Positions 1-64,000 of a stretch of DNA of 64,000 nucleotides are shown one piece after another (position 1 is the first letter of the stretch; the number at the start of each line of letters is the position of its first letter). This DNA is from Bolinopsis microptera. Its lineage: Eukaryota; Ctenophora; Tentaculata; Lobata; Bolinopsidae. Position numbers and translations under genes: made by a program. The notes under the pieces were generated by a model. That model was not told the DNA's origin, made no database searches, and was given only the letters and a program-made list of their open reading frames with translations. Location of the stretch: the NCBI RefSeq assembly GCF_026151205.1, contig NC_087077.1, positions 10,097,983-10,161,982 of the forward strand, given 5' to 3'.

Positions 1-3000
1 GGGATAAGAAACTGCTAGTTACCCTACTGTATCACCCTGACAACTGGGATAAGAAACTGCTAGTTACCCTACTGTATCACACTGACAACTGGGATAAGAA
101 ACTGCTAGTTACCCTACTGCATCACCCTGACAACTGGGATAAGAAACTGCTAGTTACCCTACTGCATCACCCTGACAACTGGGATAAGAAACTGCTAGTT
201 ACCCTACTGCATCACCCTGACAACTGGGATAAGAAACTGCTAGTTACCCTACTGCATCACCCTGACAACTGGTATAAGAAACTGCTAGTTACCCTACTGC
301 ATCACCCTGACAACTGGTATAAGAAACTGCTAGTTACCCTACTGTATAACCCTGACAACTGGGATAAGAAACTGCTAGTTACTCTACTGCATCACCCTGA
401 CAACTGGGATAAGAAACTGCTAGTTACCCTACTGTATCACCCTGACAACTGGGATAAGAAACTGCTAGTTACCCTACTGCATCACCCTGACAACTGGGAT
501 AAGAAACTGCTAGTTACCCTACTGTATCACCCTGACAACTGGGATAAGAAACTGCTAGTTACCCTACTGTATCACCCTGACAACTGGGATAAGAAACTGC
601 TAGTTACCCTACTGCATCACCCTGACAACTGGGATAAGAAACTGCTAATTACCCTACTGCATCAACCTGACAACTGGGATAAGAAACTGCTAGTTACCCT
701 ACTGTATCACCCTGACAACTGGGATAAGAAACTGCTAGTTACCCTACTGTATCACCCTGACAACTGGGATAAGAAACTGCTAGTTACCCTACTGTATCAC
801 CCTGACAACTGAGATAAGAAACTGCTAGTTACCCTACTGCATCACCCTGACAACTGGGATAAGAAACTGCTAGTTACCCTACTGTATCACCCTGACAACT
901 GGGATAAGAAACTGCTAGTTACCCTACTGCATCACCCTGACAACTGGGATAAGAAACTGCTAGTTACCCTACTGTATCACCCTGACAACTGGGATAAGAA
1001 ACTGCTAGTTACCCTACTGCATCACCATGGCAACTGAGTTAAGAAACTGCTAGTTACCCTACTGTATCACCCTGACAACTGGGATAAGAAACTGCTAGTC
1101 ACCCTACTGCATCACCCTGACAACTGAGATAAGAAACTGCTAGTTACCCTACTACATCACCCTGACAACTGGGATAAGAAACTGCTAGTTACCCTACTGT
1201 ATCACCCTGACAACTGAGATAAGAAACTGCTAGTTACCCTACTGTATCACCCTGACAACTGGAATAAGAAACTGCTAGTTACCCTACTGTATCACCCTGA
1301 CAACTGAACTAAGAAACTGCTAGTTACCCTACTGTATCACACTGACAACTGGGATAAGAAACTGCTAGTTACCCTACTGCATCACCCTGACAACTGGGAT
1401 AAGAAACTGCTAGTTACCCTACTGTATCACCCTGACAACTGGGATAAGAAACTGCTAGTTACCCTACTGCATCACCCTGACAACTGGGATAAGAAACTGC
1501 TAGTTACCCTACTGCATCACCCTGACAACTGGTATAAGAAACTGCTAGTTACCCTACTGCATCACCCTGACAACTGGTATAAGAAACTGCTAGTTACCCT
1601 ACTGTATAACCCTGACAACTGGGATAAGAAACTGCTAGTTACTCTACTGCATCACCCTGACAACTGGGATAAGAAACTGCTAGTTACCCTACTGTATCAC
1701 CCTGACAACTGGGATAAGAAACTGCTAGTTACCCTACTGCATCACCCTGACAACTGGGATAAGAAACTGTTAGTTACCCTACTGTATCACCCTGACAAAT
1801 GGGATAAGAAACTGCTAGTTACCCTACTGCATCACCCTGACAACTGGGATAAGAAACTGCTAGTTACCCTACTGTATCACCCTGACAACTGGGATAAGAA
1901 ACTGCTAGTTACCCTACTGTATCACCCTGACAACTGAGATAAGAAACTGCTAGTTACCCTACTGTATCACCCTGACAACTGGGATAAGAAACTGCTAGTT
2001 ACCCTACTGTATCACCCTGACAACTGGGATAAGAAACTGCTAGTTACCCTACTGTATCACACTGACAACTGGGATAAGAAACTGCTAGTTACCCTACTGC
2101 ATCACCCTGACAACTGGGATAAGAAACTGCTAGTTACCCTACTGCATCACCCTGACAACTGGGATAAGAAACTGCTAGTTACCCTACTGCATCACCCTGA
2201 CAACTGGGATAAGAAACTGCTAGTTACCCTACTGCATCACCCTGACAACTGGTATAAGAAACTGCTAGTTACCCTACTGCATCACCCTGACAACTGGTAT
2301 AAGAAACTGCTAGTTACCCTACTGTATAACCCTGACAACTGGGATAAGAAACTGCTAGTTACTCTACTGCATCACCCTGACAACTGGGATAAGAAACTGC
2401 TAGTTACCCTACTGTATCACCCTGACAACTGGGATAAGAAACTGCTAGTTACCCTACTGCATCACCCTGACAACTGGGATAAGAAACTGCTAGTTACCCT
2501 ACTGTATCACCCTGACAACTGGGATAAGAAACTGCTAGTTACCCTACTGTATCACCCTGACAACTGGGATAAGAAACTGCTAGTTACCCTACTGCATCAC
2601 CCTGACAACTGGGATAAGAAACTGCTAATTACCCTACTGCATCAACCTGACAACTGGGATAAGAAACTGCTAGTTACCCTACTGTATCACCCTGACAACT
2701 GGGATAAGAAACTGCTAGTTACCCTACTGTATCACCCTGACAACTGAGATAAGAAACTGCTAGTTACCCTACTGTATCACACTGACAACTGGGATAAGAA
2801 ACTGCTAGTTACCCTACTGCATCACCCTGACAACTGGTATAAGAAACTGCTAGTTACCCTACTGCATCACCCTGACAACTGGGATAAGAAACTGCTAGTT
2901 ACCCTACTACATCACCCTGACAACTGGTATAAGAAACTGCTAGTTACCCTACTGTATCACCCTGACAACTGGGATAAGAAACTGCTAGTTACCCTACTGT

Positions 3001-3105
3001 ATCACCCTGACAACTGGGATAAGAAACTGCTAGTTACCCTACTGCATCACCCTGACAACTGGGATAAGAAACTGCTAATTACCCTACTGCATCAACCTGA
3101 GAACT
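1..3105. repeat. 45-bp satellite array with higher-order repeats
   Basis: About 69 head-to-tail copies of a 45-bp unit that begins GGGATAAGAAACTGCTAG run from the window edge to about 3105, so the left end of the array is outside the window. Copies differ at a few positions (TGT/TGC before ATCAC, GGG/GGT, ACC/ACT, CCC/CAC). The same series of variants recurs in blocks: 61-700 matches 1321-1740 (offset 1260 = 28 units) and 2041-2700 (offset 1980 = 44 units). One strand has an open frame through most units (15 residues per unit), but TGA codons recur, for example near 812, 1045, 1129, 1220, 1309, 1935 and 2745, and there is no start codon. I read this as non-coding satellite DNA. Confidence 0.97.
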
Positions 3106-4158
3106 TGTTTTTCCCTGTTAACGTATCATATCAACTAGGGTGCGGGTCAATGAGCACCTACTGTTCTGCTGAATTATCTAGTAGTTGACAGTGCATACAC
3201 ATCAGTTTGGGTTGTACTTACGTCAGTTATTGTGAGAAATGGAACAGAGTTACATTGATACCAGATGTCAGTACAAAAGGGCACAAAACGACTGTTTTAT
3301 GCGGGTTCTCACAGTTTAAGACAAATATGTTGGAGAGCAAGATGAGGACAGGAATTAGGTTTGACGCTATTAGGAGATCAAAGAAACATAATTTCAACGG
3401 TTAACGGTATACGCTTACTTGTTGTCATCTAACATGACACATTAACAACTCACTTAAGGCGTATATAAAGCATGGTCCAGTGTCGGCCATGACACGCCGT
3501 CACATATTATTATTAATCTAGACAGGCGTGCAACACTCACATTGGAAATGAACCTATACAATTCTAAACTATATGAGTCGCAGTAATGATATTTGAAAGA
3601 TCTCTGATATTCTTTGCAAGCATGTATACATGAGACACGTTTAAGTCGAGTTTTTACAAACCTCTAATTTTTATGAAATTAAATTAAAATTATCTTATTT
3701 GTTCTGTTTAACTTACGAAAAGGTTTCAAACACAAAGAAAGCAATGCTCGCTTTCTTTGTGTTTGGGTCAAAATAAAACAAACCATAGTTACAGAGTAAA
3801 CATTAATTGAAAAATCAGTAAAATATGATAACAGTTTTGTATATAAAAAGAAATTTAATGAAAATTCCACCACATCTATCAAAACCCCAAATAAAACTCG
3901 ACTTAAACGTGGTCCATTCAGTTTGAAAATGTTTCCATTGAAAGATTGAACATCAAAACGTTGTGTGAACATCAAAACATTGAATGATTGAACATCAAAA
4001 TAATGGCTTTATGTATTTAGCAGTTCTATTTATGGAGCGATCTAGCCAGATGCATAGCAGAAAATTAATATATAATGCAAATGTAGCTAATAGCTAGCAA
4101 ATTTAGCACACAGCTGACAGCGTAGCGGAACCTAAGATTGTCGATCTTTCAAGTTTAT
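3106..4158. other. non-coding spacer with hairpins
   Basis: No exon-like open frame with splice signals was found. The stretch is AT-rich and contains the nested inverted repeat listed at 3636-3911. Short open frames here have no family likeness and no supporting start or splice context. Confidence 0.5.
3636..3911. repeat. nested inverted repeat, MITE-like
   Basis: A 19-bp perfect inverted repeat (CACGTTTAAGTCGAGTTTT at 3636-3654, its complement at 3893-3911) encloses a second perfect 16-bp hairpin at 3727-3742/3750-3765 with a 7-nt loop. A hairpin inside outer inverted ends suggests a small non-autonomous element. No clear target-site duplication flanks it, so the superfamily cannot be given. 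Confidence 0.55.
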
Positions 4159-5563
4159 TTATAAAGTATAATCCTCAGAATCTGAACTCAATTCGTCAGA
4201 AGATTCTTCTTCAATCTGAAAGTTTGTGTTTGCACTTAGAAAACGTTAAATGAAAATGATAGTGTTCACATTAAAATGATTTGATCCTTTATATTTGATC
4301 GAGGTTATGATTTATTCATATTATCATGCGTTAGATGATTATACCTTAAATGCGATTAAAAACCTCGCAAAACTATCGAAATCTCGAGCACAGATTATAG
4401 AGAATATATACCTTTTTAGGGTCGAACCCTTGTTTCCACTTATCAGGAATGATCAGTCCAGGTATGTTATCCATTCCTCCGTGATTACCGGCGCTGATCG
4501 GTTCTTTGTTGACGGGCGAGGAGTCAGCAGATTTCACTATATCCCCGGCAACCGAGGTTCTCATTGATCTGTGAGCCTGAGGAGTTTACAGGGATGAAGT
4601 AGGTTCAGCGGTAATATCTGTAAACGAAATGGTTATGGAGCTTGGGCCGATGCACGAGGAACAGATTGTCTGCAAGGGAAAATAAAATAAAATTTAAACT
4701 ACAAACCTGAGGAGTCCTGCCACAGAGTTCCTCTTGTAAACTGACTTTTCTACTCCTTGAAGGAGCTGTCAGTAGAGCAGTCCTTCCTAACATCTTGGAG
4801 ATCACGTCACTCTCTTCTTTCTCTTCTTCTGATAGTAACTCATCAAATGAGTACATGGGCATTGATCGATTGAGTTTTGGTGGAGAAACCATGTCTCTTG
4901 GAGACACTAAGTTTTTGGATCCTGGAGATGATCTCCTTGCTGGAGTTTGTTTTTTAAGGCTCATCTCTGTGTCTGTTATTTCGATTTCGATCTGTCCATC
5001 AGAACTACTTTTCTCAGCGATTGTGTGGGCCTTGGTGAGCTGAACCCGAGATTTCTTCCGTTCCCTCAACATCTGAAGGTAATCATCCGAATTCTTGTCC
5101 TTGCTCTTCGTAAATACGTCATTTGAAAGATTTCTTGCGACAGTAGCCTGAACAGAAGTTCCCAGTTCCACCAAATGACGACCACCATGACCGCTAGTGA
5201 CCGCTACACTGTATCTCATAGCTCTCTTCTCCATGATCTTCTTCATAGCTGGATCATCAAACTTGCTCGGCCCTGTCAGCTCTTGTCTGATCTTCTCCTT
5301 GGTTGCAGCGTCTATAGGGACATGTTTCTTTTCTTGTTACCACTGGACGTCTCCTCATTTCCATCTGTCTGTGTGTCAGTGGGAGTGTCAGTGGGCACAT
5401 CTGACAGACCAGACCCCGTGAAACTTAAATCAAAGTCACTGAGCTCTTCGGTGTCAGAGTTATCTTCTTGTAACTCACTTTGGAGGTTGTCACAGAGGCC
5501 GGAAGAGAAGTCCACAGGTCGGTTCCGGGTTAGTTTGCTGATTACATCCCTGTCTTCATCGTC
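4159..5563 (-). pseudogene. multi-exon gene of unknown function, disrupted frame
   Basis: I do not recognise the product. Read 5' to 3' on the minus strand: an exon starts at 5563 after the acceptor CTCCCTCCAG with an acidic S/T/D-rich stretch. It runs to 4707 as a basic, Ser-rich, low-complexity protein (about 285 residues) and ends at donor CAG|GTTTGT. A 37-bp intron would lead to 4669-4590. Exon 4568-4412 carries the motif PGLIIPDKW and ends AAG|GTATAT. The last exon, 4215-4159, is an acidic tail (EEESSDELSSDSEDY) ending in TAA, with AATAAA overlapping the stop at 4154-4159. Phases agree for the last four pieces. Two breaks exist: the frame shifts near 5330 in an A-rich run (AAGAAAAG), and an in-frame TAA occurs in the 21 nt 4569-4589, which also look like a tiny GTAAAC..ACAG intron. 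This may be a decaying gene, or a real gene with assembly indels. Confidence 0.55.
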
Positions 5564-5884
5564 CTGGAGGGAGAGGTTTTAGTTTGTAGTGGGAACAGTT
5601 GGTTTATGTGGCTAAAGAGTTTTATCAATCTATCAACCTATCAAGCTAGCGGTATTTCTATCAAATCTTCTTTGATAATTTTAATCTAGAATGGTTACTT
5701 GACTGAATCAATTCCGCTACGAAACGTGAACCAGTCTTAATTCATAACATTAGAATTCAGTCCCACATTTTAAAGAGCTATAGCTGGCCACTAAAATCTG
5801 GCCACTGAAAGTTCGCATTTTCTGGGTAGAAATTTAAAGACCACCATTTTTGCAGCTGAGGTTTAAGTGTTAAATAAAACTTAC

Positions 5885-5957
5885 CGTTTGGGACGTGGAA
5901 GACGAGTGGGCAAGACAGCTTTTTAGTTCGGCCGCCACGGTTATCAAATACACCTAA
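5885..5957 (-). CDS. possible upstream exon of the 4159-5563 gene
   Basis: On the minus strand the segment lies between an acceptor-like TATCAG and a good donor, ACG|GTAAGT. It reads as a compact basic and hydrophobic peptide containing DNRGGRTKK and CPLVFHVPN. It ends in phase 1, while the next recognised exon (from 5563) begins in phase 0, so at least one further exon would have to lie between them, or it belongs elsewhere. Supported only by splice signals and codon-like composition. Confidence 0.3.
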
Positions 5958-7534
5958 CTGATATGAAGATATAATATCGATCATATCGATCACCAAGGTG
6001 ATTAGGTTGTAATCAAATATCGTGCAAAAATGATAGGTAGCCAGCCACACTCAAATGGAGGTATCCCTTGGTTACGTCATCTATCATGTGCCACAGCACA
6101 GTCCGCTGTTCACATCATCGACACGGTAAAATTGGAATCAAATCAAAATGTAAAACCCTTTACCTGCAACGTGATAGGACTTTATTCAGTGTCAAGGAAA
6201 TGTTAAATAATGGTAGTTCGAACACTCAGTTGAATAAAATCACGGCGAGCTGCTAAAAATAACGACCCAATAAAACCACCACAACTATAAAGAGAAATAA
6301 AGATTAAGAACCAGAATTCAGGTATAAAGTACGGAAGAAAAGTTGAAGGTCGTTATAAATTGTAGCTCGAACACGATGCGCCACCCTGTTGCGCTACTTT
6401 GGGTTACAGTTTGTTACTCCATAGGACAGGTGGTTATTTGATAGCTCTCACCAGGTCTACAACTGCACTAGTTAATAAAATGAGGGATGGTTGAGGGTGT
6501 ATGTGAACGATGGTGTTCTTGGTTTGTTCTGGGAAATGTGGAGGATGACAAAGGCTGACCTATTAATTAATGTGGCTAAAGTGTTGAATTAATTGAACTG
6601 GCGGTATTCCTATAAAATATCCTATATAATCCTATAAAACGTAGGTACACTGTAGTCTGGTGACTTTCTGTGAGGCTAAAGATATTGCACTTTAGTTATT
6701 TTGCAATTTGGATCTGGTTAGACATTCTCTATGTATATGGATTTAACGGATTTAATATTATGAGCGGGATATGGTTTGATCCAGCTTCATTTTGTAGATC
6801 ACGTACAGGTATACCAATGAATGAAGTATGAAATGAAATAATGTGCTAGTATACCACCCATATGGTTAGCAACTGACACAAGTGTCAGGTACTAACCATG
6901 TCAGAGCGGTTCTAAAGGGCGAGGTGAAAATATCCAGCAACAAACAACTAAATCATCTCAAAAACAAATCTATACAGGAAAAATTAAAACCATAATGGAA
7001 TTATTAATTGAAATAACAATTTTAATGCACTATACACATGATACATTTAACATGAAATCCGAATTAGATTGCAGAAAAAACATTTCTGATTTATCGAGTT
7101 GTAGCAAGTGAAACTAAAGGTACAGTGATTACAGTATACTGATTCCAGATCACAGCAGCTCTGTTAATACTCTTATAGAACAGCAGCTGGGATAGTATTA
7201 CAAATCAGCTATAGAATACCAAGATCCTGGGATTATTTGAAGTTTAGGGTTCAAATAATTGGATCATTAGATTGGTGTACACGGCCGGCCATCAGTGTTA
7301 AACTGAGTCCTATCTAACTAGGTCCTGTGACCTACAATGTCCGTTCAATCAGGATTTAATTAACAGGTGGTTGGCATGAAGACATGAAGCCATTTTTAGA
7401 GAAACCAAGAGCGGTTTGAGTATGGTAATTTGTGTTTGTTGATGAGGATCATGACCATGATATCAGATTTTTCAAAACATCAGCTCACTATCCGGCAATA
7501 ACATGCAGCAAGATTTTAAAATAAAAGCCGGTAC
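5958..7534. other. non-coding spacer
   Basis: No exon, RNA gene or repeat array was recognised here. There is an imperfect hairpin near 6861-6899. Otherwise the stretch is ordinary AT-rich sequence with short chance open frames. Confidence 0.45.
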
Positions 7535-7542
7535 ACCAAGTA

Positions 7543-7997
7543 GGTCATACATCAGTATTCCGACGGCGGCAGTACGGCGGCAGCACGGCGGCAGCACGGC
7601 GGCAGTACGGCGGCAGTACGGCGGCAGTACGGCGGCAGTACGGCGGCAGTCCCGCGGCAGTGCCACGGCAGTACGGCGGCAGTATAGTGACAACACTTAT
7701 ATCAGAATTTTGATCCAATTATTCCATGATTTTGATGATTAGTTCACATTGATTTGTGAATTTAAAACATATTAAGTACGGCGGCAGTCCCGCGGCAGTG
7801 CCACGGAAGTATGGCGGCAGTATAGTGACAACACTTATATCAGAATTTTGATCCAATTATTCCATGATTTTGATGATTAGTTCACATTGATTTGTGAATT
7901 AAAAACATATTTCGAGAAATCAATAAGTTGTAAATAAGTTCATACAATATCATTATAACTTTAAATCAGTAACTGTCACCCTGGAGCAATAAAATAT
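7543..7997 (+). repeat. left terminal inverted repeat with 11-bp minisatellite
   Basis: This arm contains the terminal 22 bp, the GGCGGCAGTAC array up to about 7682, a segment repeated as two 138-bp copies, and the inner part ending near CTGGAGCAATAAAATA. All of it except the duplication is mirrored on the right arm. Confidence 0.85.
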
Positions 7998-8109
7998 TAA
8001 AAGTAACGTGATCGCAAGTAACGTGATCGCAAGTGAGACACTCGTAATATGATCTGAGCGCATCACATGAACTAACAAGACCCTAACGACCAGAGAAGGT
8101 GAGGCCATG

Positions 8110-8125
8110 TTGTATATATAGCAGT
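8110..8125 (+). promoter_or_regulatory. TATA-like box upstream of the 186-codon frame
   Basis: GTTGTATATATAGCAG lies about 70 bp upstream of the ATG at 8191 and inside the unique core of the foldback element. Position and sequence fit a core promoter for the internal reading frame, but there is no expression evidence. Confidence 0.4.
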
Positions 8126-8190
8126 CAACTCAATGGTTGCGGTCATCAACTCGTTTTATCGTCAACATCTGAACACCTAAACCTTGAAGA

Positions 8191-8751
8191 ATGGATTCCT
8201 CTCTCAGCTCTACTACATCATCCCCCAGTATCCCTAGTCCGTCTACTTTTCAGGATATCAAACTCAGAGATTGTAAAGATTGCAGGACGGAGGACTACAC
8301 TCGACTACCTTTTGGAGAACTACAGCTGAACATATCCCTCTGCAGTTTACATCGAACGACACTACTGGCTACCCCAACACGAAAGAGATCTCGTCCCCTC
8401 TCTCCTAGTCCTACCAACGATCCTACTATCCTTCTTGGTGCCACTCAAGCTGTTATACCTTCTAGACGAGGAGGAGCTACTCCACCAGATACTGATAATG
8501 CTCGCCTAGTAACACCTGTGGCTACACCTACCCGACCCTCTTCCAGTTCCTCACCACCACATAGTATTAGTAGACGCCATCTGAACACTGATGAAACCTA
8601 CTCCCGCTCCTCTGTAGCTGGCGAAGCCTTATCCTCCTACAACAGAGTGCACAGAGACTTTGCCAACCGTCCTGATACCTCCATCAGCCTCTCAAAGTTC
8701 CTGAAACAGAAACGAATCCCTGAAAGATCCTTCTATCCTCAAGCAGAGTGA
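8191..8751 (+). CDS. intronless 186-aa Ser/Pro-rich protein inside foldback element
   Basis: This is an intact ATG-to-TGA frame of 186 codons filling most of the unique core between the inverted arms. The product begins with a Ser/Thr/Pro-rich stretch, has a CKDC pair near residues 28-31, a basic run TRKRSRPLSPSP (about residues 67-78) that could be a nuclear localisation signal, a long Ser/Pro/Thr-rich middle, and a basic C-terminal part (KFLKQKRIPERSF). I see no transposase motifs and do not recognise the family. It may be an accessory protein of the element, a captured host gene, or a regulatory protein. Its codon and base composition is richer in C and T-C-C codons than the flanks. Translation is unproven. 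Confidence 0.6.
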   Translation: MDSSLSSTTSSPSIPSPSTFQDIKLRDCKDCRTEDYTRLPFGELQLNISLCSLHRTTLLATPTRKRSRPLSPSPTNDPTILLGATQAVIPSRRGGATPPDTDNARLVTPVATPTRPSSSSSPPHSISRRHLNTDETYSRSSVAGEALSSYNRVHRDFANRPDTSISLSKFLKQKRIPERSFYPQAE

Positions 8752-8809
8752 CTTTCTGGAGAAGAAACGACTCGCAATTGCTGCTGGAAAGATTCTCTAA
8801 ATGTAAATT

Positions 8810-9244
8810 ATTTTATTGCTCCAGGGTGACAGTTACTGATTTAAAGTTATAGTGATATTGTATGAACTTCTTTACAACTAATATTGATTTATCCAAATAT
8901 ATTACATATTAATTGACAAATCTTCAAAATCGTCTCTTTAATTGACAAATCAATGTGAACTAATCATCAAACTCATGAAATAATTGGATCAAAAGTCTGA
9001 TATAAGTGTTGTCACTATACTGCCGTGGCACTGCCGTGGCACTGCCGCGGGACTGCCGCCGTACTGCCGCCGTACTGCCGCCGTACTGCCGCCGTGCTGC
9101 CGCCGTGCTGCCGCCGTGCTGCCGCCGTGCTGCCGCCGTGCTGCCGCCGTGCTGCCGCCGTACTGCCGCCGTGCTGCCGCCGTGCTGCCGCCGTGCTGCC
9201 GCCGTACTGCCGCCGTACTGCCGTCGGAATACTGATGTATGACC
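8810..9244 (-). repeat. right terminal inverted repeat with 11-bp minisatellite
   Basis: This is the reverse-complement counterpart of the left arm: TATTTTATTGCTCCAG at the inner edge, an AATCAATGTGAACT segment, then the CTGCCGCCGTA array (about 9021-9222) and the terminal GTATGACC. It has more minisatellite units than the left arm and only one copy of the unique segment. Confidence 0.85.
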
Positions 9245-9658
9245 ACCAAGTAATATACTCGTTGAGTTCTGATGCTAAGTTCCGATAGTTATTCTCTCGA
9301 TAATGATAAGTGGGACATAATTCAGCAGTCGTTCGACTTGCGAATTTTCATTTTTGCTCTTGATGGGCTTAAGCCTTAAATTATCATGTTAATTTTAATT
9401 AAATAAATTTCAATCAGCAAAGAAAAATTGGAAATATTCCAAACCATGCTCTATTCAATTTAAAAATATCTACTTCTATTCTTTGGCATTTTTAATGACG
9501 TTGCAGATTTTCGATGATATTTTTAGAGACAGTATTACAGTACCCATTACATTGCTAATTTTTCTTTGCAGTTGCAATGCAAGCTACAGCTGCGCACGCG
9601 CAGATTTATTGATTTAGATACGCGTATACGCACAGCAAATTGAAATATTGAGTTAAAT

Positions 9659-9870
9659 TATACATTACAAATCTACTACATTTATTGAGTATATTGTAAC
9701 GTAATAATCTGTTTTCGGGGTCGGTCATATAATTAATGTTTTCGAACAAAGTGAGAGTCTCCACTCAATTTTCAAAAAAATATTTGTCAACGTACTTCGG
9801 CGAGACGTTACGATTACTTTTTAAGTTCTTACATGGCTCAATAAATGTGATAGATTTGTAGTGTAATAAT
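9659..9870. repeat. short MITE-like inverted repeat
   Basis: TTACAAATCTACTACATTTATTGAG on the left is matched in reverse complement by CTCAATAAATGTGATAGATTTGTAGTGTAA on the right, with a few mismatches. A third copy of one end lies at 32104-32135, so this is a dispersed family of roughly 200 bp. No target duplication was identified. Confidence 0.5.
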
Positions 9871-11119
9871 TACGTTGTAATACTAATTAGTTTAAACCTC
9901 AACCAAGTTTTTGGGTTTGATACAAATTATTGCAGACAAATGAGGATTTGTAAGTGCGTTTATGTGTCAAATATTGGGTCAGGAGCGTTATAAAGATAAG
10001 AAGATAGTGAAGGATGAATATTTATGATCAGTCGCCTATTCTTTTAGCTTTTTAGTCCCTACGCTTGTTCTGCAAGACATTTTGTTATTTATATTCCCAG
10101 CTAATTTTCATATTAGGCCCGCATAGTTATATTCAACCACTATTTATACAGCAGTCAGATCAGCGGACTTCTTAATTTGTTTACCTCAGGGCTGCCGACA
10201 CAGCCTGGCTGGAATAATTTTCTTAAGTCTAATTTTCTAAAATTCATAAAATTGTATATCTCATTGGTTATAATTCAGTCCGTCCGATTGTTTTTTTTTT
10301 CTTCCTCTGAGTTGAGACATAATTGATATCAATCATATTTTTACAATTATATTATACATTTGATTGTTTGCTACTGTTTGTAGTTTTAATGTGTCTCCTG
10401 CTGTACGTTGGCTCAGCCGAATAAGTTGTTAAATATCCTAGTTTACTTTTCTAGTTTAGTTAATTTTCATCCATCCACACATTATGCAACTGATATTGCA
10501 ATACCATGTCATTTTTCCCATCATATCTGTTTTATATCAAAATAATGTCAACATAATTTTGCATGGCTGAAATGTAAAGCTTGATTCTCATATCTAATAA
10601 TCGATTGAATTCGAAACGAAACGAAACACAGTATTTACTACACTGAAACTATGCGACAAAGATATTGTCCGGACGTATTAAAGTATTAAGTCGTATTCAT
10701 AAAGAGTTGGAAAATTTTGGTATTTCGATCATGAATACCAAATGTTTAAGATGAATATTAACTGCCTTTTGCCTAGCAGTTGCTAGGTAGTTGCTAATTT
10801 TTATATCCCCGACTGTAAAGGTCACAAAAGGTTCCAGTTTAACAATAACTAGGATGTTTAATGTTTATCTTTTGATAATAAACAGCTTCTTTTGCAACAA
10901 ATTTTGTTGTTAAACTATCATTAAATTGGATAATTAGCTAATTAGCTAAAAATAGATTTTGCTGATATAGAATTAGATAATGATTGAAATGACGTGACCG
11001 ATGGTGTGTGTGCTATTTTGATTTTATTTGGTAAAAAATCCCTAAAGGTGCCTAAAAGTGCATGAATTTAGGTCGTTTCGTGCGTAAAGTGCGTTGTGTT
11101 TTAAAAGTGAGTTAAGTTG

Positions 11120-11245
11120 TAAGTGTTGCTCTAACCAGAGCCCTCTCACTTGCAGTAGCGCGCGACCGCCGTAGGCGGCAAAAAAAATATTCAACTTGTG
11201 AAACAAGCGCGTCACGCAGTACGCGTATACACATGGCTATGTGAA
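11120..11245. repeat. GC-rich dispersed repeat
   Basis: The stretch CTCTAACCAGAGCCC..CTTGCAGTAGCGCGCGACC..AAACAAGCGCGTCACGCAGTACGCGTA..ACACATGGCTA has clear relatives at 42930-42990, 51120-51240, 51585-51640 and 51830-51895, partly in the opposite orientation. This marks an interspersed family whose full-length form is not visible here. Confidence 0.6.
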
Positions 11246-11485
11246 TTGTAAGTGCGCACGAACCAACTATCCGTTTGCTTTGCCTGAAAGGTGTTCGCAC
11301 AACGAAATTATAATTTCTCGTCTGAAACTTCTCAAAAATTGTTTCGAAAATCGAACTGTCTAAAACAGCATGTTTTGTCAGTATGTATAAAGAGAATGCA
11401 ACAATATCCACATAATATGCACATATCCATTATCCACCTTTCGTCACCTGTCTTTTCCAGACGCCGTCAATGATCCAACTTTGAT

Positions 11486-11609
11486 ATGGAAGCCGTTCCA
11501 CGGCAGAGACTGACAAGAGCCTCCAAACAGAATCAGAGGGACTCAGAGCCAGAAACGGATCAGATGCTTGACCCCATCGATCAGTCATTTAACTGGGGTA
11601 TCATAATTG
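11486..11609 (+). CDS. variable first coding exon A of arylsulfatase locus
   Basis: An ATG at 11486 opens 41 codons plus one base and ends at donor ATTG|GTGAGT (phase 1). A strong acceptor, CTTTTCCAG, ends at 11460, so the coding start sits in an exon preceded by at least one non-coding exon. The peptide is polar, basic then acidic (QRLTRASKQNQRDSEPE), as expected of a cytoplasmic tail, and ends FNWGIII. Spliced to the transmembrane exon at 33112 it continues in frame with D-Y-I-L-L. Assignment to the sulfatase gene is inferred from strand, phase and shared pattern with the other exons. Confidence 0.6.
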
Positions 11610-13613
11610 GTGAGTTATTACTTATTATAGACGATTTAATTTTCTAAATTTTCTTTACTCAATTTGTTACTTTGTTGTAAAAGTTGCCGTTTGGCGACAG
11701 CCTCTCTCTCCGCCAAACAAGCAGTACTAAAGAAGTAAAGAAGCCTCCGAGGGTCCTCAAGTAGTGCGAAAGTCTTTTTCTCGAACGGAATAATTTGCTT
11801 ATAATACCAACAACATGTTAGTGCTAATTACCCAATGAACAATCAGCACGTACTCAAATACTGACTGCTGGACGTGCTTCAATTGGACCACTGCACCGAA
11901 CTTAATGTAGGAAATATGTCACGTGGTTTAGTTCCGTGCTTATGATTGGTTTATTTCGGTGCGTTTGTACGTGTTATAAAAATACTTTAGTTTTTTACAA
12001 GCGTATTCTATTATACGGTGTATATAGGTTTAAATTACTTGTTTCGCCCGTGAAATGACTCATGTTTTCTTGTGTTGCCTGCATTCTCCTATTCGATGTG
12101 GCTAGTATTACACTTTAAAGCACTTTCATGAAAGAAAATTGTGACCGAAACTTGTCTGTATCCAATTGAAATTAGTACGCAATTCTGCACTAAAGATTGC
12201 AGCTTCAGTTCCTGATCTAACTATCTAGAAAACATGTATCTCCACTGAGTATACCAGATTAGGCACATAGCCGACACTAAACGAGGGTAGAAGTTGTGTT
12301 TACAGTTTAAGATGTTTCCTTGTATTCTGAAGTCTCATGACACATTATCCTCTCTTCAATGTCAGATCGAGTAATGTTTCATATAAGTAGCCTTTATTTC
12401 GGCAGCATTTTATTATTTTACGTACAAATTCTATTAAGATATTGAAAAGCCACACAAACCCAGCTTATTGTCAAATATAAGGAGTTGCCTGACAATTTGT
12501 GTCCTGATTTTTTAATACTTTCATCACTATTATATTATGACTAAAAAAATTTGAGATACAGATGGAATGTGTGCTTTTATTAAAAGTTTCTGATTCCATT
12601 TTAACTTAAAATCCTGCTCTGCTTCTTCCTGAATCGACTCCAGAGAAGAAAACTCGTTAAATCAGTTACTATCAGTATGCCTATAAGTATAAATGCCGAT
12701 GCGAACCAATCATTGTTTAGAACAATTTTATGATCTCCATTCTCCACAATTCCGATTCGTTTACAATTTATTGAGACCCTTAAACGTAAGTAAACACGGC
12801 GGGTGATACATTTTGGAACGATTTTAAAAACATAAATGCTCTTTTTTCACTGTTATCATGGCATCTCATTTAATATATTTTGAACTTTTTGCATCTTTTT
12901 GATATTAGAAAATCACTTTGAAATGTCAATTCTTTTGCAATGATTGTATTGGCGATTCTGGTAGGATACAAGCAATACGGAAAATAGCAAATCGCGGGTA
13001 GTGCAGCCATTTGCCTTTTGGAATTATTGCTGCTCTTAACATACTTCTCAGGCTCAAATTTGGAGCCTTTAGGTACTCTCAGGTTGGATTGTTCAACAGC
13101 GTGGCATACAAGGTTATAGTCTTTTGCTTAGATTCCTGGCAGTTCAAGATGTACATATAAATTTATAAAAATGATTCTACTATCCGATTTTTTCAATGTT
13201 AAAAATCTAATCATGAAACACGTTTAACCCTAACCATAGTTAAGGGCGTCAATTTTATTCAATTGTTCACAGCGATACCAATTACCAAGTACACAAATCT
13301 CAAATCTGATAGAACGAATAACGGCCGATGCAGGTGCAAAAAAGTACGGTATTAGGTCAATAGTGCGATTCCACACCCACTTATATGCTGACTCTTTCGC
13401 TGATGCACTTGTTTTAATTGAATTTATAATTATATGATTGAAATCCTTTTTGATTTGAGTTATGATTGAAAATAACTTTATTTTGCTTAACAAACATTTA
13501 AAAACATGAGAGTTTTGAGAAACCATTTAAAACTTTTGAGGTAACAGCCATTTGATTTAAACCATTCCCGAGTTTTCTGTAACCATGCCAATTAATGAAG
13601 GAGATCAGAAGAC
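11610..13613. other. intronic or intergenic sequence between exons A and B
   Basis: No coding exon with both a start and a good donor was found. A GTAAGT at 12783 was tested, but its phase-1 frame contains no ATG. Otherwise the stretch is AT-rich, with no repeat array. Confidence 0.4.
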
Positions 13614-13776
13614 ATGAATGTCGGTTCCCACGAAGAACCAGCTTCAAGTTCCGCTAAATGTGAAGAGGGAGTGGACACAGCTCCGGTGCCGAGGAGACTC
13701 CGTTTTCGTCTCCAAAGAGCCGCCACTCAACCCATCATTGACCTGTACAACAACTACAAGTGGGATCTCAAGGCTC
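13614..13776 (+). CDS. variable first coding exon B of arylsulfatase locus
   Basis: An ATG at 13614 gives 54 codons plus one base and ends GCTC|GTGAGT (phase 1). The peptide is polar (EEPASSSAKCEEG), then basic (VPRRLRFRLQRAA), and ends in a Tyr/Trp-containing stretch (DLYNNYKWDLKA) resembling the LYNWYKG and LYRRVKG stretches of exons E and F. An AG at 13607-13608 would also let this be used as a symmetric phase-1 internal exon. The first-exon reading is preferred by analogy with its neighbours. Confidence 0.6.
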
Positions 13777-15553
13777 GTGAGTAACCAGTCACTCGTTGTT
13801 GCATTTATTAAACTGAGTCAAAGAATTAGATATCGAACCAAATAAAGCATGTTCATTTAGCTATTCTCTTTTAGAATAACTCGTTTCGTAACTCGATGAT
13901 CAAATTAAAGTAACATTTTTTAGTTCATGTTATTCAACTGAATCATCGAAATTCAAATCAAGTTGCGCTATCACTATAGTTCGAACTAATTAGCTGTGTG
14001 TAGGGGGTGCACCATGAAAATAAACTTGCTCGGATTTTAAAAATTTTTGTACCATTGTTTTCTAGAGACTGTGAAAATTTTCACAGTACTAAATTTGTCA
14101 TACCTTTTTGGAAAGATCAGTGAGTTTCGTCTAGGTGCCATATTTGATGGTGCGCGGCTTTTGGAGCAAAATTAGCTGTAAAAGTCGCGTAATTTGACCA
14201 AATTTGACCAAATTCGTTGATTTTTGTCGTATTATTTGGATATATCTTCAGTTCCTTGAATAAGATCATTCTGAAAATTGGTGACGACCTTCCAATAGGG
14301 CTTTCACAACTGTCCGAAAAATTTGGTAGATATCGGGGTTGATATAGTGATCAAAATGGGGCAAAATACGCTGCTTTTAGCTGTAACATAATGTCTGATG
14401 GTTGGATATGCTTTAAACTTTTCGGACACTTTCCTTGTAAGTCTATGAGTAAGCTTACCAATTTTTGTTGCAATTAGAGGTCGGGAAAGATACTTAATAT
14501 CTATTTGTTTGAAGAAAATTGTGCTGGCCGAAATTAGCGCTAAAAAACCATCCTACAGTCGGCACGCGCGGCGCGGCTCACTGTCGATGGCGCACTACCT
14601 ACTGTGTGATATTAAAATTAGAAAATTCTGACCTTTTCTCGGGCGGTAAAAAATATGTTTATTCGTGCTTCAGTACAGACTGAGAGGCCCATGAATAAGG
14701 GCCGGTTTGATCACGATTTTGATTATATTTATGGATTATGAAGGAGCACATGTTTTAATTGCAAGTGGAGAATTTTCCTCGACTTTGAAACCATCCTAAA
14801 GTTTAAAATCTGTACTTGCATTTTCTGTAACTTGAAAATATGATTCGACTTCGATTTATATTTTAACCATTTGAAGGTTGTCCAAAGAGTTTGTAAAAAT
14901 GATCGATACTAAGATAGCAAAATAAATTAAGTCACCAAGTTATAACGCTACCTGAGGTGCCGTGTAGTTCTAAGTATGGAACTGGGAGTCGGAACTTTTA
15001 TATACTGATCGAGGATTGATTGTTATGGCGAACGAGATCAAGTTGATTAAATCAATTTTGGAAAGTTTCGGTTTTGAAAAAGATTAATTGTATCATTGCA
15101 GGGATTCAAATTATTGAACCGTATTTTTTGCAGCACCACCGTTTTCAGCGTTCTTTCTCGAACCATTTGTACTGTCTCTTTTAATATTGAATTTAGAGGA
15201 CACCAGGACTGTAAAATTTCATTATCCTATTCCCAAATTGGTTTGGGAAATCATCATGTGTGTCTCAGTATGTGTGTCTCGTGGCACCCGTGATAATTTT
15301 ACAGTGATGAGTAACTCAATTGTACTGACCACATATTTTGTTTGTGAGTGTCTTGTGGTTCACTTTCCTCCAGGACCAGCTTCAATCTGTTTAGAATTAA
15401 GATTTTCAAGCTTAAATCGCTATAACCGAAGCTTATATAAACTGTGGAACTTTGAAACTTAGCTTCCATTCGATCTCCATTTTTTTCACGAGATCATGTA
15501 ACCATAATAATTAAAATTAGGCTCTTTGACATAAAGGTCGCTTTGATGTAAAC
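13777..15553. other. non-coding sequence between exons B and C
   Basis: AT-rich with a GC-rich patch near 14560-14600. One small frame at 15024-15086 (ATG GCG AAC..) has only a weak possible donor and was not called. No repeat array or RNA gene was recognised. Confidence 0.4.
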
Positions 15554-15647
15554 ATGAACAGTTACATGTCCTCCGAGAGCAATACTAATGATGACCAAAA
15601 GGATGGATCTACGATCAAACCCTGGCACAAGACGAAACGCAAAAGAT
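15554..15647 (+). CDS. variable first coding exon C of arylsulfatase locus
   Basis: An ATG at 15554 gives 31 codons plus one base, ending AGAT|GTAAGA (phase 1). The peptide is Ser/Asn/Asp-rich and ends in a strongly basic stretch (KPWHKTKRKR) that would lie directly on the cytoplasmic side of the transmembrane helix encoded at 33112, as the positive-inside rule predicts. Junction codon T|AT gives Tyr. The combination of ATG, good donor, phase and basic end makes it one of the more convincing short exons. Confidence 0.58.
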
Positions 15648-16161
15648 GTAAGAATTGAGGAATTTGTTATGATTATTTCCTGATTATTAATTACTACTGC
15701 ACTTGTAATCGTTAACAGCTTTTTTAGTCGTTTAAGCATGAAATATTTTTAATGTGACTACATGTAAGAAAGCATATCTATTGTCAGAAAATGAAATATT
15801 AGAATTAAGGCATCCTCTGTTCATTTCAGACCACTAATTTTCAGTTTACTACAATAAGAGTCAGGAATATCTCTTATTTCTCTTAAAATATCCTAAATCA
15901 AATAAACTGCAGCCTTATTAGACAACTAATCTTATGAAATTCATAATAAAAAGAGCTAAAATAGTGAAATGACTATAATTTCACTACAATTATCAGGAAA
16001 ATCTAAGTAAACTGTTGCACTGAACGTACGTCTTTCTGCGCTACCTAAATTAATTTTGTATCTCGTTTTTATCTTTCTGAAGCGGTACTAGGGTTGTACA
16101 TAATATTTTACGAATGATTATAACCGTTAATATTATTTAGAAAGTGCATTTGCTTTGGTTT

Positions 16162-16520
16162 TTAGTTTAGACTCTGTAGCTCAGACCTGCTCAGAGTGGT
16201 CTGTAGTTTATACCTGCTCAGAGTGGTCTGTAGTTCAGACCTGCCGATCAGAGTGGTTTGTAGTTTAGACCTGCTCAGAGTGGTCTGTAGTTTAGACCTG
16301 CTCAGAGTGGTCTGTAGTTCAGACCTGCTCAGGGTGGTCTGTAGTTTAGACCTGCTCAGAGTGGTCTGTAGTTCAAACCTGCTCAGAGTGGTCTTTAGTT
16401 CAGACCTGCTCAGGGTGGTCTGTAGTTTAGACCTGCTCAGAGTGGTCTGTAGTTTAGACCTGCTCAGAGTGGTCTGTAGTTCAGACCTGTTCAGAGTGGT
16501 CTGTAGTTTAGACCTGCTTA
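16162..16520. repeat. 27-bp minisatellite
   Basis: About 13 copies of a 27-bp unit, GTAGTTTAGACCTGCTCAGA + GTGGTCT with TTTAG/TTCAG variation; one copy carries a 3-bp insertion (GCCGATCAG). Because 27 is divisible by three and the unit lacks stops in some frames, long open frames appear on both strands. They are repeat artefacts. Confidence 0.95.
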
Positions 16521-16717
16521 CGCTGGTCATTGGTCAACACAACATACCACTGTTGTATGTAGTATTTTGACCAGCGTCCTTTTTAGTTCTTACAGCGGTT
16601 TGCACTACAAACGCTGATCCGTACTAAAATCTCCACACTATTTTGTTGTGAGACCGGAAGTCTAAGTTACCAGTAATGAGTTGCCGCAATATAACAAAGT
16701 GACTAGGAATAAGCTAC

Positions 16718-16814
16718 ATGAGCATAAATGTTCACTCTAAATATCCAGCGGACAGTTTTATTTCACGGTACCTACGTTACACAGTTTGCTTACATTGCCT
16801 TGTATATGGGGTAC
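16718..16814 (+). CDS. possible variable first exon D
   Basis: An ATG at 16718 gives 32 codons plus one base, ending GTAC|GTAAGG in phase 1 like the other variable exons. The peptide (ending RYTVCLHCLVYG) is more hydrophobic than the others and lacks the basic or acidic tail pattern. It may equally be 5' untranslated sequence of exon E, which starts 110 bp downstream. Confidence 0.3.
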
Positions 16815-16924
16815 GTAAGGTGTACTTATCCGTGTGTATCAGTTTATATTTTATGAGTCTGCTTCCTGCTGCTTTGTGTTCAGATACGTCCTTATTATTA
16901 AGCTAAATTTGACGACCTTACTTT

Positions 16925-17288
16925 ATGTCTACAAAAGAAAGATACAGGTACAGTGAGCTTCCGACAGAGCCAGTATCTGGTCATAGGAACATGACATCAG
17001 TAGAAGCAGAGGACATTGAATCCTCACCTAACAAATACGTCAACCTTCGTCTGAACAATTCATCAGAGACTGGGGGAACCGGAAGAGAGGTTCCAGAAGA
17101 CACTGGGATCCAGAGTAACATACAGCTGGATGTAGGAGAGATTGAGGAATCTGATGAATTCAAAAACACGACAATTCAAAAACTTTACAACTGGTACAAG
17201 GGTATTTTTGTTGGTTCCATAACGGATTCAGAGGTGGCAGGCATGATCAGCGCTTACGGAATGTCTCTCAAGACTTTCCGCGGTCACC
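16925..17288 (+). CDS. variable first coding exon E of arylsulfatase locus
   Basis: An ATG at 16925 gives 121 codons plus one base, ending GTCACC|GTAAGT (phase 1). A second in-frame ATG at 16991 aligns with the start of exon F and may be the real start. The tail is acidic and polar, followed by a conserved block, LYNWYKGIFVGSITDSEVAG (to about residue 107), then MISAYGMSLKTFRGH. Exon F has the same block (LYRRVKGVFVEPISEEE.., KEVADIIKAYGRPLRTIWMH), so E and F are diverged duplicates. With the constant exons the product would be about 709 aa. A single unspliced reading would run on past the donor and stop at 17408-17410. Confidence 0.75.
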
Positions 17289-18017
17289 GTAAGTTCCATT
17301 TAGTTTTATTTAGTTTTATTTATTATTTGGAAGAGTGGTTTTCCTTTTATCACGTTCAACCAACGGAAATAAAATGTAATTCTGTTAAGTTCAAGTTGGA
17401 GAACATCTAAACATGGAGCTGGTCAACATTTCGCACTGGTCCTGTCAGTTACTATTTACATTCACAACTGGGTAGTATTCACCTTTAGTGTCCACGAGTT
17501 ACTGGGCAAATTTGTGTTAATGAATCTAAATCTGGGTTCTAACTTATGTGGGTATAGTGAGGCCTTGGAGAGTCGTCTTCAAGCACATTATCCCACGATT
17601 ATCTAGATTAGTAGATTACGAGAATAATCTAAGTCCAAATTACAACTACAACTCAAAATTACGTTGACCTCTACAGGATCTCCCAGCTTGAATTCCTCGT
17701 TTAAAATCAACTAATCACAGAGACGTAACCAATGGGTACACCCTCTCAGCACAACACCATGACACTTATGTCTAGAAGTTGTATTTATAGTGAACAATTA
17801 CGGGATAAGGCCTCATAACACATACAACATACTTAGATGTTTTATGTAAGCCTCTATGAACCATTCCGACAAGTTGTAAATTTGTTAATCTACCCTCCTC
17901 CGTTTGTCCTGTATTTCTGGTTGGGTAGTTGAGTTTTATTTCATCAAATAGTTGATTTCGTCAACGAAATAAAAGTACACTAAGCTACCATCTGAGACCT
18001 GATCAAGCCAGAGCAAC
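17289..18017. other. intronic sequence between exons E and F
   Basis: No exon with start, donor and phase was seen. One 20-codon frame at 17413 lacks a phase-1 donor. Confidence 0.4.
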
Positions 18018-18309
18018 ATGACTTTAGTAGAGGACCTGGAAGCATCACCTGATAAACACATCCCCCTAAACCTGGACACACAACCTGTGGAATCAGGAGT
18101 AGCTGTTGAAGATACCATAAGTATCACAGAGCTGAACGGGGGAGAGCGGGTAGCGGACCCGGGGTCTAAGATCCGGACCTTATATAGACGGGTCAAGGGG
18201 GTGTTCGTGGAGCCTATCAGTGAAGAGGAGGACGATCGACTCACAGATAAGGAGGTGGCAGATATTATTAAAGCTTACGGAAGACCGCTCAGAACCATTT
18301 GGATGCATC
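18018..18309 (+). CDS. variable first coding exon F of arylsulfatase locus
   Basis: An ATG at 18018, with an in-frame TGA six codons upstream, gives 97 codons plus one base, ending GCATC|GTAAGT (phase 1). The start MTLVEDLEASPDKHIPLNL matches exon E's MTSVEAEDIESSPNKYVNL, and the end carries the shared KGVFVEP..TDKEVADIIKAYG block. The peptide is acidic at the start, with basic residues near the membrane side. Spliced to 33112 it yields a 685-aa product. The clear likeness to E, 1.1 kb upstream, shows exon duplication within the locus. Confidence 0.78.
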
Positions 18310-18856
18310 GTAAGTTCTAGATTTGGTTTTTCTGTGTTGTTGTATTGGTCGGGGTTGAGGGGATACAGGGGATGCTGTAACAATACACTTAAATAACTAC
18401 ATAGCTACAACATGTTTTGTTGCAGCAAAATAGCGTAACTTTTGTTGTTTTTTTGGGAAATAAGATTTACTTGGGATTTTGAAACAACTGTTTAATCTTT
18501 TAATGAGGAACACGACGATTTGGGCACGGCAGGCTGCACATATAGTTCTATAAAAGTATAAACAGAAATTAAAATATTATATCAGGGTCGTCCGTAATAA
18601 GCATCGTATGTTTCATTGAATATTGAAAACTGCTAGACTATCGGTTTCGGTTTGTACCTAATTATTTTATGCATGAGTAGTTTAATGAACAGTAACTTAA
18701 TATTATATATCAACGGCTCAAAAATTGTGTATTAAGTGCTCACATAAAACTTTTAATTATGTTACACTAGAAACCCGCCGCTAGTCGAAAGCTTTGTTCG
18801 AGGAAATTTTAAGCATCAGTTATGTTTTAATTTCTCTTCATCATATAGCCCCAAAA

Positions 18857-19230
18857 CGATACTTTTTACCGCATCAAAAAATTTCAATCACAACCAAAGT
18901 TATAAATATATATAGGTATATAGCGTCATGAGGGTAAATGTGAGCTAGTTGTGAAATTCTGATATTTCAATCGAGAATGACAGTCAATTGAATTATTGCC
19001 AGGCAATTAAAATGTTTAACTGCGCAAAGTTATTTGCGTAATTAGAAAACAACAATATTTTTGTTGATTGTGTGTGCGCGGCGTCATGTCAGCATTGTGT
19101 GTAGCTCTAGCGAATTTAGTATCGAAAAAAAGTATCGATACTTTTTACTGCATCAAAATATTGCAATCACAAACAAAGTTATAAGAAGTCATAGCGTGAG
19201 CGTAAATGTGAGCTAGTTTTGAAATTATGA
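18857..19230. repeat. diverged direct duplication
   Basis: About 110 bp at 18857-18970 (GATACTTTTTACCGCATCAA .. AAATGTGAGCTAGTTGTGAA) recurs at 19137-19230 with about 85 percent identity, spaced roughly 270 bp apart. The sequence in between is not repeated. This is either a duplicated piece of a dispersed repeat or two insertions of the same family. Confidence 0.6.
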
Positions 19231-20074
19231 CGTATCATACAGCATAACAACACGCGTTGTTAATCTGTGGTTGCTCGCGCACGTGCATTTTTATCGTTGC
19301 TACGCAACAGCGCAGTAAACCTTTGCTTAAATAACGCCATTATTCTAACGATTATTTAACCTCACTTCCGACGTTAATTATAAAAAATCTAAAGCCTAAA
19401 TCAAAATTCTAAGAATGCTATAGCCTATTCCTATCCTTTTTCTACAACCCTGCTAAAAATGGCGAGGTTTCCATTTGCGAGCTGGGTTTGGCATCACCAG
19501 AGGGTCATTTTGAGGTCGATTTTCGGTGTTTTTTCTTCTATGTCCCCGTTGCCGGGGAAATTTCGTCAAGTTTAAAATATAATATAGATATGTGATAATG
19601 TGATATGTAAACAGGAAATTTTGGGTGTTTACAAATCATATAAAATAGTAAAGTCATTAGTTTAGGCTTTCAGGATAAATACTTGGAGTAAAGCAATATT
19701 GAAAATGACTAAGTTTGTTGATAAGTTAACTTCGGCGTGACCACAAATTATTTGTGCGGTGTGGATAAAATCTGTCAACACTATAAATTAGCTATAAATA
19801 CCCTGACTTACAACTAATATTGAAGATCATTAATACCGAATTTCGTACTTCTAATTACCTTTATACCTAGTCATCAAATTAAATATCATTTTTATTATCA
19901 TCATAGCTAATCACAGAGCATAACCACAGAAAATGTATCTCCACAAATTGTTGTTGACCGTGCGTTCTGCAGAATAAATTTACACCTAATCATTTTCCTA
20001 CTTTATTATTATGCCTGGTTAATCATCTTTGTTCCGCTTGTTTTCTGTACAGCAGATCAAACTTCTGAATGAAT

Positions 20075-20186
20075 ATGAGGGGAAGGCTGCGATCAATATT
20101 CAGCGATATGATAAATCTTTGTCAACATGGCCACGAGTCCGTTAATAGTATGGACCATAACTTTAAACAGAAGATGAGAATTATCC
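20075..20186 (+). CDS. variable first coding exon G of arylsulfatase locus
   Basis: An ATG at 20075 gives 37 codons plus one base, ending ATTATCC|GTGAGT (phase 1). The peptide begins basic (MRGRLRSIF), is polar with His and Asn in the middle, and ends FKQKMRII next to the membrane exon. An acceptor-like TTTCTGTACAG lies 23 bp upstream, so a further non-coding exon is possible. It lies about 250 bp from the 3' end of the antisense LINE at 20434. Confidence 0.55.
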
Positions 20187-20433
20187 GTGAGTATTACTAT
20201 TAGATAAATTGACATTTTACATTTATGTTAAGTAAACTTGATGTTTTATGAAAGTATAAAGTTTATTCGGACACAGAAATATTAATATTTAGTGTTCGTT
20301 ATTCCACATGAATTCATCGACAAACAGTTTTATTCCAGTCATGTACAAGCTGCCCTAGCAACTAACGAACCAAATTGGGAATTATTCGAGCTCTAACCGA
20401 ACCAAATTTTATCTGTCAAATCTGCCTACCTGC

Positions 20434-23400
20434 CTAGGTCGATCCAGATGAAATCTGGAACGAGTTTCGTGTCAACGCTTCTCTCCATTTATCCCTATCA
20501 CACATGAGTAAACGCAGCTGGTCAGGTTCCAGTCCAGTGTCTTCAAGAAGGACGTCCGGGAAGGTCTTATGTGGTCGTCCTCGATAACGCTGGCCATAGG
20601 ATGGTTGCCAAAAAAGGAGTTGTTGAGCAGGTTGGTCCTGTAGACGATAGACATGTCCTGCAAAACGAAGTCTTCGTGTCTTTATAGTATCTGTCACAGA
20701 TGGAATCTTTCCGTAAAGAACGGAGTTAGGTGTATGTGATTTCCATGAGATACCAAAGACCCTTCGTAGCATTCTAGTATAAACACCGTCTAGTGCTCTA
20801 ATATCAGCCTTTTTAAGAGTCCAGGTTTCTGCACCATACAGCAGAACAGGTTCTACTGCAGTTCGAAAAATCTTAGTCTTGATCTTCCTAGACATATTAG
20901 ATTTCCAAAAAGCATCTAGACTCTGCAAAGCTTTCCATGCGAGACCTTTCCTGACATTGATGTCTCTGCTTGTTGAGGCTATAAAGGATCCAAGGTACTT
21001 AAAGTCATGAACTTCTTCTAAAGGGATGCCGTTAATAAAGACTCTATCGTCTGAGTTGGCAGGTCGCGGGATGTTATAGGACATGTATTTGGTCTTTTCG
21101 ATGTTAATAAGGAGACCATAACGGGCTGCTATGTCAGAAATGCTTTGGCAAAGGCGGCCATTTTCGCTGAAGCTGTCAGTAATTGTTGCTAGGTCATCGG
21201 CGAAGTCCAAATCAGCAATGTAGTTACTTCCAACTTTAAACCCATCACGTGGGCCTATTGCCAGTCTTAGTATGAAATCCAGGACGATGATAAAAATGAG
21301 AGGTGCAAGAACATCGCCCTGGAGAATTCCGAGGTTGGTAAGGAATTCTAAGGTTATCCCTTCAGGGGTCATGATTTTAGCCTTAGTGTTGATGTAGAGT
21401 GACATAATGGCTTTTATGATTTTTTTAGGAAAGCCGTAGGAAGCCAGTATGTCGGGAAGATGCGATCTGAAGATGCAGTCAAAGGCCTTTGAGAAGTCAA
21501 TAAAGGAGATGACACAAGGAAGCTGGAAGTTCACAACCTCTTCGATGATACGTCTAAGAGCCAGAATCTGTTCACGAGTCCCTCTTCCAGGCCGGAAACC
21601 ATTCTGGTTGTATCGTAGGCGAGGTTCTATGTGGCTCCTGATTCGGTTTAGAAGCAGCCTGTTGTAGATTTTCGTGGCAACAGGGAGGATGGAGATGCCT
21701 CTGCTATTTTCAGGACAAAACTTTTTAGCTCCTTTGGGTATAGGAAGAATGGCAGTGACAAGAAGCTCTTCCGGGGCTTTACCAGTAGCTAGCATGTTGT
21801 TGAACAGAGATAGTAAAGTAGTGTCCAAGTCAACACACTTGTACAGCAGAGAAGAAATTCCGTCATGACCGTACGTGTCCTTTGTCTGCTTGAGAGCTGT
21901 AGATAGTTCATCTGCTGAGAACGGTGACGTTTCAATTGGGAGTTCTGGCTTTTGGACTTCAAAGCTACCCATTCTGATGTTGTCAGCAGGATTGTAAAGC
22001 AGTTTGCTGTAGTGGTCAGTCCACGCCTTTGCTCGATCTGCCTTGTTTCTGTATCCAGGTAATTGAGACATAGATTTAGGCTTATGATTGGTAAGGTCAT
22101 TTATAAGCTTCCACGCAATACCAGAGCTGTTTGACTTCGTCTGCCATGCTGCATACCCTGGTTGGTTTGCGGGTTGCGGAATAAACAGCTGATCTACTTG
22201 ATCAATTGTCTTATTAACAAACGCTTCTTGTATGCTGGTTTCGACCTTCCTGACTTCAAGGGTGGCATCACGGAGGGCTTTAGTAGCAGCTCGTGTCTTT
22301 CTTTTGTGACTATCTTTCAACGCAGCATCTCGTGCCTTGACAGCAGCCCGGTACTCAGGATTAGATGAAATCTGAGCAGTTAGACTAGTCTTCTTCCTTT
22401 TGGGAAGTACTTTCTCTGCTGTGTCATTAATAGCACTTATCATGTTGGTGTATGCATGCTGGTTGTGTTGGACGAGGTCATCAGTCTCGTTCTCTTCATC
22501 CATTAAGGCAGTGAACCTGTTCTGGAGATGGAGTTGGAAGGCTGTTGAAGTTGCAGTGTTACTTTTTAACTCCTCCCAGTCATACTTGATTACCTTAGGT
22601 CGGACGATGTTGGTCCTTATTGACAGCTTGATAGTCGCTGTGACAATCCGATGGTCAGATTGAACCGAAGGATTAATGTATGACTCACAGTTTTTAAGTG
22701 AATTCTGCCATTTTGAGCGAATGAGGATGTGGTCATTCTGATGCAGTTGACCATTTGGTGCTGTCCAAGTCACCTTTTTAGAATGCTTTTTGTTAAACTT
22801 TAGCGCACCGATGGTGAACGCGTTTTCTTGGGCAAAATCGAGAAGATGCTGTCCGTTTCGGTTTGTACATTCATAAAACGCGTTGGTGTTGCAGGTGTCT
22901 TTTCCAAGGTGAGCATTCAGGTCGCCAGCTATAGCTACTACGTCATGAGGTGGAAAAGATCGGACACAAGAAGTTAACTCTGCATAGAACTGTTCAACTT
23001 CAAGGTCTGTAGATACATTAGTAGGTGAATGACAAGTAACTAAGTGTGTGCAAACTTCACCGGTAAAAGAAACAGACATTATCCTGTCTGAAAAGACGTT
23101 ATGGTCGATGTAGCAGCGTTGGGCCCAAGGGGAAAGAAGGAAGCCAAGTCCAAGGAGTGTTCTACTTTTAGGGGGAGGAGATGCTATGAGGAACTTGTAG
23201 CCATCACGCATTATATAAGGAGTCTTCTTAATACGATGCTCTTGAAGAGCAATCACAGGTATGTCAAAGGTTTTGGCTTTGCACACAAGTTCCCATTGCT
23301 TCCATTCTTCAGTGAGAGATCTTACATTATAAGTAGAAAGGTAAAAGGATTCTGAGATTTTTTTGTTAATTTTTGGTTTTTTGATGGTCCTTCTTTTAAC

Positions 23401-23574
23401 CCAGATACCATCAGCTGCTTTTCTCCCCAAAGGGTTTAAAGGTGCAGCGTCATCATGAGCTGGACTATCAGAAGGAGAGGTAGGGGCTGAAGCCCTAGTG
23501 CTGTAGTTGTTTAGTTCGTTGTAATGTTGATAAACGGGTGCGTGGCAATAAACTTTGCGAGTACCAGAGTAAAG
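20434..23574 (-). CDS. LINE polyprotein: AP endonuclease + reverse transcriptase
   Basis: The single frame is open from 23574. A TTG at 23430 gives 998 codons, and about 48 further open codons lie upstream with no ATG. Counting from the TTG: endonuclease about residues 30-270 with YNVR (34), QEHR (E64), GDLN (169-172), NDH (232-234) and SDHR (258-261). The reverse transcriptase runs about 555-800 with FRPGRGT (612-618), FIDFSKAFD (643-651), ILQGD (702-706) and the catalytic FADD (743-746; FADD instead of the commoner YADD). A C-terminal region with YGAETWTL and RMLRR follows. It nicks target DNA and copies its own RNA. Motifs fit an APE-type LINE; the clade (RTE, CR1 or I-like) is not certain. 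The lack of an ATG at the start suggests a missing upstream start or a mutated initiator. Confidence 0.92.
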   Translation of the reverse strand, partial: LYSGTRKVYCHAPVYQHYNELNNYSTRASAPTSPSDSPAHDDAAPLNPLGRKAADGIWVKRRTIKKPKINKKISESFYLSTYNVRSLTEEWKQWELVCKAKTFDIPVIALQEHRIKKTPYIMRDGYKFLIASPPPKSRTLLGLGFLLSPWAQRCYIDHNVFSDRIMSVSFTGEVCTHLVTCHSPTNVSTDLEVEQFYAELTSCVRSFPPHDVVAIAGDLNAHLGKDTCNTNAFYECTNRNGQHLLDFAQENAFTIGALKFNKKHSKKVTWTAPNGQLHQNDHILIRSKWQNSLKNCESYINPSVQSDHRIVTATIKLSIRTNIVRPKVIKYDWEELKSNTATSTAFQLHLQNRFTALMDEENETDDLVQHNQHAYTNMISAINDTAEKVLPKRKKTSLTAQISSNPEYRAAVKARDAALKDSHKRKTRAATKALRDATLEVRKVETSIQEAFVNKTIDQVDQLFIPQPANQPGYAAWQTKSNSSGIAWKLINDLTNHKPKSMSQLPGYRNKADRAKAWTDHYSKLLYNPADNIRMGSFEVQKPELPIETSPFSADELSTALKQTKDTYGHDGISSLLYKCVDLDTTLLSLFNNMLATGKAPEELLVTAILPIPKGAKKFCPENSRGISILPVATKIYNRLLLNRIRSHIEPRLRYNQNGFRPGRGTREQILALRRIIEEVVNFQLPCVISFIDFSKAFDCIFRSHLPDILASYGFPKKIIKAIMSLYINTKAKIMTPEGITLEFLTNLGILQGDVLAPLIFIIVLDFILRLAIGPRDGFKVGSNYIADLDFADDLATITDSFSENGRLCQSISDIAARYGLLINIEKTKYMSYNIPRPANSDDRVFINGIPLEEVHDFKYLGSFIASTSRDINVRKGLAWKALQSLDAFWKSNMSRKIKTKIFRTAVEPVLLYGAETWTLKKADIRALDGVYTRMLRRVFGISWKSHTPNSVLYGKIPSVTDTIKTRRLRFAGHVYRLQDQPAQQLLFWQPSYGQRYRGRPHKTFPDVLLEDTGLEPDQLRLLMCDRDKWREALTRNSFQISSGST

Positions 23575-24060
23575 CTAGGGGTTGGTAGCCCACTAGCAAC
23601 AAGTCCAAGATCTCAGGCAACTAAAAATGACTGATAAGAGAACTGAGGGTCTGCAGCCACACACAGACAGTGAGGGAGAGTAAAATAGGGGGGTTTTGTG
23701 CCTCAGTACACAGAACCGTAAGTCATCAAGCTGCGAGGAGTTTCTTACAGCAGAAGTAGGCTAGAAACTCTGACATCAACATGTTTCTAGTTAAAAGGGA
23801 GAGTGTTCTGAATAACTCTGATGGCCAGACTGCCATCTTGATGTCCGCTGGAAGTAGTGCGCTTGTCGCATCTGCCACTCAGCATACCTGCAGCAGGCAG
23901 GATCCTCTGAAGCTTTTGCTACACGGCGTTAACTGTATCCGTGCATTACCATTCCCGGGTGTCAGTAGCGCGAGTCTACTGCTCGGACCCACTCCTATCC
24001 AGAGTGAGGAACAAAATCTGACTTCTACAAAGTCACCAAAATGCATGATTTGGGAACTAT
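20434..24060 (-). mobile_element. full-length non-LTR retrotransposon (LINE), antisense to host locus
   Basis: The body is an uninterrupted endonuclease-plus-reverse transcriptase frame. A GC-richer leader of some 480 bp (to roughly 24060) upstream of the frame on the minus strand is probably the 5' untranslated region; its edge is inferred from base composition only. The 3' end lies near 20390-20433, where AACCGAACCAAAT and AACGAACCAAAT are near-direct repeats 32-35 bp apart. No poly(A) tail or convincing target-site duplication was found. The absence of stops in about 1000 codons implies recent insertion. Confidence 0.75.
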
Positions 24061-24199
24061 ACATTTAATTTTATGGGCTTTAGTGTAATTAACTGTATAA
24101 TGTATTTTATCAGATGCATTTGTGGAGAAGGTGGTCTACTTGCACCTTTTCCACATTATATAATTCAGGTACATTATAGTGGATATGGGTTGGGATTAA

Positions 24200-25546
24200 G
24201 GGGGCATACCCCAAATCTGTCCAGACCTAATGACCTCATAGGCAGTTCAGTGACCTTCTAGCGCACCGTTTCCACACAAAAAAATTATTTTGAGAATTCC
24301 CATTTTTGTAATCGACCATTTCCTGGTTAAGAGTGCAATTTTCGGAAAAAATTATTTTGTGGTTGAGACGCTATAAGTTAATCATTTCTTGCGGTATCGG
24401 GTTGAAATTTTGCTCGCCGTTTATTCACATCTATGTCAAGGTGTGTGTAAAATCTTGATATCGTATCTAAAAAGGCTGGTGTGTTATGAATTTTTAAAGT
24501 CAAAAAGCTAAAATTGTCCTTTTCAGGCTTATTTTAACAAAAAGTCAGTCAGGGAAGATCGGATTATTTGATGCTTGACATCAAATTGTTCTCTGAATTC
24601 TGGCGCAGTTTTTGATGCCCTCAAAAATGTTTTTACTCATTCACCTCCTGATCTATTGGACCTCAAAGCCAAACAACAAATTTAGGCACATTTTTCGTTT
24701 TTAATATTTACTGATTTTTCTAAAATTTTGATAGGAATGTACTAGTGACTTTTTGAAGGGTGAAAAATAACCGCAACTAGCACATTTATATATGAGTTAT
24801 GAACAACAAAACACCCTAAAATGCTTCCCTTTGAAGTTATGGGAGAAAATGTGATTTTTTGGCATTGCAGATAAAAAATCACATTTTCTCCCATAACTTC
24901 AAAGAAAAGCATTTTAGGGTGTTTTGTTGTTCATAACTCATATATAAATGTGCTAGTTGCGGTTATTTTTCACCCTTCAAAAAGTCACTAGTACATTCCT
25001 ATCAAAATTTTAGAAAAATCAGTAAATATTAAAAACGAAAAATGTGCCTAAATTTGTTGTTTGGCTTTGAGGTCCAATAGATCAGGAGGTGAATGAGTAA
25101 AAAAATTTTTGAGGGCATCAAAAACTGTGCCAGAATTCAGAGAACAATTTGATGTCAAGCATCAAATAATCCGATCTTCCCTGACTGACTTTTTGTTAAA
25201 ATAAGCCTGAAAAGGACAATTTTAGCTTTTTGACTTTAAAAATTCATAACACACCAGCCTTTTTAGATACGATATCAAGATTTTACACACACCTTGACAT
25301 AGATGTGAATAAACGGCGAGCAAAATTTCAACCCGATACCGCAAGAAATGATTAACTTATAGCGTCTCAACCACAAAATAATTTTTTCCGAAAATTGCAC
25401 TCTTAACCAGGAAATGGTCGATTACAAAAATGGGAATTCTCAAAATAATTTTTTTTGTGTGGAAACGGTGCGCTAGAAGGTCACTGAACTGCCTATGAGG
25501 TCATTTGGTCTGGACGGCACAAACCACTGTTTTGGGGTATGCCCCC
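24200..25546. mobile_element. 1.35-kb palindromic foldback element with TTAA ends
   Basis: Two arms of about 660 and 674 bp (24200-24860 and 24873-25546) are inverted copies with roughly 97-98 percent identity around a 12-bp centre. The ends read GGGGGCATACCCCA..TGGGGTATGCCCCC and are flanked by TTAA on both sides (24196-24199, 25547-25550). TTAA duplications are typical of piggyBac and Kolobok transposons, so a non-autonomous, fully palindromic MITE of that kind is likely. No transposase frame is present. The right arm carries a small extra segment near the end (about 25516-25530). Confidence 0.85.
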
Positions 25547-25550
25547 TTAA

Positions 25551-28020
25551 TTCAAATTGTCTTATACATGCGCCTTCAATAATCCAACCTGAGAAGTAAA
25601 AATGTTGTTACAAAAAAGATAAACTCCATTTTCCCGGGTAAGTTTCCGGCTGGATGAGTGATTGGATTGTCTATATAGCACATTTAGTCCACGGGTTTAC
25701 TAGTAAATGTCGCGAAAATCTTTAAACAACTTTAATCTTTTCACATTGCGACATCTCTAGACCACCAAGACGTATAAACTATAAGTAATATTGGAAATAA
25801 ATCCACGGCAAATCAATTACAAATCAATACCTATCTCATTTTTCATGGGCAACATGGCCTGAATGGGCGCAGCAATACGAAAATATTGGCCAGCATTAAA
25901 ATTTAGAACAGTTAACGATGATTAAGCCAAGATTGTAAATCGTCAATTTATGCAAAACGCATAAAATGTTTTGCGCATGAAATTGAATTATCAGAAAAGT
26001 TTATTAGAACTTTAAAATGTCCCACTCTTTAATTCCATTACTGCCTTTATTACTTCAGTCACTAAGTTTATTACTATTACTCGATTATTACCGTAGACCG
26101 TTTAGGAACGTCGAATGAGACATCATAGTTCTGTTTTTCATTGGACATTCAAAATTAATAACCAGTTTACTGAATATACCCCAACTGTCATGCGCCAAAG
26201 TTTTTGTCAACGAAAAATCATGTAAAATTATATATAGAATAAAGATTGGTTCTACGGCAGATGATCTTCAATTATAGTTTTACGTATCGTTTTACTCTTA
26301 CTGTTCGGATTTTTTGTAAACACTAATCAGTCTTTTAATATGTTTATCCAATATTATTTTGAGATTATCATAAATTAGCATAAATGAAAAGTAAGCATTT
26401 TTCAATGATGACCGACTGATTTATGTGAATAATGACTGGAAGATTTGAAATCATTGATGCGTTAAATACTTACGCTTCAATTTCAAATACTTAAGCTTTA
26501 ATCCAATAAATACGGGATTGTGAGACTTTTGAGCAGACCTTTAATTCGGTCCTGAAAACTTTTTTGCGTTATAACTAATTCTTTTCATCCCAATCCGAAT
26601 TCCGAATGGGATTTATTTTTTCACCAAGTTCGTTACATATCACTCAAAATAATTGTCGCCTTTGTATTTTCGTTGTGAATGATAACACGAACAGTGTAAA
26701 GTCAATTGAAGAAGTACGTTCACCAGAGGTTCGTGCATCATCTCTGCCTTTTGAAGATTTGATCCGCACTATATATTTAACGACCATCGTAGTACGTCAC
26801 ATCCGCCGAAAAAATTGAAAAATAAACATTGAGCGGAAGACACACTAGTTGCTCTCCTCTAGTCCTCTTGGCTTTATTTTGTACTCACTTTATACTTAAC
26901 TAGCATTTAATTCGCGTTTTTGACACCACTTGGGGGTCCAAATTTTAGGCTCTAAAACTCCTATTTCTTGGCCAATTTTTTATTTTTTCATGCTGATTTA
27001 AAGGCCATTAAAGCATTTGACCCAGTCAAAAAAGTTTCAGTTGTATATCTTTCACGGTTTTTTGCGGAAAGTCGTGTTAAAGTTGATGCCGTGGTGTCAG
27101 TAAAATGGCACGGATAAATAAATATATCGATATATATATATCGTCTCGCTTTATATATAGTAAGATGTGCACAAAATATAAGCGCATTTGTGTGCAATGT
27201 GAATGGATAGAGCTGTTCATGGTTCAAATCAATTGCATGATGGGCCTTTCTTTCAGGTTCAGTGTGGGTTTATTGCTATATTACTATTATTATTACTGTA
27301 TTACTATTAGTGAGCTTAGTTTCATTACAGTTAAGAAGTTTCGACAAATGACAACTTTGATGTTGTTACTATCTTTTAGATTGCATAAGTTGGACATCAA
27401 CTTGATGTTGCCAAATCGTGCCCGGAAACATTTTACCATCGATGGACAGATTGTTTAAGTTCATAGTTCTATGAACCTAAATCCTAATAGTCTTATGAAC
27501 CGATTATGAAGCTAGTTCTGATGACCGAATTAACTAGCCTTATGTTAATGAACAATCCGTTCACCGAATGTCCATCAAGAAGGAACCATCGTTAATCAAG
27601 TCAGTAATGTAATGAAAGAGAATATATATACTAATATATATAATAATATATATGATAATATATATTCTGCTTCGTTATAACTTTGGATCGTGCTTCATAT
27701 CATATTACTGCATTTATAATTACAGTGACCGGCAAAACCAGGCTCAAAGTTACAAAATACTGGTAACACTTTGGTAACTAATTGGTAACTTAAATCACTA
27801 TATATGACGTTACTTATAGACCTCCCTTGAGCTCCATTTCTTTTGCGAAGAAGTTTTTACTCTGATCTTGTTTAGTGTTTGTTTAAACATGCATCTCTTT
27901 TCCCGATAGTTTGTTACATTAAATGTTTGCCCATCATTTCCACAGAACTGGATTAGTATTGGCTTCTGATAAATATAGTTCTTTTGGAGGCGGACTAGAA
28001 GTTGTCCTCTCGGTTCTCAG
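25551..28020. other. intronic sequence without supported exons
   Basis: AT-rich with short runs of TA (27600-27670). A 70-codon frame at 26606 has no strong phase-1 donor. Nothing else was recognised. Confidence 0.4.
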
Positions 28021-28150
28021 TTCACACTTTACAGTCTCACTTTACAGTCTCACTTTACGGTCTCACTTTACGGTCTCACTTTACGGTCTCACTTTACGGT
28101 CTCACTTTACGGTCTCACTTTACTGTCTCACTTTACAGTCTCACTTTACA
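28021..28150. repeat. 13-bp minisatellite
   Basis: Ten copies of CTCACTTTACGGT, with ACAGT at the ends of the array and ACGGT in the middle, a symmetric arrangement of variants. Confidence 0.95.
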
Positions 28151-30525
28151 ATCCCTTGCTAACTTGAAACTTCTGAACTGCTTACACGATTGATGTATAC
28201 CTCCGGCCAGCTAGTCCGTGTTTTTTTCTTACAGCCTGATCATTACTTAGTGATACTGATCATAATTAACATATCAGCTACAAAATTTGAGGATTTATAG
28301 TTCATATAGTGAATTAGGGACTTCATAACTTTTAAACTTCTAGAAGTAAAGGACGGTGATAGCTATAGTGCAATCTATTGTACAATCTAGGGTTATAATT
28401 ACACATACCTTATTGAGTATTTCTATTTTATTAGATCTCAGTAAAGCTACAGTTCAAACAGATATAAGCGATAAATAGTGACATCTATCAGTTAACTTAG
28501 TCTAACGTGAAACCTCAATCTCTACGCATGCTGAAGCGTGCGTCTCTGAGTATGATCAAATTAGGAATTACGCTGGAAACAGTCTGTAAGACTGTAAAAG
28601 TTTGAAGGAACATGACAGATTGAACTCCAAAACTGAAGAGATCTCGAAAGACTTCTCAGTACCCATAAAGTTACAGAACGCTAGTCTGAAACTGAACATA
28701 ATTATCACCTAGATCATTCATTAAAACGTCCTACAAACATCAAGGAGGGAAAATATTTGTATCACTAGATGGTGTTAGACTACGTTTTTCAGCAGCTGGA
28801 TTATATTTTGAGGATGTTATACCATGGCTTCCCTGACAAGTCGGTAACCGTCATATTTTATGATTTCCGTCGAAGGTTCAGCTTCTGATTTTAATTTGGA
28901 ATTTCAGCGGAGGCATTTTTAATGTTCATTATAAATTCACATAGCAGGCTAGGAAGTTTTCCAGCGTTGATTGACACGCGGTAAACATTTTGATGTGACA
29001 ATCTAAGTGCTGTTTTAAATTGTACGCGTTACTGCTTTGATTTTTTGAAACTAACGTTACATATTGCTACTTATTTCAGTTACTTGTAATTAAATTAAGT
29101 CAAAATATTCTAAGTTTTCTCAATAATTACCAAATATTTTGACATTTCAAGTACCTCTAGAGCACTAGTATATCATTCATTCAGTTGGGTTTGAACGCTG
29201 AAATGTATATTGTATACCGTTAACATTTGAATTTTGTAAATGCATTATCTTTCCAGGCGATCTAAGTGCAATCCATAAAACTTTAGTGGTTGTGATTGGA
29301 CTTTTGGTTTTTGTGGGTTGCTTAGAGCTGACCACTATGAAACAAACTAAGCTAAAGCTATAAATCTCTCAGACGAAAGTTAAAAATAGCAAGATTAGTC
29401 TACCCGGAAATTAGGGAAGCAAGATTTAACTAAAATAAATTCCAATTGTTAAATTGAATTGAAAACAAGTGCCCGCCATTTAAAGATAGTTGTCATGGCA
29501 AAATCTATAAGATTGAAAAGTTCATCGACATTTTATAAGCTTTAGAACATTGAATTTAGGTCGGACGTAAATAAGTTAGATAAATTAAATAACTCAATAC
29601 ATCTAACCGTTTCCAAGAAACGGTTTGCTCCGGTCTCTTATCTTCTTATTATAATTAACTTTAAAACATAGCGATGTTGAGCTCTTGTTTAAGCTTATTA
29701 AATTGACAACATAGTAATTTTGTGCTCTTGTTTAAGCTTATTAAGTTAACAGCATAGTAAATAGGTGTTGAGCTTGTCATAACTTAATCTTTACAAAAAC
29801 CTACTATATACTGTGTGTAAGACAAAAAGTTAGTAAAATAACTTAAATAAATAAATGCACGCTAGGTTTAAATTTATATTTTAAGGCAAAACAAGCCCAT
29901 AAATTGTAATATAATCACCATAGAAACTGGCTCACAACTTATTAACTTTTATTATATAGTTGTCCCATAAAACTATAAAATGATCCGCGAAGATCACAAG
30001 GAAAGGTGTAAATTCTTGAATTGTGATAAAGGTGTTAAACGTTTGTTCAATCCTAGACAGTGTCTTCATTTAATTCCATACAAAGTTTGAATAAATCCAA
30101 CATATTCTGCTCGGTCATTAATACGGCTCTCTCTCTTTCACTCTGCATTACTCTATCAGTACTTAATCAAATTAGACATCAATTTTCGACTAATCAGTGC
30201 TTCCGTTTTCTCAGCCAATTTTTCCTCACTTCATTGCTGTAGATCAGTAATCTCTGCAGTTGATCACTTCTTGATTTTATAATTTAACTAAGAATTGATT
30301 GTGACTTTTAGCTCATCAACCTGTGACTATAATATTATAAATTTTGGTTTAACCATCCATACCGCACTTTTGTAATTGTACTGAATTTCTATTTCCGTGA
30401 ATGTCACATTATTACGCTAAAATTGTGAGATAGTTAACAAATCATAACCAAATTCACACAACTTCGGTTGCTATCCTTCTATCGTTAGAACAACTCATCC
30501 CACTATACAACACGACACAATATAT
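28151..30525. other. intronic sequence without supported exons
   Basis: No exon with a start and a good phase-1 donor was found. A diverged direct duplication of about 60 bp lies at 29650-29760 (CTCTTGTTTAAGCTTATTAA twice). Confidence 0.4.
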
Positions 30526-30842
30526 TGTGACTGTGTGTCGTGTGACTGTGTGTCGTGTGGAGCTGTGTGACTGTGTGTCGTGTGGCTGTGTGTCTGTGTG
30601 TGACTGTGTGACTGTGTGTGACTGTGTGTGACTGTGTGTGACTGTGTGTCGTGTGACTGTGTGTCGTGTGGAGCTGTGTGACTGTGTGTGACTGTGTGTC
30701 GTGTGACTGTGTGTCGTGTGGCTGTGTGTCGTGTGACTGTGTGTCGTGTGGCTGTGTGCCGTGTGACTGTGTGACTGTGTGTCGTGTGACTGTGTGACTG
30801 TGTGTCGTGTGACTGTGTGTGACTGTGTGTGACTGTGTGTGA
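30526..30842. repeat. compound GT-rich tandem repeat
   Basis: Irregular tandem arrangement of GTGACTGTGTGTC and GTGTGGCTGTGTGTC units. It creates long His/Ser/Thr-rich open frames on the minus strand that are repeat artefacts. Confidence 0.95.
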
Positions 30843-31816
30843 AGGACTCTGATATACAGGATATGCAATTTATCATCAGTTTGCATATTTGGAAGGTATC
30901 GCATCAATTAGTAGTGCTAACACCTTAGCTCTCTGGTAAATTGGCCAGTCAAGGTATACCTTATTTCTCGAACTGTCGTGGAGTAAATGAAACAGCACGG
31001 TGTAGACTGCCACCACACAGCTTTGATAGTTATTTCTCTGCAGACTCTAATATATATATAATATATAGTAGCTGTATGTTTGGAACTTTCCTGTTTTTGT
31101 TGGATTTTCTCTCTACTTTTCTAACAGAAGCTTAACATGCGCCGTTTTGTCGTCGTTGAAAGTTTAAATGGTGTTGAGGAAACAGGACGTAACTGAAACT
31201 CATGTAGGCAACCATATATAACGAAATAAGATATCTCACAGAACTTTGGTTGGCTTTACTTTCACTACTTACTTTCACTCTTTAAGTTATTTTTAATTGG
31301 ACTCTAATTGTAGTCGCCGTGTTATGTTGGATTTTCTCAAGCTTATAAAGTTATGAGTCGCGACTGTCGTAATTTTGAATTTGTTTTGTCGGTAACGATA
31401 CTTTTAATTTAGAACTATTAGAGTCACGGCTACGCTAGCGAAAATTGTAGAGTAGCCTTGAATAACAACACCGAAGAAATTGTTATGTTGCAAATATGGT
31501 CAATGGGTATTGGGACACATTCACATCACTTTTGACTTTGTTTTTTTGGGCAAATTTCTATTGATCCCGTTTGATGCGACAAGGAAAAGGCTCTTGGAAC
31601 ATTTCAACTATGCGACTTATAGATTATATTCCAATCCAGATTTTACATGAACTTTTGACTTTCTTTACACATTTAATTCTTCATTTCATCCAGCTTTTCC
31701 CACTCTAAAAGTGTCAAATAAATAACCAGGAAAGTGCTAAAAAAGGGGCTGGACAACTTTTAGCCGTACAGAATGTGAAAATAACGTGACAAAGTAGCTA
31801 AAGTTGTCCCAGAGAG

Positions 31817-31928
31817 ATGGGCAGCCAGATATTTGAGAATGAGGAGGATGGGCTGACTAAAGCTGAGAGGGAGGACATGACCCCCTGGCAGAGGTGGTGC
31901 GGCTGCAAGAACAGTCTGGAGAGGAAAC
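31817..31928 (+). CDS. variable first coding exon H of arylsulfatase locus
   Basis: An ATG at 31817 gives 37 codons plus one base, ending GAAAC|GTAAGA (phase 1). It is the exon nearest to the constant part, 1.2 kb upstream of the transmembrane exon. The peptide is acidic (ENEEDGLTKAEREDM), then has Trp and Cys (TPWQRWCGCKN) and a basic end (SLERKR) beside the membrane helix. CGC next to the basic end could be a palmitoylation site, but that is a guess. With the constant exons it gives a 625-aa enzyme, the shortest well-supported form. Confidence 0.72.
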
Positions 31929-31937
31929 GTAAGAGTT

Positions 31938-32080
31938 GCATTTCTAGGTTATATTTGTTATGTTTTTGTCATATTTTGGTTATATTTTTGCCTTTTGTCA
32001 TATTTTTGCCATATTTTTGTCATATTTTTTTCATATTTGTGTTATATTTGTCGTATTTGTCATATTTGTGTCAAATTGAA
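31938..32080. repeat. degenerate TCATATTTTTG simple repeat
   Basis: A T-rich tract made of variants of TCATATTTTTG and GTTATATTTGT follows directly after the donor of exon H. It is low-complexity with no coding value. Confidence 0.8.
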
Positions 32081-32282
32081 ATACGACAAATTGTAGTTTT
32101 AAACTAATTACAACACTACAAATCTATTACATTTATTGAGAATTATGTAATGTAACGTGATGGAAATATTTTAAACGGGCATATCCTGTCCAAACCCAGG
32201 ATGCCCTACATGACATGAAGAATTCGTTGTAACTTTGTTTGAAAAGCATTAATGCACTTAAATTGTTATATGAAATTACTTA

Positions 32283-32362
32283 ACGGGTGATACTCGTAAA
32301 ATATTTGTTCGACCGTCGACGAGTCCAACTCGGCGCGCGTCCTGGTAGGTTATAAACCTACA
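32283..32362 (+). repeat. dispersed GGGTGATACTCG repeat, copy 1
   Basis: ACGGGTGATACTCG followed by TAAAATATTTGTTC, a CGTCGACGAGTCC core and TGGTAGGTTATAAACCTAC. The same series recurs at 50897, 51341 and 52878, so it is a short interspersed family. The 3' part GTAGGTTTATAACCTAC is palindromic. Confidence 0.75.
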
Positions 32363-33111
32363 AGAAATTACCAATATTGTTCCCCGAGATATTGTCGGGT
32401 TTGATACATCATTTTATGGTAGAATTTGCCTTAGCATATATCTGATGCTGTTTAATAATTCAATATAATCAGTAGTTTCAAATGATTTCTTGAGCTTTTG
32501 TCGCGTTTGGTAACATTTTGTTGTGGAGAATGACGAACATTTTGTTAACTTCAGCGAGTCATAAAATACAAATTTCCACATTTTTTATCAAAATTTGGAC
32601 CTTCGGCCATTTTAATTTTCATCAATTATCATGTTAAAATCTAAAATTAAAATCGTTCGAGTAAATTACAAATAATTATTAGTTGGGATGTTGCAAAATT
32701 TCAGTTCGAGTTGGAGCAAAGTTCCAAACCTGGACGAGCTGCATACTTAAATATTTCTGAACTTTTACAAAGAGGTTTTAAAAATAAGTTTTTAAAGCAG
32801 TATTTTCATAGACTTGGAGACTGTAACGATTTATTTATCAATTTATCGTTTTAGCGTACAAAATAAACTTTTAAACTAATTTTAGGGTATAATTCTTAAA
32901 GTTCACAGTTTCTTGGAACTGCTTTTCACGTACTTGTTATAAAGGTCCTGGAACTCGCTTTAAAACAGGGCTTTTGAGGGAACTTTCCTCCAGTCCTCCT
33001 ACTATAAATTTGATTCCAGTGGAAGAAGAGTGAAGACCAAAACATTAATTATACAACCTCTCAGTAACATTGCTAATTTTATGAACACTCATTAACATTG
33101 CTAATTTTCAG

Positions 33112-36100
33112 ATTACATTCTACTGTTCCTGTGTATAGTGATAGTGGTAGCAGTGACCCTCTCCATCACAATCACATCCTTAAGCAAAAGTGTTCACAAG
33201 GTTTGTTTTCACTAATTAGCTAATTGTAGTCGTGCTTTTTATAGTAACCTTATTGGCCCTAATTATTTATTTTGCCCGATTAGGACCGGAGTTTGCAGGC
33301 ATTCGGAGAAACCGCTGTAAATTGGGGTTCATCCGGTACATCACGGTTATTAATGTTCGCATAATCTGATAATATTTAAATTAATCAGAATTACTTTTCC
33401 CAGGAAGGAAAGCCTCACGTGGTATTGGTTATCGCAGACGACATGGGCTACAACGATATCGGATACTACAACCAGTTCGGGGACATTAAAACTCCGCACC
33501 TCGACAAACTTGCAACGTTCGTAATTAATTGTTCAGTTAAGCTAGCAATATTTTTAAGAATTTACCAATACAAAAATACGAATTACGATTAATTGCCCAA
33601 TTCTATCATGACTCCTGTCATTAGCTGTACAAATAAAACTCTCCCAGGGAAGGAGTAAGACTTGATAGATACTACGGACAGTCTATCTGTACTCCAGCTA
33701 GAGCAGCACTCTACACTGGACGATATCCTTATAGGTAAGTCCATCTGTACTCCAGCTAGAGCAGCACTCTACACTGGACGATATCCTTATAGGTAAGTCC
33801 ATCTGTACTCCAGCTAGAGCAGCACTCTACACTGGACGATATCCTTATAGGTAAGTCCATCTGTACTCCAGCTAGAGCAGCACTCTACACTGGACGATAT
33901 CCTTATAGGTAAGTCCATCTGTACTCCAGCTAGAGCAGCACTCTACACTGGACGATATCCTTATAGGTAAGTCCATCTGTACTCCAGCTAGAGCAGCACT
34001 CTACTGCACTGGACGATATCCTTATAGGTAAGTCCATCTGTACTCCAGCTAGAACAGCACTCTACACTGGACGATATCCTTATAGGTAAGTCCATCTGTA
34101 CTCCAGCTAGAGCAGCACTCTACACTGGACGATATCCTTATAGGTAAGTCCATCTGTACTCCAGCTATAGAGCAGCACTCTACACTGGACGATATCCTTA
34201 TAGGTAATTCCATCTGTACTCCAGCTAGAGCAGCACTCTACACTGGACGATATCCTTATAGGTAAGTCCATCTGTACTCCAGTTAGAGCAGCACTCTACA
34301 CTGGACGATAATATGTAGATAAGAACCCAAATTAAGAAGTAAAATACTTGAAGTAATGTACTCTAAGATAATTAGGTGTCTGTAAAAGTATCAAACGAGG
34401 AGATCATTAAATTGAATTTGTCTGATTTACAAGTTAAATACCTAATAAGCACATATAATAATATATGATTCAATATAATTTATAATATAATCTCAGATAA
34501 TTCTTGATATTTGTTAATCCACGAACTCTTCAAAACGCAGCATTGAGACAGTCATTAAAATATTCTTCTTATTAAAGTATTAATAGTTGTTCTCGACAGG
34601 TTTGGTCTGCAGGGAGCTAGACCTATTTTGTATGGTGCCAAGTTGGGTTTACCAACAGAGGAAAAAATTCTACCCCAGGTCAGATTCTGCCGTTTCTCAT
34701 ATCTTTACTGCACTGAAAGTTTCTCCCTTTTACAATTTTTAACCAATCGAAGTAAAAACTAGCACGTTCCTGATTATGGAATACGAAAATTCAAATTTGT
34801 CGTTTTCAAAATCTATTATTCTATATTACATTTCAGATCATGAAGGAAGGAGGATATAACACTTATTTAGTGGGGAAGTGGCATCTTGGTTATTCTAAAT
34901 GGGATTACACCCCCATCAAGTAGGTAGCTTTTATAATGAACACTGAACTATGTATTTCATGGAATAATCATTTTTTCTGCATTTATATGCAGCATCGACA
35001 GAGTCCATTCATTTCATGGACTCATAACTTCCTGATAACTTGATAAGAATACCCCGTACCCAACTTCTCATATAAACACTTCTACCAGGCGAGGATACGA
35101 TTACTTCTTTGGGATGTACGGAGGATTCTCCGACTACTTTACACACATATCCGCTGAACCTGAGAGCCCTGATAACTCAGCTTTTGATCTTCACGAACAC
35201 TTTGAGAAGGATATTCAAACTGGTTAGATTCTCACATTGATAAGTCTTATATTGGTAAGAGAAAGGGGCACATTTCGAATCCGGCCTTTTACAAGATGAT
35301 ATATCTGAGATGAAACGTGATTTGTTATAGCCTTGATATATAATTAAGACTTTATCATTTGATCAAATTAAAATGGTCTTAAAAATTTGGATATGGTATA
35401 GAAGATAACGTGTAGTGAACTACCAGCTCTGTACTGTATTAAAACAATTCTCATCTCAGATGGGACAGTTGAGGAGACGGATAAACAGAATATAAAACTA
35501 ATCAAAGATACGTGGCTGGAGTATTCAGAGAAGCTTTTCACAGATAAAGCAGTACAAATAATCCAGGTAATTATAGCTTCTGGATTATGCTCTGCAGTAT
35601 TAAAACTACAACATCATAATCCGATGCAGAGAGATGGTGCTGCAGTGCCGTGCTTTTTTAACTGTTCGTGAGGTACAGAACAGTGCCGAACAAAAACATT
35701 AATGGACAATTGCGTCACAATTTTGACTAGAAAGAGTAAATGTTAATTTATTCTATCAGCACATAAAAGTATTCCTAATTGTCAGGATCATGAAGCCGAG
35801 AAGGGGTCACTGTTCCTAACAGTCAGCTACATGAACCCTCACAGTCCACTTCAAGTCTTAGAGGACGACCTGAGGAGGGTCCCTTCAAACATCACTAACG
35901 AAGTGAGTTTAGGGGAGAAACTAATTTTGTCAGTCGTATTCAATGTTGGTTTAGAGCAGTGGCGTAACAAAGGGCCCCGCCGACCCGCTGTGCGGGAGGG
36001 GCGGTAAAGATTTTACCGGCGTATCCTCTAAAATCATTTAATTTGTTCAATTTTAGGGAGGGGCGCCAAAAGGGGAGGGGCGCCAACAGGGGGGCGCTTT

Positions 36101-37935
36101 TTCAGCGGCGGGGGGGGGGGGGCGACAGGCAACGTTACTCCACTGGTTTAGAGTGGTTGAGTTTGGATCGTCACCAACTATAAAATTTTGCACTTTCCTT
36201 AGTTTTTATAGATCATCATCACTTCTTTTAAACTGAACATAACGCTTCTTAGATTTTGTTTCCGGTTTAATTCTCTTCGAATTATTGAACCCTTATTCTA
36301 TTACAGATAAGGAGAAAGTTCTCAGCTCTGATGGTTAGTATGGACACCGGAGTGCAACAGTTGACTGAAGCTTTAAAATCTAAAGGAATGTACGATAACA
36401 CAATCTTCATCTTCACCGGTGACAATGGAGGTTGGTTGTTACAATTCCTCCTTTCAATTAAATTGACAAAGAGGAGCTGTTTATCATCCTTTACCTGAGA
36501 AGCCATGAAAAGTAACCAAATCATTCCTTTTTAGCAATCACATCACTTCCATATCCATCGTTTAACTTTTCCGATCATAAAGAGAAAATCAATTGGCTCT
36601 CTTACTCGTATAACAAAACGAATTATCACGTCTGCAAATCACATTTAGGGGCGGTACAAGGACCAATAAACAGCAACAGTCTGGGAGGAACCAACTGGCC
36701 TCTAAGGGGCTCTAAGTGGACTGTCTGGGAGGGAGGGGTCAAAGTGCCAGCCTTTGTTCGGGGACCTGGCATAAAGCCAGGTGTGGTAAGCACTGAGCTC
36801 TTCCACATCACTGACTGGCTGCCAACAATAGCCGGTCTGGTCGAACTGGAGACTAAGTTAAAGCTAGACGGAGTGGATCAGTCAGGTTTGATTATTCATT
36901 TAATTAACTAATTATTAATTTGAAGGTTAGAAATTGCACCTTGTTTTGAGGCAGCATGACTATTGCTTCTGGTTTAAAGAGCAGAGCTGAACTGGAAATT
37001 TGTGTCGGCATAAGAACGAAATTGTTTGCCTCAGGTTTGCTACAAGGAACCACTAACACAAGTGCCAGAGAAGATGTGATCCTAGAGCTAGATCCAGCTT
37101 ACCAACAAGCAGCGTACATTAAAAATAACTACAAATTAATTGTGGGAGATCCATCACCAAAACCCTACGATGGCATCTACCCTCCACTACAAGGTTGCTG
37201 GTAGTATTCGTATGATAGAAGTCATATGTTAATGAGGATGACATTATATTTAGTTTTTAAACTTATTTGTTATTTTCATCTTTTGAACAGAAAATTACAC
37301 TGCGATTAGATCACAGTCTCTAGATATGGTTGCAGGTTGGCGGATCAAATCCCTAACAGTTCCTTACCGCTTACCCTAATCCTAACCGTACCCCTAGTGG
37401 TATATTTGTTCAGCATTAGACATTAGGTTCACTATTACCTTAAGATACGGTATTCTCTATAGAAGCTGCCCATATAATATAATTTATGTACATTTCAGAT
37501 AAAGGTGCAACCTGGTATAAAAGCTTTGAGAACACAACGTTAAACCCTGATGGACGTGATATGTACAAAGAAGTCAGCCGTGTTTGTGACCAAAAGATAA
37601 TTAAATTTGGGGATAATCTGAAAAACAAGGACTATAACTTCAGAGACATAAAATCTATAGGTGAATTTGAGCACTCTCAGATACGGCTCTACGATCTTTC
37701 AAACGATCCATCTGAAAAACACGACCTGTTCACGGAACAGGAACGTTTTAAGTCCCTCGCAAAAGAAATGTATGATTACCTGGGACAGCAGACCTTGGAG
37801 ATGTCCGAGTTAGTATTTTTCGTGGGAGATAAGTACAGAGATGTACCGAGTGCTTTTAAACCTTACACTGTTGAGCTGGAGGACAGGGACGATAAAACTA
37901 TTAATAAGTGGAAACCATGGTTACCAAATAACTAA
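33112..37935 (+). CDS. type II membrane-anchored arylsulfatase B-like enzyme (constant exons)
   Basis: Twelve exons keep frame throughout: 33112-33200, 33404-33516, 33648-33734, 34600-34678, 34837-34919, 35089-35222, 35460-35566, 35786-35902, 36307-36430, 36649-36885, 37035-37193, 37499-37935 (TAA). The first encodes a transmembrane helix (YILLFLCIVIVVAVTLSI) and accepts phase 1. The sulfatase domain follows: metal-binding ADD, signature SICTPARAALYTG whose Cys (codon 33688-33690) becomes formylglycine, GRYPYR-FGLQG, GKWHLG, MNPHSP, FTGDNGG and RGSKWTVWEGG. The order matches arylsulfatase B/I/J, enzymes removing sulfate from glycosaminoglycan-type substrates, and every catalytic position I know of is present. 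The catalytic domain would face the lumen or outside. Usual sulfatases have a cleaved signal peptide, so the anchor is unusual. The exact substrate is unknown. Confidence 0.93.
33735..34310 (+). repeat. 58-bp tandem copies of the catalytic-Cys exon end plus donor
   Basis: Ten further copies (starts near 33740, 33798, 33856, 33914, 33972, 34033, 34091, 34149, 34209, 34267) follow the real exon end at 33734. Each unit holds the codons for CTPARAALYTGRYPY and the donor ATAG|GTAAGT; the last is cut off before the donor. Units are nearly identical, with a 3-bp and a 2-bp insertion in two of them. The 58-bp length shifts frame, and reading past the first donor meets TAA at once, so only the first donor gives the enzyme. 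Confidence 0.93.
35957..36145. mobile_element. hAT-type MITE in sulfatase intron
   Basis: The ends CAGTGGCGTAAC and GTTACTCCACTG are inverted repeats with one mismatch, flanked by the 8-bp duplication GTTTAGAG (35949-35956, 36146-36153). CAGTGGCGTA ends with 8-bp duplications are typical of hAT elements. The 189-bp interior is GC-rich, with a G run, and codes for nothing. Confidence 0.85.
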
Positions 37936-38515
37936 TGCAAGTCGCTGAATTTATCATATTTTTTATTGGAATTATATAAGTGGCTAATCAGTTGCAAATA
38001 CCATACAGATTGTCCCCGGTTGCAAAATCATAAATACTATGTTCACAACATAACTCATTATAGAGGATTCCAATAATCAGAAATGTATTATTATATCCCG
38101 GTAAATGACTTATACTTTCAATGCAATAAGCAATTGGCCAACGATTCATGTTTCAGTTGAAATTTTAAGGGGCTGAAAATTTGAATTGACATCATTAATC
38201 AATGTTACGATGACTATATTTATTTCAAAGGATGTCATTCCAAATTACCAACAATCAGGAATCGGTTATTTTGCCTCCAGTTTAAACAAAATATTTTGCA
38301 TACTTAATTTATGTCTTTACGGATAGACACGGAGATTGCAGTAAATGCACATGGATGTCATAGATTATAACTATTCTAGATTAACTTATTCATGCGTTTT
38401 TACACTATAATAGAGAATGATGATTTTATACAGTAAAACATCCCGACTTTTAATTTCCGTCGATTAATTTATAAAATTGTAATAATGCAAGCATAAAAAC
38501 ATGCAACATAACTAC

Positions 38516-38521
38516 AATAAA
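38516..38521 (+). terminator. candidate poly(A) signal of arylsulfatase gene
   Basis: This is the first AATAAA I see downstream of the stop codon at 37933-37935, about 580 bp away. No other support. Confidence 0.3.
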
Positions 38522-38893
38522 ATGACTCCAGTTGATGACAAGCATGTTAAATCTTAACGCAGGCAACCAGGATGATTGAGAACGACTGGTCTGGATTCTA
38601 AACACGGTAGCTTTGAAAAGATTAAAATATTTTCCAAGTGGATCGCTCGCACGTGTACAATGTGCATCCCAGAATAATCAACTTCATGTTTTATCGAGTG
38701 TTCCTCCTGGAACAGTCGTATGATCCTGAAAAGCTTGAAAAGTCATTAAACGCAAGTCTATTTCAACTTATAGCGTTATCGTTAACACCAGTTCACTCTT
38801 ATTCATCACAACCATTAATTCTCTGATCAACCAATTAGTTAAAAGATTAATCAATTATCATATTATTCATATTATTCATTTGCCGTCCATTTA

Positions 38894-39807
38894 TCATCTG
38901 ATAACGATACTGGAGGCCCTGGCAAGCTGCTTGCAGTCATTGATTTGCTGAGTTAAATGAGCGATCCTATGAGACAAATGAAGATCTCTTTTAGGTCCAG
39001 TTTGTATCTGCCTGTTCTTCTTGATCTTTCTCTTGATGTCTGATTCTGTAAATGATTTTGCGACCGGTTCTACTTCAGCAGGAGCCGCGGTTCCACCGGT
39101 TGGAGATGGAGATGGGATTGCTACCTGAAATAGTTAAAGTTTCAAAACTTGACAAAAGTCGTCTTAAGTATTTCTAGAGCAGCTTCTTCAGATATAAATT
39201 ATAAACGCATCATCGATTATGACGTATGATGCCAAGCTGTGACTATTCTATAAAAAGTGTATACAGCTGTAGATGATGAGAGAGTACTTCTATTGCATAG
39301 ATTGTGAAAACTAACCCCTGGGAAGATGGTTGAAGAGCCCTTGGCAGGACCTTCACCAGAATACCACTGTGCACACTGTTTCTTTGGTGGAATCTTGGGC
39401 TGGAACACACTCGCGGGTTTAGCTTTAGGGGCCGTTTCTGGCAGCTCTAAGTTAAGAGTTGCCATGGAGATCCCTTTAGCTGGGGATACGACACCATCTT
39501 TCTTCCTTATGTTATACATGCCTGGTGGGGGTGCACTACACGGTCTACCAGATAACACTCCTGATTTAGGCCGGTATGGGATGGTCTGGGGACGGACTCT
39601 CAGTGATTTAGAGGACGTTATCTCGTGGGAATGATTCGTGGTTCGTGGACTCCTGGGTCGTGCAGCTGCTAGCGATGTTTGGGAGCCTCCATACATCAAC
39701 TTCTTGCGGATAGAAGCAGTGTCAGACCAAGCAACAATACGGAGCCGGGGAGAGAATGAGCTGGCTCGAGGCAAGCATATTCCTGCCCCATTGGTACAAG
39801 CACTCAT
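38894..39807 (-). CDS. two-exon gene, 240-aa basic Ser/Pro-rich protein of unknown function
   Basis: Exon 1 runs from the ATG at 39807 (in-frame GTG at 39816 and TGA further upstream) to 39316, with donor CAGGG|GTTAGT. Exon 2 runs from acceptor TATTTCAG to the TGA at 38894, 39124-38894. Phase 0 at the junction gives FPG-VAIPSPSPTGG. The protein is basic and rich in Pro and Ser (RPRSPRT, RPQTIPYRPKSG, GRPCSAPPPGMYN), carries FQPKIPPKKQ, and ends with a Lys/Arg-rich, possibly helical stretch (IKRKIKKNRQIQ..HLTQQINDC). There is no signal peptide, membrane helix or known domain. The style resembles microtubule- or cilium-associated small proteins, but I cannot name it. It is tail-to-tail with the sulfatase gene. 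Confidence 0.7.
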
Positions 39808-39899
39808 CTCGTGCACGGCAGGGTGTTTAACAAATAATCATTATGAGCGGTTATCCGGCGGTACTGACTCGTGCAGATGGAAGCCTTTTTAAACGTCCG

Positions 39900-42800
39900 A
39901 CGATAACAACAGTATACTGCCGTTCGAGCAAGAGCTGTAATAATGCATCGGACACGCAGAATGTTGTAAATGTGTCTCATTCAGGAACCACGTGATCTAT
40001 TTTGAAGGATTTTAACTATTGGACACAATGGTGGTCACGTGACCTTGTCAAATAATCACTATGAGCGGCTGCACGACGTGCATGTTACATAACATATTGC
40101 CTAAAACTGCTTGCTCTGAGCTCGAGAGCTGGACCGAAAGCTTAAAAATATTATAACAAAACTACAATCATGATGCATCATGTGGCGGTAAATTATCATA
40201 AAAGGCTTTTGTGAGAGCTAGGCGATGGATTATGTGAAAATAAGAATCGGGTTACGGATCAAGTTTCTATAGAAATTGTTTTCTAAACTGCTGAAATTTC
40301 CAATTAACGCCGATGCCACGATCGTTTCCAGCTATCTGTTCAGCGCGTGGCAGTGTGCGGTGCCACAATGAGTATGCGGCCAGTGACAACTGAACATTTA
40401 AAACTTCCATTCAATTCTCATGTAATTTTAGTTACTTGGATGCTTGGAATTGTTTAAAATTGGTAATGAAGGAGCGTGTGCATGAGAAGCGTGTCGGCCA
40501 TTAGAACTCTTATTGGGAACTGGTAAACCGCAGGATAAACCTCTATCAGGGGATAACAGTTACTTGCGGGTAAGTTCCTAATTAGCTTTTCACTGATTAA
40601 GTGTATCCGAGTTTTAAATAGGCGATTTTAATTATTTGAAACAAATGACAAGCATGGTTTTAGTATTTTCACCGCACGAAGAAGAATGGAGAACTATCCA
40701 TGACTTTATAAAGTTGATCTTTAACCTACCACAAACTAGTTGTTTCTCTTAAAGTCTTAACGATTGGTGCTGGAATATTTCCAAAATTTTAAAGGATAAT
40801 TTTAACTCTCCTCAGTTGTGGAAATTACCCAATTTCCACAATTGCCTCACGAAGTCATGAGTCAGCAACAAATTTTATCAATAACATGTAACTGCGCTTA
40901 CAACTATATATGAACTGGGGACAGTGCATGCACCATATAATAGTCCTGATTTTCTAACGAGAAACGATTTATTTTGTCACATGATATGCATGCTAAGAGT
41001 AGTCGTTATGGCCCGGCTCCATTATATTGTTGCTATTGGAAGGTAAGAATAATAATGGAAATGTGTTTTGCAGTAAATACAGTGTGGTCGGGAGTTACAA
41101 TTAAATATTTATAAAGTACAAATGGGACGTCATTTTATTTATCAACAAATCCAGCTCACTGAACGGAATACGACAAAAAAAACCAAAGCATTCAAGGAAT
41201 ATTGTGCACCAGTGAAAATAGATTCGCATTTTATTCAGAAATATAAACAAATTTAATAATGGCGTTAATCAAAAGCTGCATGTTAGCGCGACTGCTGCAA
41301 TTTATAAAACAATTAAAAATGCTTGGAAAAATGAGGGAGCAACTTCCTTGACGTTCTCATATGAAATATTCGAGATCAGATTGCCAATGTTGCGTAAATC
41401 AAGCAGTATTATTCCAAACATACAGTTCAGTCTTGCACTCGATCGGACAAACATATTAAAAAAACGTAATGCATCTTAGCGGAAATTCATTAGAATAGGG
41501 ACGAGAGGTGAAATGAACGTTGTGGATAAGTAATGGAAGGTAAGGAATATTGGGTGTCTTTTATTGGGATAGTGTGTGTAGTGGGCCAGATTTACTATGC
41601 TTATGGTAATTAGTAAAGTTAAAGTACAGGTTAGTAATACTAATAAATAACGTAAATGAATAAAACTATAAAAGTGAACTCTGATTCAACCTTAAATATA
41701 AATTGTTTTATCAATTACTGAAAGTAATACAGCATTGTAACAGCTTCTCAATTTAAAAGATTGGTCTAATCTTGAGAAATAAGTTCAGTCCTGGTAAGCA
41801 TCATGACCGTCTTAGTTAAATAAGTAAAGTAAATTATACAAAGGGTTATTCAATTTATGATCAAATTTACTGAGCAATTATGATTGCTTTATGATTTAAA
41901 GTCGGCCTCGATGATAGTATAACCACCACAATCATATGGTTTTAATATGGTAATACAAATAATCATTGCGTGTCTTAAACCGCCACTGCAACGAGCAATT
42001 TGTAGTTGAATGAAAGTTACTACCGACTTGAGCAGAGTAATACGTTATATGATAATAGTTGATGTCAATGCTTCAATGACTAGCTAAATGACCTTTATAT
42101 CCCACTTGAAGTTCAAAGTTAAGGGGAATAATAACTTTATAAGAATGACCATGGTTTGGTTGAAATCAATTCGGATTGCATAGCTAGTCACTATATAACA
42201 ATGCCATAAATGATAAAGTTAAACCCTATAAAAACGTTGTCGTGATTCTAAAATATAAATAAATGTCTTCAGCATTTGGAGTGACAATTAGTAACCATAG
42301 TAACCGCTATAATAACTAATGCTATAGTAACTAACAAATGACAAGTGACAAGTGAGTTAAGAGTGACAAATGCAACACCTAATAGAGTAATTCAACCTAA
42401 TGAAAGGTGACCACATTTTACTGCACTGCCTAAAACCTTCGTGTGTGTGAGAATTGAGAAACAATGAATTGCATGTCACGTTTAAGATGGGGCAGCAACC
42501 TACAGGCTGGGGGCAAGGGGCCCATAAAGGAAGAGGTCCTATGTTATCATACGTTGTATGACCCGCCGCGCACGAAGTGCGCGGCTCCCCCTGTATCGTC
42601 AGAACGATAAAGGGGGACATATCACATAGTGAAACGACCGTGGGGGTCGCAACGTGATACAAGTCCTATGTTAGATGGGACCAACAGAACTCCCCTTCCA
42701 TAACCCTCCCGGACAATACCGTGCCCTCTTATATACTATGGAGTTTTGTCCACTATCTAAACAAGACGTTACACAGTACACACCCCTTCCAGATTCCAAA

Positions 42801-44538
42801 ATATCTTGATTAACTTAATACAGAAGTTTATTCAAGCTATAGAATGGACCAGTTACAAAGAAAAAACTTTTTCTAAAAATGCATTTTTCGCTTTCAGTGA
42901 AATTGCGACCAATTCATGCAAAATACTTCACCTAGCCTACGCGTACTGCGACACGCGCTTGTTTCACAACTTGAAGTAGAATACACGTACAACACTGCTG
43001 CGCGCAGTGTTGTGACCCCTCTTCGTCGTATTTTACACATATTTGGACATTGGCAATTTATTCAATTGATAATTTTAAAGTTTTAACATTTTTTATATTA
43101 AATTCTTTTTTAATAATAATATAGTTCTAAAACGATTAAACTTGCTTTCTGTGAAAATTTAATGTACTTTCGTAAAATAATTTTGATGTGGCAGCGATTT
43201 GAAAAAGAAATTAGTTAAAAATGATACAAAAAAATTGGACATTTTTTGATATTAAAACATGTATAACTTGGGCTGTGTTGACAGTAGAAAAATAATTCAA
43301 CCCTTGTCCGAAAGGTTTACAAAAGTTTTACGCGCCGCGCATAATTGCCGCGCAATTTCGCGTGTCAAATCCGTCTAAGAGTGAACATAATTGATGAAGG
43401 AGCACTTTGAGCTTTACACCTCGTGCGTTCACTGTTCGCGCCTTAATTGCTGTTGCCTCGCGTTATTCCATCATCCATATTTCTGCTCTTAGTTCTTTAG
43501 TTGCTTTATAATGTGTCAGCAGTAATCAGCCCTGCTGTATTATATATTGTACTTGATTGTTGATACCTAATTAATTAACTGTTTACGATGGCAGTTATGG
43601 CGGATGATGATTAATCACTCTACAATCGCCTGTCACGTGACTTCTTCAACCCGTTCTGTAGATGGCCCTAAACAACTATATTCGAACCCCGGAAACCATA
43701 ACCCTCTAATCAGATCCCAACCCTAACGGCCTAACCCTAACCAAATCCTTTACAAAAGCATATACTGAAACACTATAGAGAAATTATACGGTCATATCAC
43801 GTGATCGAGACAGTTTTTCGCCAATATCTCGTTAGGGGAGAATTTTAACCTTATGTCATGGGGGTAATAGGTAAGTGCTTAGTAACCTCTTTGCTTTTAT
43901 TCGAGCCTTTTATTAAATCGAAGTTACAGTTCACGAGGTTGATCCTTTGGGAGATATTAAATCCTGTTTTACTATTATTTATAAATTCTAACGTTTAACT
44001 TTAATAATAATAAGTAAGTTTGGACGCAGACTAGAAACGAGTTTAATCGACTAAGTTTTTGATTTTGTGTACCTTTTAATTTTTATCATACAACTTTTTA
44101 ATTTCAGCAAATTTTAGTTAAAGAGTAAATCAAAGTTAGCAATCATTGAACTCAATAGTTAAAAAGGTGACTGTAAAAATAGAACTAAGATTTCGATACT
44201 TTTAAATGAACTTCTAGTTAAAATAATAATTTTAAATTATTAGATGTTTAAATTTTCCTGATAGCTGGATCATTATAGTCATGTAGAAATTAGGTTAAAC
44301 ATTGTCATGCAGAAATTAGGTTCCATAGAAAACACAGTCACGCCTTACATTATTACAAGCTTTAAAGGGCTCGTGAGTCGTGTTAGTGTTACTAGATCAA
44401 CATGCTTAGCCAATCAGTCTTGTTATATTAAACTATTACTTTTGAGCTTGAAAGCAGACAAAACTTTGCTTATTTGTTTGTTTATTATTTTGTTTGTTAT
44501 TAGAGAAAGAAGACAATATTACCTCTCGATTATTTCAG
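39900..44538. other. long non-coding stretch
   Basis: About 4.6 kb of AT-rich sequence with no exon that has both plausible splice signals and coding character. It contains a GC-rich palindromic patch near 42560-42600 (CCGCGCACGAAGTGCGCGG) and GC-rich repeat fragments at 42930-43010. Confidence 0.4.
42540..42680. repeat. GC-rich palindromic repeat patch
   Basis: CCGCCGCGCACGAAGTGCGC with its mirror forms a perfect short stem at about 42571-42589, inside a patch flanked by CCTATGTTATC/CCTATGTTAGA direct repeats. This suggests a small insertion, but its limits are unclear. Confidence 0.4.
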
Positions 44539-47500
44539 GAGAAGCTAAAAGCGCTGAAAGACCAAGGAGCTGTTGAATCAGCACGCTGAAGAAGTACAGA
44601 GACTGGCGAACAAGCTGATAAACTCAGACAGCAGCAAAAACTTCAAGTTAGCTTCGTGACGTCATTGACATTACCGTCGTTGTGACGTCATTTTCGATGT
44701 TGATCAAATGAATTTATTTGTATTCTAGAGATTCTATTTTATCATTTGACAAGTAACAACTTTGGCTCTGTTTACTGTGCTGTAATGCAGTGAACGACCG
44801 GGATTCCCGGCGCCGGGGGAGGTGTTTATTCCCGGCCCCGGCCAATTTTGAGTTTTTGGCCGGGAATTATAGATTAAAAAGTCACATAAGAACATAAAAA
44901 CTACTGTCTTATTTGACCCACAATTCATACTTACATTTACAACTTATCTTATATTGGTAAGGGATCAATTAGCCGAAGTTAAAATGGAAAGTGCCAGTTT
45001 TACTTTAAGGTCTGAAGCACTGAGCGTGAAAAGTGATATTAAAATGGACTCTAAAAGTGCCTGTGTCTTCATACTATGGTGTTCCGCCTCACTTCTATAC
45101 TACTATAATCGAGCACAGGACCGGACTTGACAAGCCCACTAAAACAAGTTGTGTAAAAAATACCACCAGTTCACGGCCCAACCACATTGTTTATTTGTAC
45201 ACCCAGTGAATTATTCCTTATATGGCGCGGAACATTCCTGGCCTAACGTGTGTGCCGTGTTTCTCCGCACTATCAGTTGACTTCCATTCATGTAGTTGAC
45301 TGCCACTGTACTCGCATTTATGTGTTACTTGTTTTTACGTGTTTGATTTAAATTGCTCGTGATTAGACACACGTTCGGTGAAAGGGGAGGGGGTAGTTTT
45401 CACTTTTCAGACTAGGGAAGGGGCAAGGAAACGTGTGATTATTTGATTATTGATTTTTCACGTTTTAAGTTAATCTCGACACGTGTTCAGTAATTATGTG
45501 TTTTATAAATACCCTACTGTTTACACTTTTTAAATCCCTTTAAAGCCAACAATATAATCCACAAAACAGACTCCTGGCACTAATTTCAGGATCTAACGGC
45601 CAAATAATGTGTTTTATAAATACCCTACTATTTAAACTTTTTAAAACCACTTTAAAGCCAGCAATATAATCCACAAAACTGACTCTTGGCACTCATTTCA
45701 GTAGTTATGGTAGGCGATGCACCAGTTGACATAATTCTAAGAATGACTGTAACTGCGTATACTGATCTCAAACTCGAAGTAACATCCCAAGATGAACTAC
45801 TATTTTTAATCGTGCATGAGAAACTAAAGTATTATGATAGGGGGCTTTTTAAAAAGTTACTGACATGACGCTGGTCCTCACTTTTTGGAGTCTCTACTCC
45901 CTCATTTCCAGGTTAGTGCACTATTAGTGGAGAGGAGGTGTATTAACTTTATCAGTCACGTAACCTCATGACACTCCCCATCACGGGTAACTTGTAATGG
46001 TAAAGTTGTCATGGTAACAGAAATGTGTTTTCAGGCTGAACAGGAAGCTGTACAACAACCGGTCTGACAAGTTACAAGTGGTGGACCTACATCATCTAGA
46101 TGTACAGGTTCGTTTATTTACTGATTGATAGCTATTTTAATGAACTTATTTGTGTAGATTTATGACGTGTTTCTCAATTGACAATTTTATACCCTCGAGA
46201 TAATACAAAATTCTATGAAGGATACATTTTTAATGTTCAATTACATAAATGACAAACTTAAGTTGACTAAATCGCTGCCTGTATTTGGATTATTTAAAAA
46301 AATCAATTTGGTGTGACCACAGTACCATAAGTCGCACTGAGCATAAAACCTGTGAGCGAATCACCATACTTAAAGAGTGTGTGCCAGCTCATGTCCGTCT
46401 TCATAACCTCTTCCCTCCACGGCCCCATCTTGACTGCATCTCAAGAGAGCCGCATTGAACTTCCCTTTCATGCTCGAGGTTTCTTTTAACTCTCTGAAGG
46501 ACCTCAGCTTGTTGTTCCCGGGCGTTCATCTTCTTCCACGGTTTCTTCCATTCTCCAAAACCAATCCTTGCCCTGCTGTACGGCTGGACCATTCCTCTCA
46601 CCGCTTCACAGACTAAGTCCCTCTCAGCACAATCTAGTTCCTTGTCTGGTCTCCAAACTCTCCCTGACCTGACTTGCGGTTGAATCGCCCTTATCATGTC
46701 ATCATAAAACTGCTGGTAGGACTGATGGAGTCGACATTTCTCCAGCTTCCAAGTATCGGACAGGCTGCCGATGGGCAAGGCCACACTAGATGTTTGACTA
46801 AATAAGCAGATGTTACTCAGTGTATGGCATACACCCTGCCACTTCGTCAGAAAACTGTTGTGTGTGCTGCCTCTGCTCTAATCCACCGACCCAGGAACTT
46901 GATTGGCTTTTCCGCTACGTTTGGAATCACATCTCCCCCTAGACTCAGACTTTCTTCGACGCCTCCACTTCCACTGTTCTCTTCATACCATTCTACTACT
47001 ACCCCCCTCTTCATAACCAGGGCTCTTGACTTGGAGGATTTCAACTGGATTCTGGAAACGTGACCAGTCCACATATCTCTTAAATATATTGAGCAGGGTT
47101 TTCATATCCTTCATCCGGGCACATGTCAAACAACTGGATGGATAACATCATTAATCATACGGCACTAATTGGTGATATAATCTGACCCCCTAATAATTGG
47201 GGTTCCCCTTTGTCGTGCTAGCCCTTAAATGGGTCATAACTTGGCCAAATTGTGTAATCAACTTGAAATTTTGGGAATCACTTGAATTATTATACCAAAT
47301 CTGTCTGTCAACTTTGGAGTTCCTAGTATAACGTGTTGTCATTTTATGGCGACAATAATTAAAACTAAAAGGAGAGAGTGACGTGCCACACCCTCTGAAA
47401 TCAATGAAATTTGGCGAAACTTTCAGAAATACTAAGTTTGACCCACATGTGAAGGTCGCTAAACTAAATGTAATATTTCAGGTATAAATTCTACTAGTAC

Positions 47501-48399
47501 GATTCGATGCAGTGGAAGAGGTTGAAGTTGACGTTTAAGCAGTCACCCTGCCGAACAAGAAATCAGTCAGGCAAAGAGGCTAGGTTGACTAAAAACTCAA
47601 TCACTGTATCCGTGAAACTTGCTGGAAGCTATGTGAGTTATTTTACCTCCTTATTTCAAATGACCTCCAAACCAATTACATTGAAGAGGTGAAGAAACCA
47701 TTAATATTTACTGAATTAAATGCGACTATAAAACCGAAATAGTAATACACTACTGACTACAAAGAAACATCTTACATGGGGCCAGGCTCATATAAGTGTT
47801 CATATGTTAGTGTTCATAGCCGTTGAAAATATGGCGGAATGACAGGCTGAATGTGGCCCAGTAGAAGAAAAAAACATTGTAATTCTTTCCGACCATAATA
47901 GAAATACAATTAAACTAGAATGAAACAAAGAGTATTAAATTTTTAAATTAGTCGAGTCAACCAAATTTCACAGAAAAGCTGGACATTTATACGACAATTT
48001 AAACGCAATGTGTATGCGCCGTGATCAATGGTCACGGCGCATAACCATTGCGCCGTGACCGTTGATCACGGCGCATAACCCGTAAGATGCTGCGCACATT
48101 TTTGATTTTAAAATGGCGGGAACACATTTCAACTGCCATTGTTATACGATACATTGAAGTGCATAGTGAAGTGTGTGGTCTGATAGTAGACAGAGGATTT
48201 ATTTGGAACATTTCCGGTGCCTTAAACTGTTCTCCACTGTGCACTGCACACTGACTATTTGATCGCTTAAACGAAGCGCACACATATTCAATATTGTTTT
48301 CTTTTTACATAATTGATAATATCTCTAATATCTTTTCAGGAGTATCGGTCATCAGACACTAAAGAGGACCAATTATTCTATGTTCTACATCTTCAATGA
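44539..48399 (+). CDS. gene of unknown function, 3' exons, one apparent frameshift
   Basis: Four exons join in phase: 44539-about 44650 (acceptor TATTTCAG, donor TTCAA|GTTAGC), 46035-46107 (reads LNRKLYNNRSDKLQVVDLHH, donor CAG|GTTCGT), 47513-47632 (basic, TFKQSPCRTRNQSGKEAR, donor TAT|GTGAGT) and 48340-48399 (EYRSSDTKEDQLFYVLHLQ, TGA). An AATAAA follows 3 bp after the stop. In the first exon the frame changes once near an AAA run at about 44556-44560: the upstream part reads EKLKALKDQG, the downstream part HAEEVQRLANKL, together a helical coiled-coil-like segment. I do not recognise the protein. The first exon's 5' neighbours are not found. The frameshift may be an assembly indel or real decay. 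Confidence 0.45.
45498..45705 (+). repeat. 109-bp direct duplication ending in splice acceptors
   Basis: AATTATGTGTTTTATAAATA..GGCACTAATTTCAG and AATAATGTGTTTTATAAATA..GGCACTCATTTCAG are two copies, 109 bp apart with about 88 percent identity. Each ends in a polypyrimidine-AG acceptor. The second is followed by the open segment 45702-45868. Confidence 0.7.
45702..45868 (+). CDS. possible exon of unknown gene
   Basis: After acceptor CATTTCAG an open frame reads about 55 residues (VGDAPVDIILRMTVTAYTDL.. DELLFLIVHEKLKYYDRG) and ends in TGA. No donor with matching phase was found before the stop. It lies between two exons of the 44539-48399 gene and could be an alternative terminal exon or a decayed fragment. 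Confidence 0.3.
46401..47074 (-). pseudogene. degenerate reverse transcriptase fragment
   Basis: Two minus-strand frames separated by stops form one decayed piece. 47074-46847 reads LKSSKSRALVMKRG..GDVIPNVAEKPIKFLGRW, and 46784-46401 reads RSGRVWRPDKELDCAERDLV followed by a Trp/Lys-rich basic helix. From memory, the pattern KPSKSRSLV..IP..EKPVKSLGKW, then GRKW, is the C-terminal part of reverse-transcriptase proteins common in marine invertebrate genomes. It lacks the catalytic part. It sits inside the intron between 46107 and 47513. Confidence 0.55.
48013..48077. repeat. nested GC-rich palindrome
   Basis: TATGCGCCGTGATCAATGG and the following bases to 48041 are the reverse complement of the right half ending at 48077, with one mismatch. 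Each half is itself palindromic (ATGCGCCGTGATCA/TGGTCACGGCGCAT), so the DNA can fold as one long hairpin or two short ones. Confidence 0.8.
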
Positions 48400-48401
48400 T
48401 T

Positions 48402-48407
48402 AATAAA
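48402..48407 (+). terminator. poly(A) signal
   Basis: AATAAA starts 3 bp after the TGA of the terminal exon 48340-48399 and supports it as a real 3' end. Confidence 0.5.
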
Positions 48408-48409
48408 GA

Positions 48410-50161
48410 TCTCGGATTGCTCCTACTAATGCATGATGTGTTAAAATGAAAGAGAAAGAGAAACCACTCATTTATGATTTACTTTTAGTATTATGTCTTA
48501 ACAATGATATTGAAGTTGATCTTAAAAACTGTCTATGAACCCTTGCTAAATGATTTGGGAAGGTGTTAGGGCTAAATATACCTGTAGACATCACTTTCAG
48601 TGATTTTTATGAAATTAATGATTTGTATATATTTTGGGACTAAAATAAGCGCAAGACCTTCGACGTTCCTACTCCTATTGTTATTTTAATCAAGCAAATA
48701 TTCAAAAAAAATTTATCACAATGCTGGCAAGCATAACCGTTGCCCTTATATTCACAACACTATGTACCCCCTATACTATTATATCCCCTTTATTGTTTTC
48801 CAGGCATTAAGACTCATCGAAAGTAGTTCAGCAGGTATATTTAAGTTCAAAACATTCTAATTCAATGTTAAAGATGACAGGAATAAGAAATAGTTATGTG
48901 GAGGTTTTTAAGAAATTTGCGCAAAATACGCGCCAGCATGTTATACGAAATTAGGTAAAAAACCCAAAATCGCCATATTCAGGTGCCTTAAAAACCATGT
49001 TAAAATTGAGTTAGAGATCTGAAACTTTGCAGAGCGTCTAGACCTTGTCCAAATCGACTGTAAAAAAAATTTCATGTTGCAGGAGTATCGGGAAGTGGGT
49101 TTTCTGGAACCCCTGTTTTACAACAGATTGTCGTGAAGCTATATATATATATATGTATATATGTATAGACGCTTTTGCAGTAAATTGTAGCCTACATTTA
49201 AGTGTCCGTAGATTCAAAAGTATAAAAGATACAGTCATTTCGAACCACAGGTTTTAAAGATAATTGTTTATACTTTAGTTTACATTATATCGAAAAATAA
49301 TTTATCGTCATCATCATCACTTGATGACGTCATCAATTTAAGTGTTTTTAAAACTTGATTTTTGACAAAATAACAACTTTTCAAATCGATTTTAAAGCAT
49401 TAAGGAGTAATTTTATTCAAAATCTGAGGACATTTTCATCTTAGATAATTGTTCAAGCATTCTGAAAATCTACCGGAAAGTTTTCCTACCTTGCTCCTTC
49501 ATAAAGATATTCGCTATTGAAGTTTGTGCTTTTTTGAAGAATAATTTTATAAAAACACAAAAGTTGTGAATTAGTATTCTCTGGTGTTGGGCCATCCCTT
49601 GGGTTGTGGAGCTCAATTTTGCTTCCTAAAGGTCTAAATTGTGTTATAGGCTAGTTTTAAAGTTGAAAATCGAAAAGTTGCACACGTGGGGACACGCCCA
49701 AATTCATTTAAAATAGCTAAAATCACTAAAAATTGTTATTTTCACGATTTTTACCAACTTTGGAGTCCCGTTGTGATCCAAGTTCTTTTTGAAATCTTCT
49801 GAAACTTTTCATGCTTATCAAACTATATATTAAATAACACTATGCAAAAATTTATGGTGATTCAATATTTTATGCGCACGCAACGTCCGCTCAAAGTTTG
49901 CACGTGCGAAAGGTGAGAATTTTGCTCATTCGTGATTTCGAATATATTCTGCTTTCCCACGATATTAAAATGGCATTATATATGAATTTAATGCCAACTT
50001 GAATGAGTAAAAAGTGCTATATTCAGTCTGTTATTGACAGATATGCCTACCTAAACACAAGGAAACGTTTTCAAAGGTAAAATTTCGAAATAGTTGAAAT
50101 TACCTCCTTATTAAGTTTCGACTGTGTAAATTATCCTGACATTATAATCAAAAAGAGATGA
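48410..50161. other. non-coding spacer
   Basis: AT-rich with a short (TA)n run at 49140-49160. No supported exon or RNA gene. Confidence 0.4.
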
Positions 50162-50492
50162 TATTTGACCAAAACCCATGATCATGGGTAGAGTGAACCG
50201 CTGCCAGTGTCTCTCTTTTCCAAACAAAAGAAAATGATATTAATTTGAGGAACCGTCCGCAAATGCAAATTGATACCGAGAATGAAATCGGTCGCTCGCT
50301 TTTCCCATTCATTCACGGCTTACGTATTGTAATAAAGCTTATTGAATGGGAAAAGCGAGCGACCGATTTCATTCTCGGTATCAATTTGCATTTGCGGACG
50401 GTTCCTCAAATTAATATCATTTTCTTTTGTTTGGAAAAGAGAGACACTGGCAGCGGTTCACTCTACCCATGATCATGGGTTTTGGTCAAATA
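50162..50492. mobile_element. near-perfect palindromic MITE with 150-bp arms
   Basis: Arms 50162-50311 and 50343-50492 are reverse complements with no mismatch that I could find, around a 31-bp loop. The ends read TTTGACCAAAACCCATG and its complement, flanked by TA on each side, which fits a Tc1/mariner-type TA duplication, although TA flanks alone are weak evidence. A smaller self-palindrome, CCCATGATCATGGG, lies in each arm. Open frames across it are mirror artefacts. Confidence 0.75.
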
Positions 50493-50807
50493 CTGTCGTA
50501 TAAATAAAATACTTAGTAATCGGATAGGGCTTTGAAAAATTGAGTATTACAATTACCAAGCTAAAATATATAATGTTGAACTCAAAAATGTTCACGCGTT
50601 GGTGGAGAAATATTCAATTCTGTGCGTAGTTTTTTTGTCACATCTATGGCAAATTTTAACCAATTTTGTTCATTCTTTCATAATACTATTTAGTAGACAA
50701 ATTACTTTCGAACTGTGTCCATATTATTTATTAAAATCTAAAACAAATTCCTTAATTTGGCTTCAAAATTGTTCAAATCTGAATACGAGCTAATTACGAC
50801 GCATACC

Positions 50808-52200
50808 GGTCACGGCACTGCGCGCGGCAGTGTACAAGTACGTAGAATACTTTGGCGGTCGCGCGCTACTGGCACTGCAAGTGCAAGCGAAAGGTTAACA
50901 GGTGATACTCGTAAAATATTTGTTCCATATATTAGGACCGTCGATGAGTCAATTGTTTTCAGTTTTACTGGGCCGCGCTCAGCCTGTCATTCCGCCAAAT
51001 CTTTACCTGGGGACCCCAGGCTATTATGTTCATAAACATTTGGCGGAATGACAGGCTGAGCGCGGCTCAGTAATGTTTATGAACATAATAGCCTGGGGTC
51101 CCCAGGTAATTTCAGTTTTGCTCTAACACCAGAGCCCTTTCGCTTGCAGAATTAGAAGCGCGCGACCAGACCACCGAAGGCAATGAAACAAGCGCGTCAC
51201 GCAATCATGAGAAATACGCGTAAACACATGGCTAGGCTTTGTGAATTATCAATTGTTGAAAATTAAGAATGCCAATTATGAATTAAATTACAACATGATA
51301 TCTAGCTCCATATTATTAATTATACATTAAAACTTAGTTAACGGGTGATACTCGTAAAATATTTGTTCCAGGACCGTCGACAAGTCCAACTCGGCACGTG
51401 TCCTGCCATCCTGGTAGGTTATAAACCTACCAAAACTTAGCTAAACCAGGCCAGTATATAGCATGAGCATAGCTTTGCGCGCGCGCTCAACAGTCCTATA
51501 ATCAAACTTTTTTAACGTTGTTTATGAAGCGCTATAAGAACACAAAATATATTACATTTTACTGTCAAATCAGATCATTCACATAGCCATGTGTCTACGC
51601 GTACTGCGTGATGCGCTTGTTTCACAATGCAATTGACGGATGTTACTCGTGATCGTCTAAATTTCTTCGAAGTATAGCGCGCGCTGCTTTCTTTTCGAAA
51701 TATTAGCCCGGTGGCAAGTGCTACGAAGTAGCGCGCGCCGGGCTTAACGGATGTTACTCGTCTAAATTTCTTCGAAGTAGCGCGCTCCGGGCCAGATCAT
51801 TAACAATAGTCAAATTTCACAAGTGCCGCAGCTTCGACGGTCGCGCGCTACTTATACTGCAAGCGAAAGGGCTCTGGTTACATGGTTAGAGCAAATCAGA
51901 TCATAAACGTTTTTGAATAGGCCTTAAATTCGAAAAGTGCTCCCGACATTATTACACGTTGTATAACACCTTTTTTGATTCGTACTTGCACGCGCACGCG
52001 AAGCGTGCACTCTGGCCGGCCGCCGCGCACTTCGCGCAATGTGTGCCAACTCCGGCCCACGTATATTCAATATTTTACTTGGAGGACTTCGCCGCTTCGA
52101 CGCGCCGCGCGAAATAGCATTCTTGCTTCGCATCGTCGTCGATCGTTGCTCTGCTTCGCAAAGCAACGATCTTGACGGGTTGACATCGTCAATCAAATAT
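50808..52200. repeat. cluster of GC-rich dispersed repeats
   Basis: The stretch is built of fragments also found elsewhere in the window: the GGGTGATACTCG family (50897-50951, 51341-51430), GCGCGCGACC/ACAAGCGCGTCACGC pieces (51120-51240, 51585-51640, 51830-51895), two copies of GGATGTTACTCG..TCTTCGAAGTA (51637 and 51748), and GCGCGC-rich runs to 52150. It has no gene. Confidence 0.75.
50966..51109. repeat. interleaved palindromes
   Basis: Segment A (50966-51000, ..CGCTCAGCCTGTCATTCCG..), segment B (51003-51040, ..CCTGGGGACCCCAGG..), then the reverse complement of A (51038-51073) and the reverse complement of B (51072-51109). The order A-B-A'-B' would form a pseudoknot-like fold. A relative of A lies at 47826-47860, so A is an end of a dispersed element. 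Confidence 0.75.
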
Positions 52201-52877
52201 TTTACTACATAGGTACAAAAAAGCAAAAGGTTATATTTCATTATGCATTAAATAGGATTTTGAAGATTTTAAATTTATTTTCGGTCCGGTCATCAAGTTT
52301 TTAGATTTTTGTGGTAACCATGAACCAAACAAAATATGTAACAATTATTGTTAATTGATAATTTTATACCGATTAGTGCATTTTTGTTCGAAAATTAAAA
52401 TTTCTATTTACAATTGCCTACCAGTTTTTCTATTTTAAACATGGTGACTGTTTAATATTATGTTAACGGGTGAATCAATCCTCTAATTGGGTCCAATTAC
52501 ACACGAAACACTGTATTACTACATATAAGGCCTGATCAAGTAACTTGAGCTCTGGTGACGTCACAAAATATCCTAGTCGGCATACGACACGTTACGAATG
52601 TGATCACGTGCTCGAGGATTAACGAATCAAGGTCACGTGATAGGACCGACTGTCACGTGACCTCAGTTATCCCTTATATTGCACAAGGAGCTGCAATTGA
52701 TCAGCTCTTAATTGGGCTGCAATCATTGACAGGCCTATAATTACCCAATTTTAAATGAACGATATCTCATTCTACAGAATGATGATAGCGTAAACAGAAT
52801 GCTTCCCGGAATCAGCACAATGAAGGGAACAAGATGCTGTTGGAATTTCAATTATTCATCTTCCACCCGTAGTCCCT

Positions 52878-52941
52878 ACGGGTGATACTCGTAAAATATT
52901 TGTTCCAACTCGGCGCACTTCCTGGTAGGTTGTAAACCTAC
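52878..52941 (+). repeat. dispersed GGGTGATACTCG repeat, copy 4
   Basis: ACGGGTGATACTCGTAAAAT, then the shared CAACTCGGCGCAC and CCTGGTAGGTTGTAAACCTAC parts; the central CGTCGAC segment is missing in this copy. Confidence 0.7.
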
Positions 52942-53470
52942 AAATATTATGCAGTAAATTTCCGAATGGAGTTTTTTTGTTTAAATATTTATGTCCTGCT
53001 AGCTCCATCATCCATAATTTTTTATATTTTAAGCATTTTGATTGAATTAATTTTACTTTTGTTATAATTTTTACATTAGATATAAAAACATGTTGAAGCT
53101 TATATAAATTTTGTTTGATGATGCATGCTCCGATCCCATAATGTAGTTTTACAACGAATTCGAGCCTCATATTGTGTGTTTCCCTTCGTTACCAAATACA
53201 ACATAATATGTAACAACTATAATGTATAACATACCAAATTTATTGTCCCAGCATGCAAGAGCAATCTATTCAATTCTCTTTGTGAACGAACAATATACAG
53301 CCTATTTATACATCCTAACTATTATTATAAGAGCCCAGATTTACACTCAAATACTGGCCAGTGCACAATGCTATAGGACCTCAAAATAAAATTGAACTCT
53401 ACAAATTCTATTTATTTTTTTTATCAAGACACTTATTTTACTTCGGAGTATTCCAACAGGCACTTTGTCA

Positions 53471-53563
53471 ACAGGCCATATAAATCCTTCGGCTTCCTGT
53501 GATTGGCTGGTTGTCAAGTGCAACCAGCCAATCACAGGAAGCCGAAGGATTTATATGGCCTGT
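53471..53563. repeat. perfect 43-bp-arm hairpin with promoter-like boxes
   Basis: 53471-53513 and 53521-53563 are perfect reverse complements around a 7-nt loop. The arms contain CAGCCAATCAC (CCAAT box), AGGAAGCCG (ETS-like) and TTTATATGG (TATA-like), so the same boxes face both directions. It may be a tiny MITE or a symmetric regulatory site. Confidence 0.85.
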
Positions 53564-53569
53564 GACGGT

Positions 53570-53812
53570 TAGGGTAGTGTGTACCATACTTTCTTTGCCC
53601 GAGACTTTGCTGCAATGTGCTGCTCCTCATTTTAACCCTCACACCCGATTTCTCGAGTATTCGGCTGAGTAGACCAGGGGGCTGCATAGACCACTCAGGA
53701 TCCTTAGCTGAACGTCAACGACGCTCACCCCATGACCAGGCAGACAGTGGGATTCGAACTCGCAACCTCACGATTGCAAAGCTGGCGTTCTAACCAACTG
53801 CGCTACCTGGCC
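53570..53812 (-). repeat. tRNA-derived SINE
   Basis: The minus strand begins at 53812 with a tRNA-like head: GGCCAGG, box A TAGCGCAGTTGG, and box B GAGTTCGAATCCC, ending near 53734. The anticodon stem does not pair (CCAGC against TCGTG around TTTGCAA), and extra bases separate the T arm from the 3' strand, so it is not a working tRNA. A non-tRNA body follows to about 53570. RNA polymerase III boxes A and B are intact. The left boundary abuts the hairpin at 53471-53563. Confidence 0.75.
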
Positions 53813-53959
53813 GTAATTTTTAACTAGCATCATATACATAGCATGATATAATATTTCTAAATTATTCCAACACATCTGTAAATAATTGGAAGTGTTTTTT
53901 TAACTTAAATTATTTCAGAGTTACAACTATTGTTTACTCAATAAAGTAATTATCACTTT

Positions 53960-54030
53960 TGTATCCTTGTATCCTTGTATCCTTGTATCCTTGTATCCTT
54001 GTATCCTTGTATTCTTGTATCCTTGTATCC
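53960..54030. repeat. 8-bp microsatellite
   Basis: Nearly nine copies of TATCCTTG, with one TATTCTTG variant. Confidence 0.95.
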
Positions 54031-54470
54031 ATTATAATATGTGATGATTTTTGATGAAAAAGACTTAACCCATATTGTATAGCTAAAACATCACAATTTT
54101 TTAAATGTGAATCGAAATTCCTGCCAAAGCAATAGATTGCTAACCCGTAAAACTATATTATTGATTTCCTAAAATAAACCTTCTGAAGAATTTACTTTGA
54201 AAAATTTAAGAACATGACAGCTCTTCTTCTAATTCTCAGGAATAAAATTGAATGAAATTAATTGCAGTCAGATGTATTTGGCTGTTTTTCTGGAAGATAA
54301 TGCTCTGAAATTGTCTGCCGACTTGAGAGTTGGTCATAGCTTCTGCAGCAGCAGTAAATTTTGGAATTAAATAGGGTTCTAGAGACTTTTGCTTTGCTGT
54401 TAAACTATACAAATGTCTTACAAAAACATAATATCTTTAATCAACAATGGTCTGAAATAATTTCTAGGGG

Positions 54471-57400
54471 ATGCACCCTGACTATGGCTCTACAAGGTCT
54501 CATGAGGTGAGTTCATTTGTCTTTTCTCAAAAAAATTATCTTTTCTCGACAAGATTAAATGAATTAAGTACAAGCAGAGGCGGCTATTGAGGGCGTCCAG
54601 GCGTCCGTGGACGCCTTAAAATTATTATCTGGTGGCTGGTGCTTAAAATAGAAATAGTAATTAGTAATAGTGTTAGGAAATAACAAATCGCAATATAAAG
54701 GTCTTCATTTACTATCATACGTTTTAATGTAAGCGCACGCATGATCTTCGTGAAATTTTGTGTTGTAGGGAGTCCAATCCTACCTCTGGACTACTCAGCC
54801 GCGCAGTTTTAACACATAGTTAATTGTAAACGTTACAAAGCACATCGTGCGCATCCCACTACAGGTAATCTATTATGATTTGCCTCGATTTGGGGGTCCA
54901 GGACCCTTTGCAATTTGACTGCTATATGATACTGCGCGGCTGAGATCGTACACGTGTGGTGTCCTGACTCCTGTTTCACCCATGTTATAAGTTTTTGTTT
55001 TTGTTTGCTGTCGCCTGTAAAGTGTTACACATTACATTTACAAGGCCCTGTGTGTAATGTAATCGGTAGTTTGGAGGGATCAGCTTGAGCCGGCTCCCAA
55101 GCCCCCCTCCCTCCCCCCCCCCCCCCAGTCCATCGATTGGACCCCCAACAAAACTGCCAGCCAGCTCCCACGAGCCGCCTCTGAGTACAAGGCAGCAATT
55201 TAATTTTATTGTGTACCATATGTTAGCAGAATCACACGGGGCTAATTTTTCCAATTAAATGTTAACTTTTTTTCTGTAACTACAGTCATACTTATTATCA
55301 TACAAATTACTCTGGGAAGCTCTATTTCTGAATATAATCGTTATTTAATATGGCAGACTGTTGGGGAGAGCTCAGAGTGCACCATAGATAGTAACAGCAC
55401 AACAGTAAGCAGCTTTATTTATTCTTTATCATAATAATATTATCAAAATGTAGTTATTGATTGTTTAAATGGTATTCTGGATCTTATCTTTTGGTTCTGC
55501 AGGTCTTTCAGATCCTTTCTTCAATAGGGGTCTTGACTCTTAACCTGAACCTAAATATAATGCTTAGTCTACAGAAGGTGTTTTTTTACTAAAATGTGCA
55601 CCATTTTTACCCTTTCAGAGAAGATTTTCAAAGATTAGAAAGAAATATGTCCTGGCTGTTTCGGCACTGGTTGGTTGTGTACTGATGCTGACTGCAGGGG
55701 GATTTCTAGGATTCGCTGATGCAGGTCTAGGTACTTAATGAGCAAATTAACATTTATAATAGACTTCAATCAATACAAAAACGACCAAGATTACAGAACA
55801 CAATGTTGTCTGATCAGTAATTGTTTTAGACGGAACAGTTAACAAAGGCCCAGAATGCAAAGACTGCATGGCAGTGGCTTCAGATAACGATGTCTGTACG
55901 AAGATTGGAGCTGAAACTCTAAGACAAGGAGGAAGTGGGGTTGATGCTACTATTGCTATATTATTATGTTTGGGTGCTGTCCAGCCCCAATCAAATGGAA
56001 TAGGCGGGTGAGTGTCTGATGTCACAATTCAATTGTCGGAAGCATCTAACCTTATTAAATCTACGTTGATTTCATGTAGTTACTTTGCCAAGTTAATGTG
56101 ATAGCATTCATGACATAACAGAACACAGAATATTCAGCTAAGGTTGATACTTATTGAGAGAATATACTAGAATATGTCTGTATTAACCGACCACCACTGT
56201 TTCACATAATTTCAGTGGTGGTTTCATGCTGGTTCATACTAAGACTGAAGATAAAGTTATAAACTTCCGAGAGAAAGCTCCAGCAGCAGCAAGTCCTGAT
56301 ATGTACGTGGATCGTCCTGATCTCGCTCAAAGGGTAAGCCCTAGTCAGTTGCTGAATTTAGATCTCTATTGCTCACAAGATCTGGTCGTGAGAATAATTC
56401 TGAAATTCTTAGTTGATAAACACTAAACAATGATCAAGTTAACATTTTCAGGGAGGTTTAGCCAGTGGTGTACCAGGTGAGGTACGGGGTTACTGGACCG
56501 CTCATCAGATGTACGGTAAACTGCCCTGGAAAGACTTGTTTACTCCTTCCATACAGATTCTCAGATCAGGAATAGAAGTATCCCATCACTTGGGTTTGTC
56601 TTAACTTACGGAAAATTGCAGTTTGTTTTATTCTTAGTTTAACTTTGAATGTCGATCACTTTATTCCATCGGTTAGCTCCATAAATATCATGAAATGTTA
56701 AGATATTGTAAAGCATTAATCCACTATTCTTGTTAGGAAACACGTTGAAAGGCACGAGAGACCAGTTACCTGGTGGTCTACCTGGCTGCTTTCAAACTGA
56801 TTATTTCAAGTCCATGTTCTTCAATGGAGCAAATTTAGAGTCATACAAAAAGGTAAGGGGAGTGTTTGGACATTCATATCCTTGAGAAAAGGGACATCTT
56901 TAGTTTTCTCCAATTTGTCAATTTTAGCTTTTTAGCCATGTACTAATGTCAACATGAATTCAAAGTTTCTACGTTCAGGTTGGTGAAACTTACACTAATC
57001 CGAAGCTAGCAGACGCGTATGAGAAGATAGCTAGAGAAGGACCTGATGGCTTCTACAAAGGGGAAATAGCAGAGAACATCGTGAAAGCTATTGTGAGTTA
57101 TACTGATACATACTTTTGTTTGCCGTGATTCTCTGGTAATGAAGACTAAGGTAGGCTGTAGGGTATTTGTCAGATTGTAAAACAAACAGACCTTTAAATC
57201 ATCTTAACAAATTTCATGACATTTATGAAGCACATTAATTTGCGTTAATTTCTTCCCTATTGTCAGATTGCCTAATTCCATGTTTCAGAAAGGTCGCGGC
57301 GGAATAATGTCGGTAGAAGATCTAGAAGGTTACAATGTTACTATCGATGAGCCGTTTAAGTTTAAGTACCGAGGTCAGACTATCATATCCGCACCTCCAC

Positions 57401-60086
57401 CTGCTTCTGGCCACGTAACTGCTATTGCGTTAAAAGTCCTGGAGAACTTCGACCTTGCATCCTTTGGTTATGGTACTTTGAAAGCATGGAATCATATACT
57501 AGAAGCAATGAGGTCAGATTAGTTAGGATTGTATTATTTATTATTGGTTATCAACAGGCGTATTATTTTTGGTGACTTAATTCTTTTGAGGGTTTTTCAG
57601 TTTGTTCTCATTCATTTGCTTGTCGATCTCTTCCCTTAGATATGTTTCTTTAGAACAAATATACAGTGTATGTTGGAAATATTATTATATGAACTGTCCA
57701 TGTCTTAGATCTGGGTACGCTATGAGAGGCTTAATGGGTGATCCACTCTTTTCGCAAAAGACTAAAGAAGTCGTAGCTATGGTTAAATCGTGAGTTGGTG
57801 ACATGGATTTTCGAATGATAACTAAATTGAGGTCAGATTTTTTTTCAGTATTATTCCTTCCATTTGATTAAGTCACGTTTTAATGACAAAATATTTATGC
57901 TCATAAATTATAAAATATCCTATAATCCTAGTGGTGCGTACGAAAAAGAGCTGATAAAGCACTTCAAGGACACAATTGCAGATGGACTAATAAAGCCCCA
58001 CACAGACTACAACGACTACCTAACACATATCTACCACTTCCGTGACAATACCCACACTACTCACGTGTCTGTACTCGGTCCTGGGGGGGAGGCGGTGTCT
58101 TGCACCTCGTGAGTTATAACTCAGTAACACGCTTGTAGTCACTAGTCACTAGTCACTAGTCACTAGTCACTAGTCACTAGTCACTAGTCACTAGTCACTA
58201 GTCACTAGTCACTAGTCACTAGTCACTAGTCACTAGTCACTAGTCAGCTTATATCGCACTTCTTTTAGGTTCACATTACAAACAAACAACAGTAGATCTC
58301 TATATTCTATTTATGCTATAAGAATTTGTGTCAGCTTTTACATTTTACCGATTGGGATAAATTTTCGATGTGAAAATTTTCATTGTGATGCAGTTTGCGG
58401 AGTAAATCGTCCTACATGCAATATATATACTGTAAAATTGGTCATTTTTAACCGTGATCAGTATTCTTTTCACAGAACTGTTAATCTTCTGTTTGGATCA
58501 TGTGTTATGACTGAGGACGGTATTGTTTTGAACGATGAGATGGACGATTTCTCAACCCCAGGCTTTAAAAACAACTTTGGGTTTGACCCCTCTCCGGTTA
58601 GTCTAGCATGGAAATTTCTTTGAAAACTTCATTAATTCTGAAATCTGATTTGATCCACTATTCAAGAAAACAACGCTCACAAAACGGTTTATGATCAATT
58701 AGTTTTACTTAATCACTATACTGAGCCCTTCATTTCACCCTCGAGAAGAAAAACCTCAGTGATTCGGCAGACTCCTAAGTCTTGAAAAATCTGATCGAAC
58801 TTGAATTCCTCGGTAGTTTTGTTTGGTTCTGGCGAATATTCTTTCTAGATGGGTTTAAATCAAAAATTGCTGTTACATGCTGTTAATATAATGGTAAACA
58901 AAGTCCTACTATTATGCAGTATTCAATGTAAAGTGTCACGTGTGACATATTAAAGTGTCACGTGTGACATGTTAACTGTTACAGGAGAACTATATTGAGC
59001 CCGGTAAAAGACCCATGTCCTCTTCCTGTCCTACTATTACATTCGGCAGTAACGGGGTAAGTAGGTCCTATATTTAGTTATTTTTATTACTTATTATCAA
59101 TATAGGTTACATCAATATAGGTTACATCAATATAGGTTACATCAATATAGGTTACATCAATATAGGTTACATCAATATAGGTTACATCAATATAGGTTAC
59201 ATCAATATAGGTTACATCAATATAGGTTACATCATAAACTTACTCTATTTGATAAATTTCTATCTGATTAATAGTTGGTTGTGGTTTCGGGAGCTGGGGA
59301 ATTTACAGAAAACACACGTCTTTTATACATTATTAGTGTGTAAAATGATAGAACTCTCAAGTCCAGCTATATTTTATATAATATATTTACTGTGATAATT
59401 AGTATGTTCATATTTAGATAATGTGTAAACCCTGTGTTTATTGTTCCGGCCTACGTTATCATAGGTCTTAAGACTTAATAGGTCTTGGGACACTTGCCAT
59501 AACGTCGTTATGGCAAGTGTCCCAAGACCTATTAAGTCAACATGTAGGAATTTAGATTTGAGCTATTGGTATGATTTTAGTAGTAGGCTGTAGGCCATCG
59601 AGATTTCCTATTTCTGAGAAATCTCTTGTCACGTCCAATATAGGAAGTTGATTGAACATAAACTGAGAATTTTTAATCCATACCTAGAAACTGATTTATT
59701 TCATGAATTCTTTTAAAAGAAACATTACATTTCTGTGTAATGTAACGAACATATTCCTTACAGCTATACTATGGAGATCTGACGAAACTATATATATACA
59801 TAGAATAGGAAGCTTTTTTGTAAACTGCACAATATTAATGACGGGGACCGTGTATGTATCGCATCGTGGATTCGTACTTCTGTGAGGTCCAGCTCATCAC
59901 TTGTACATTTCAGGAAGCTAACTTTGTGACGGGGGCTGCTGGTGGTTCAAGGATAATTTCAGGTAAGATTTGTTTTAAATTCTCTGTTCATCAAGAATTT
60001 ATGATATGTAGTTGGTTGTTGTGTTCTGCAGCACATGCAGAGATAGTGTTTGTATGGAACGCGCTTTTACCGAATGAAATTTATAA
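54471..60086 (+). CDS. gamma-glutamyltransferase (3' end not found in window)
   Basis: Fifteen exons join in phase: 54471-54506, 55357-55404, 55619-55730, 55830-56007, 56216-56333, 56452-56593, 56737-56852, 56979-57092, 57289-57512, 57709-57789, 57932-58108, 58476-58596, 58985-59056, 59914-59962, 60032-60086. The third encodes a transmembrane helix (YVLAVSALVGCVLMLTAGGF) after a short cytoplasmic tail, the usual type II layout of GGT. Family motifs in order: QGGSGVDATIA, NGIGGGG, NFREKAP (substrate Arg), LASGVPGEVRG, catalytic Thr in THTTHVSV (codon 58059-58061), NDEMDDFSTPG, PGKRPMSS and GAAGGS. The enzyme cleaves the gamma-glutamyl bond of glutathione at the cell surface and is made by self-cleavage before that Thr. 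The last exon ends AA|GTAGAA; if unspliced, TAG follows at once. The remaining C-terminal residues usual in the family were not found. Confidence 0.93.
54575..55183. mobile_element. hAT-type MITE in first GGT intron
   Basis: The 609-bp element has inverted ends CAGAGGCGGCT and AGCCGCCTCTG and an 8-bp duplication AGTACAAG (54567-54574, 55184-55191), diagnostic of hAT. The interior is unrelated to any transposase, has a C run near 55100, and contains inner inverted pieces (CTCAGCCGCGCAG near 54797 against CTGCGCGGCTGAG near 54933). Confidence 0.88.
58136..58245. repeat. 7-bp microsatellite in GGT intron
   Basis: About 15 perfect copies of ACTAGTC, starting about 28 bp after the donor at 58109. 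The unit contains the palindrome ACTAGT. Confidence 0.95.
59096..59234. repeat. 15-bp minisatellite in GGT intron
   Basis: Nine perfect copies of TATAGGTTACATCAA. Confidence 0.95.
59472..59538. repeat. perfect 32-bp hairpin in GGT intron
   Basis: 59472-59503 and 59507-59538 are exact reverse complements with a 3-nt spacer (GTC), giving a nearly loopless hairpin of 67 bp. Confidence 0.85.
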
Positions 60087-60109
60087 GTAGAAACTTTGAA
60101 ATCGTTATA

Positions 60110-60340
60110 CGTACAAACTTATACCTTCGTGCGCCACAGTGGAAAATATGGGCCATTTCGCAGATTTTAGTCGCGCACAATAATCGTACGTTAATCGTGC
60201 AGTTTGACGATAATCGACGATAATCGTCTGCTGCGCGCAATTATTATACATCCCGACGATTAACGTCGATATTCGCACGATAATCGTTTCTCGCCTCTCT
60301 ATCGTACGATAAATGTCAGAATGACGAGAAACGTCCAATT
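60110..60340. other. cluster of CGATAATCG-like motifs
   Basis: CGATAATCG occurs three times and close variants (CGATTAACG, CGTTAATCG, CGTACGATAA) several more within about 180 bp, on both strands and partly self-complementary. It could be a decayed tandem repeat or a cluster of binding sites, and sits beyond the last recognised GGT exon. Confidence 0.4.
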
Positions 60341-61261
60341 ATTGCTTGCCCATCGAGGATAAAACTCCTAGTATGCTATATGCATGCTTATTAATATATT
60401 ATTTGCATGGTGGTTGTGATTTGAGTATGATCAGGAACTCATGTAGAATGCGTGCACATATCAAATAAGTTAATATATCTTAACAGCTACATGGTTCACC
60501 CAAGTCTGTCATCTAAGTAGGTTCTAAAACTAGGTTTTGGGAGGAACCGGTCTCTTTACCATTATTTAGTATTTGATGCCTCATCAATGGGTCAGAATTA
60601 AGCTGACTTGCTTGCATCTCAGTTTCAAATACCTGGAAGTCACTTAAAACAATGCATCGAGCTGTAAGGAGCGTTATTCTCCATGTTTGCTGAATAAACG
60701 AGTTTCATTGAAACTATTTTCACTATTCAGTCGTTTTGAATCCATTTTTGACCGGAAAACTCGTAATTATGCTTGACAACTGCACGTTAATCGGTTTTAA
60801 GAGCTTCAATACGGTTTCGTACAGGTCTAGCATTGTGTTAATCGCACACTCTTGACACGTAATCAAAATTTTAAAAGCTTCGCGCGGCGATAAAAACGCG
60901 CGTGCGCGAATCTTGTTGCAGTCGCTGCTTACAAAAACTTTTTAGTAGAATAATGAATAGGCAGCGTTTTCCGAAAGATGTGTTTCAAATATCATAATAG
61001 TGTCCGCTCATGACTTTTGCCGTGATTTAAGTTTAAGGAGATATTTCCTGGTGGCTATTTCACATTTCTTAGTCACTCTTTCCTCTTCGTTGCGAATGTG
61101 ATCTGAAAATTGTCGCTGTTAAGATTCTACTGTATAGTGACTGTCTAGCATGAAAATTGAAAGGGGGAAAGAGATTATTTGTACACTTTAAACGTGATTA
61201 ATGCTAATAACGAGTTGAATTAAACTTCTGTCTCCAAATGAGTTGATCAAACTGTCTTAAA
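60341..61261. other. non-coding stretch
   Basis: AT-rich. The expected last GGT exon was searched for here and not recognised. Confidence 0.4.
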
Positions 61262-63259
61262 TTAGCTGATTTTCGTACTAGTCAGGTGTTCATGTCGCTT
61301 GAAAAGGGAATGACAGCTCTCTCCTCCTTGCTCGTTAAATGAGCCCGATAACATCCCCCACAGTATGATCTGGTCGACAAAGTGATCCTCGAGCATGTGG
61401 ATCTAGTTAAATTGAAAGGTTGTTAAGAAAACGATGCTGGAGAATTACTTTCATGTGGTCTTTGTGTATCTCACACATTGGGCATGGATAAGTCCCGTTG
61501 CTGCCCATTCCTAACACAGCCCACAGTGCTTTGGTGTCTGCACACAACATCAGCTTAACATCAGCTCCACAGAATGACAGGGTTTTTAGCTGTATTAACT
61601 CCCGATTTACCACCTGTGGTGTCAACCTTACATTTGTGTGTCATCAGGTCTATACTTATATGACGTTGGGGTTATAATTTCACGAAAGGAAGATCAAATT
61701 TTACATTTTATAAAGAAATATACCTTGAAAATCACGTCCATGTTTCGCTGATGGTCAGGAGCCTCTGTGTACACAAACATAGCGTGGGCATAGGAGCTGT
61801 TGCAATTAGGTTGATTTAGGACATTGATAGCAACTTTTGTCGACTTTATGTCTGCATCGATAAAAATTTTCGTGTAAATCTTTTTATCGCTCCCGATTTG
61901 TAACTGTCCTGCAACATTAATTGCCGATTTTGGTCAGCTGATAAAAACTTAATTCATAAACAAGACAGCCTCTATCCTAATGTTGCTACTATGACGAACA
62001 GAAATAGAGAAAACTTAATCACCTGTATTCTTCAACGTTACAAGTGTTTTTGTCAGCAATTCTTGGCCATCGCAGTAGGCCACTGGTGTTCTCCGTGCCA
62101 GAATATCGCCGCTTTTGGTCTCGTTCTTGTCATGAGCCGCCGCTTTGTGCGACAGAGACACCATTGCACTCATGTAACTCACCTTAGGATGTTCAATGTG
62201 AATTGAGAATTTAACTGACTTTTAGTGATGACAGACTGTATTAGATTTAAGTGCTAAATTTATCGCGATATCAGCAAGTAGTGTATGTGACTAAGATCAG
62301 AACTTACAGTATAAGACTCTTCAACTGCTTTTATCTCTTTCTCTGATTCTAATTTGATATCAAATTTCTTCAGCATAGGTCGCAGATTGTTACGAACATT
62401 AGATGTCCCCGTGTTCGCTGGAAAGTTTGTCAATATGAGAATCTGCCTTACTCATGATATGTTAGTTCGGTATTCATATCTATGTTTTATATCAACAGTT
62501 AGAATTTAAACTCAGGCACTCACACTCTGCTTTGAACATGGCAACATGAAGAGCGTCAATTGGTTCTATACTCTTTACTCCAGTAGAGGCACTGATGTAT
62601 TGACGTTCTTCTTTTGATAACGAATTTATCTGAGCTGTTCTAATTCGTTTCGTTACCATATCGATCTCATGTTCGGGACATTTCGAACAACTTGATTCAG
62701 CCTGCAAACAGTGCATCCATTATTTATTTCACCACCATCACCATTTCTGGTTGATCAATAAGCAATCTGGTCTGCACATTATTACAGATTAAAAATAACC
62801 TGATAACACTATTTAGGATAGATACCTGGCTCTCTACGATATCCTTGAACACTTTAGCGTGTTTCCTCTTCGTGCTGTCTGCAGGTGTAGCTATATTTTT
62901 CTGAGGCTTGATTATCGAAGTAATCACTAGGGGTTTACCCGGTAAACCTTTCACTTCGACGATTGTTCCTTGTGAGAAACTCTTCTCCAGCATTTTCCTG
63001 TTGTGTTAAATGGATGAATTATCTGCTCAACTTACTGCCATGGAGTTTATTTTAAACTTTGTTTGACTTATCTCTGTGACGATTTACTAATGCTAAATTA
63101 CCTCAATGCATAGTGGAACAATTTGTCATCTGGTGTCGAATGCTCGAGAAAATCTGTCAGCAAAGTTTTCTTTGAATGTCCATACTCGACCAGATGCTCC
63201 TTTATGGTACGTTCAGTTCTTTTCTCACCATTGCAGACAACGCAAGGGCACTGTTTCAT
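61262..63259 (-). CDS. multi-exon DDE-transposase-like gene
   Basis: Eight minus-strand exons: 63259-63102, 62997-62826, 62701-62524, 62417-62308, 62182-62023, 61908-61724, 61626-61449 and 61402-61262 (TAA), about 427 codons. All junctions keep phase except 61724 to 61626, which is off by two bases, and the acceptor there is weak. The N-terminus has a CPCVVCNGEKRTERTIKEHL zinc-finger-like segment. Later come KIFIDADIKSTKVAINV, then CADTKALWAVLGMGS with a CPMC pair, and near the end SGSFNEQGGESCHSLFKRHE. Asp, Asp and Glu in this order, with a Cys pair after the second Asp, match RNase H-fold transposase-like proteins of invertebrates (from memory). No inverted ends were seen nearby, so it may be a domesticated gene or an old element. 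Introns are as short as 46 bp. Confidence 0.6.
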
Positions 63260-63269
63260 GATACGATCT

Positions 63270-64000
63270 AAAATATGAATTTTACTTGAATTTGATTACT
63301 GTGCCTCTAAGTTTCATGCAACAAGAGTTAAGTAACTTCCGAAGACAAATGAAAATACTTTTTTTGGAATCATTCGCTAGTGTACGATAATTACAGAAAT
63401 ACATCAATACACCACCCACCCCAAGCCGCGTGGAGGCTGATAGACCGTTTGGGGCTTTGACAGATAAATACATTGCAGTTCAGGGAAATTATATTTTAAT
63501 ATGTTGTACAATTCAGTTCTGATTATCAATGAGCGTGAAAACTGCCTGCAAGTTCTGGGTATTTATCTGTCACTTTTTACATTACACTATACATTAAATA
63601 CATTACACATTAGATACATTATGGTCATTGTAAAGTTTGCTTTGCCCATTTTGCTAACTTTTTGATTTAAATTTTTGAGCAGGTTGATAAAGAGCAATTT
63701 AATCCTTTCTGATATCATTTTCATCTGAAGATTCCGAATTTTCTGAATTCTTTGGAATGAAGTTTCTATCTCATGTGGAGCAAAAGTTATGACCTGCTTT
63801 TCGATGTGGAGCAAAAAAGTGTGGAGCTCCCCAATAAAATCTATGCTTTTTGACTATTTTGATCGCCATTTAACAAATAGATCCTGGACGTTAATTGCAA
63901 AATATTTTCACTGCCAAATCATAAAATTCCAAATGGGTGAAATATTAACAATGCTAGCTCACTAAATAGCTCAACCGGTCAAATTGTACCAATTTTGGCA
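63270..64000. other. non-coding window end
   Basis: AT-rich. Small minus-strand frames here lack splice support or family likeness. Confidence 0.35.

Follow-up and report, generated by a model that had tools for sequence, protein, structure and literature searches.

The window analysed here, a 64,000-nucleotide stretch of the genome of the ctenophore Bolinopsis microptera, contains a sulfatase gene that lies downstream of a row of short open exons, and it raises the question of where this enzyme starts and whether it has one amino terminus or several. The exon nearest to the catalytic domain, at 33112-33200, accepts phase 1 and encodes a membrane helix, YILLFLCIVIVVAVTLSITITSLSKSVHK (19-residue Kyte-Doolittle value 3.13), as the earlier note had read it. 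Because its frame has no Met ahead of the catalytic domain, the start codon must come from upstream. On hydropathy alone, a type II topology is predicted for the protein.

The shared part of the gene encodes a complete and apparently active ARSB-like sulfatase. PF00884 is recognized on all but the last blocks with an E value of 2.4e-54 (185 bits, against a curated cut-off of 25), and human ARSB (N-acetylgalactosamine-4-sulfatase, 1fsu) aligns with residues 32-428 of the 589-aa shared part (E 6e-75), with a weak second stretch at residues 490-527. DD, CxPxR (CTPAR; the 1fsu chain prints A at its modified Cys), the K and H of GKWHLG, H, DN, and K, which we take to be the catalytic residues, are all kept in this alignment; CxPxR is the formylglycine motif, and the aligned DD, K-H, H, DN, and K the metal/sulfate-binding residues. 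Human ARSB is a soluble, lysosomal protein with a cleaved signal peptide and, unlike it, the sulfatase described here has a membrane helix that is supplied together with an upstream exon. Seven other sulfatase loci, two of them near-identical, have a Met and a hydrophobic, signal-like segment within one exon (L002 and L003 were left out of this reading, and the motif script located no N-terminus in L022-L024). In a separate tblastn search of the start of the catalytic part against phages, 24 records matched, with less than 60% identity throughout (3 of the 24 listed).

Eight upstream exons had been listed in the earlier note, and in 8/8 cases we find an ATG start, an open frame, a length of 3n+1, and a GTRAG donor that leaves the exon in phase 1. 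The count of seven or eight tails has nonetheless been lowered to six firm exons and one possible exon (Table 1). Exon 16718-16814 (plus strand) was dropped on its codon score of -0.38, a value as high being found in 85% of 162 null ORFs. The possible exon had been started at ATG 20075, and there is an in-frame ATG two codons earlier, at 20069. The further claim that all tails share a basic membrane-proximal end holds for 15554, 16925, 18018, 20069, and 31817, but not for 11486 (net charge -3 over the last 15 residues) or 13614 (net 0). YxxPhi, RxR, and membrane-near Cys motifs are present in several tails; motifs this short often arise by chance, and no weight is placed on them.

Table 1. Positions in the window of the tail exons and of the shared part of the sulfatase gene
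Feature	Position	Strand	Length	Encoded ends	Donor	Remarks
Tail exon 1	11486..11609	+	41 aa + 1 nt	MEAVPRQRLTRASK...NWGIII	GTGAGT	
Tail exon 2	13614..13776	+	54 aa	MNVGSHEEPASS...NNYKWDLKA	GTGAGT	
Tail exon 3	15554..15647	+	31 aa	MNSYMSSESNTND...KPWHKTKRKR	GTAAGA	
Tail exon 4	16925..17288	+	121 aa		GTAAGT	homologous to tail exon 5
Tail exon 5	18018..18309	+	97 aa		GTAAGT	homologous to tail exon 4
Possible tail exon 6	20069..20186	+	39 aa		GTGAGT	length from ATG 20069
Tail exon 7	31817..31928	+	37 aa	MGSQIFENEEDG...WCGCKNSLERK	GTAAGA	
Shared membrane-anchor exon	33112..33200	+				phase-1 acceptor after 'tttcag'; no Met of its own
Catalytic domain, ARSB-like sulfatase	33404..37935	+				11 exon blocks, inner boundaries approximate; stop 37933-37935

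Codon usage supports six of the tails (11486, 13614, 15554, 16925, 18018, and 31817). The codon model was trained on 1676 codons from sulfatase genes of this genome (those of the window, C2, C6, and L007), and its null ORFs came from 41-46 and 47-64 kb of the window and from the minus strand at 11-20 and 24-33 kb, all of which were assumed to be non-coding. Scores as high as that of 11486 (0.194) were found in 0.6% of the 162 null ORFs, as high as that of 15554 (0.144) in 2.5%, and as high as that of 13614 (0.116) in 4.3%; the corresponding figure for 16925 is 0.6%, and no null ORF (0/162) reached 18018 or 31817 (0.33). The score of 20069/20075 is ambiguous, with 31% of null ORFs as high.

How many such exons would be expected by chance? 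Between 11.0 and 33.1 kb, the plus strand holds 11 exons of at least 90 nt that begin with ATG, stay open, and end in phase 1 at a GTRAG donor, compared with two on the minus strand and an average of 1.06 (sd 1.0) across 200 third-order Markov simulations. When exons must also reach a codon score of 0.1 (a cut-off close to the 95% point of the null, picked after the exons had been scored), six plus-strand exons remain in phase 1, none in phases 0 and 2, and none on the minus strand; 0.58 phase-1 exons would be expected from 132.7 kb of comparison sequence, both strands (P ~3e-5). That phase-1 exons outnumber both the chance expectation and the exons of the other phases counts in favour of alternative first exons. 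Three others of the 11, at 23101 (inside a LINE ORF), 23781, and 27105, passed the phase-1 filter and failed the codon test.

Some of these exons might instead open other genes, small or nested ones, with splicing to acceptors other than 33112. Introns leading to 33112 would reach 21.5 kb, which lends this idea some appeal, and PMC8527503 describes hundreds of nested intronic genes in another ctenophore, Hormiphora. Yet, apart from the tails and frames that overlap the LINE, no plus-strand segment from 11 to 33 kb rises above the null range in a scan for coding-like segments. Short exons could escape that scan, which is insensitive: with the same threshold, 22 kb of null sequence yields 31 segments on the plus strand, and of the tails themselves, 16925 and 18018 alone rise above the null range. 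The single phase of all six firm exons nevertheless fits one common acceptor, and the whole arrangement recurs at a paralogous gene (see below), so that we consider nested genes the least probable of the explanations discussed here.

A different possibility is that the exons are serially joined cassettes or belong to the 5'-UTR, and are not first coding exons that exclude one another. This idea draws on strong acceptor-like sites located just upstream of 11486, 16925, and 20069 (3.5-6.7% of random ATGs have a site as high), which could make these three exons internal; the best sites lie at 11461, 16884, and 20053, respectively. The site 25 nt before ATG 11486, for example, has a score of 5.7, matched by 4.6% of 285 random ATGs, and a strong site lies 16 nt before ATG 20069. 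Sites are average before 15554 and 18018, poor before 13614, 16718, and 31817, and moderate before three tail exons of the C2 paralog (11-23% of random ATGs as high); overall, tail ATGs do only slightly better than random ones (P = 0.029; 11 tails, 285 random ATGs). Against serial joining, an in-frame stop is found 0-8 codons upstream of the ATG in 11/11 tail ATGs examined, and serial inclusion would therefore in most cases terminate the upstream frame or displace it. Spliced-leader (SL) trans-splicing, which is in wide use among ctenophores, explains these acceptors equally well. A Hormiphora-derived SL pattern gave three matches in this genome; the version native to the genome, to which they led, has 829 matches (at most 3 mismatches) versus 0 for the reversed control; leader genes are thus abundant here. 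Family searches of the genome for COX1 and GFP gave no match, and GFP was equally absent from the results for the control genomes. Cassettes or 5'-UTR exons strike us as very unlikely, if by a hair less so than nested genes.

We also considered that no more than one or two tails are used (e.g., 31817, which is nearest to the membrane exon), the others being decaying duplicates or the tails of lost gene copies. Tandem duplication has clearly shaped the array, a LINE-like ORF sits between the tail exons, and 16718, possibly also 20069, has a non-coding look. Tails 16925 and 18018 are copies that have diverged from each other (tblastn E 2e-9), and whose differences are of the coding type: dN is 0.47 and dS 1.69 (dN/dS ~0.28), and the excess of silent changes has a Fisher P of 2e-5 on rounded counts. 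Over 53 chosen codons, their amino-acid identity lies above that of all neutral simulations (0/3000 in each direction), the blocks having been hand-picked from the protein alignment, a choice that favours identity. The selection test covers two pairs, this one and a pair at the C2 paralog, and silent change exceeds amino-acid change in both. Moreover, the six firm tails have kept an open frame, codon bias, a consensus donor, and one phase, and searches of the sequence between the tails, with the first half of the catalytic domain and with PF00884, revealed no relic of it, in which only the best candidates were scored. Decay of most tails is accordingly the most plausible of the three alternatives, and still an unlikely one. 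As to the origin of the tails, no convincing relative of any of the seven searched was found elsewhere in the genome; Pfam gave nothing in tail 18018 plus the membrane exon, and a profile of the two long tails had no match in the PDB up to E = 1.

Support for the idea that one sulfatase carries several alternative tails comes from a second gene. The C2 sulfatase gene also has a headless phase-1 membrane exon (at 16953281 of C2, minus strand) and, 19-27 kb further upstream, three tail exons in phase 1. Two of these three are diverged copies (dN/dS ~0.25, Fisher P 0.002), and when 600-nt flanks are included, the sole blastn match consists of the exon, ~20 nt before it, and 7 nt after it. The pair is short, with 36 codons, and its neutral simulation P is ~0.02; the codon scores of the copies are non-diagnostic (28% and 49% of the null as high). 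In the 29.5 kb ahead of the C2 membrane exon there are four phase-1 candidates versus 1.5 expected, with one on the minus strand, a count that by itself is not striking. With its matching layout, the C2 paralog independently backs the reading of one sulfatase with several tails. The membrane exon of a third paralog (C6, 2.2 Mb) is headless too, and scans for candidate exons and coding segments revealed no convincing tail array there. One C6 candidate, oriented 19735-19850, was rejected as it ends in phase 2 and, by eye, resembles a transposase remnant in another frame; a possible C6 tail, MSKSAVYENTNV..., at oriented 23980, has the weak donor GTGTGG.

The earlier note had likened the array to protocadherin and UGT1 clusters. 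In clustered protocadherins and UGT1, a row of variable first exons is joined to constant exons, and the variable exon encodes the ectodomain or the ligand/substrate-binding part. The row of variable first exons is indeed a common trait, but the likeness is loose, as the variable part here is a tail of 31-121 aa before the helix and the catalytic part is constant. Much closer are DPP6/DPP10 and ECE-1: as in these, several upstream ATG exons have donors that match the phase of one shared acceptor, and the helix is encoded by a shared exon without its own start. According to PMC3973911, DPP6 and DPP10 use alternative first exons for variable cytoplasmic N-termini and common exons for the transmembrane helix and extracellular domain, with five DPP6 and four DPP10 variants and a layout common to both paralogous genes; the variable N-termini from first exons and the two paralogs with one layout are what the ctenophore genes, on the present reading, would have in common with them. 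DPP6/DPP10 are non-catalytic S9B peptidase-like proteins, whereas here the protein is an apparently active ctenophore sulfatase, and the array includes diverged copies among its tails and possible SL capping. ECE-1 (ECE-1a-d) is, like the sulfatase predicted here, a membrane enzyme with a cytoplasmic N-terminus; it is a zinc metallopeptidase with four tails, compared with six or seven here. The novelty relative to these systems lies in how many tails there are, in the enzyme family, and in the phylum, and among the matches listed we found no published report of an alternative-tail design for any sulfatase.

The earlier proposal of one sulfatase with several cytoplasmic tails is therefore upheld, and we put at roughly 75% the probability that one type II sulfatase obtains several cytoplasmic tails from alternative first coding exons. 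We infer that the tail exons are transcribed, are spliced to 33112 in a mutually exclusive manner, and encode functional tails with the following topology. Each mature mRNA would contain a single tail exon, drawn from the six firm exons and the one possible exon and joined in phase 1 to the membrane exon across 1.2 to 21.5 kb. Translation would yield a type II membrane protein of ~620-710 aa, with a variable cytoplasmic tail, one helix, and the ARSB-like sulfatase domain in that order, the last facing the Golgi lumen or the cell exterior. By analogy with ECE-1 and DPP6/DPP10, the tails may control the location and timing of the catalytic domain through sorting, anchoring, or turnover. A separate 5' end is probable for every tail exon; spliced-leader trans-splicing, to which the choice of tail may be tied, probably generates at least a part of these ends.

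If expressed, the locus would equip one ectoenzyme with many alternative cytoplasmic tails, with the C2 gene as an internal replicate of the design. Ctenophores are argued, in PMC10232365, to be the sister lineage of all other animals; if the reading is true, clustered variable first exons arose outside vertebrates too. More tentatively, and with the odds against it, SL-capped tail arrays might serve as interchangeable cytoplasmic addresses for ctenophore membrane sulfatases; the arrays would have expanded independently in two or more paralogous genes and would diversify where an extracellular-matrix-editing enzyme acts, not what it cuts.

The exon at 33112-33200, which the earlier note had described as shared, with a phase-1 acceptor and a transmembrane helix, is preceded by 'tttcag', accepts phase 1, and encodes a strongly hydrophobic stretch (best 19-residue Kyte-Doolittle mean, 3.13). 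There is no Met in its frame before the catalytic domain, so the start codon must come from an upstream exon. The sulfatase body that follows matches PF00884 with an E of 2.4e-54 in a profile search, and its best solved relative is human N-acetylgalactosamine-4-sulfatase (1fsu; E 6e-75, residues 32-428 of 589 aligned). The catalytic residues of ARSB were all found in the window sulfatase in the 1fsu alignment. Positions 33680-34310 hold a tandem repeat (58-bp unit x10.8, 97% alike), whose unit copies the end of the ICTPARAALYTGRYPYR exon (the catalytic exon, with the formylglycine motif) along with the 5′ splice site of that exon, and also holds tccatctgtactccag, which resembles an acceptor; there are consequently ~10 additional donor-like sites within the intron.

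Eight candidate first coding exons ("tails") had been proposed upstream, and all eight are present as an ATG, an open frame, a length of 3n+1 and a GTRAG donor. Between 11.0 and 33.1 kb, there are 11 such phase-1 exons of at least 90 nt on the plus strand and two on the minus strand; 200 Markov-3 simulations gave an expectation of 1.06 (sd 1.0) versus the 11 observed. Each exon was then given a codon log-odds score (trained on 1676 codons from sulfatase genes of the same genome) and set against a null of 162 ATG-open ORFs taken from presumed non-coding DNA. Six tails passed and one was ambiguous (see table), whilst 16718, 27105, 23781 and 23101 failed, with 85%, 84%, 15% and 18% of null ORFs, respectively, scoring as high.

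Candidate tails and associated features of the window and C2 sulfatase genes
Feature	Position	Strand	Null ORFs scoring as high	Remarks
Tail 11486	11486-11609	+	0.6%	codon score passed
Tail 13614	13614-13776	+	4.3%	codon score passed
Tail 15554	15554-15647	+	2.5%	codon score passed
Tail 16925	16925-17288	+	0.6%	codon score passed
Tail 18018	18018-18309	+	0/162	codon score passed
Tail 20069/20075	20069-20186	+	31%	codon score ambiguous
Tail 31817	31817-31928	+	0/162	codon score passed
Sulfatase body	33404-37935	+		11 blocks, reads as complete sulfatase; inner exon boundaries approximate
C2 membrane exon	start G000:C2:16953281	minus		
C2 tail 1	27.3 kb upstream of membrane exon		4.9%	phase-1, GTRAG; MTESEVAIGNGIKD...
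C2 tail 2	21.5 kb upstream of membrane exon		28% (non-diagnostic)	phase-1, GTRAG; MTMFVSRNYLLLIRS...
C2 tail 3	19.0 kb upstream of membrane exon		49% (non-diagnostic)	phase-1, GTRAG; MTITMFVSRNYRRLIRS...

At a score threshold of 0.1, the tail stretch retains six plus-strand exons in phase 1 and none in phases 0 and 2, and its minus strand retains none at all. In 132.7 kb of comparison sequence, taken on both strands, seven, six and three are left in phases 1, 0 and 2, several of which resemble real exons; the expectation for the tail stretch is 0.58, versus the six seen (Poisson P ~3e-5), and the phase bias has a Fisher P of 0.046. A cruder and insensitive coding-segment scan distinguished only 16925 and 18018 from the null, the shorter tails falling inside its range. 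The window (G000:C6:10097983-10161982) has a G+C content of 38.0%. An open, LINE-like minus-strand ORF of 1046 aa (20434-23574) with endonuclease and reverse-transcriptase motifs, as judged by eye, sits among the tails, in the interval from 20186 to 31817. A long tandem repeat at 1308-3188 has units that read as DNWDKKLLVTLLHHP on the plus strand.

Homology links tails 16925 and 18018, which match in tblastn with an E of 2e-9 and are 45% identical across the 89 codons that align. Their NG86 dN is 0.47 and their dS, near saturation, 1.69; the excess of silent over amino-acid change has a Fisher P of 2e-5 on rounded counts. Over 53 ungapped codons, whose selection by reference to the aligned proteins biases them towards identity, their amino-acid identity of 0.53 exceeded all 3000 neutral simulations at equal nucleotide identity in both directions, and the other two frames gave 0.35 and 0.25. 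A genome search to E 10, limited to scored stretches, returned no convincing relative beyond the window for the seven tails (16718 left out); one weak C2 match ran from the membrane exon into the final residues of tail 16925, across stop codons.

An in-frame stop lies 0-8 codons upstream of every tail ATG, and the tails thus resemble first coding exons rather than in-frame cassettes. We estimate a probability of roughly three in four that this is one sulfatase gene whose alternative first coding exons provide several cytoplasmic tails, a figure that takes account of the block choice in the 16925/18018 neutral test and the insensitivity of the coding-segment scan. Each mRNA would carry a single tail spliced to 33112. 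The tails are 31-121 aa long and are unlike one another in charge and in the short motifs they contain; the common basic end ascribed to them does not extend to 11486 and 13614, which lack it.

Some 5′ ends may be formed by trans-splicing. PMC8527503 prints the Hormiphora spliced leader and reports it on 56% of Iso-Seq reads, called a lower bound. Using that leader, we found the B. microptera version, most often CAACACTACTATATAACAAATAATTTGAG|GT among the matches listed; the pattern has 829 matches with at most 3 mismatches in the 264.65-Mb genome, versus 0 for a reversed control. Thirty-five form a tandem array (G000:C3:13511056-13533420, period ~591 bp), and those listed outside it are mostly dispersed. 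Leader trans-splicing at 11486, 16925 and 20069 would fit the acceptor-like sites directly before these tails. Taken over 11 tails (window and C2), acceptor-like sites give a weak signal (P = 0.029), and so some tails may be started by their own promoters.

Among the sulfatase paralogs fetched, a headless membrane exon (one without its own Met) with a phase-1 acceptor occurs in two, the C2 gene and the C6 2.2-Mb gene (locus L005); at seven other loci whose N-termini were read (L001, L006, L007, L018-L021, with L020 and L021 near-identical), Met and a hydrophobic signal-like segment share one exon. The count of phase-1 candidates upstream of the C2 membrane exon is not striking (four in 29.5 kb versus 1.5 expected; one on the minus strand). 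Three of seven phase-1 rows listed were taken as tails; the second donor of 27899 was set aside, as were two rows at 12943 and one at 18794, which have neither coding signal nor a copy. The weight of the C2 case is in the homology of its tails, rather than the bare exon count: tails 2 and 3 are copies (61% amino-acid identity, dN 0.25, dS 1.0; neutral test P ~0.02, Fisher 0.002), and with 600-nt flanks their sole blastn match spans the exon and reaches ~20 nt upstream and ~7 nt downstream of it. Elsewhere in the genome, the C2 tails have no relative apart from matches that involve the membrane exon and the final residues of these tails, and the window tails have no match above chance at the C2 locus. 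In its exon layout, the C2 gene shares the window gene's design.

Upstream of the C6 2.2-Mb membrane exon, no convincing tail array was found. This locus contains a 57-bp unit x72, 97% alike (L005 1059-5192; G000:C6:2.203 Mb), which is a copy of the 3′ splice site and membrane-helix exon start of a paralogous sulfatase and creates dozens of near-identical acceptors; together with the 58-bp array of the window, splice-site-multiplying tandem arrays are therefore present in two sulfatase genes. A myotubularin-like exon with a FYVE-type end (by eye) lies upstream of the sulfatase in two copies that translate identically and are separated by 4.4 kb (oriented 4037-4928 and 8401-9292), and represents either a recent duplication or an assembly artefact.

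The gene plan proposed for the window sulfatase is that of DPP6 and DPP10, in which alternative first exons encode cytoplasmic N-termini and common exons the helix and ectodomain (PMC3973911). ECE-1 has four cytoplasmic tails produced from alternative promoters, with different subcellular locations (PMC2567069). Given these precedents, the design itself is already known; what is new is that a sulfatase would use it, that the animal is a ctenophore and that two paralogs would have it. No published precedent in sulfatases was found among the matches listed, a scope outside which most subscription papers fall. By analogy with ECE-1 and DPP6/DPP10, a natural consequence would be that the tails give the same enzyme a different location or turnover.
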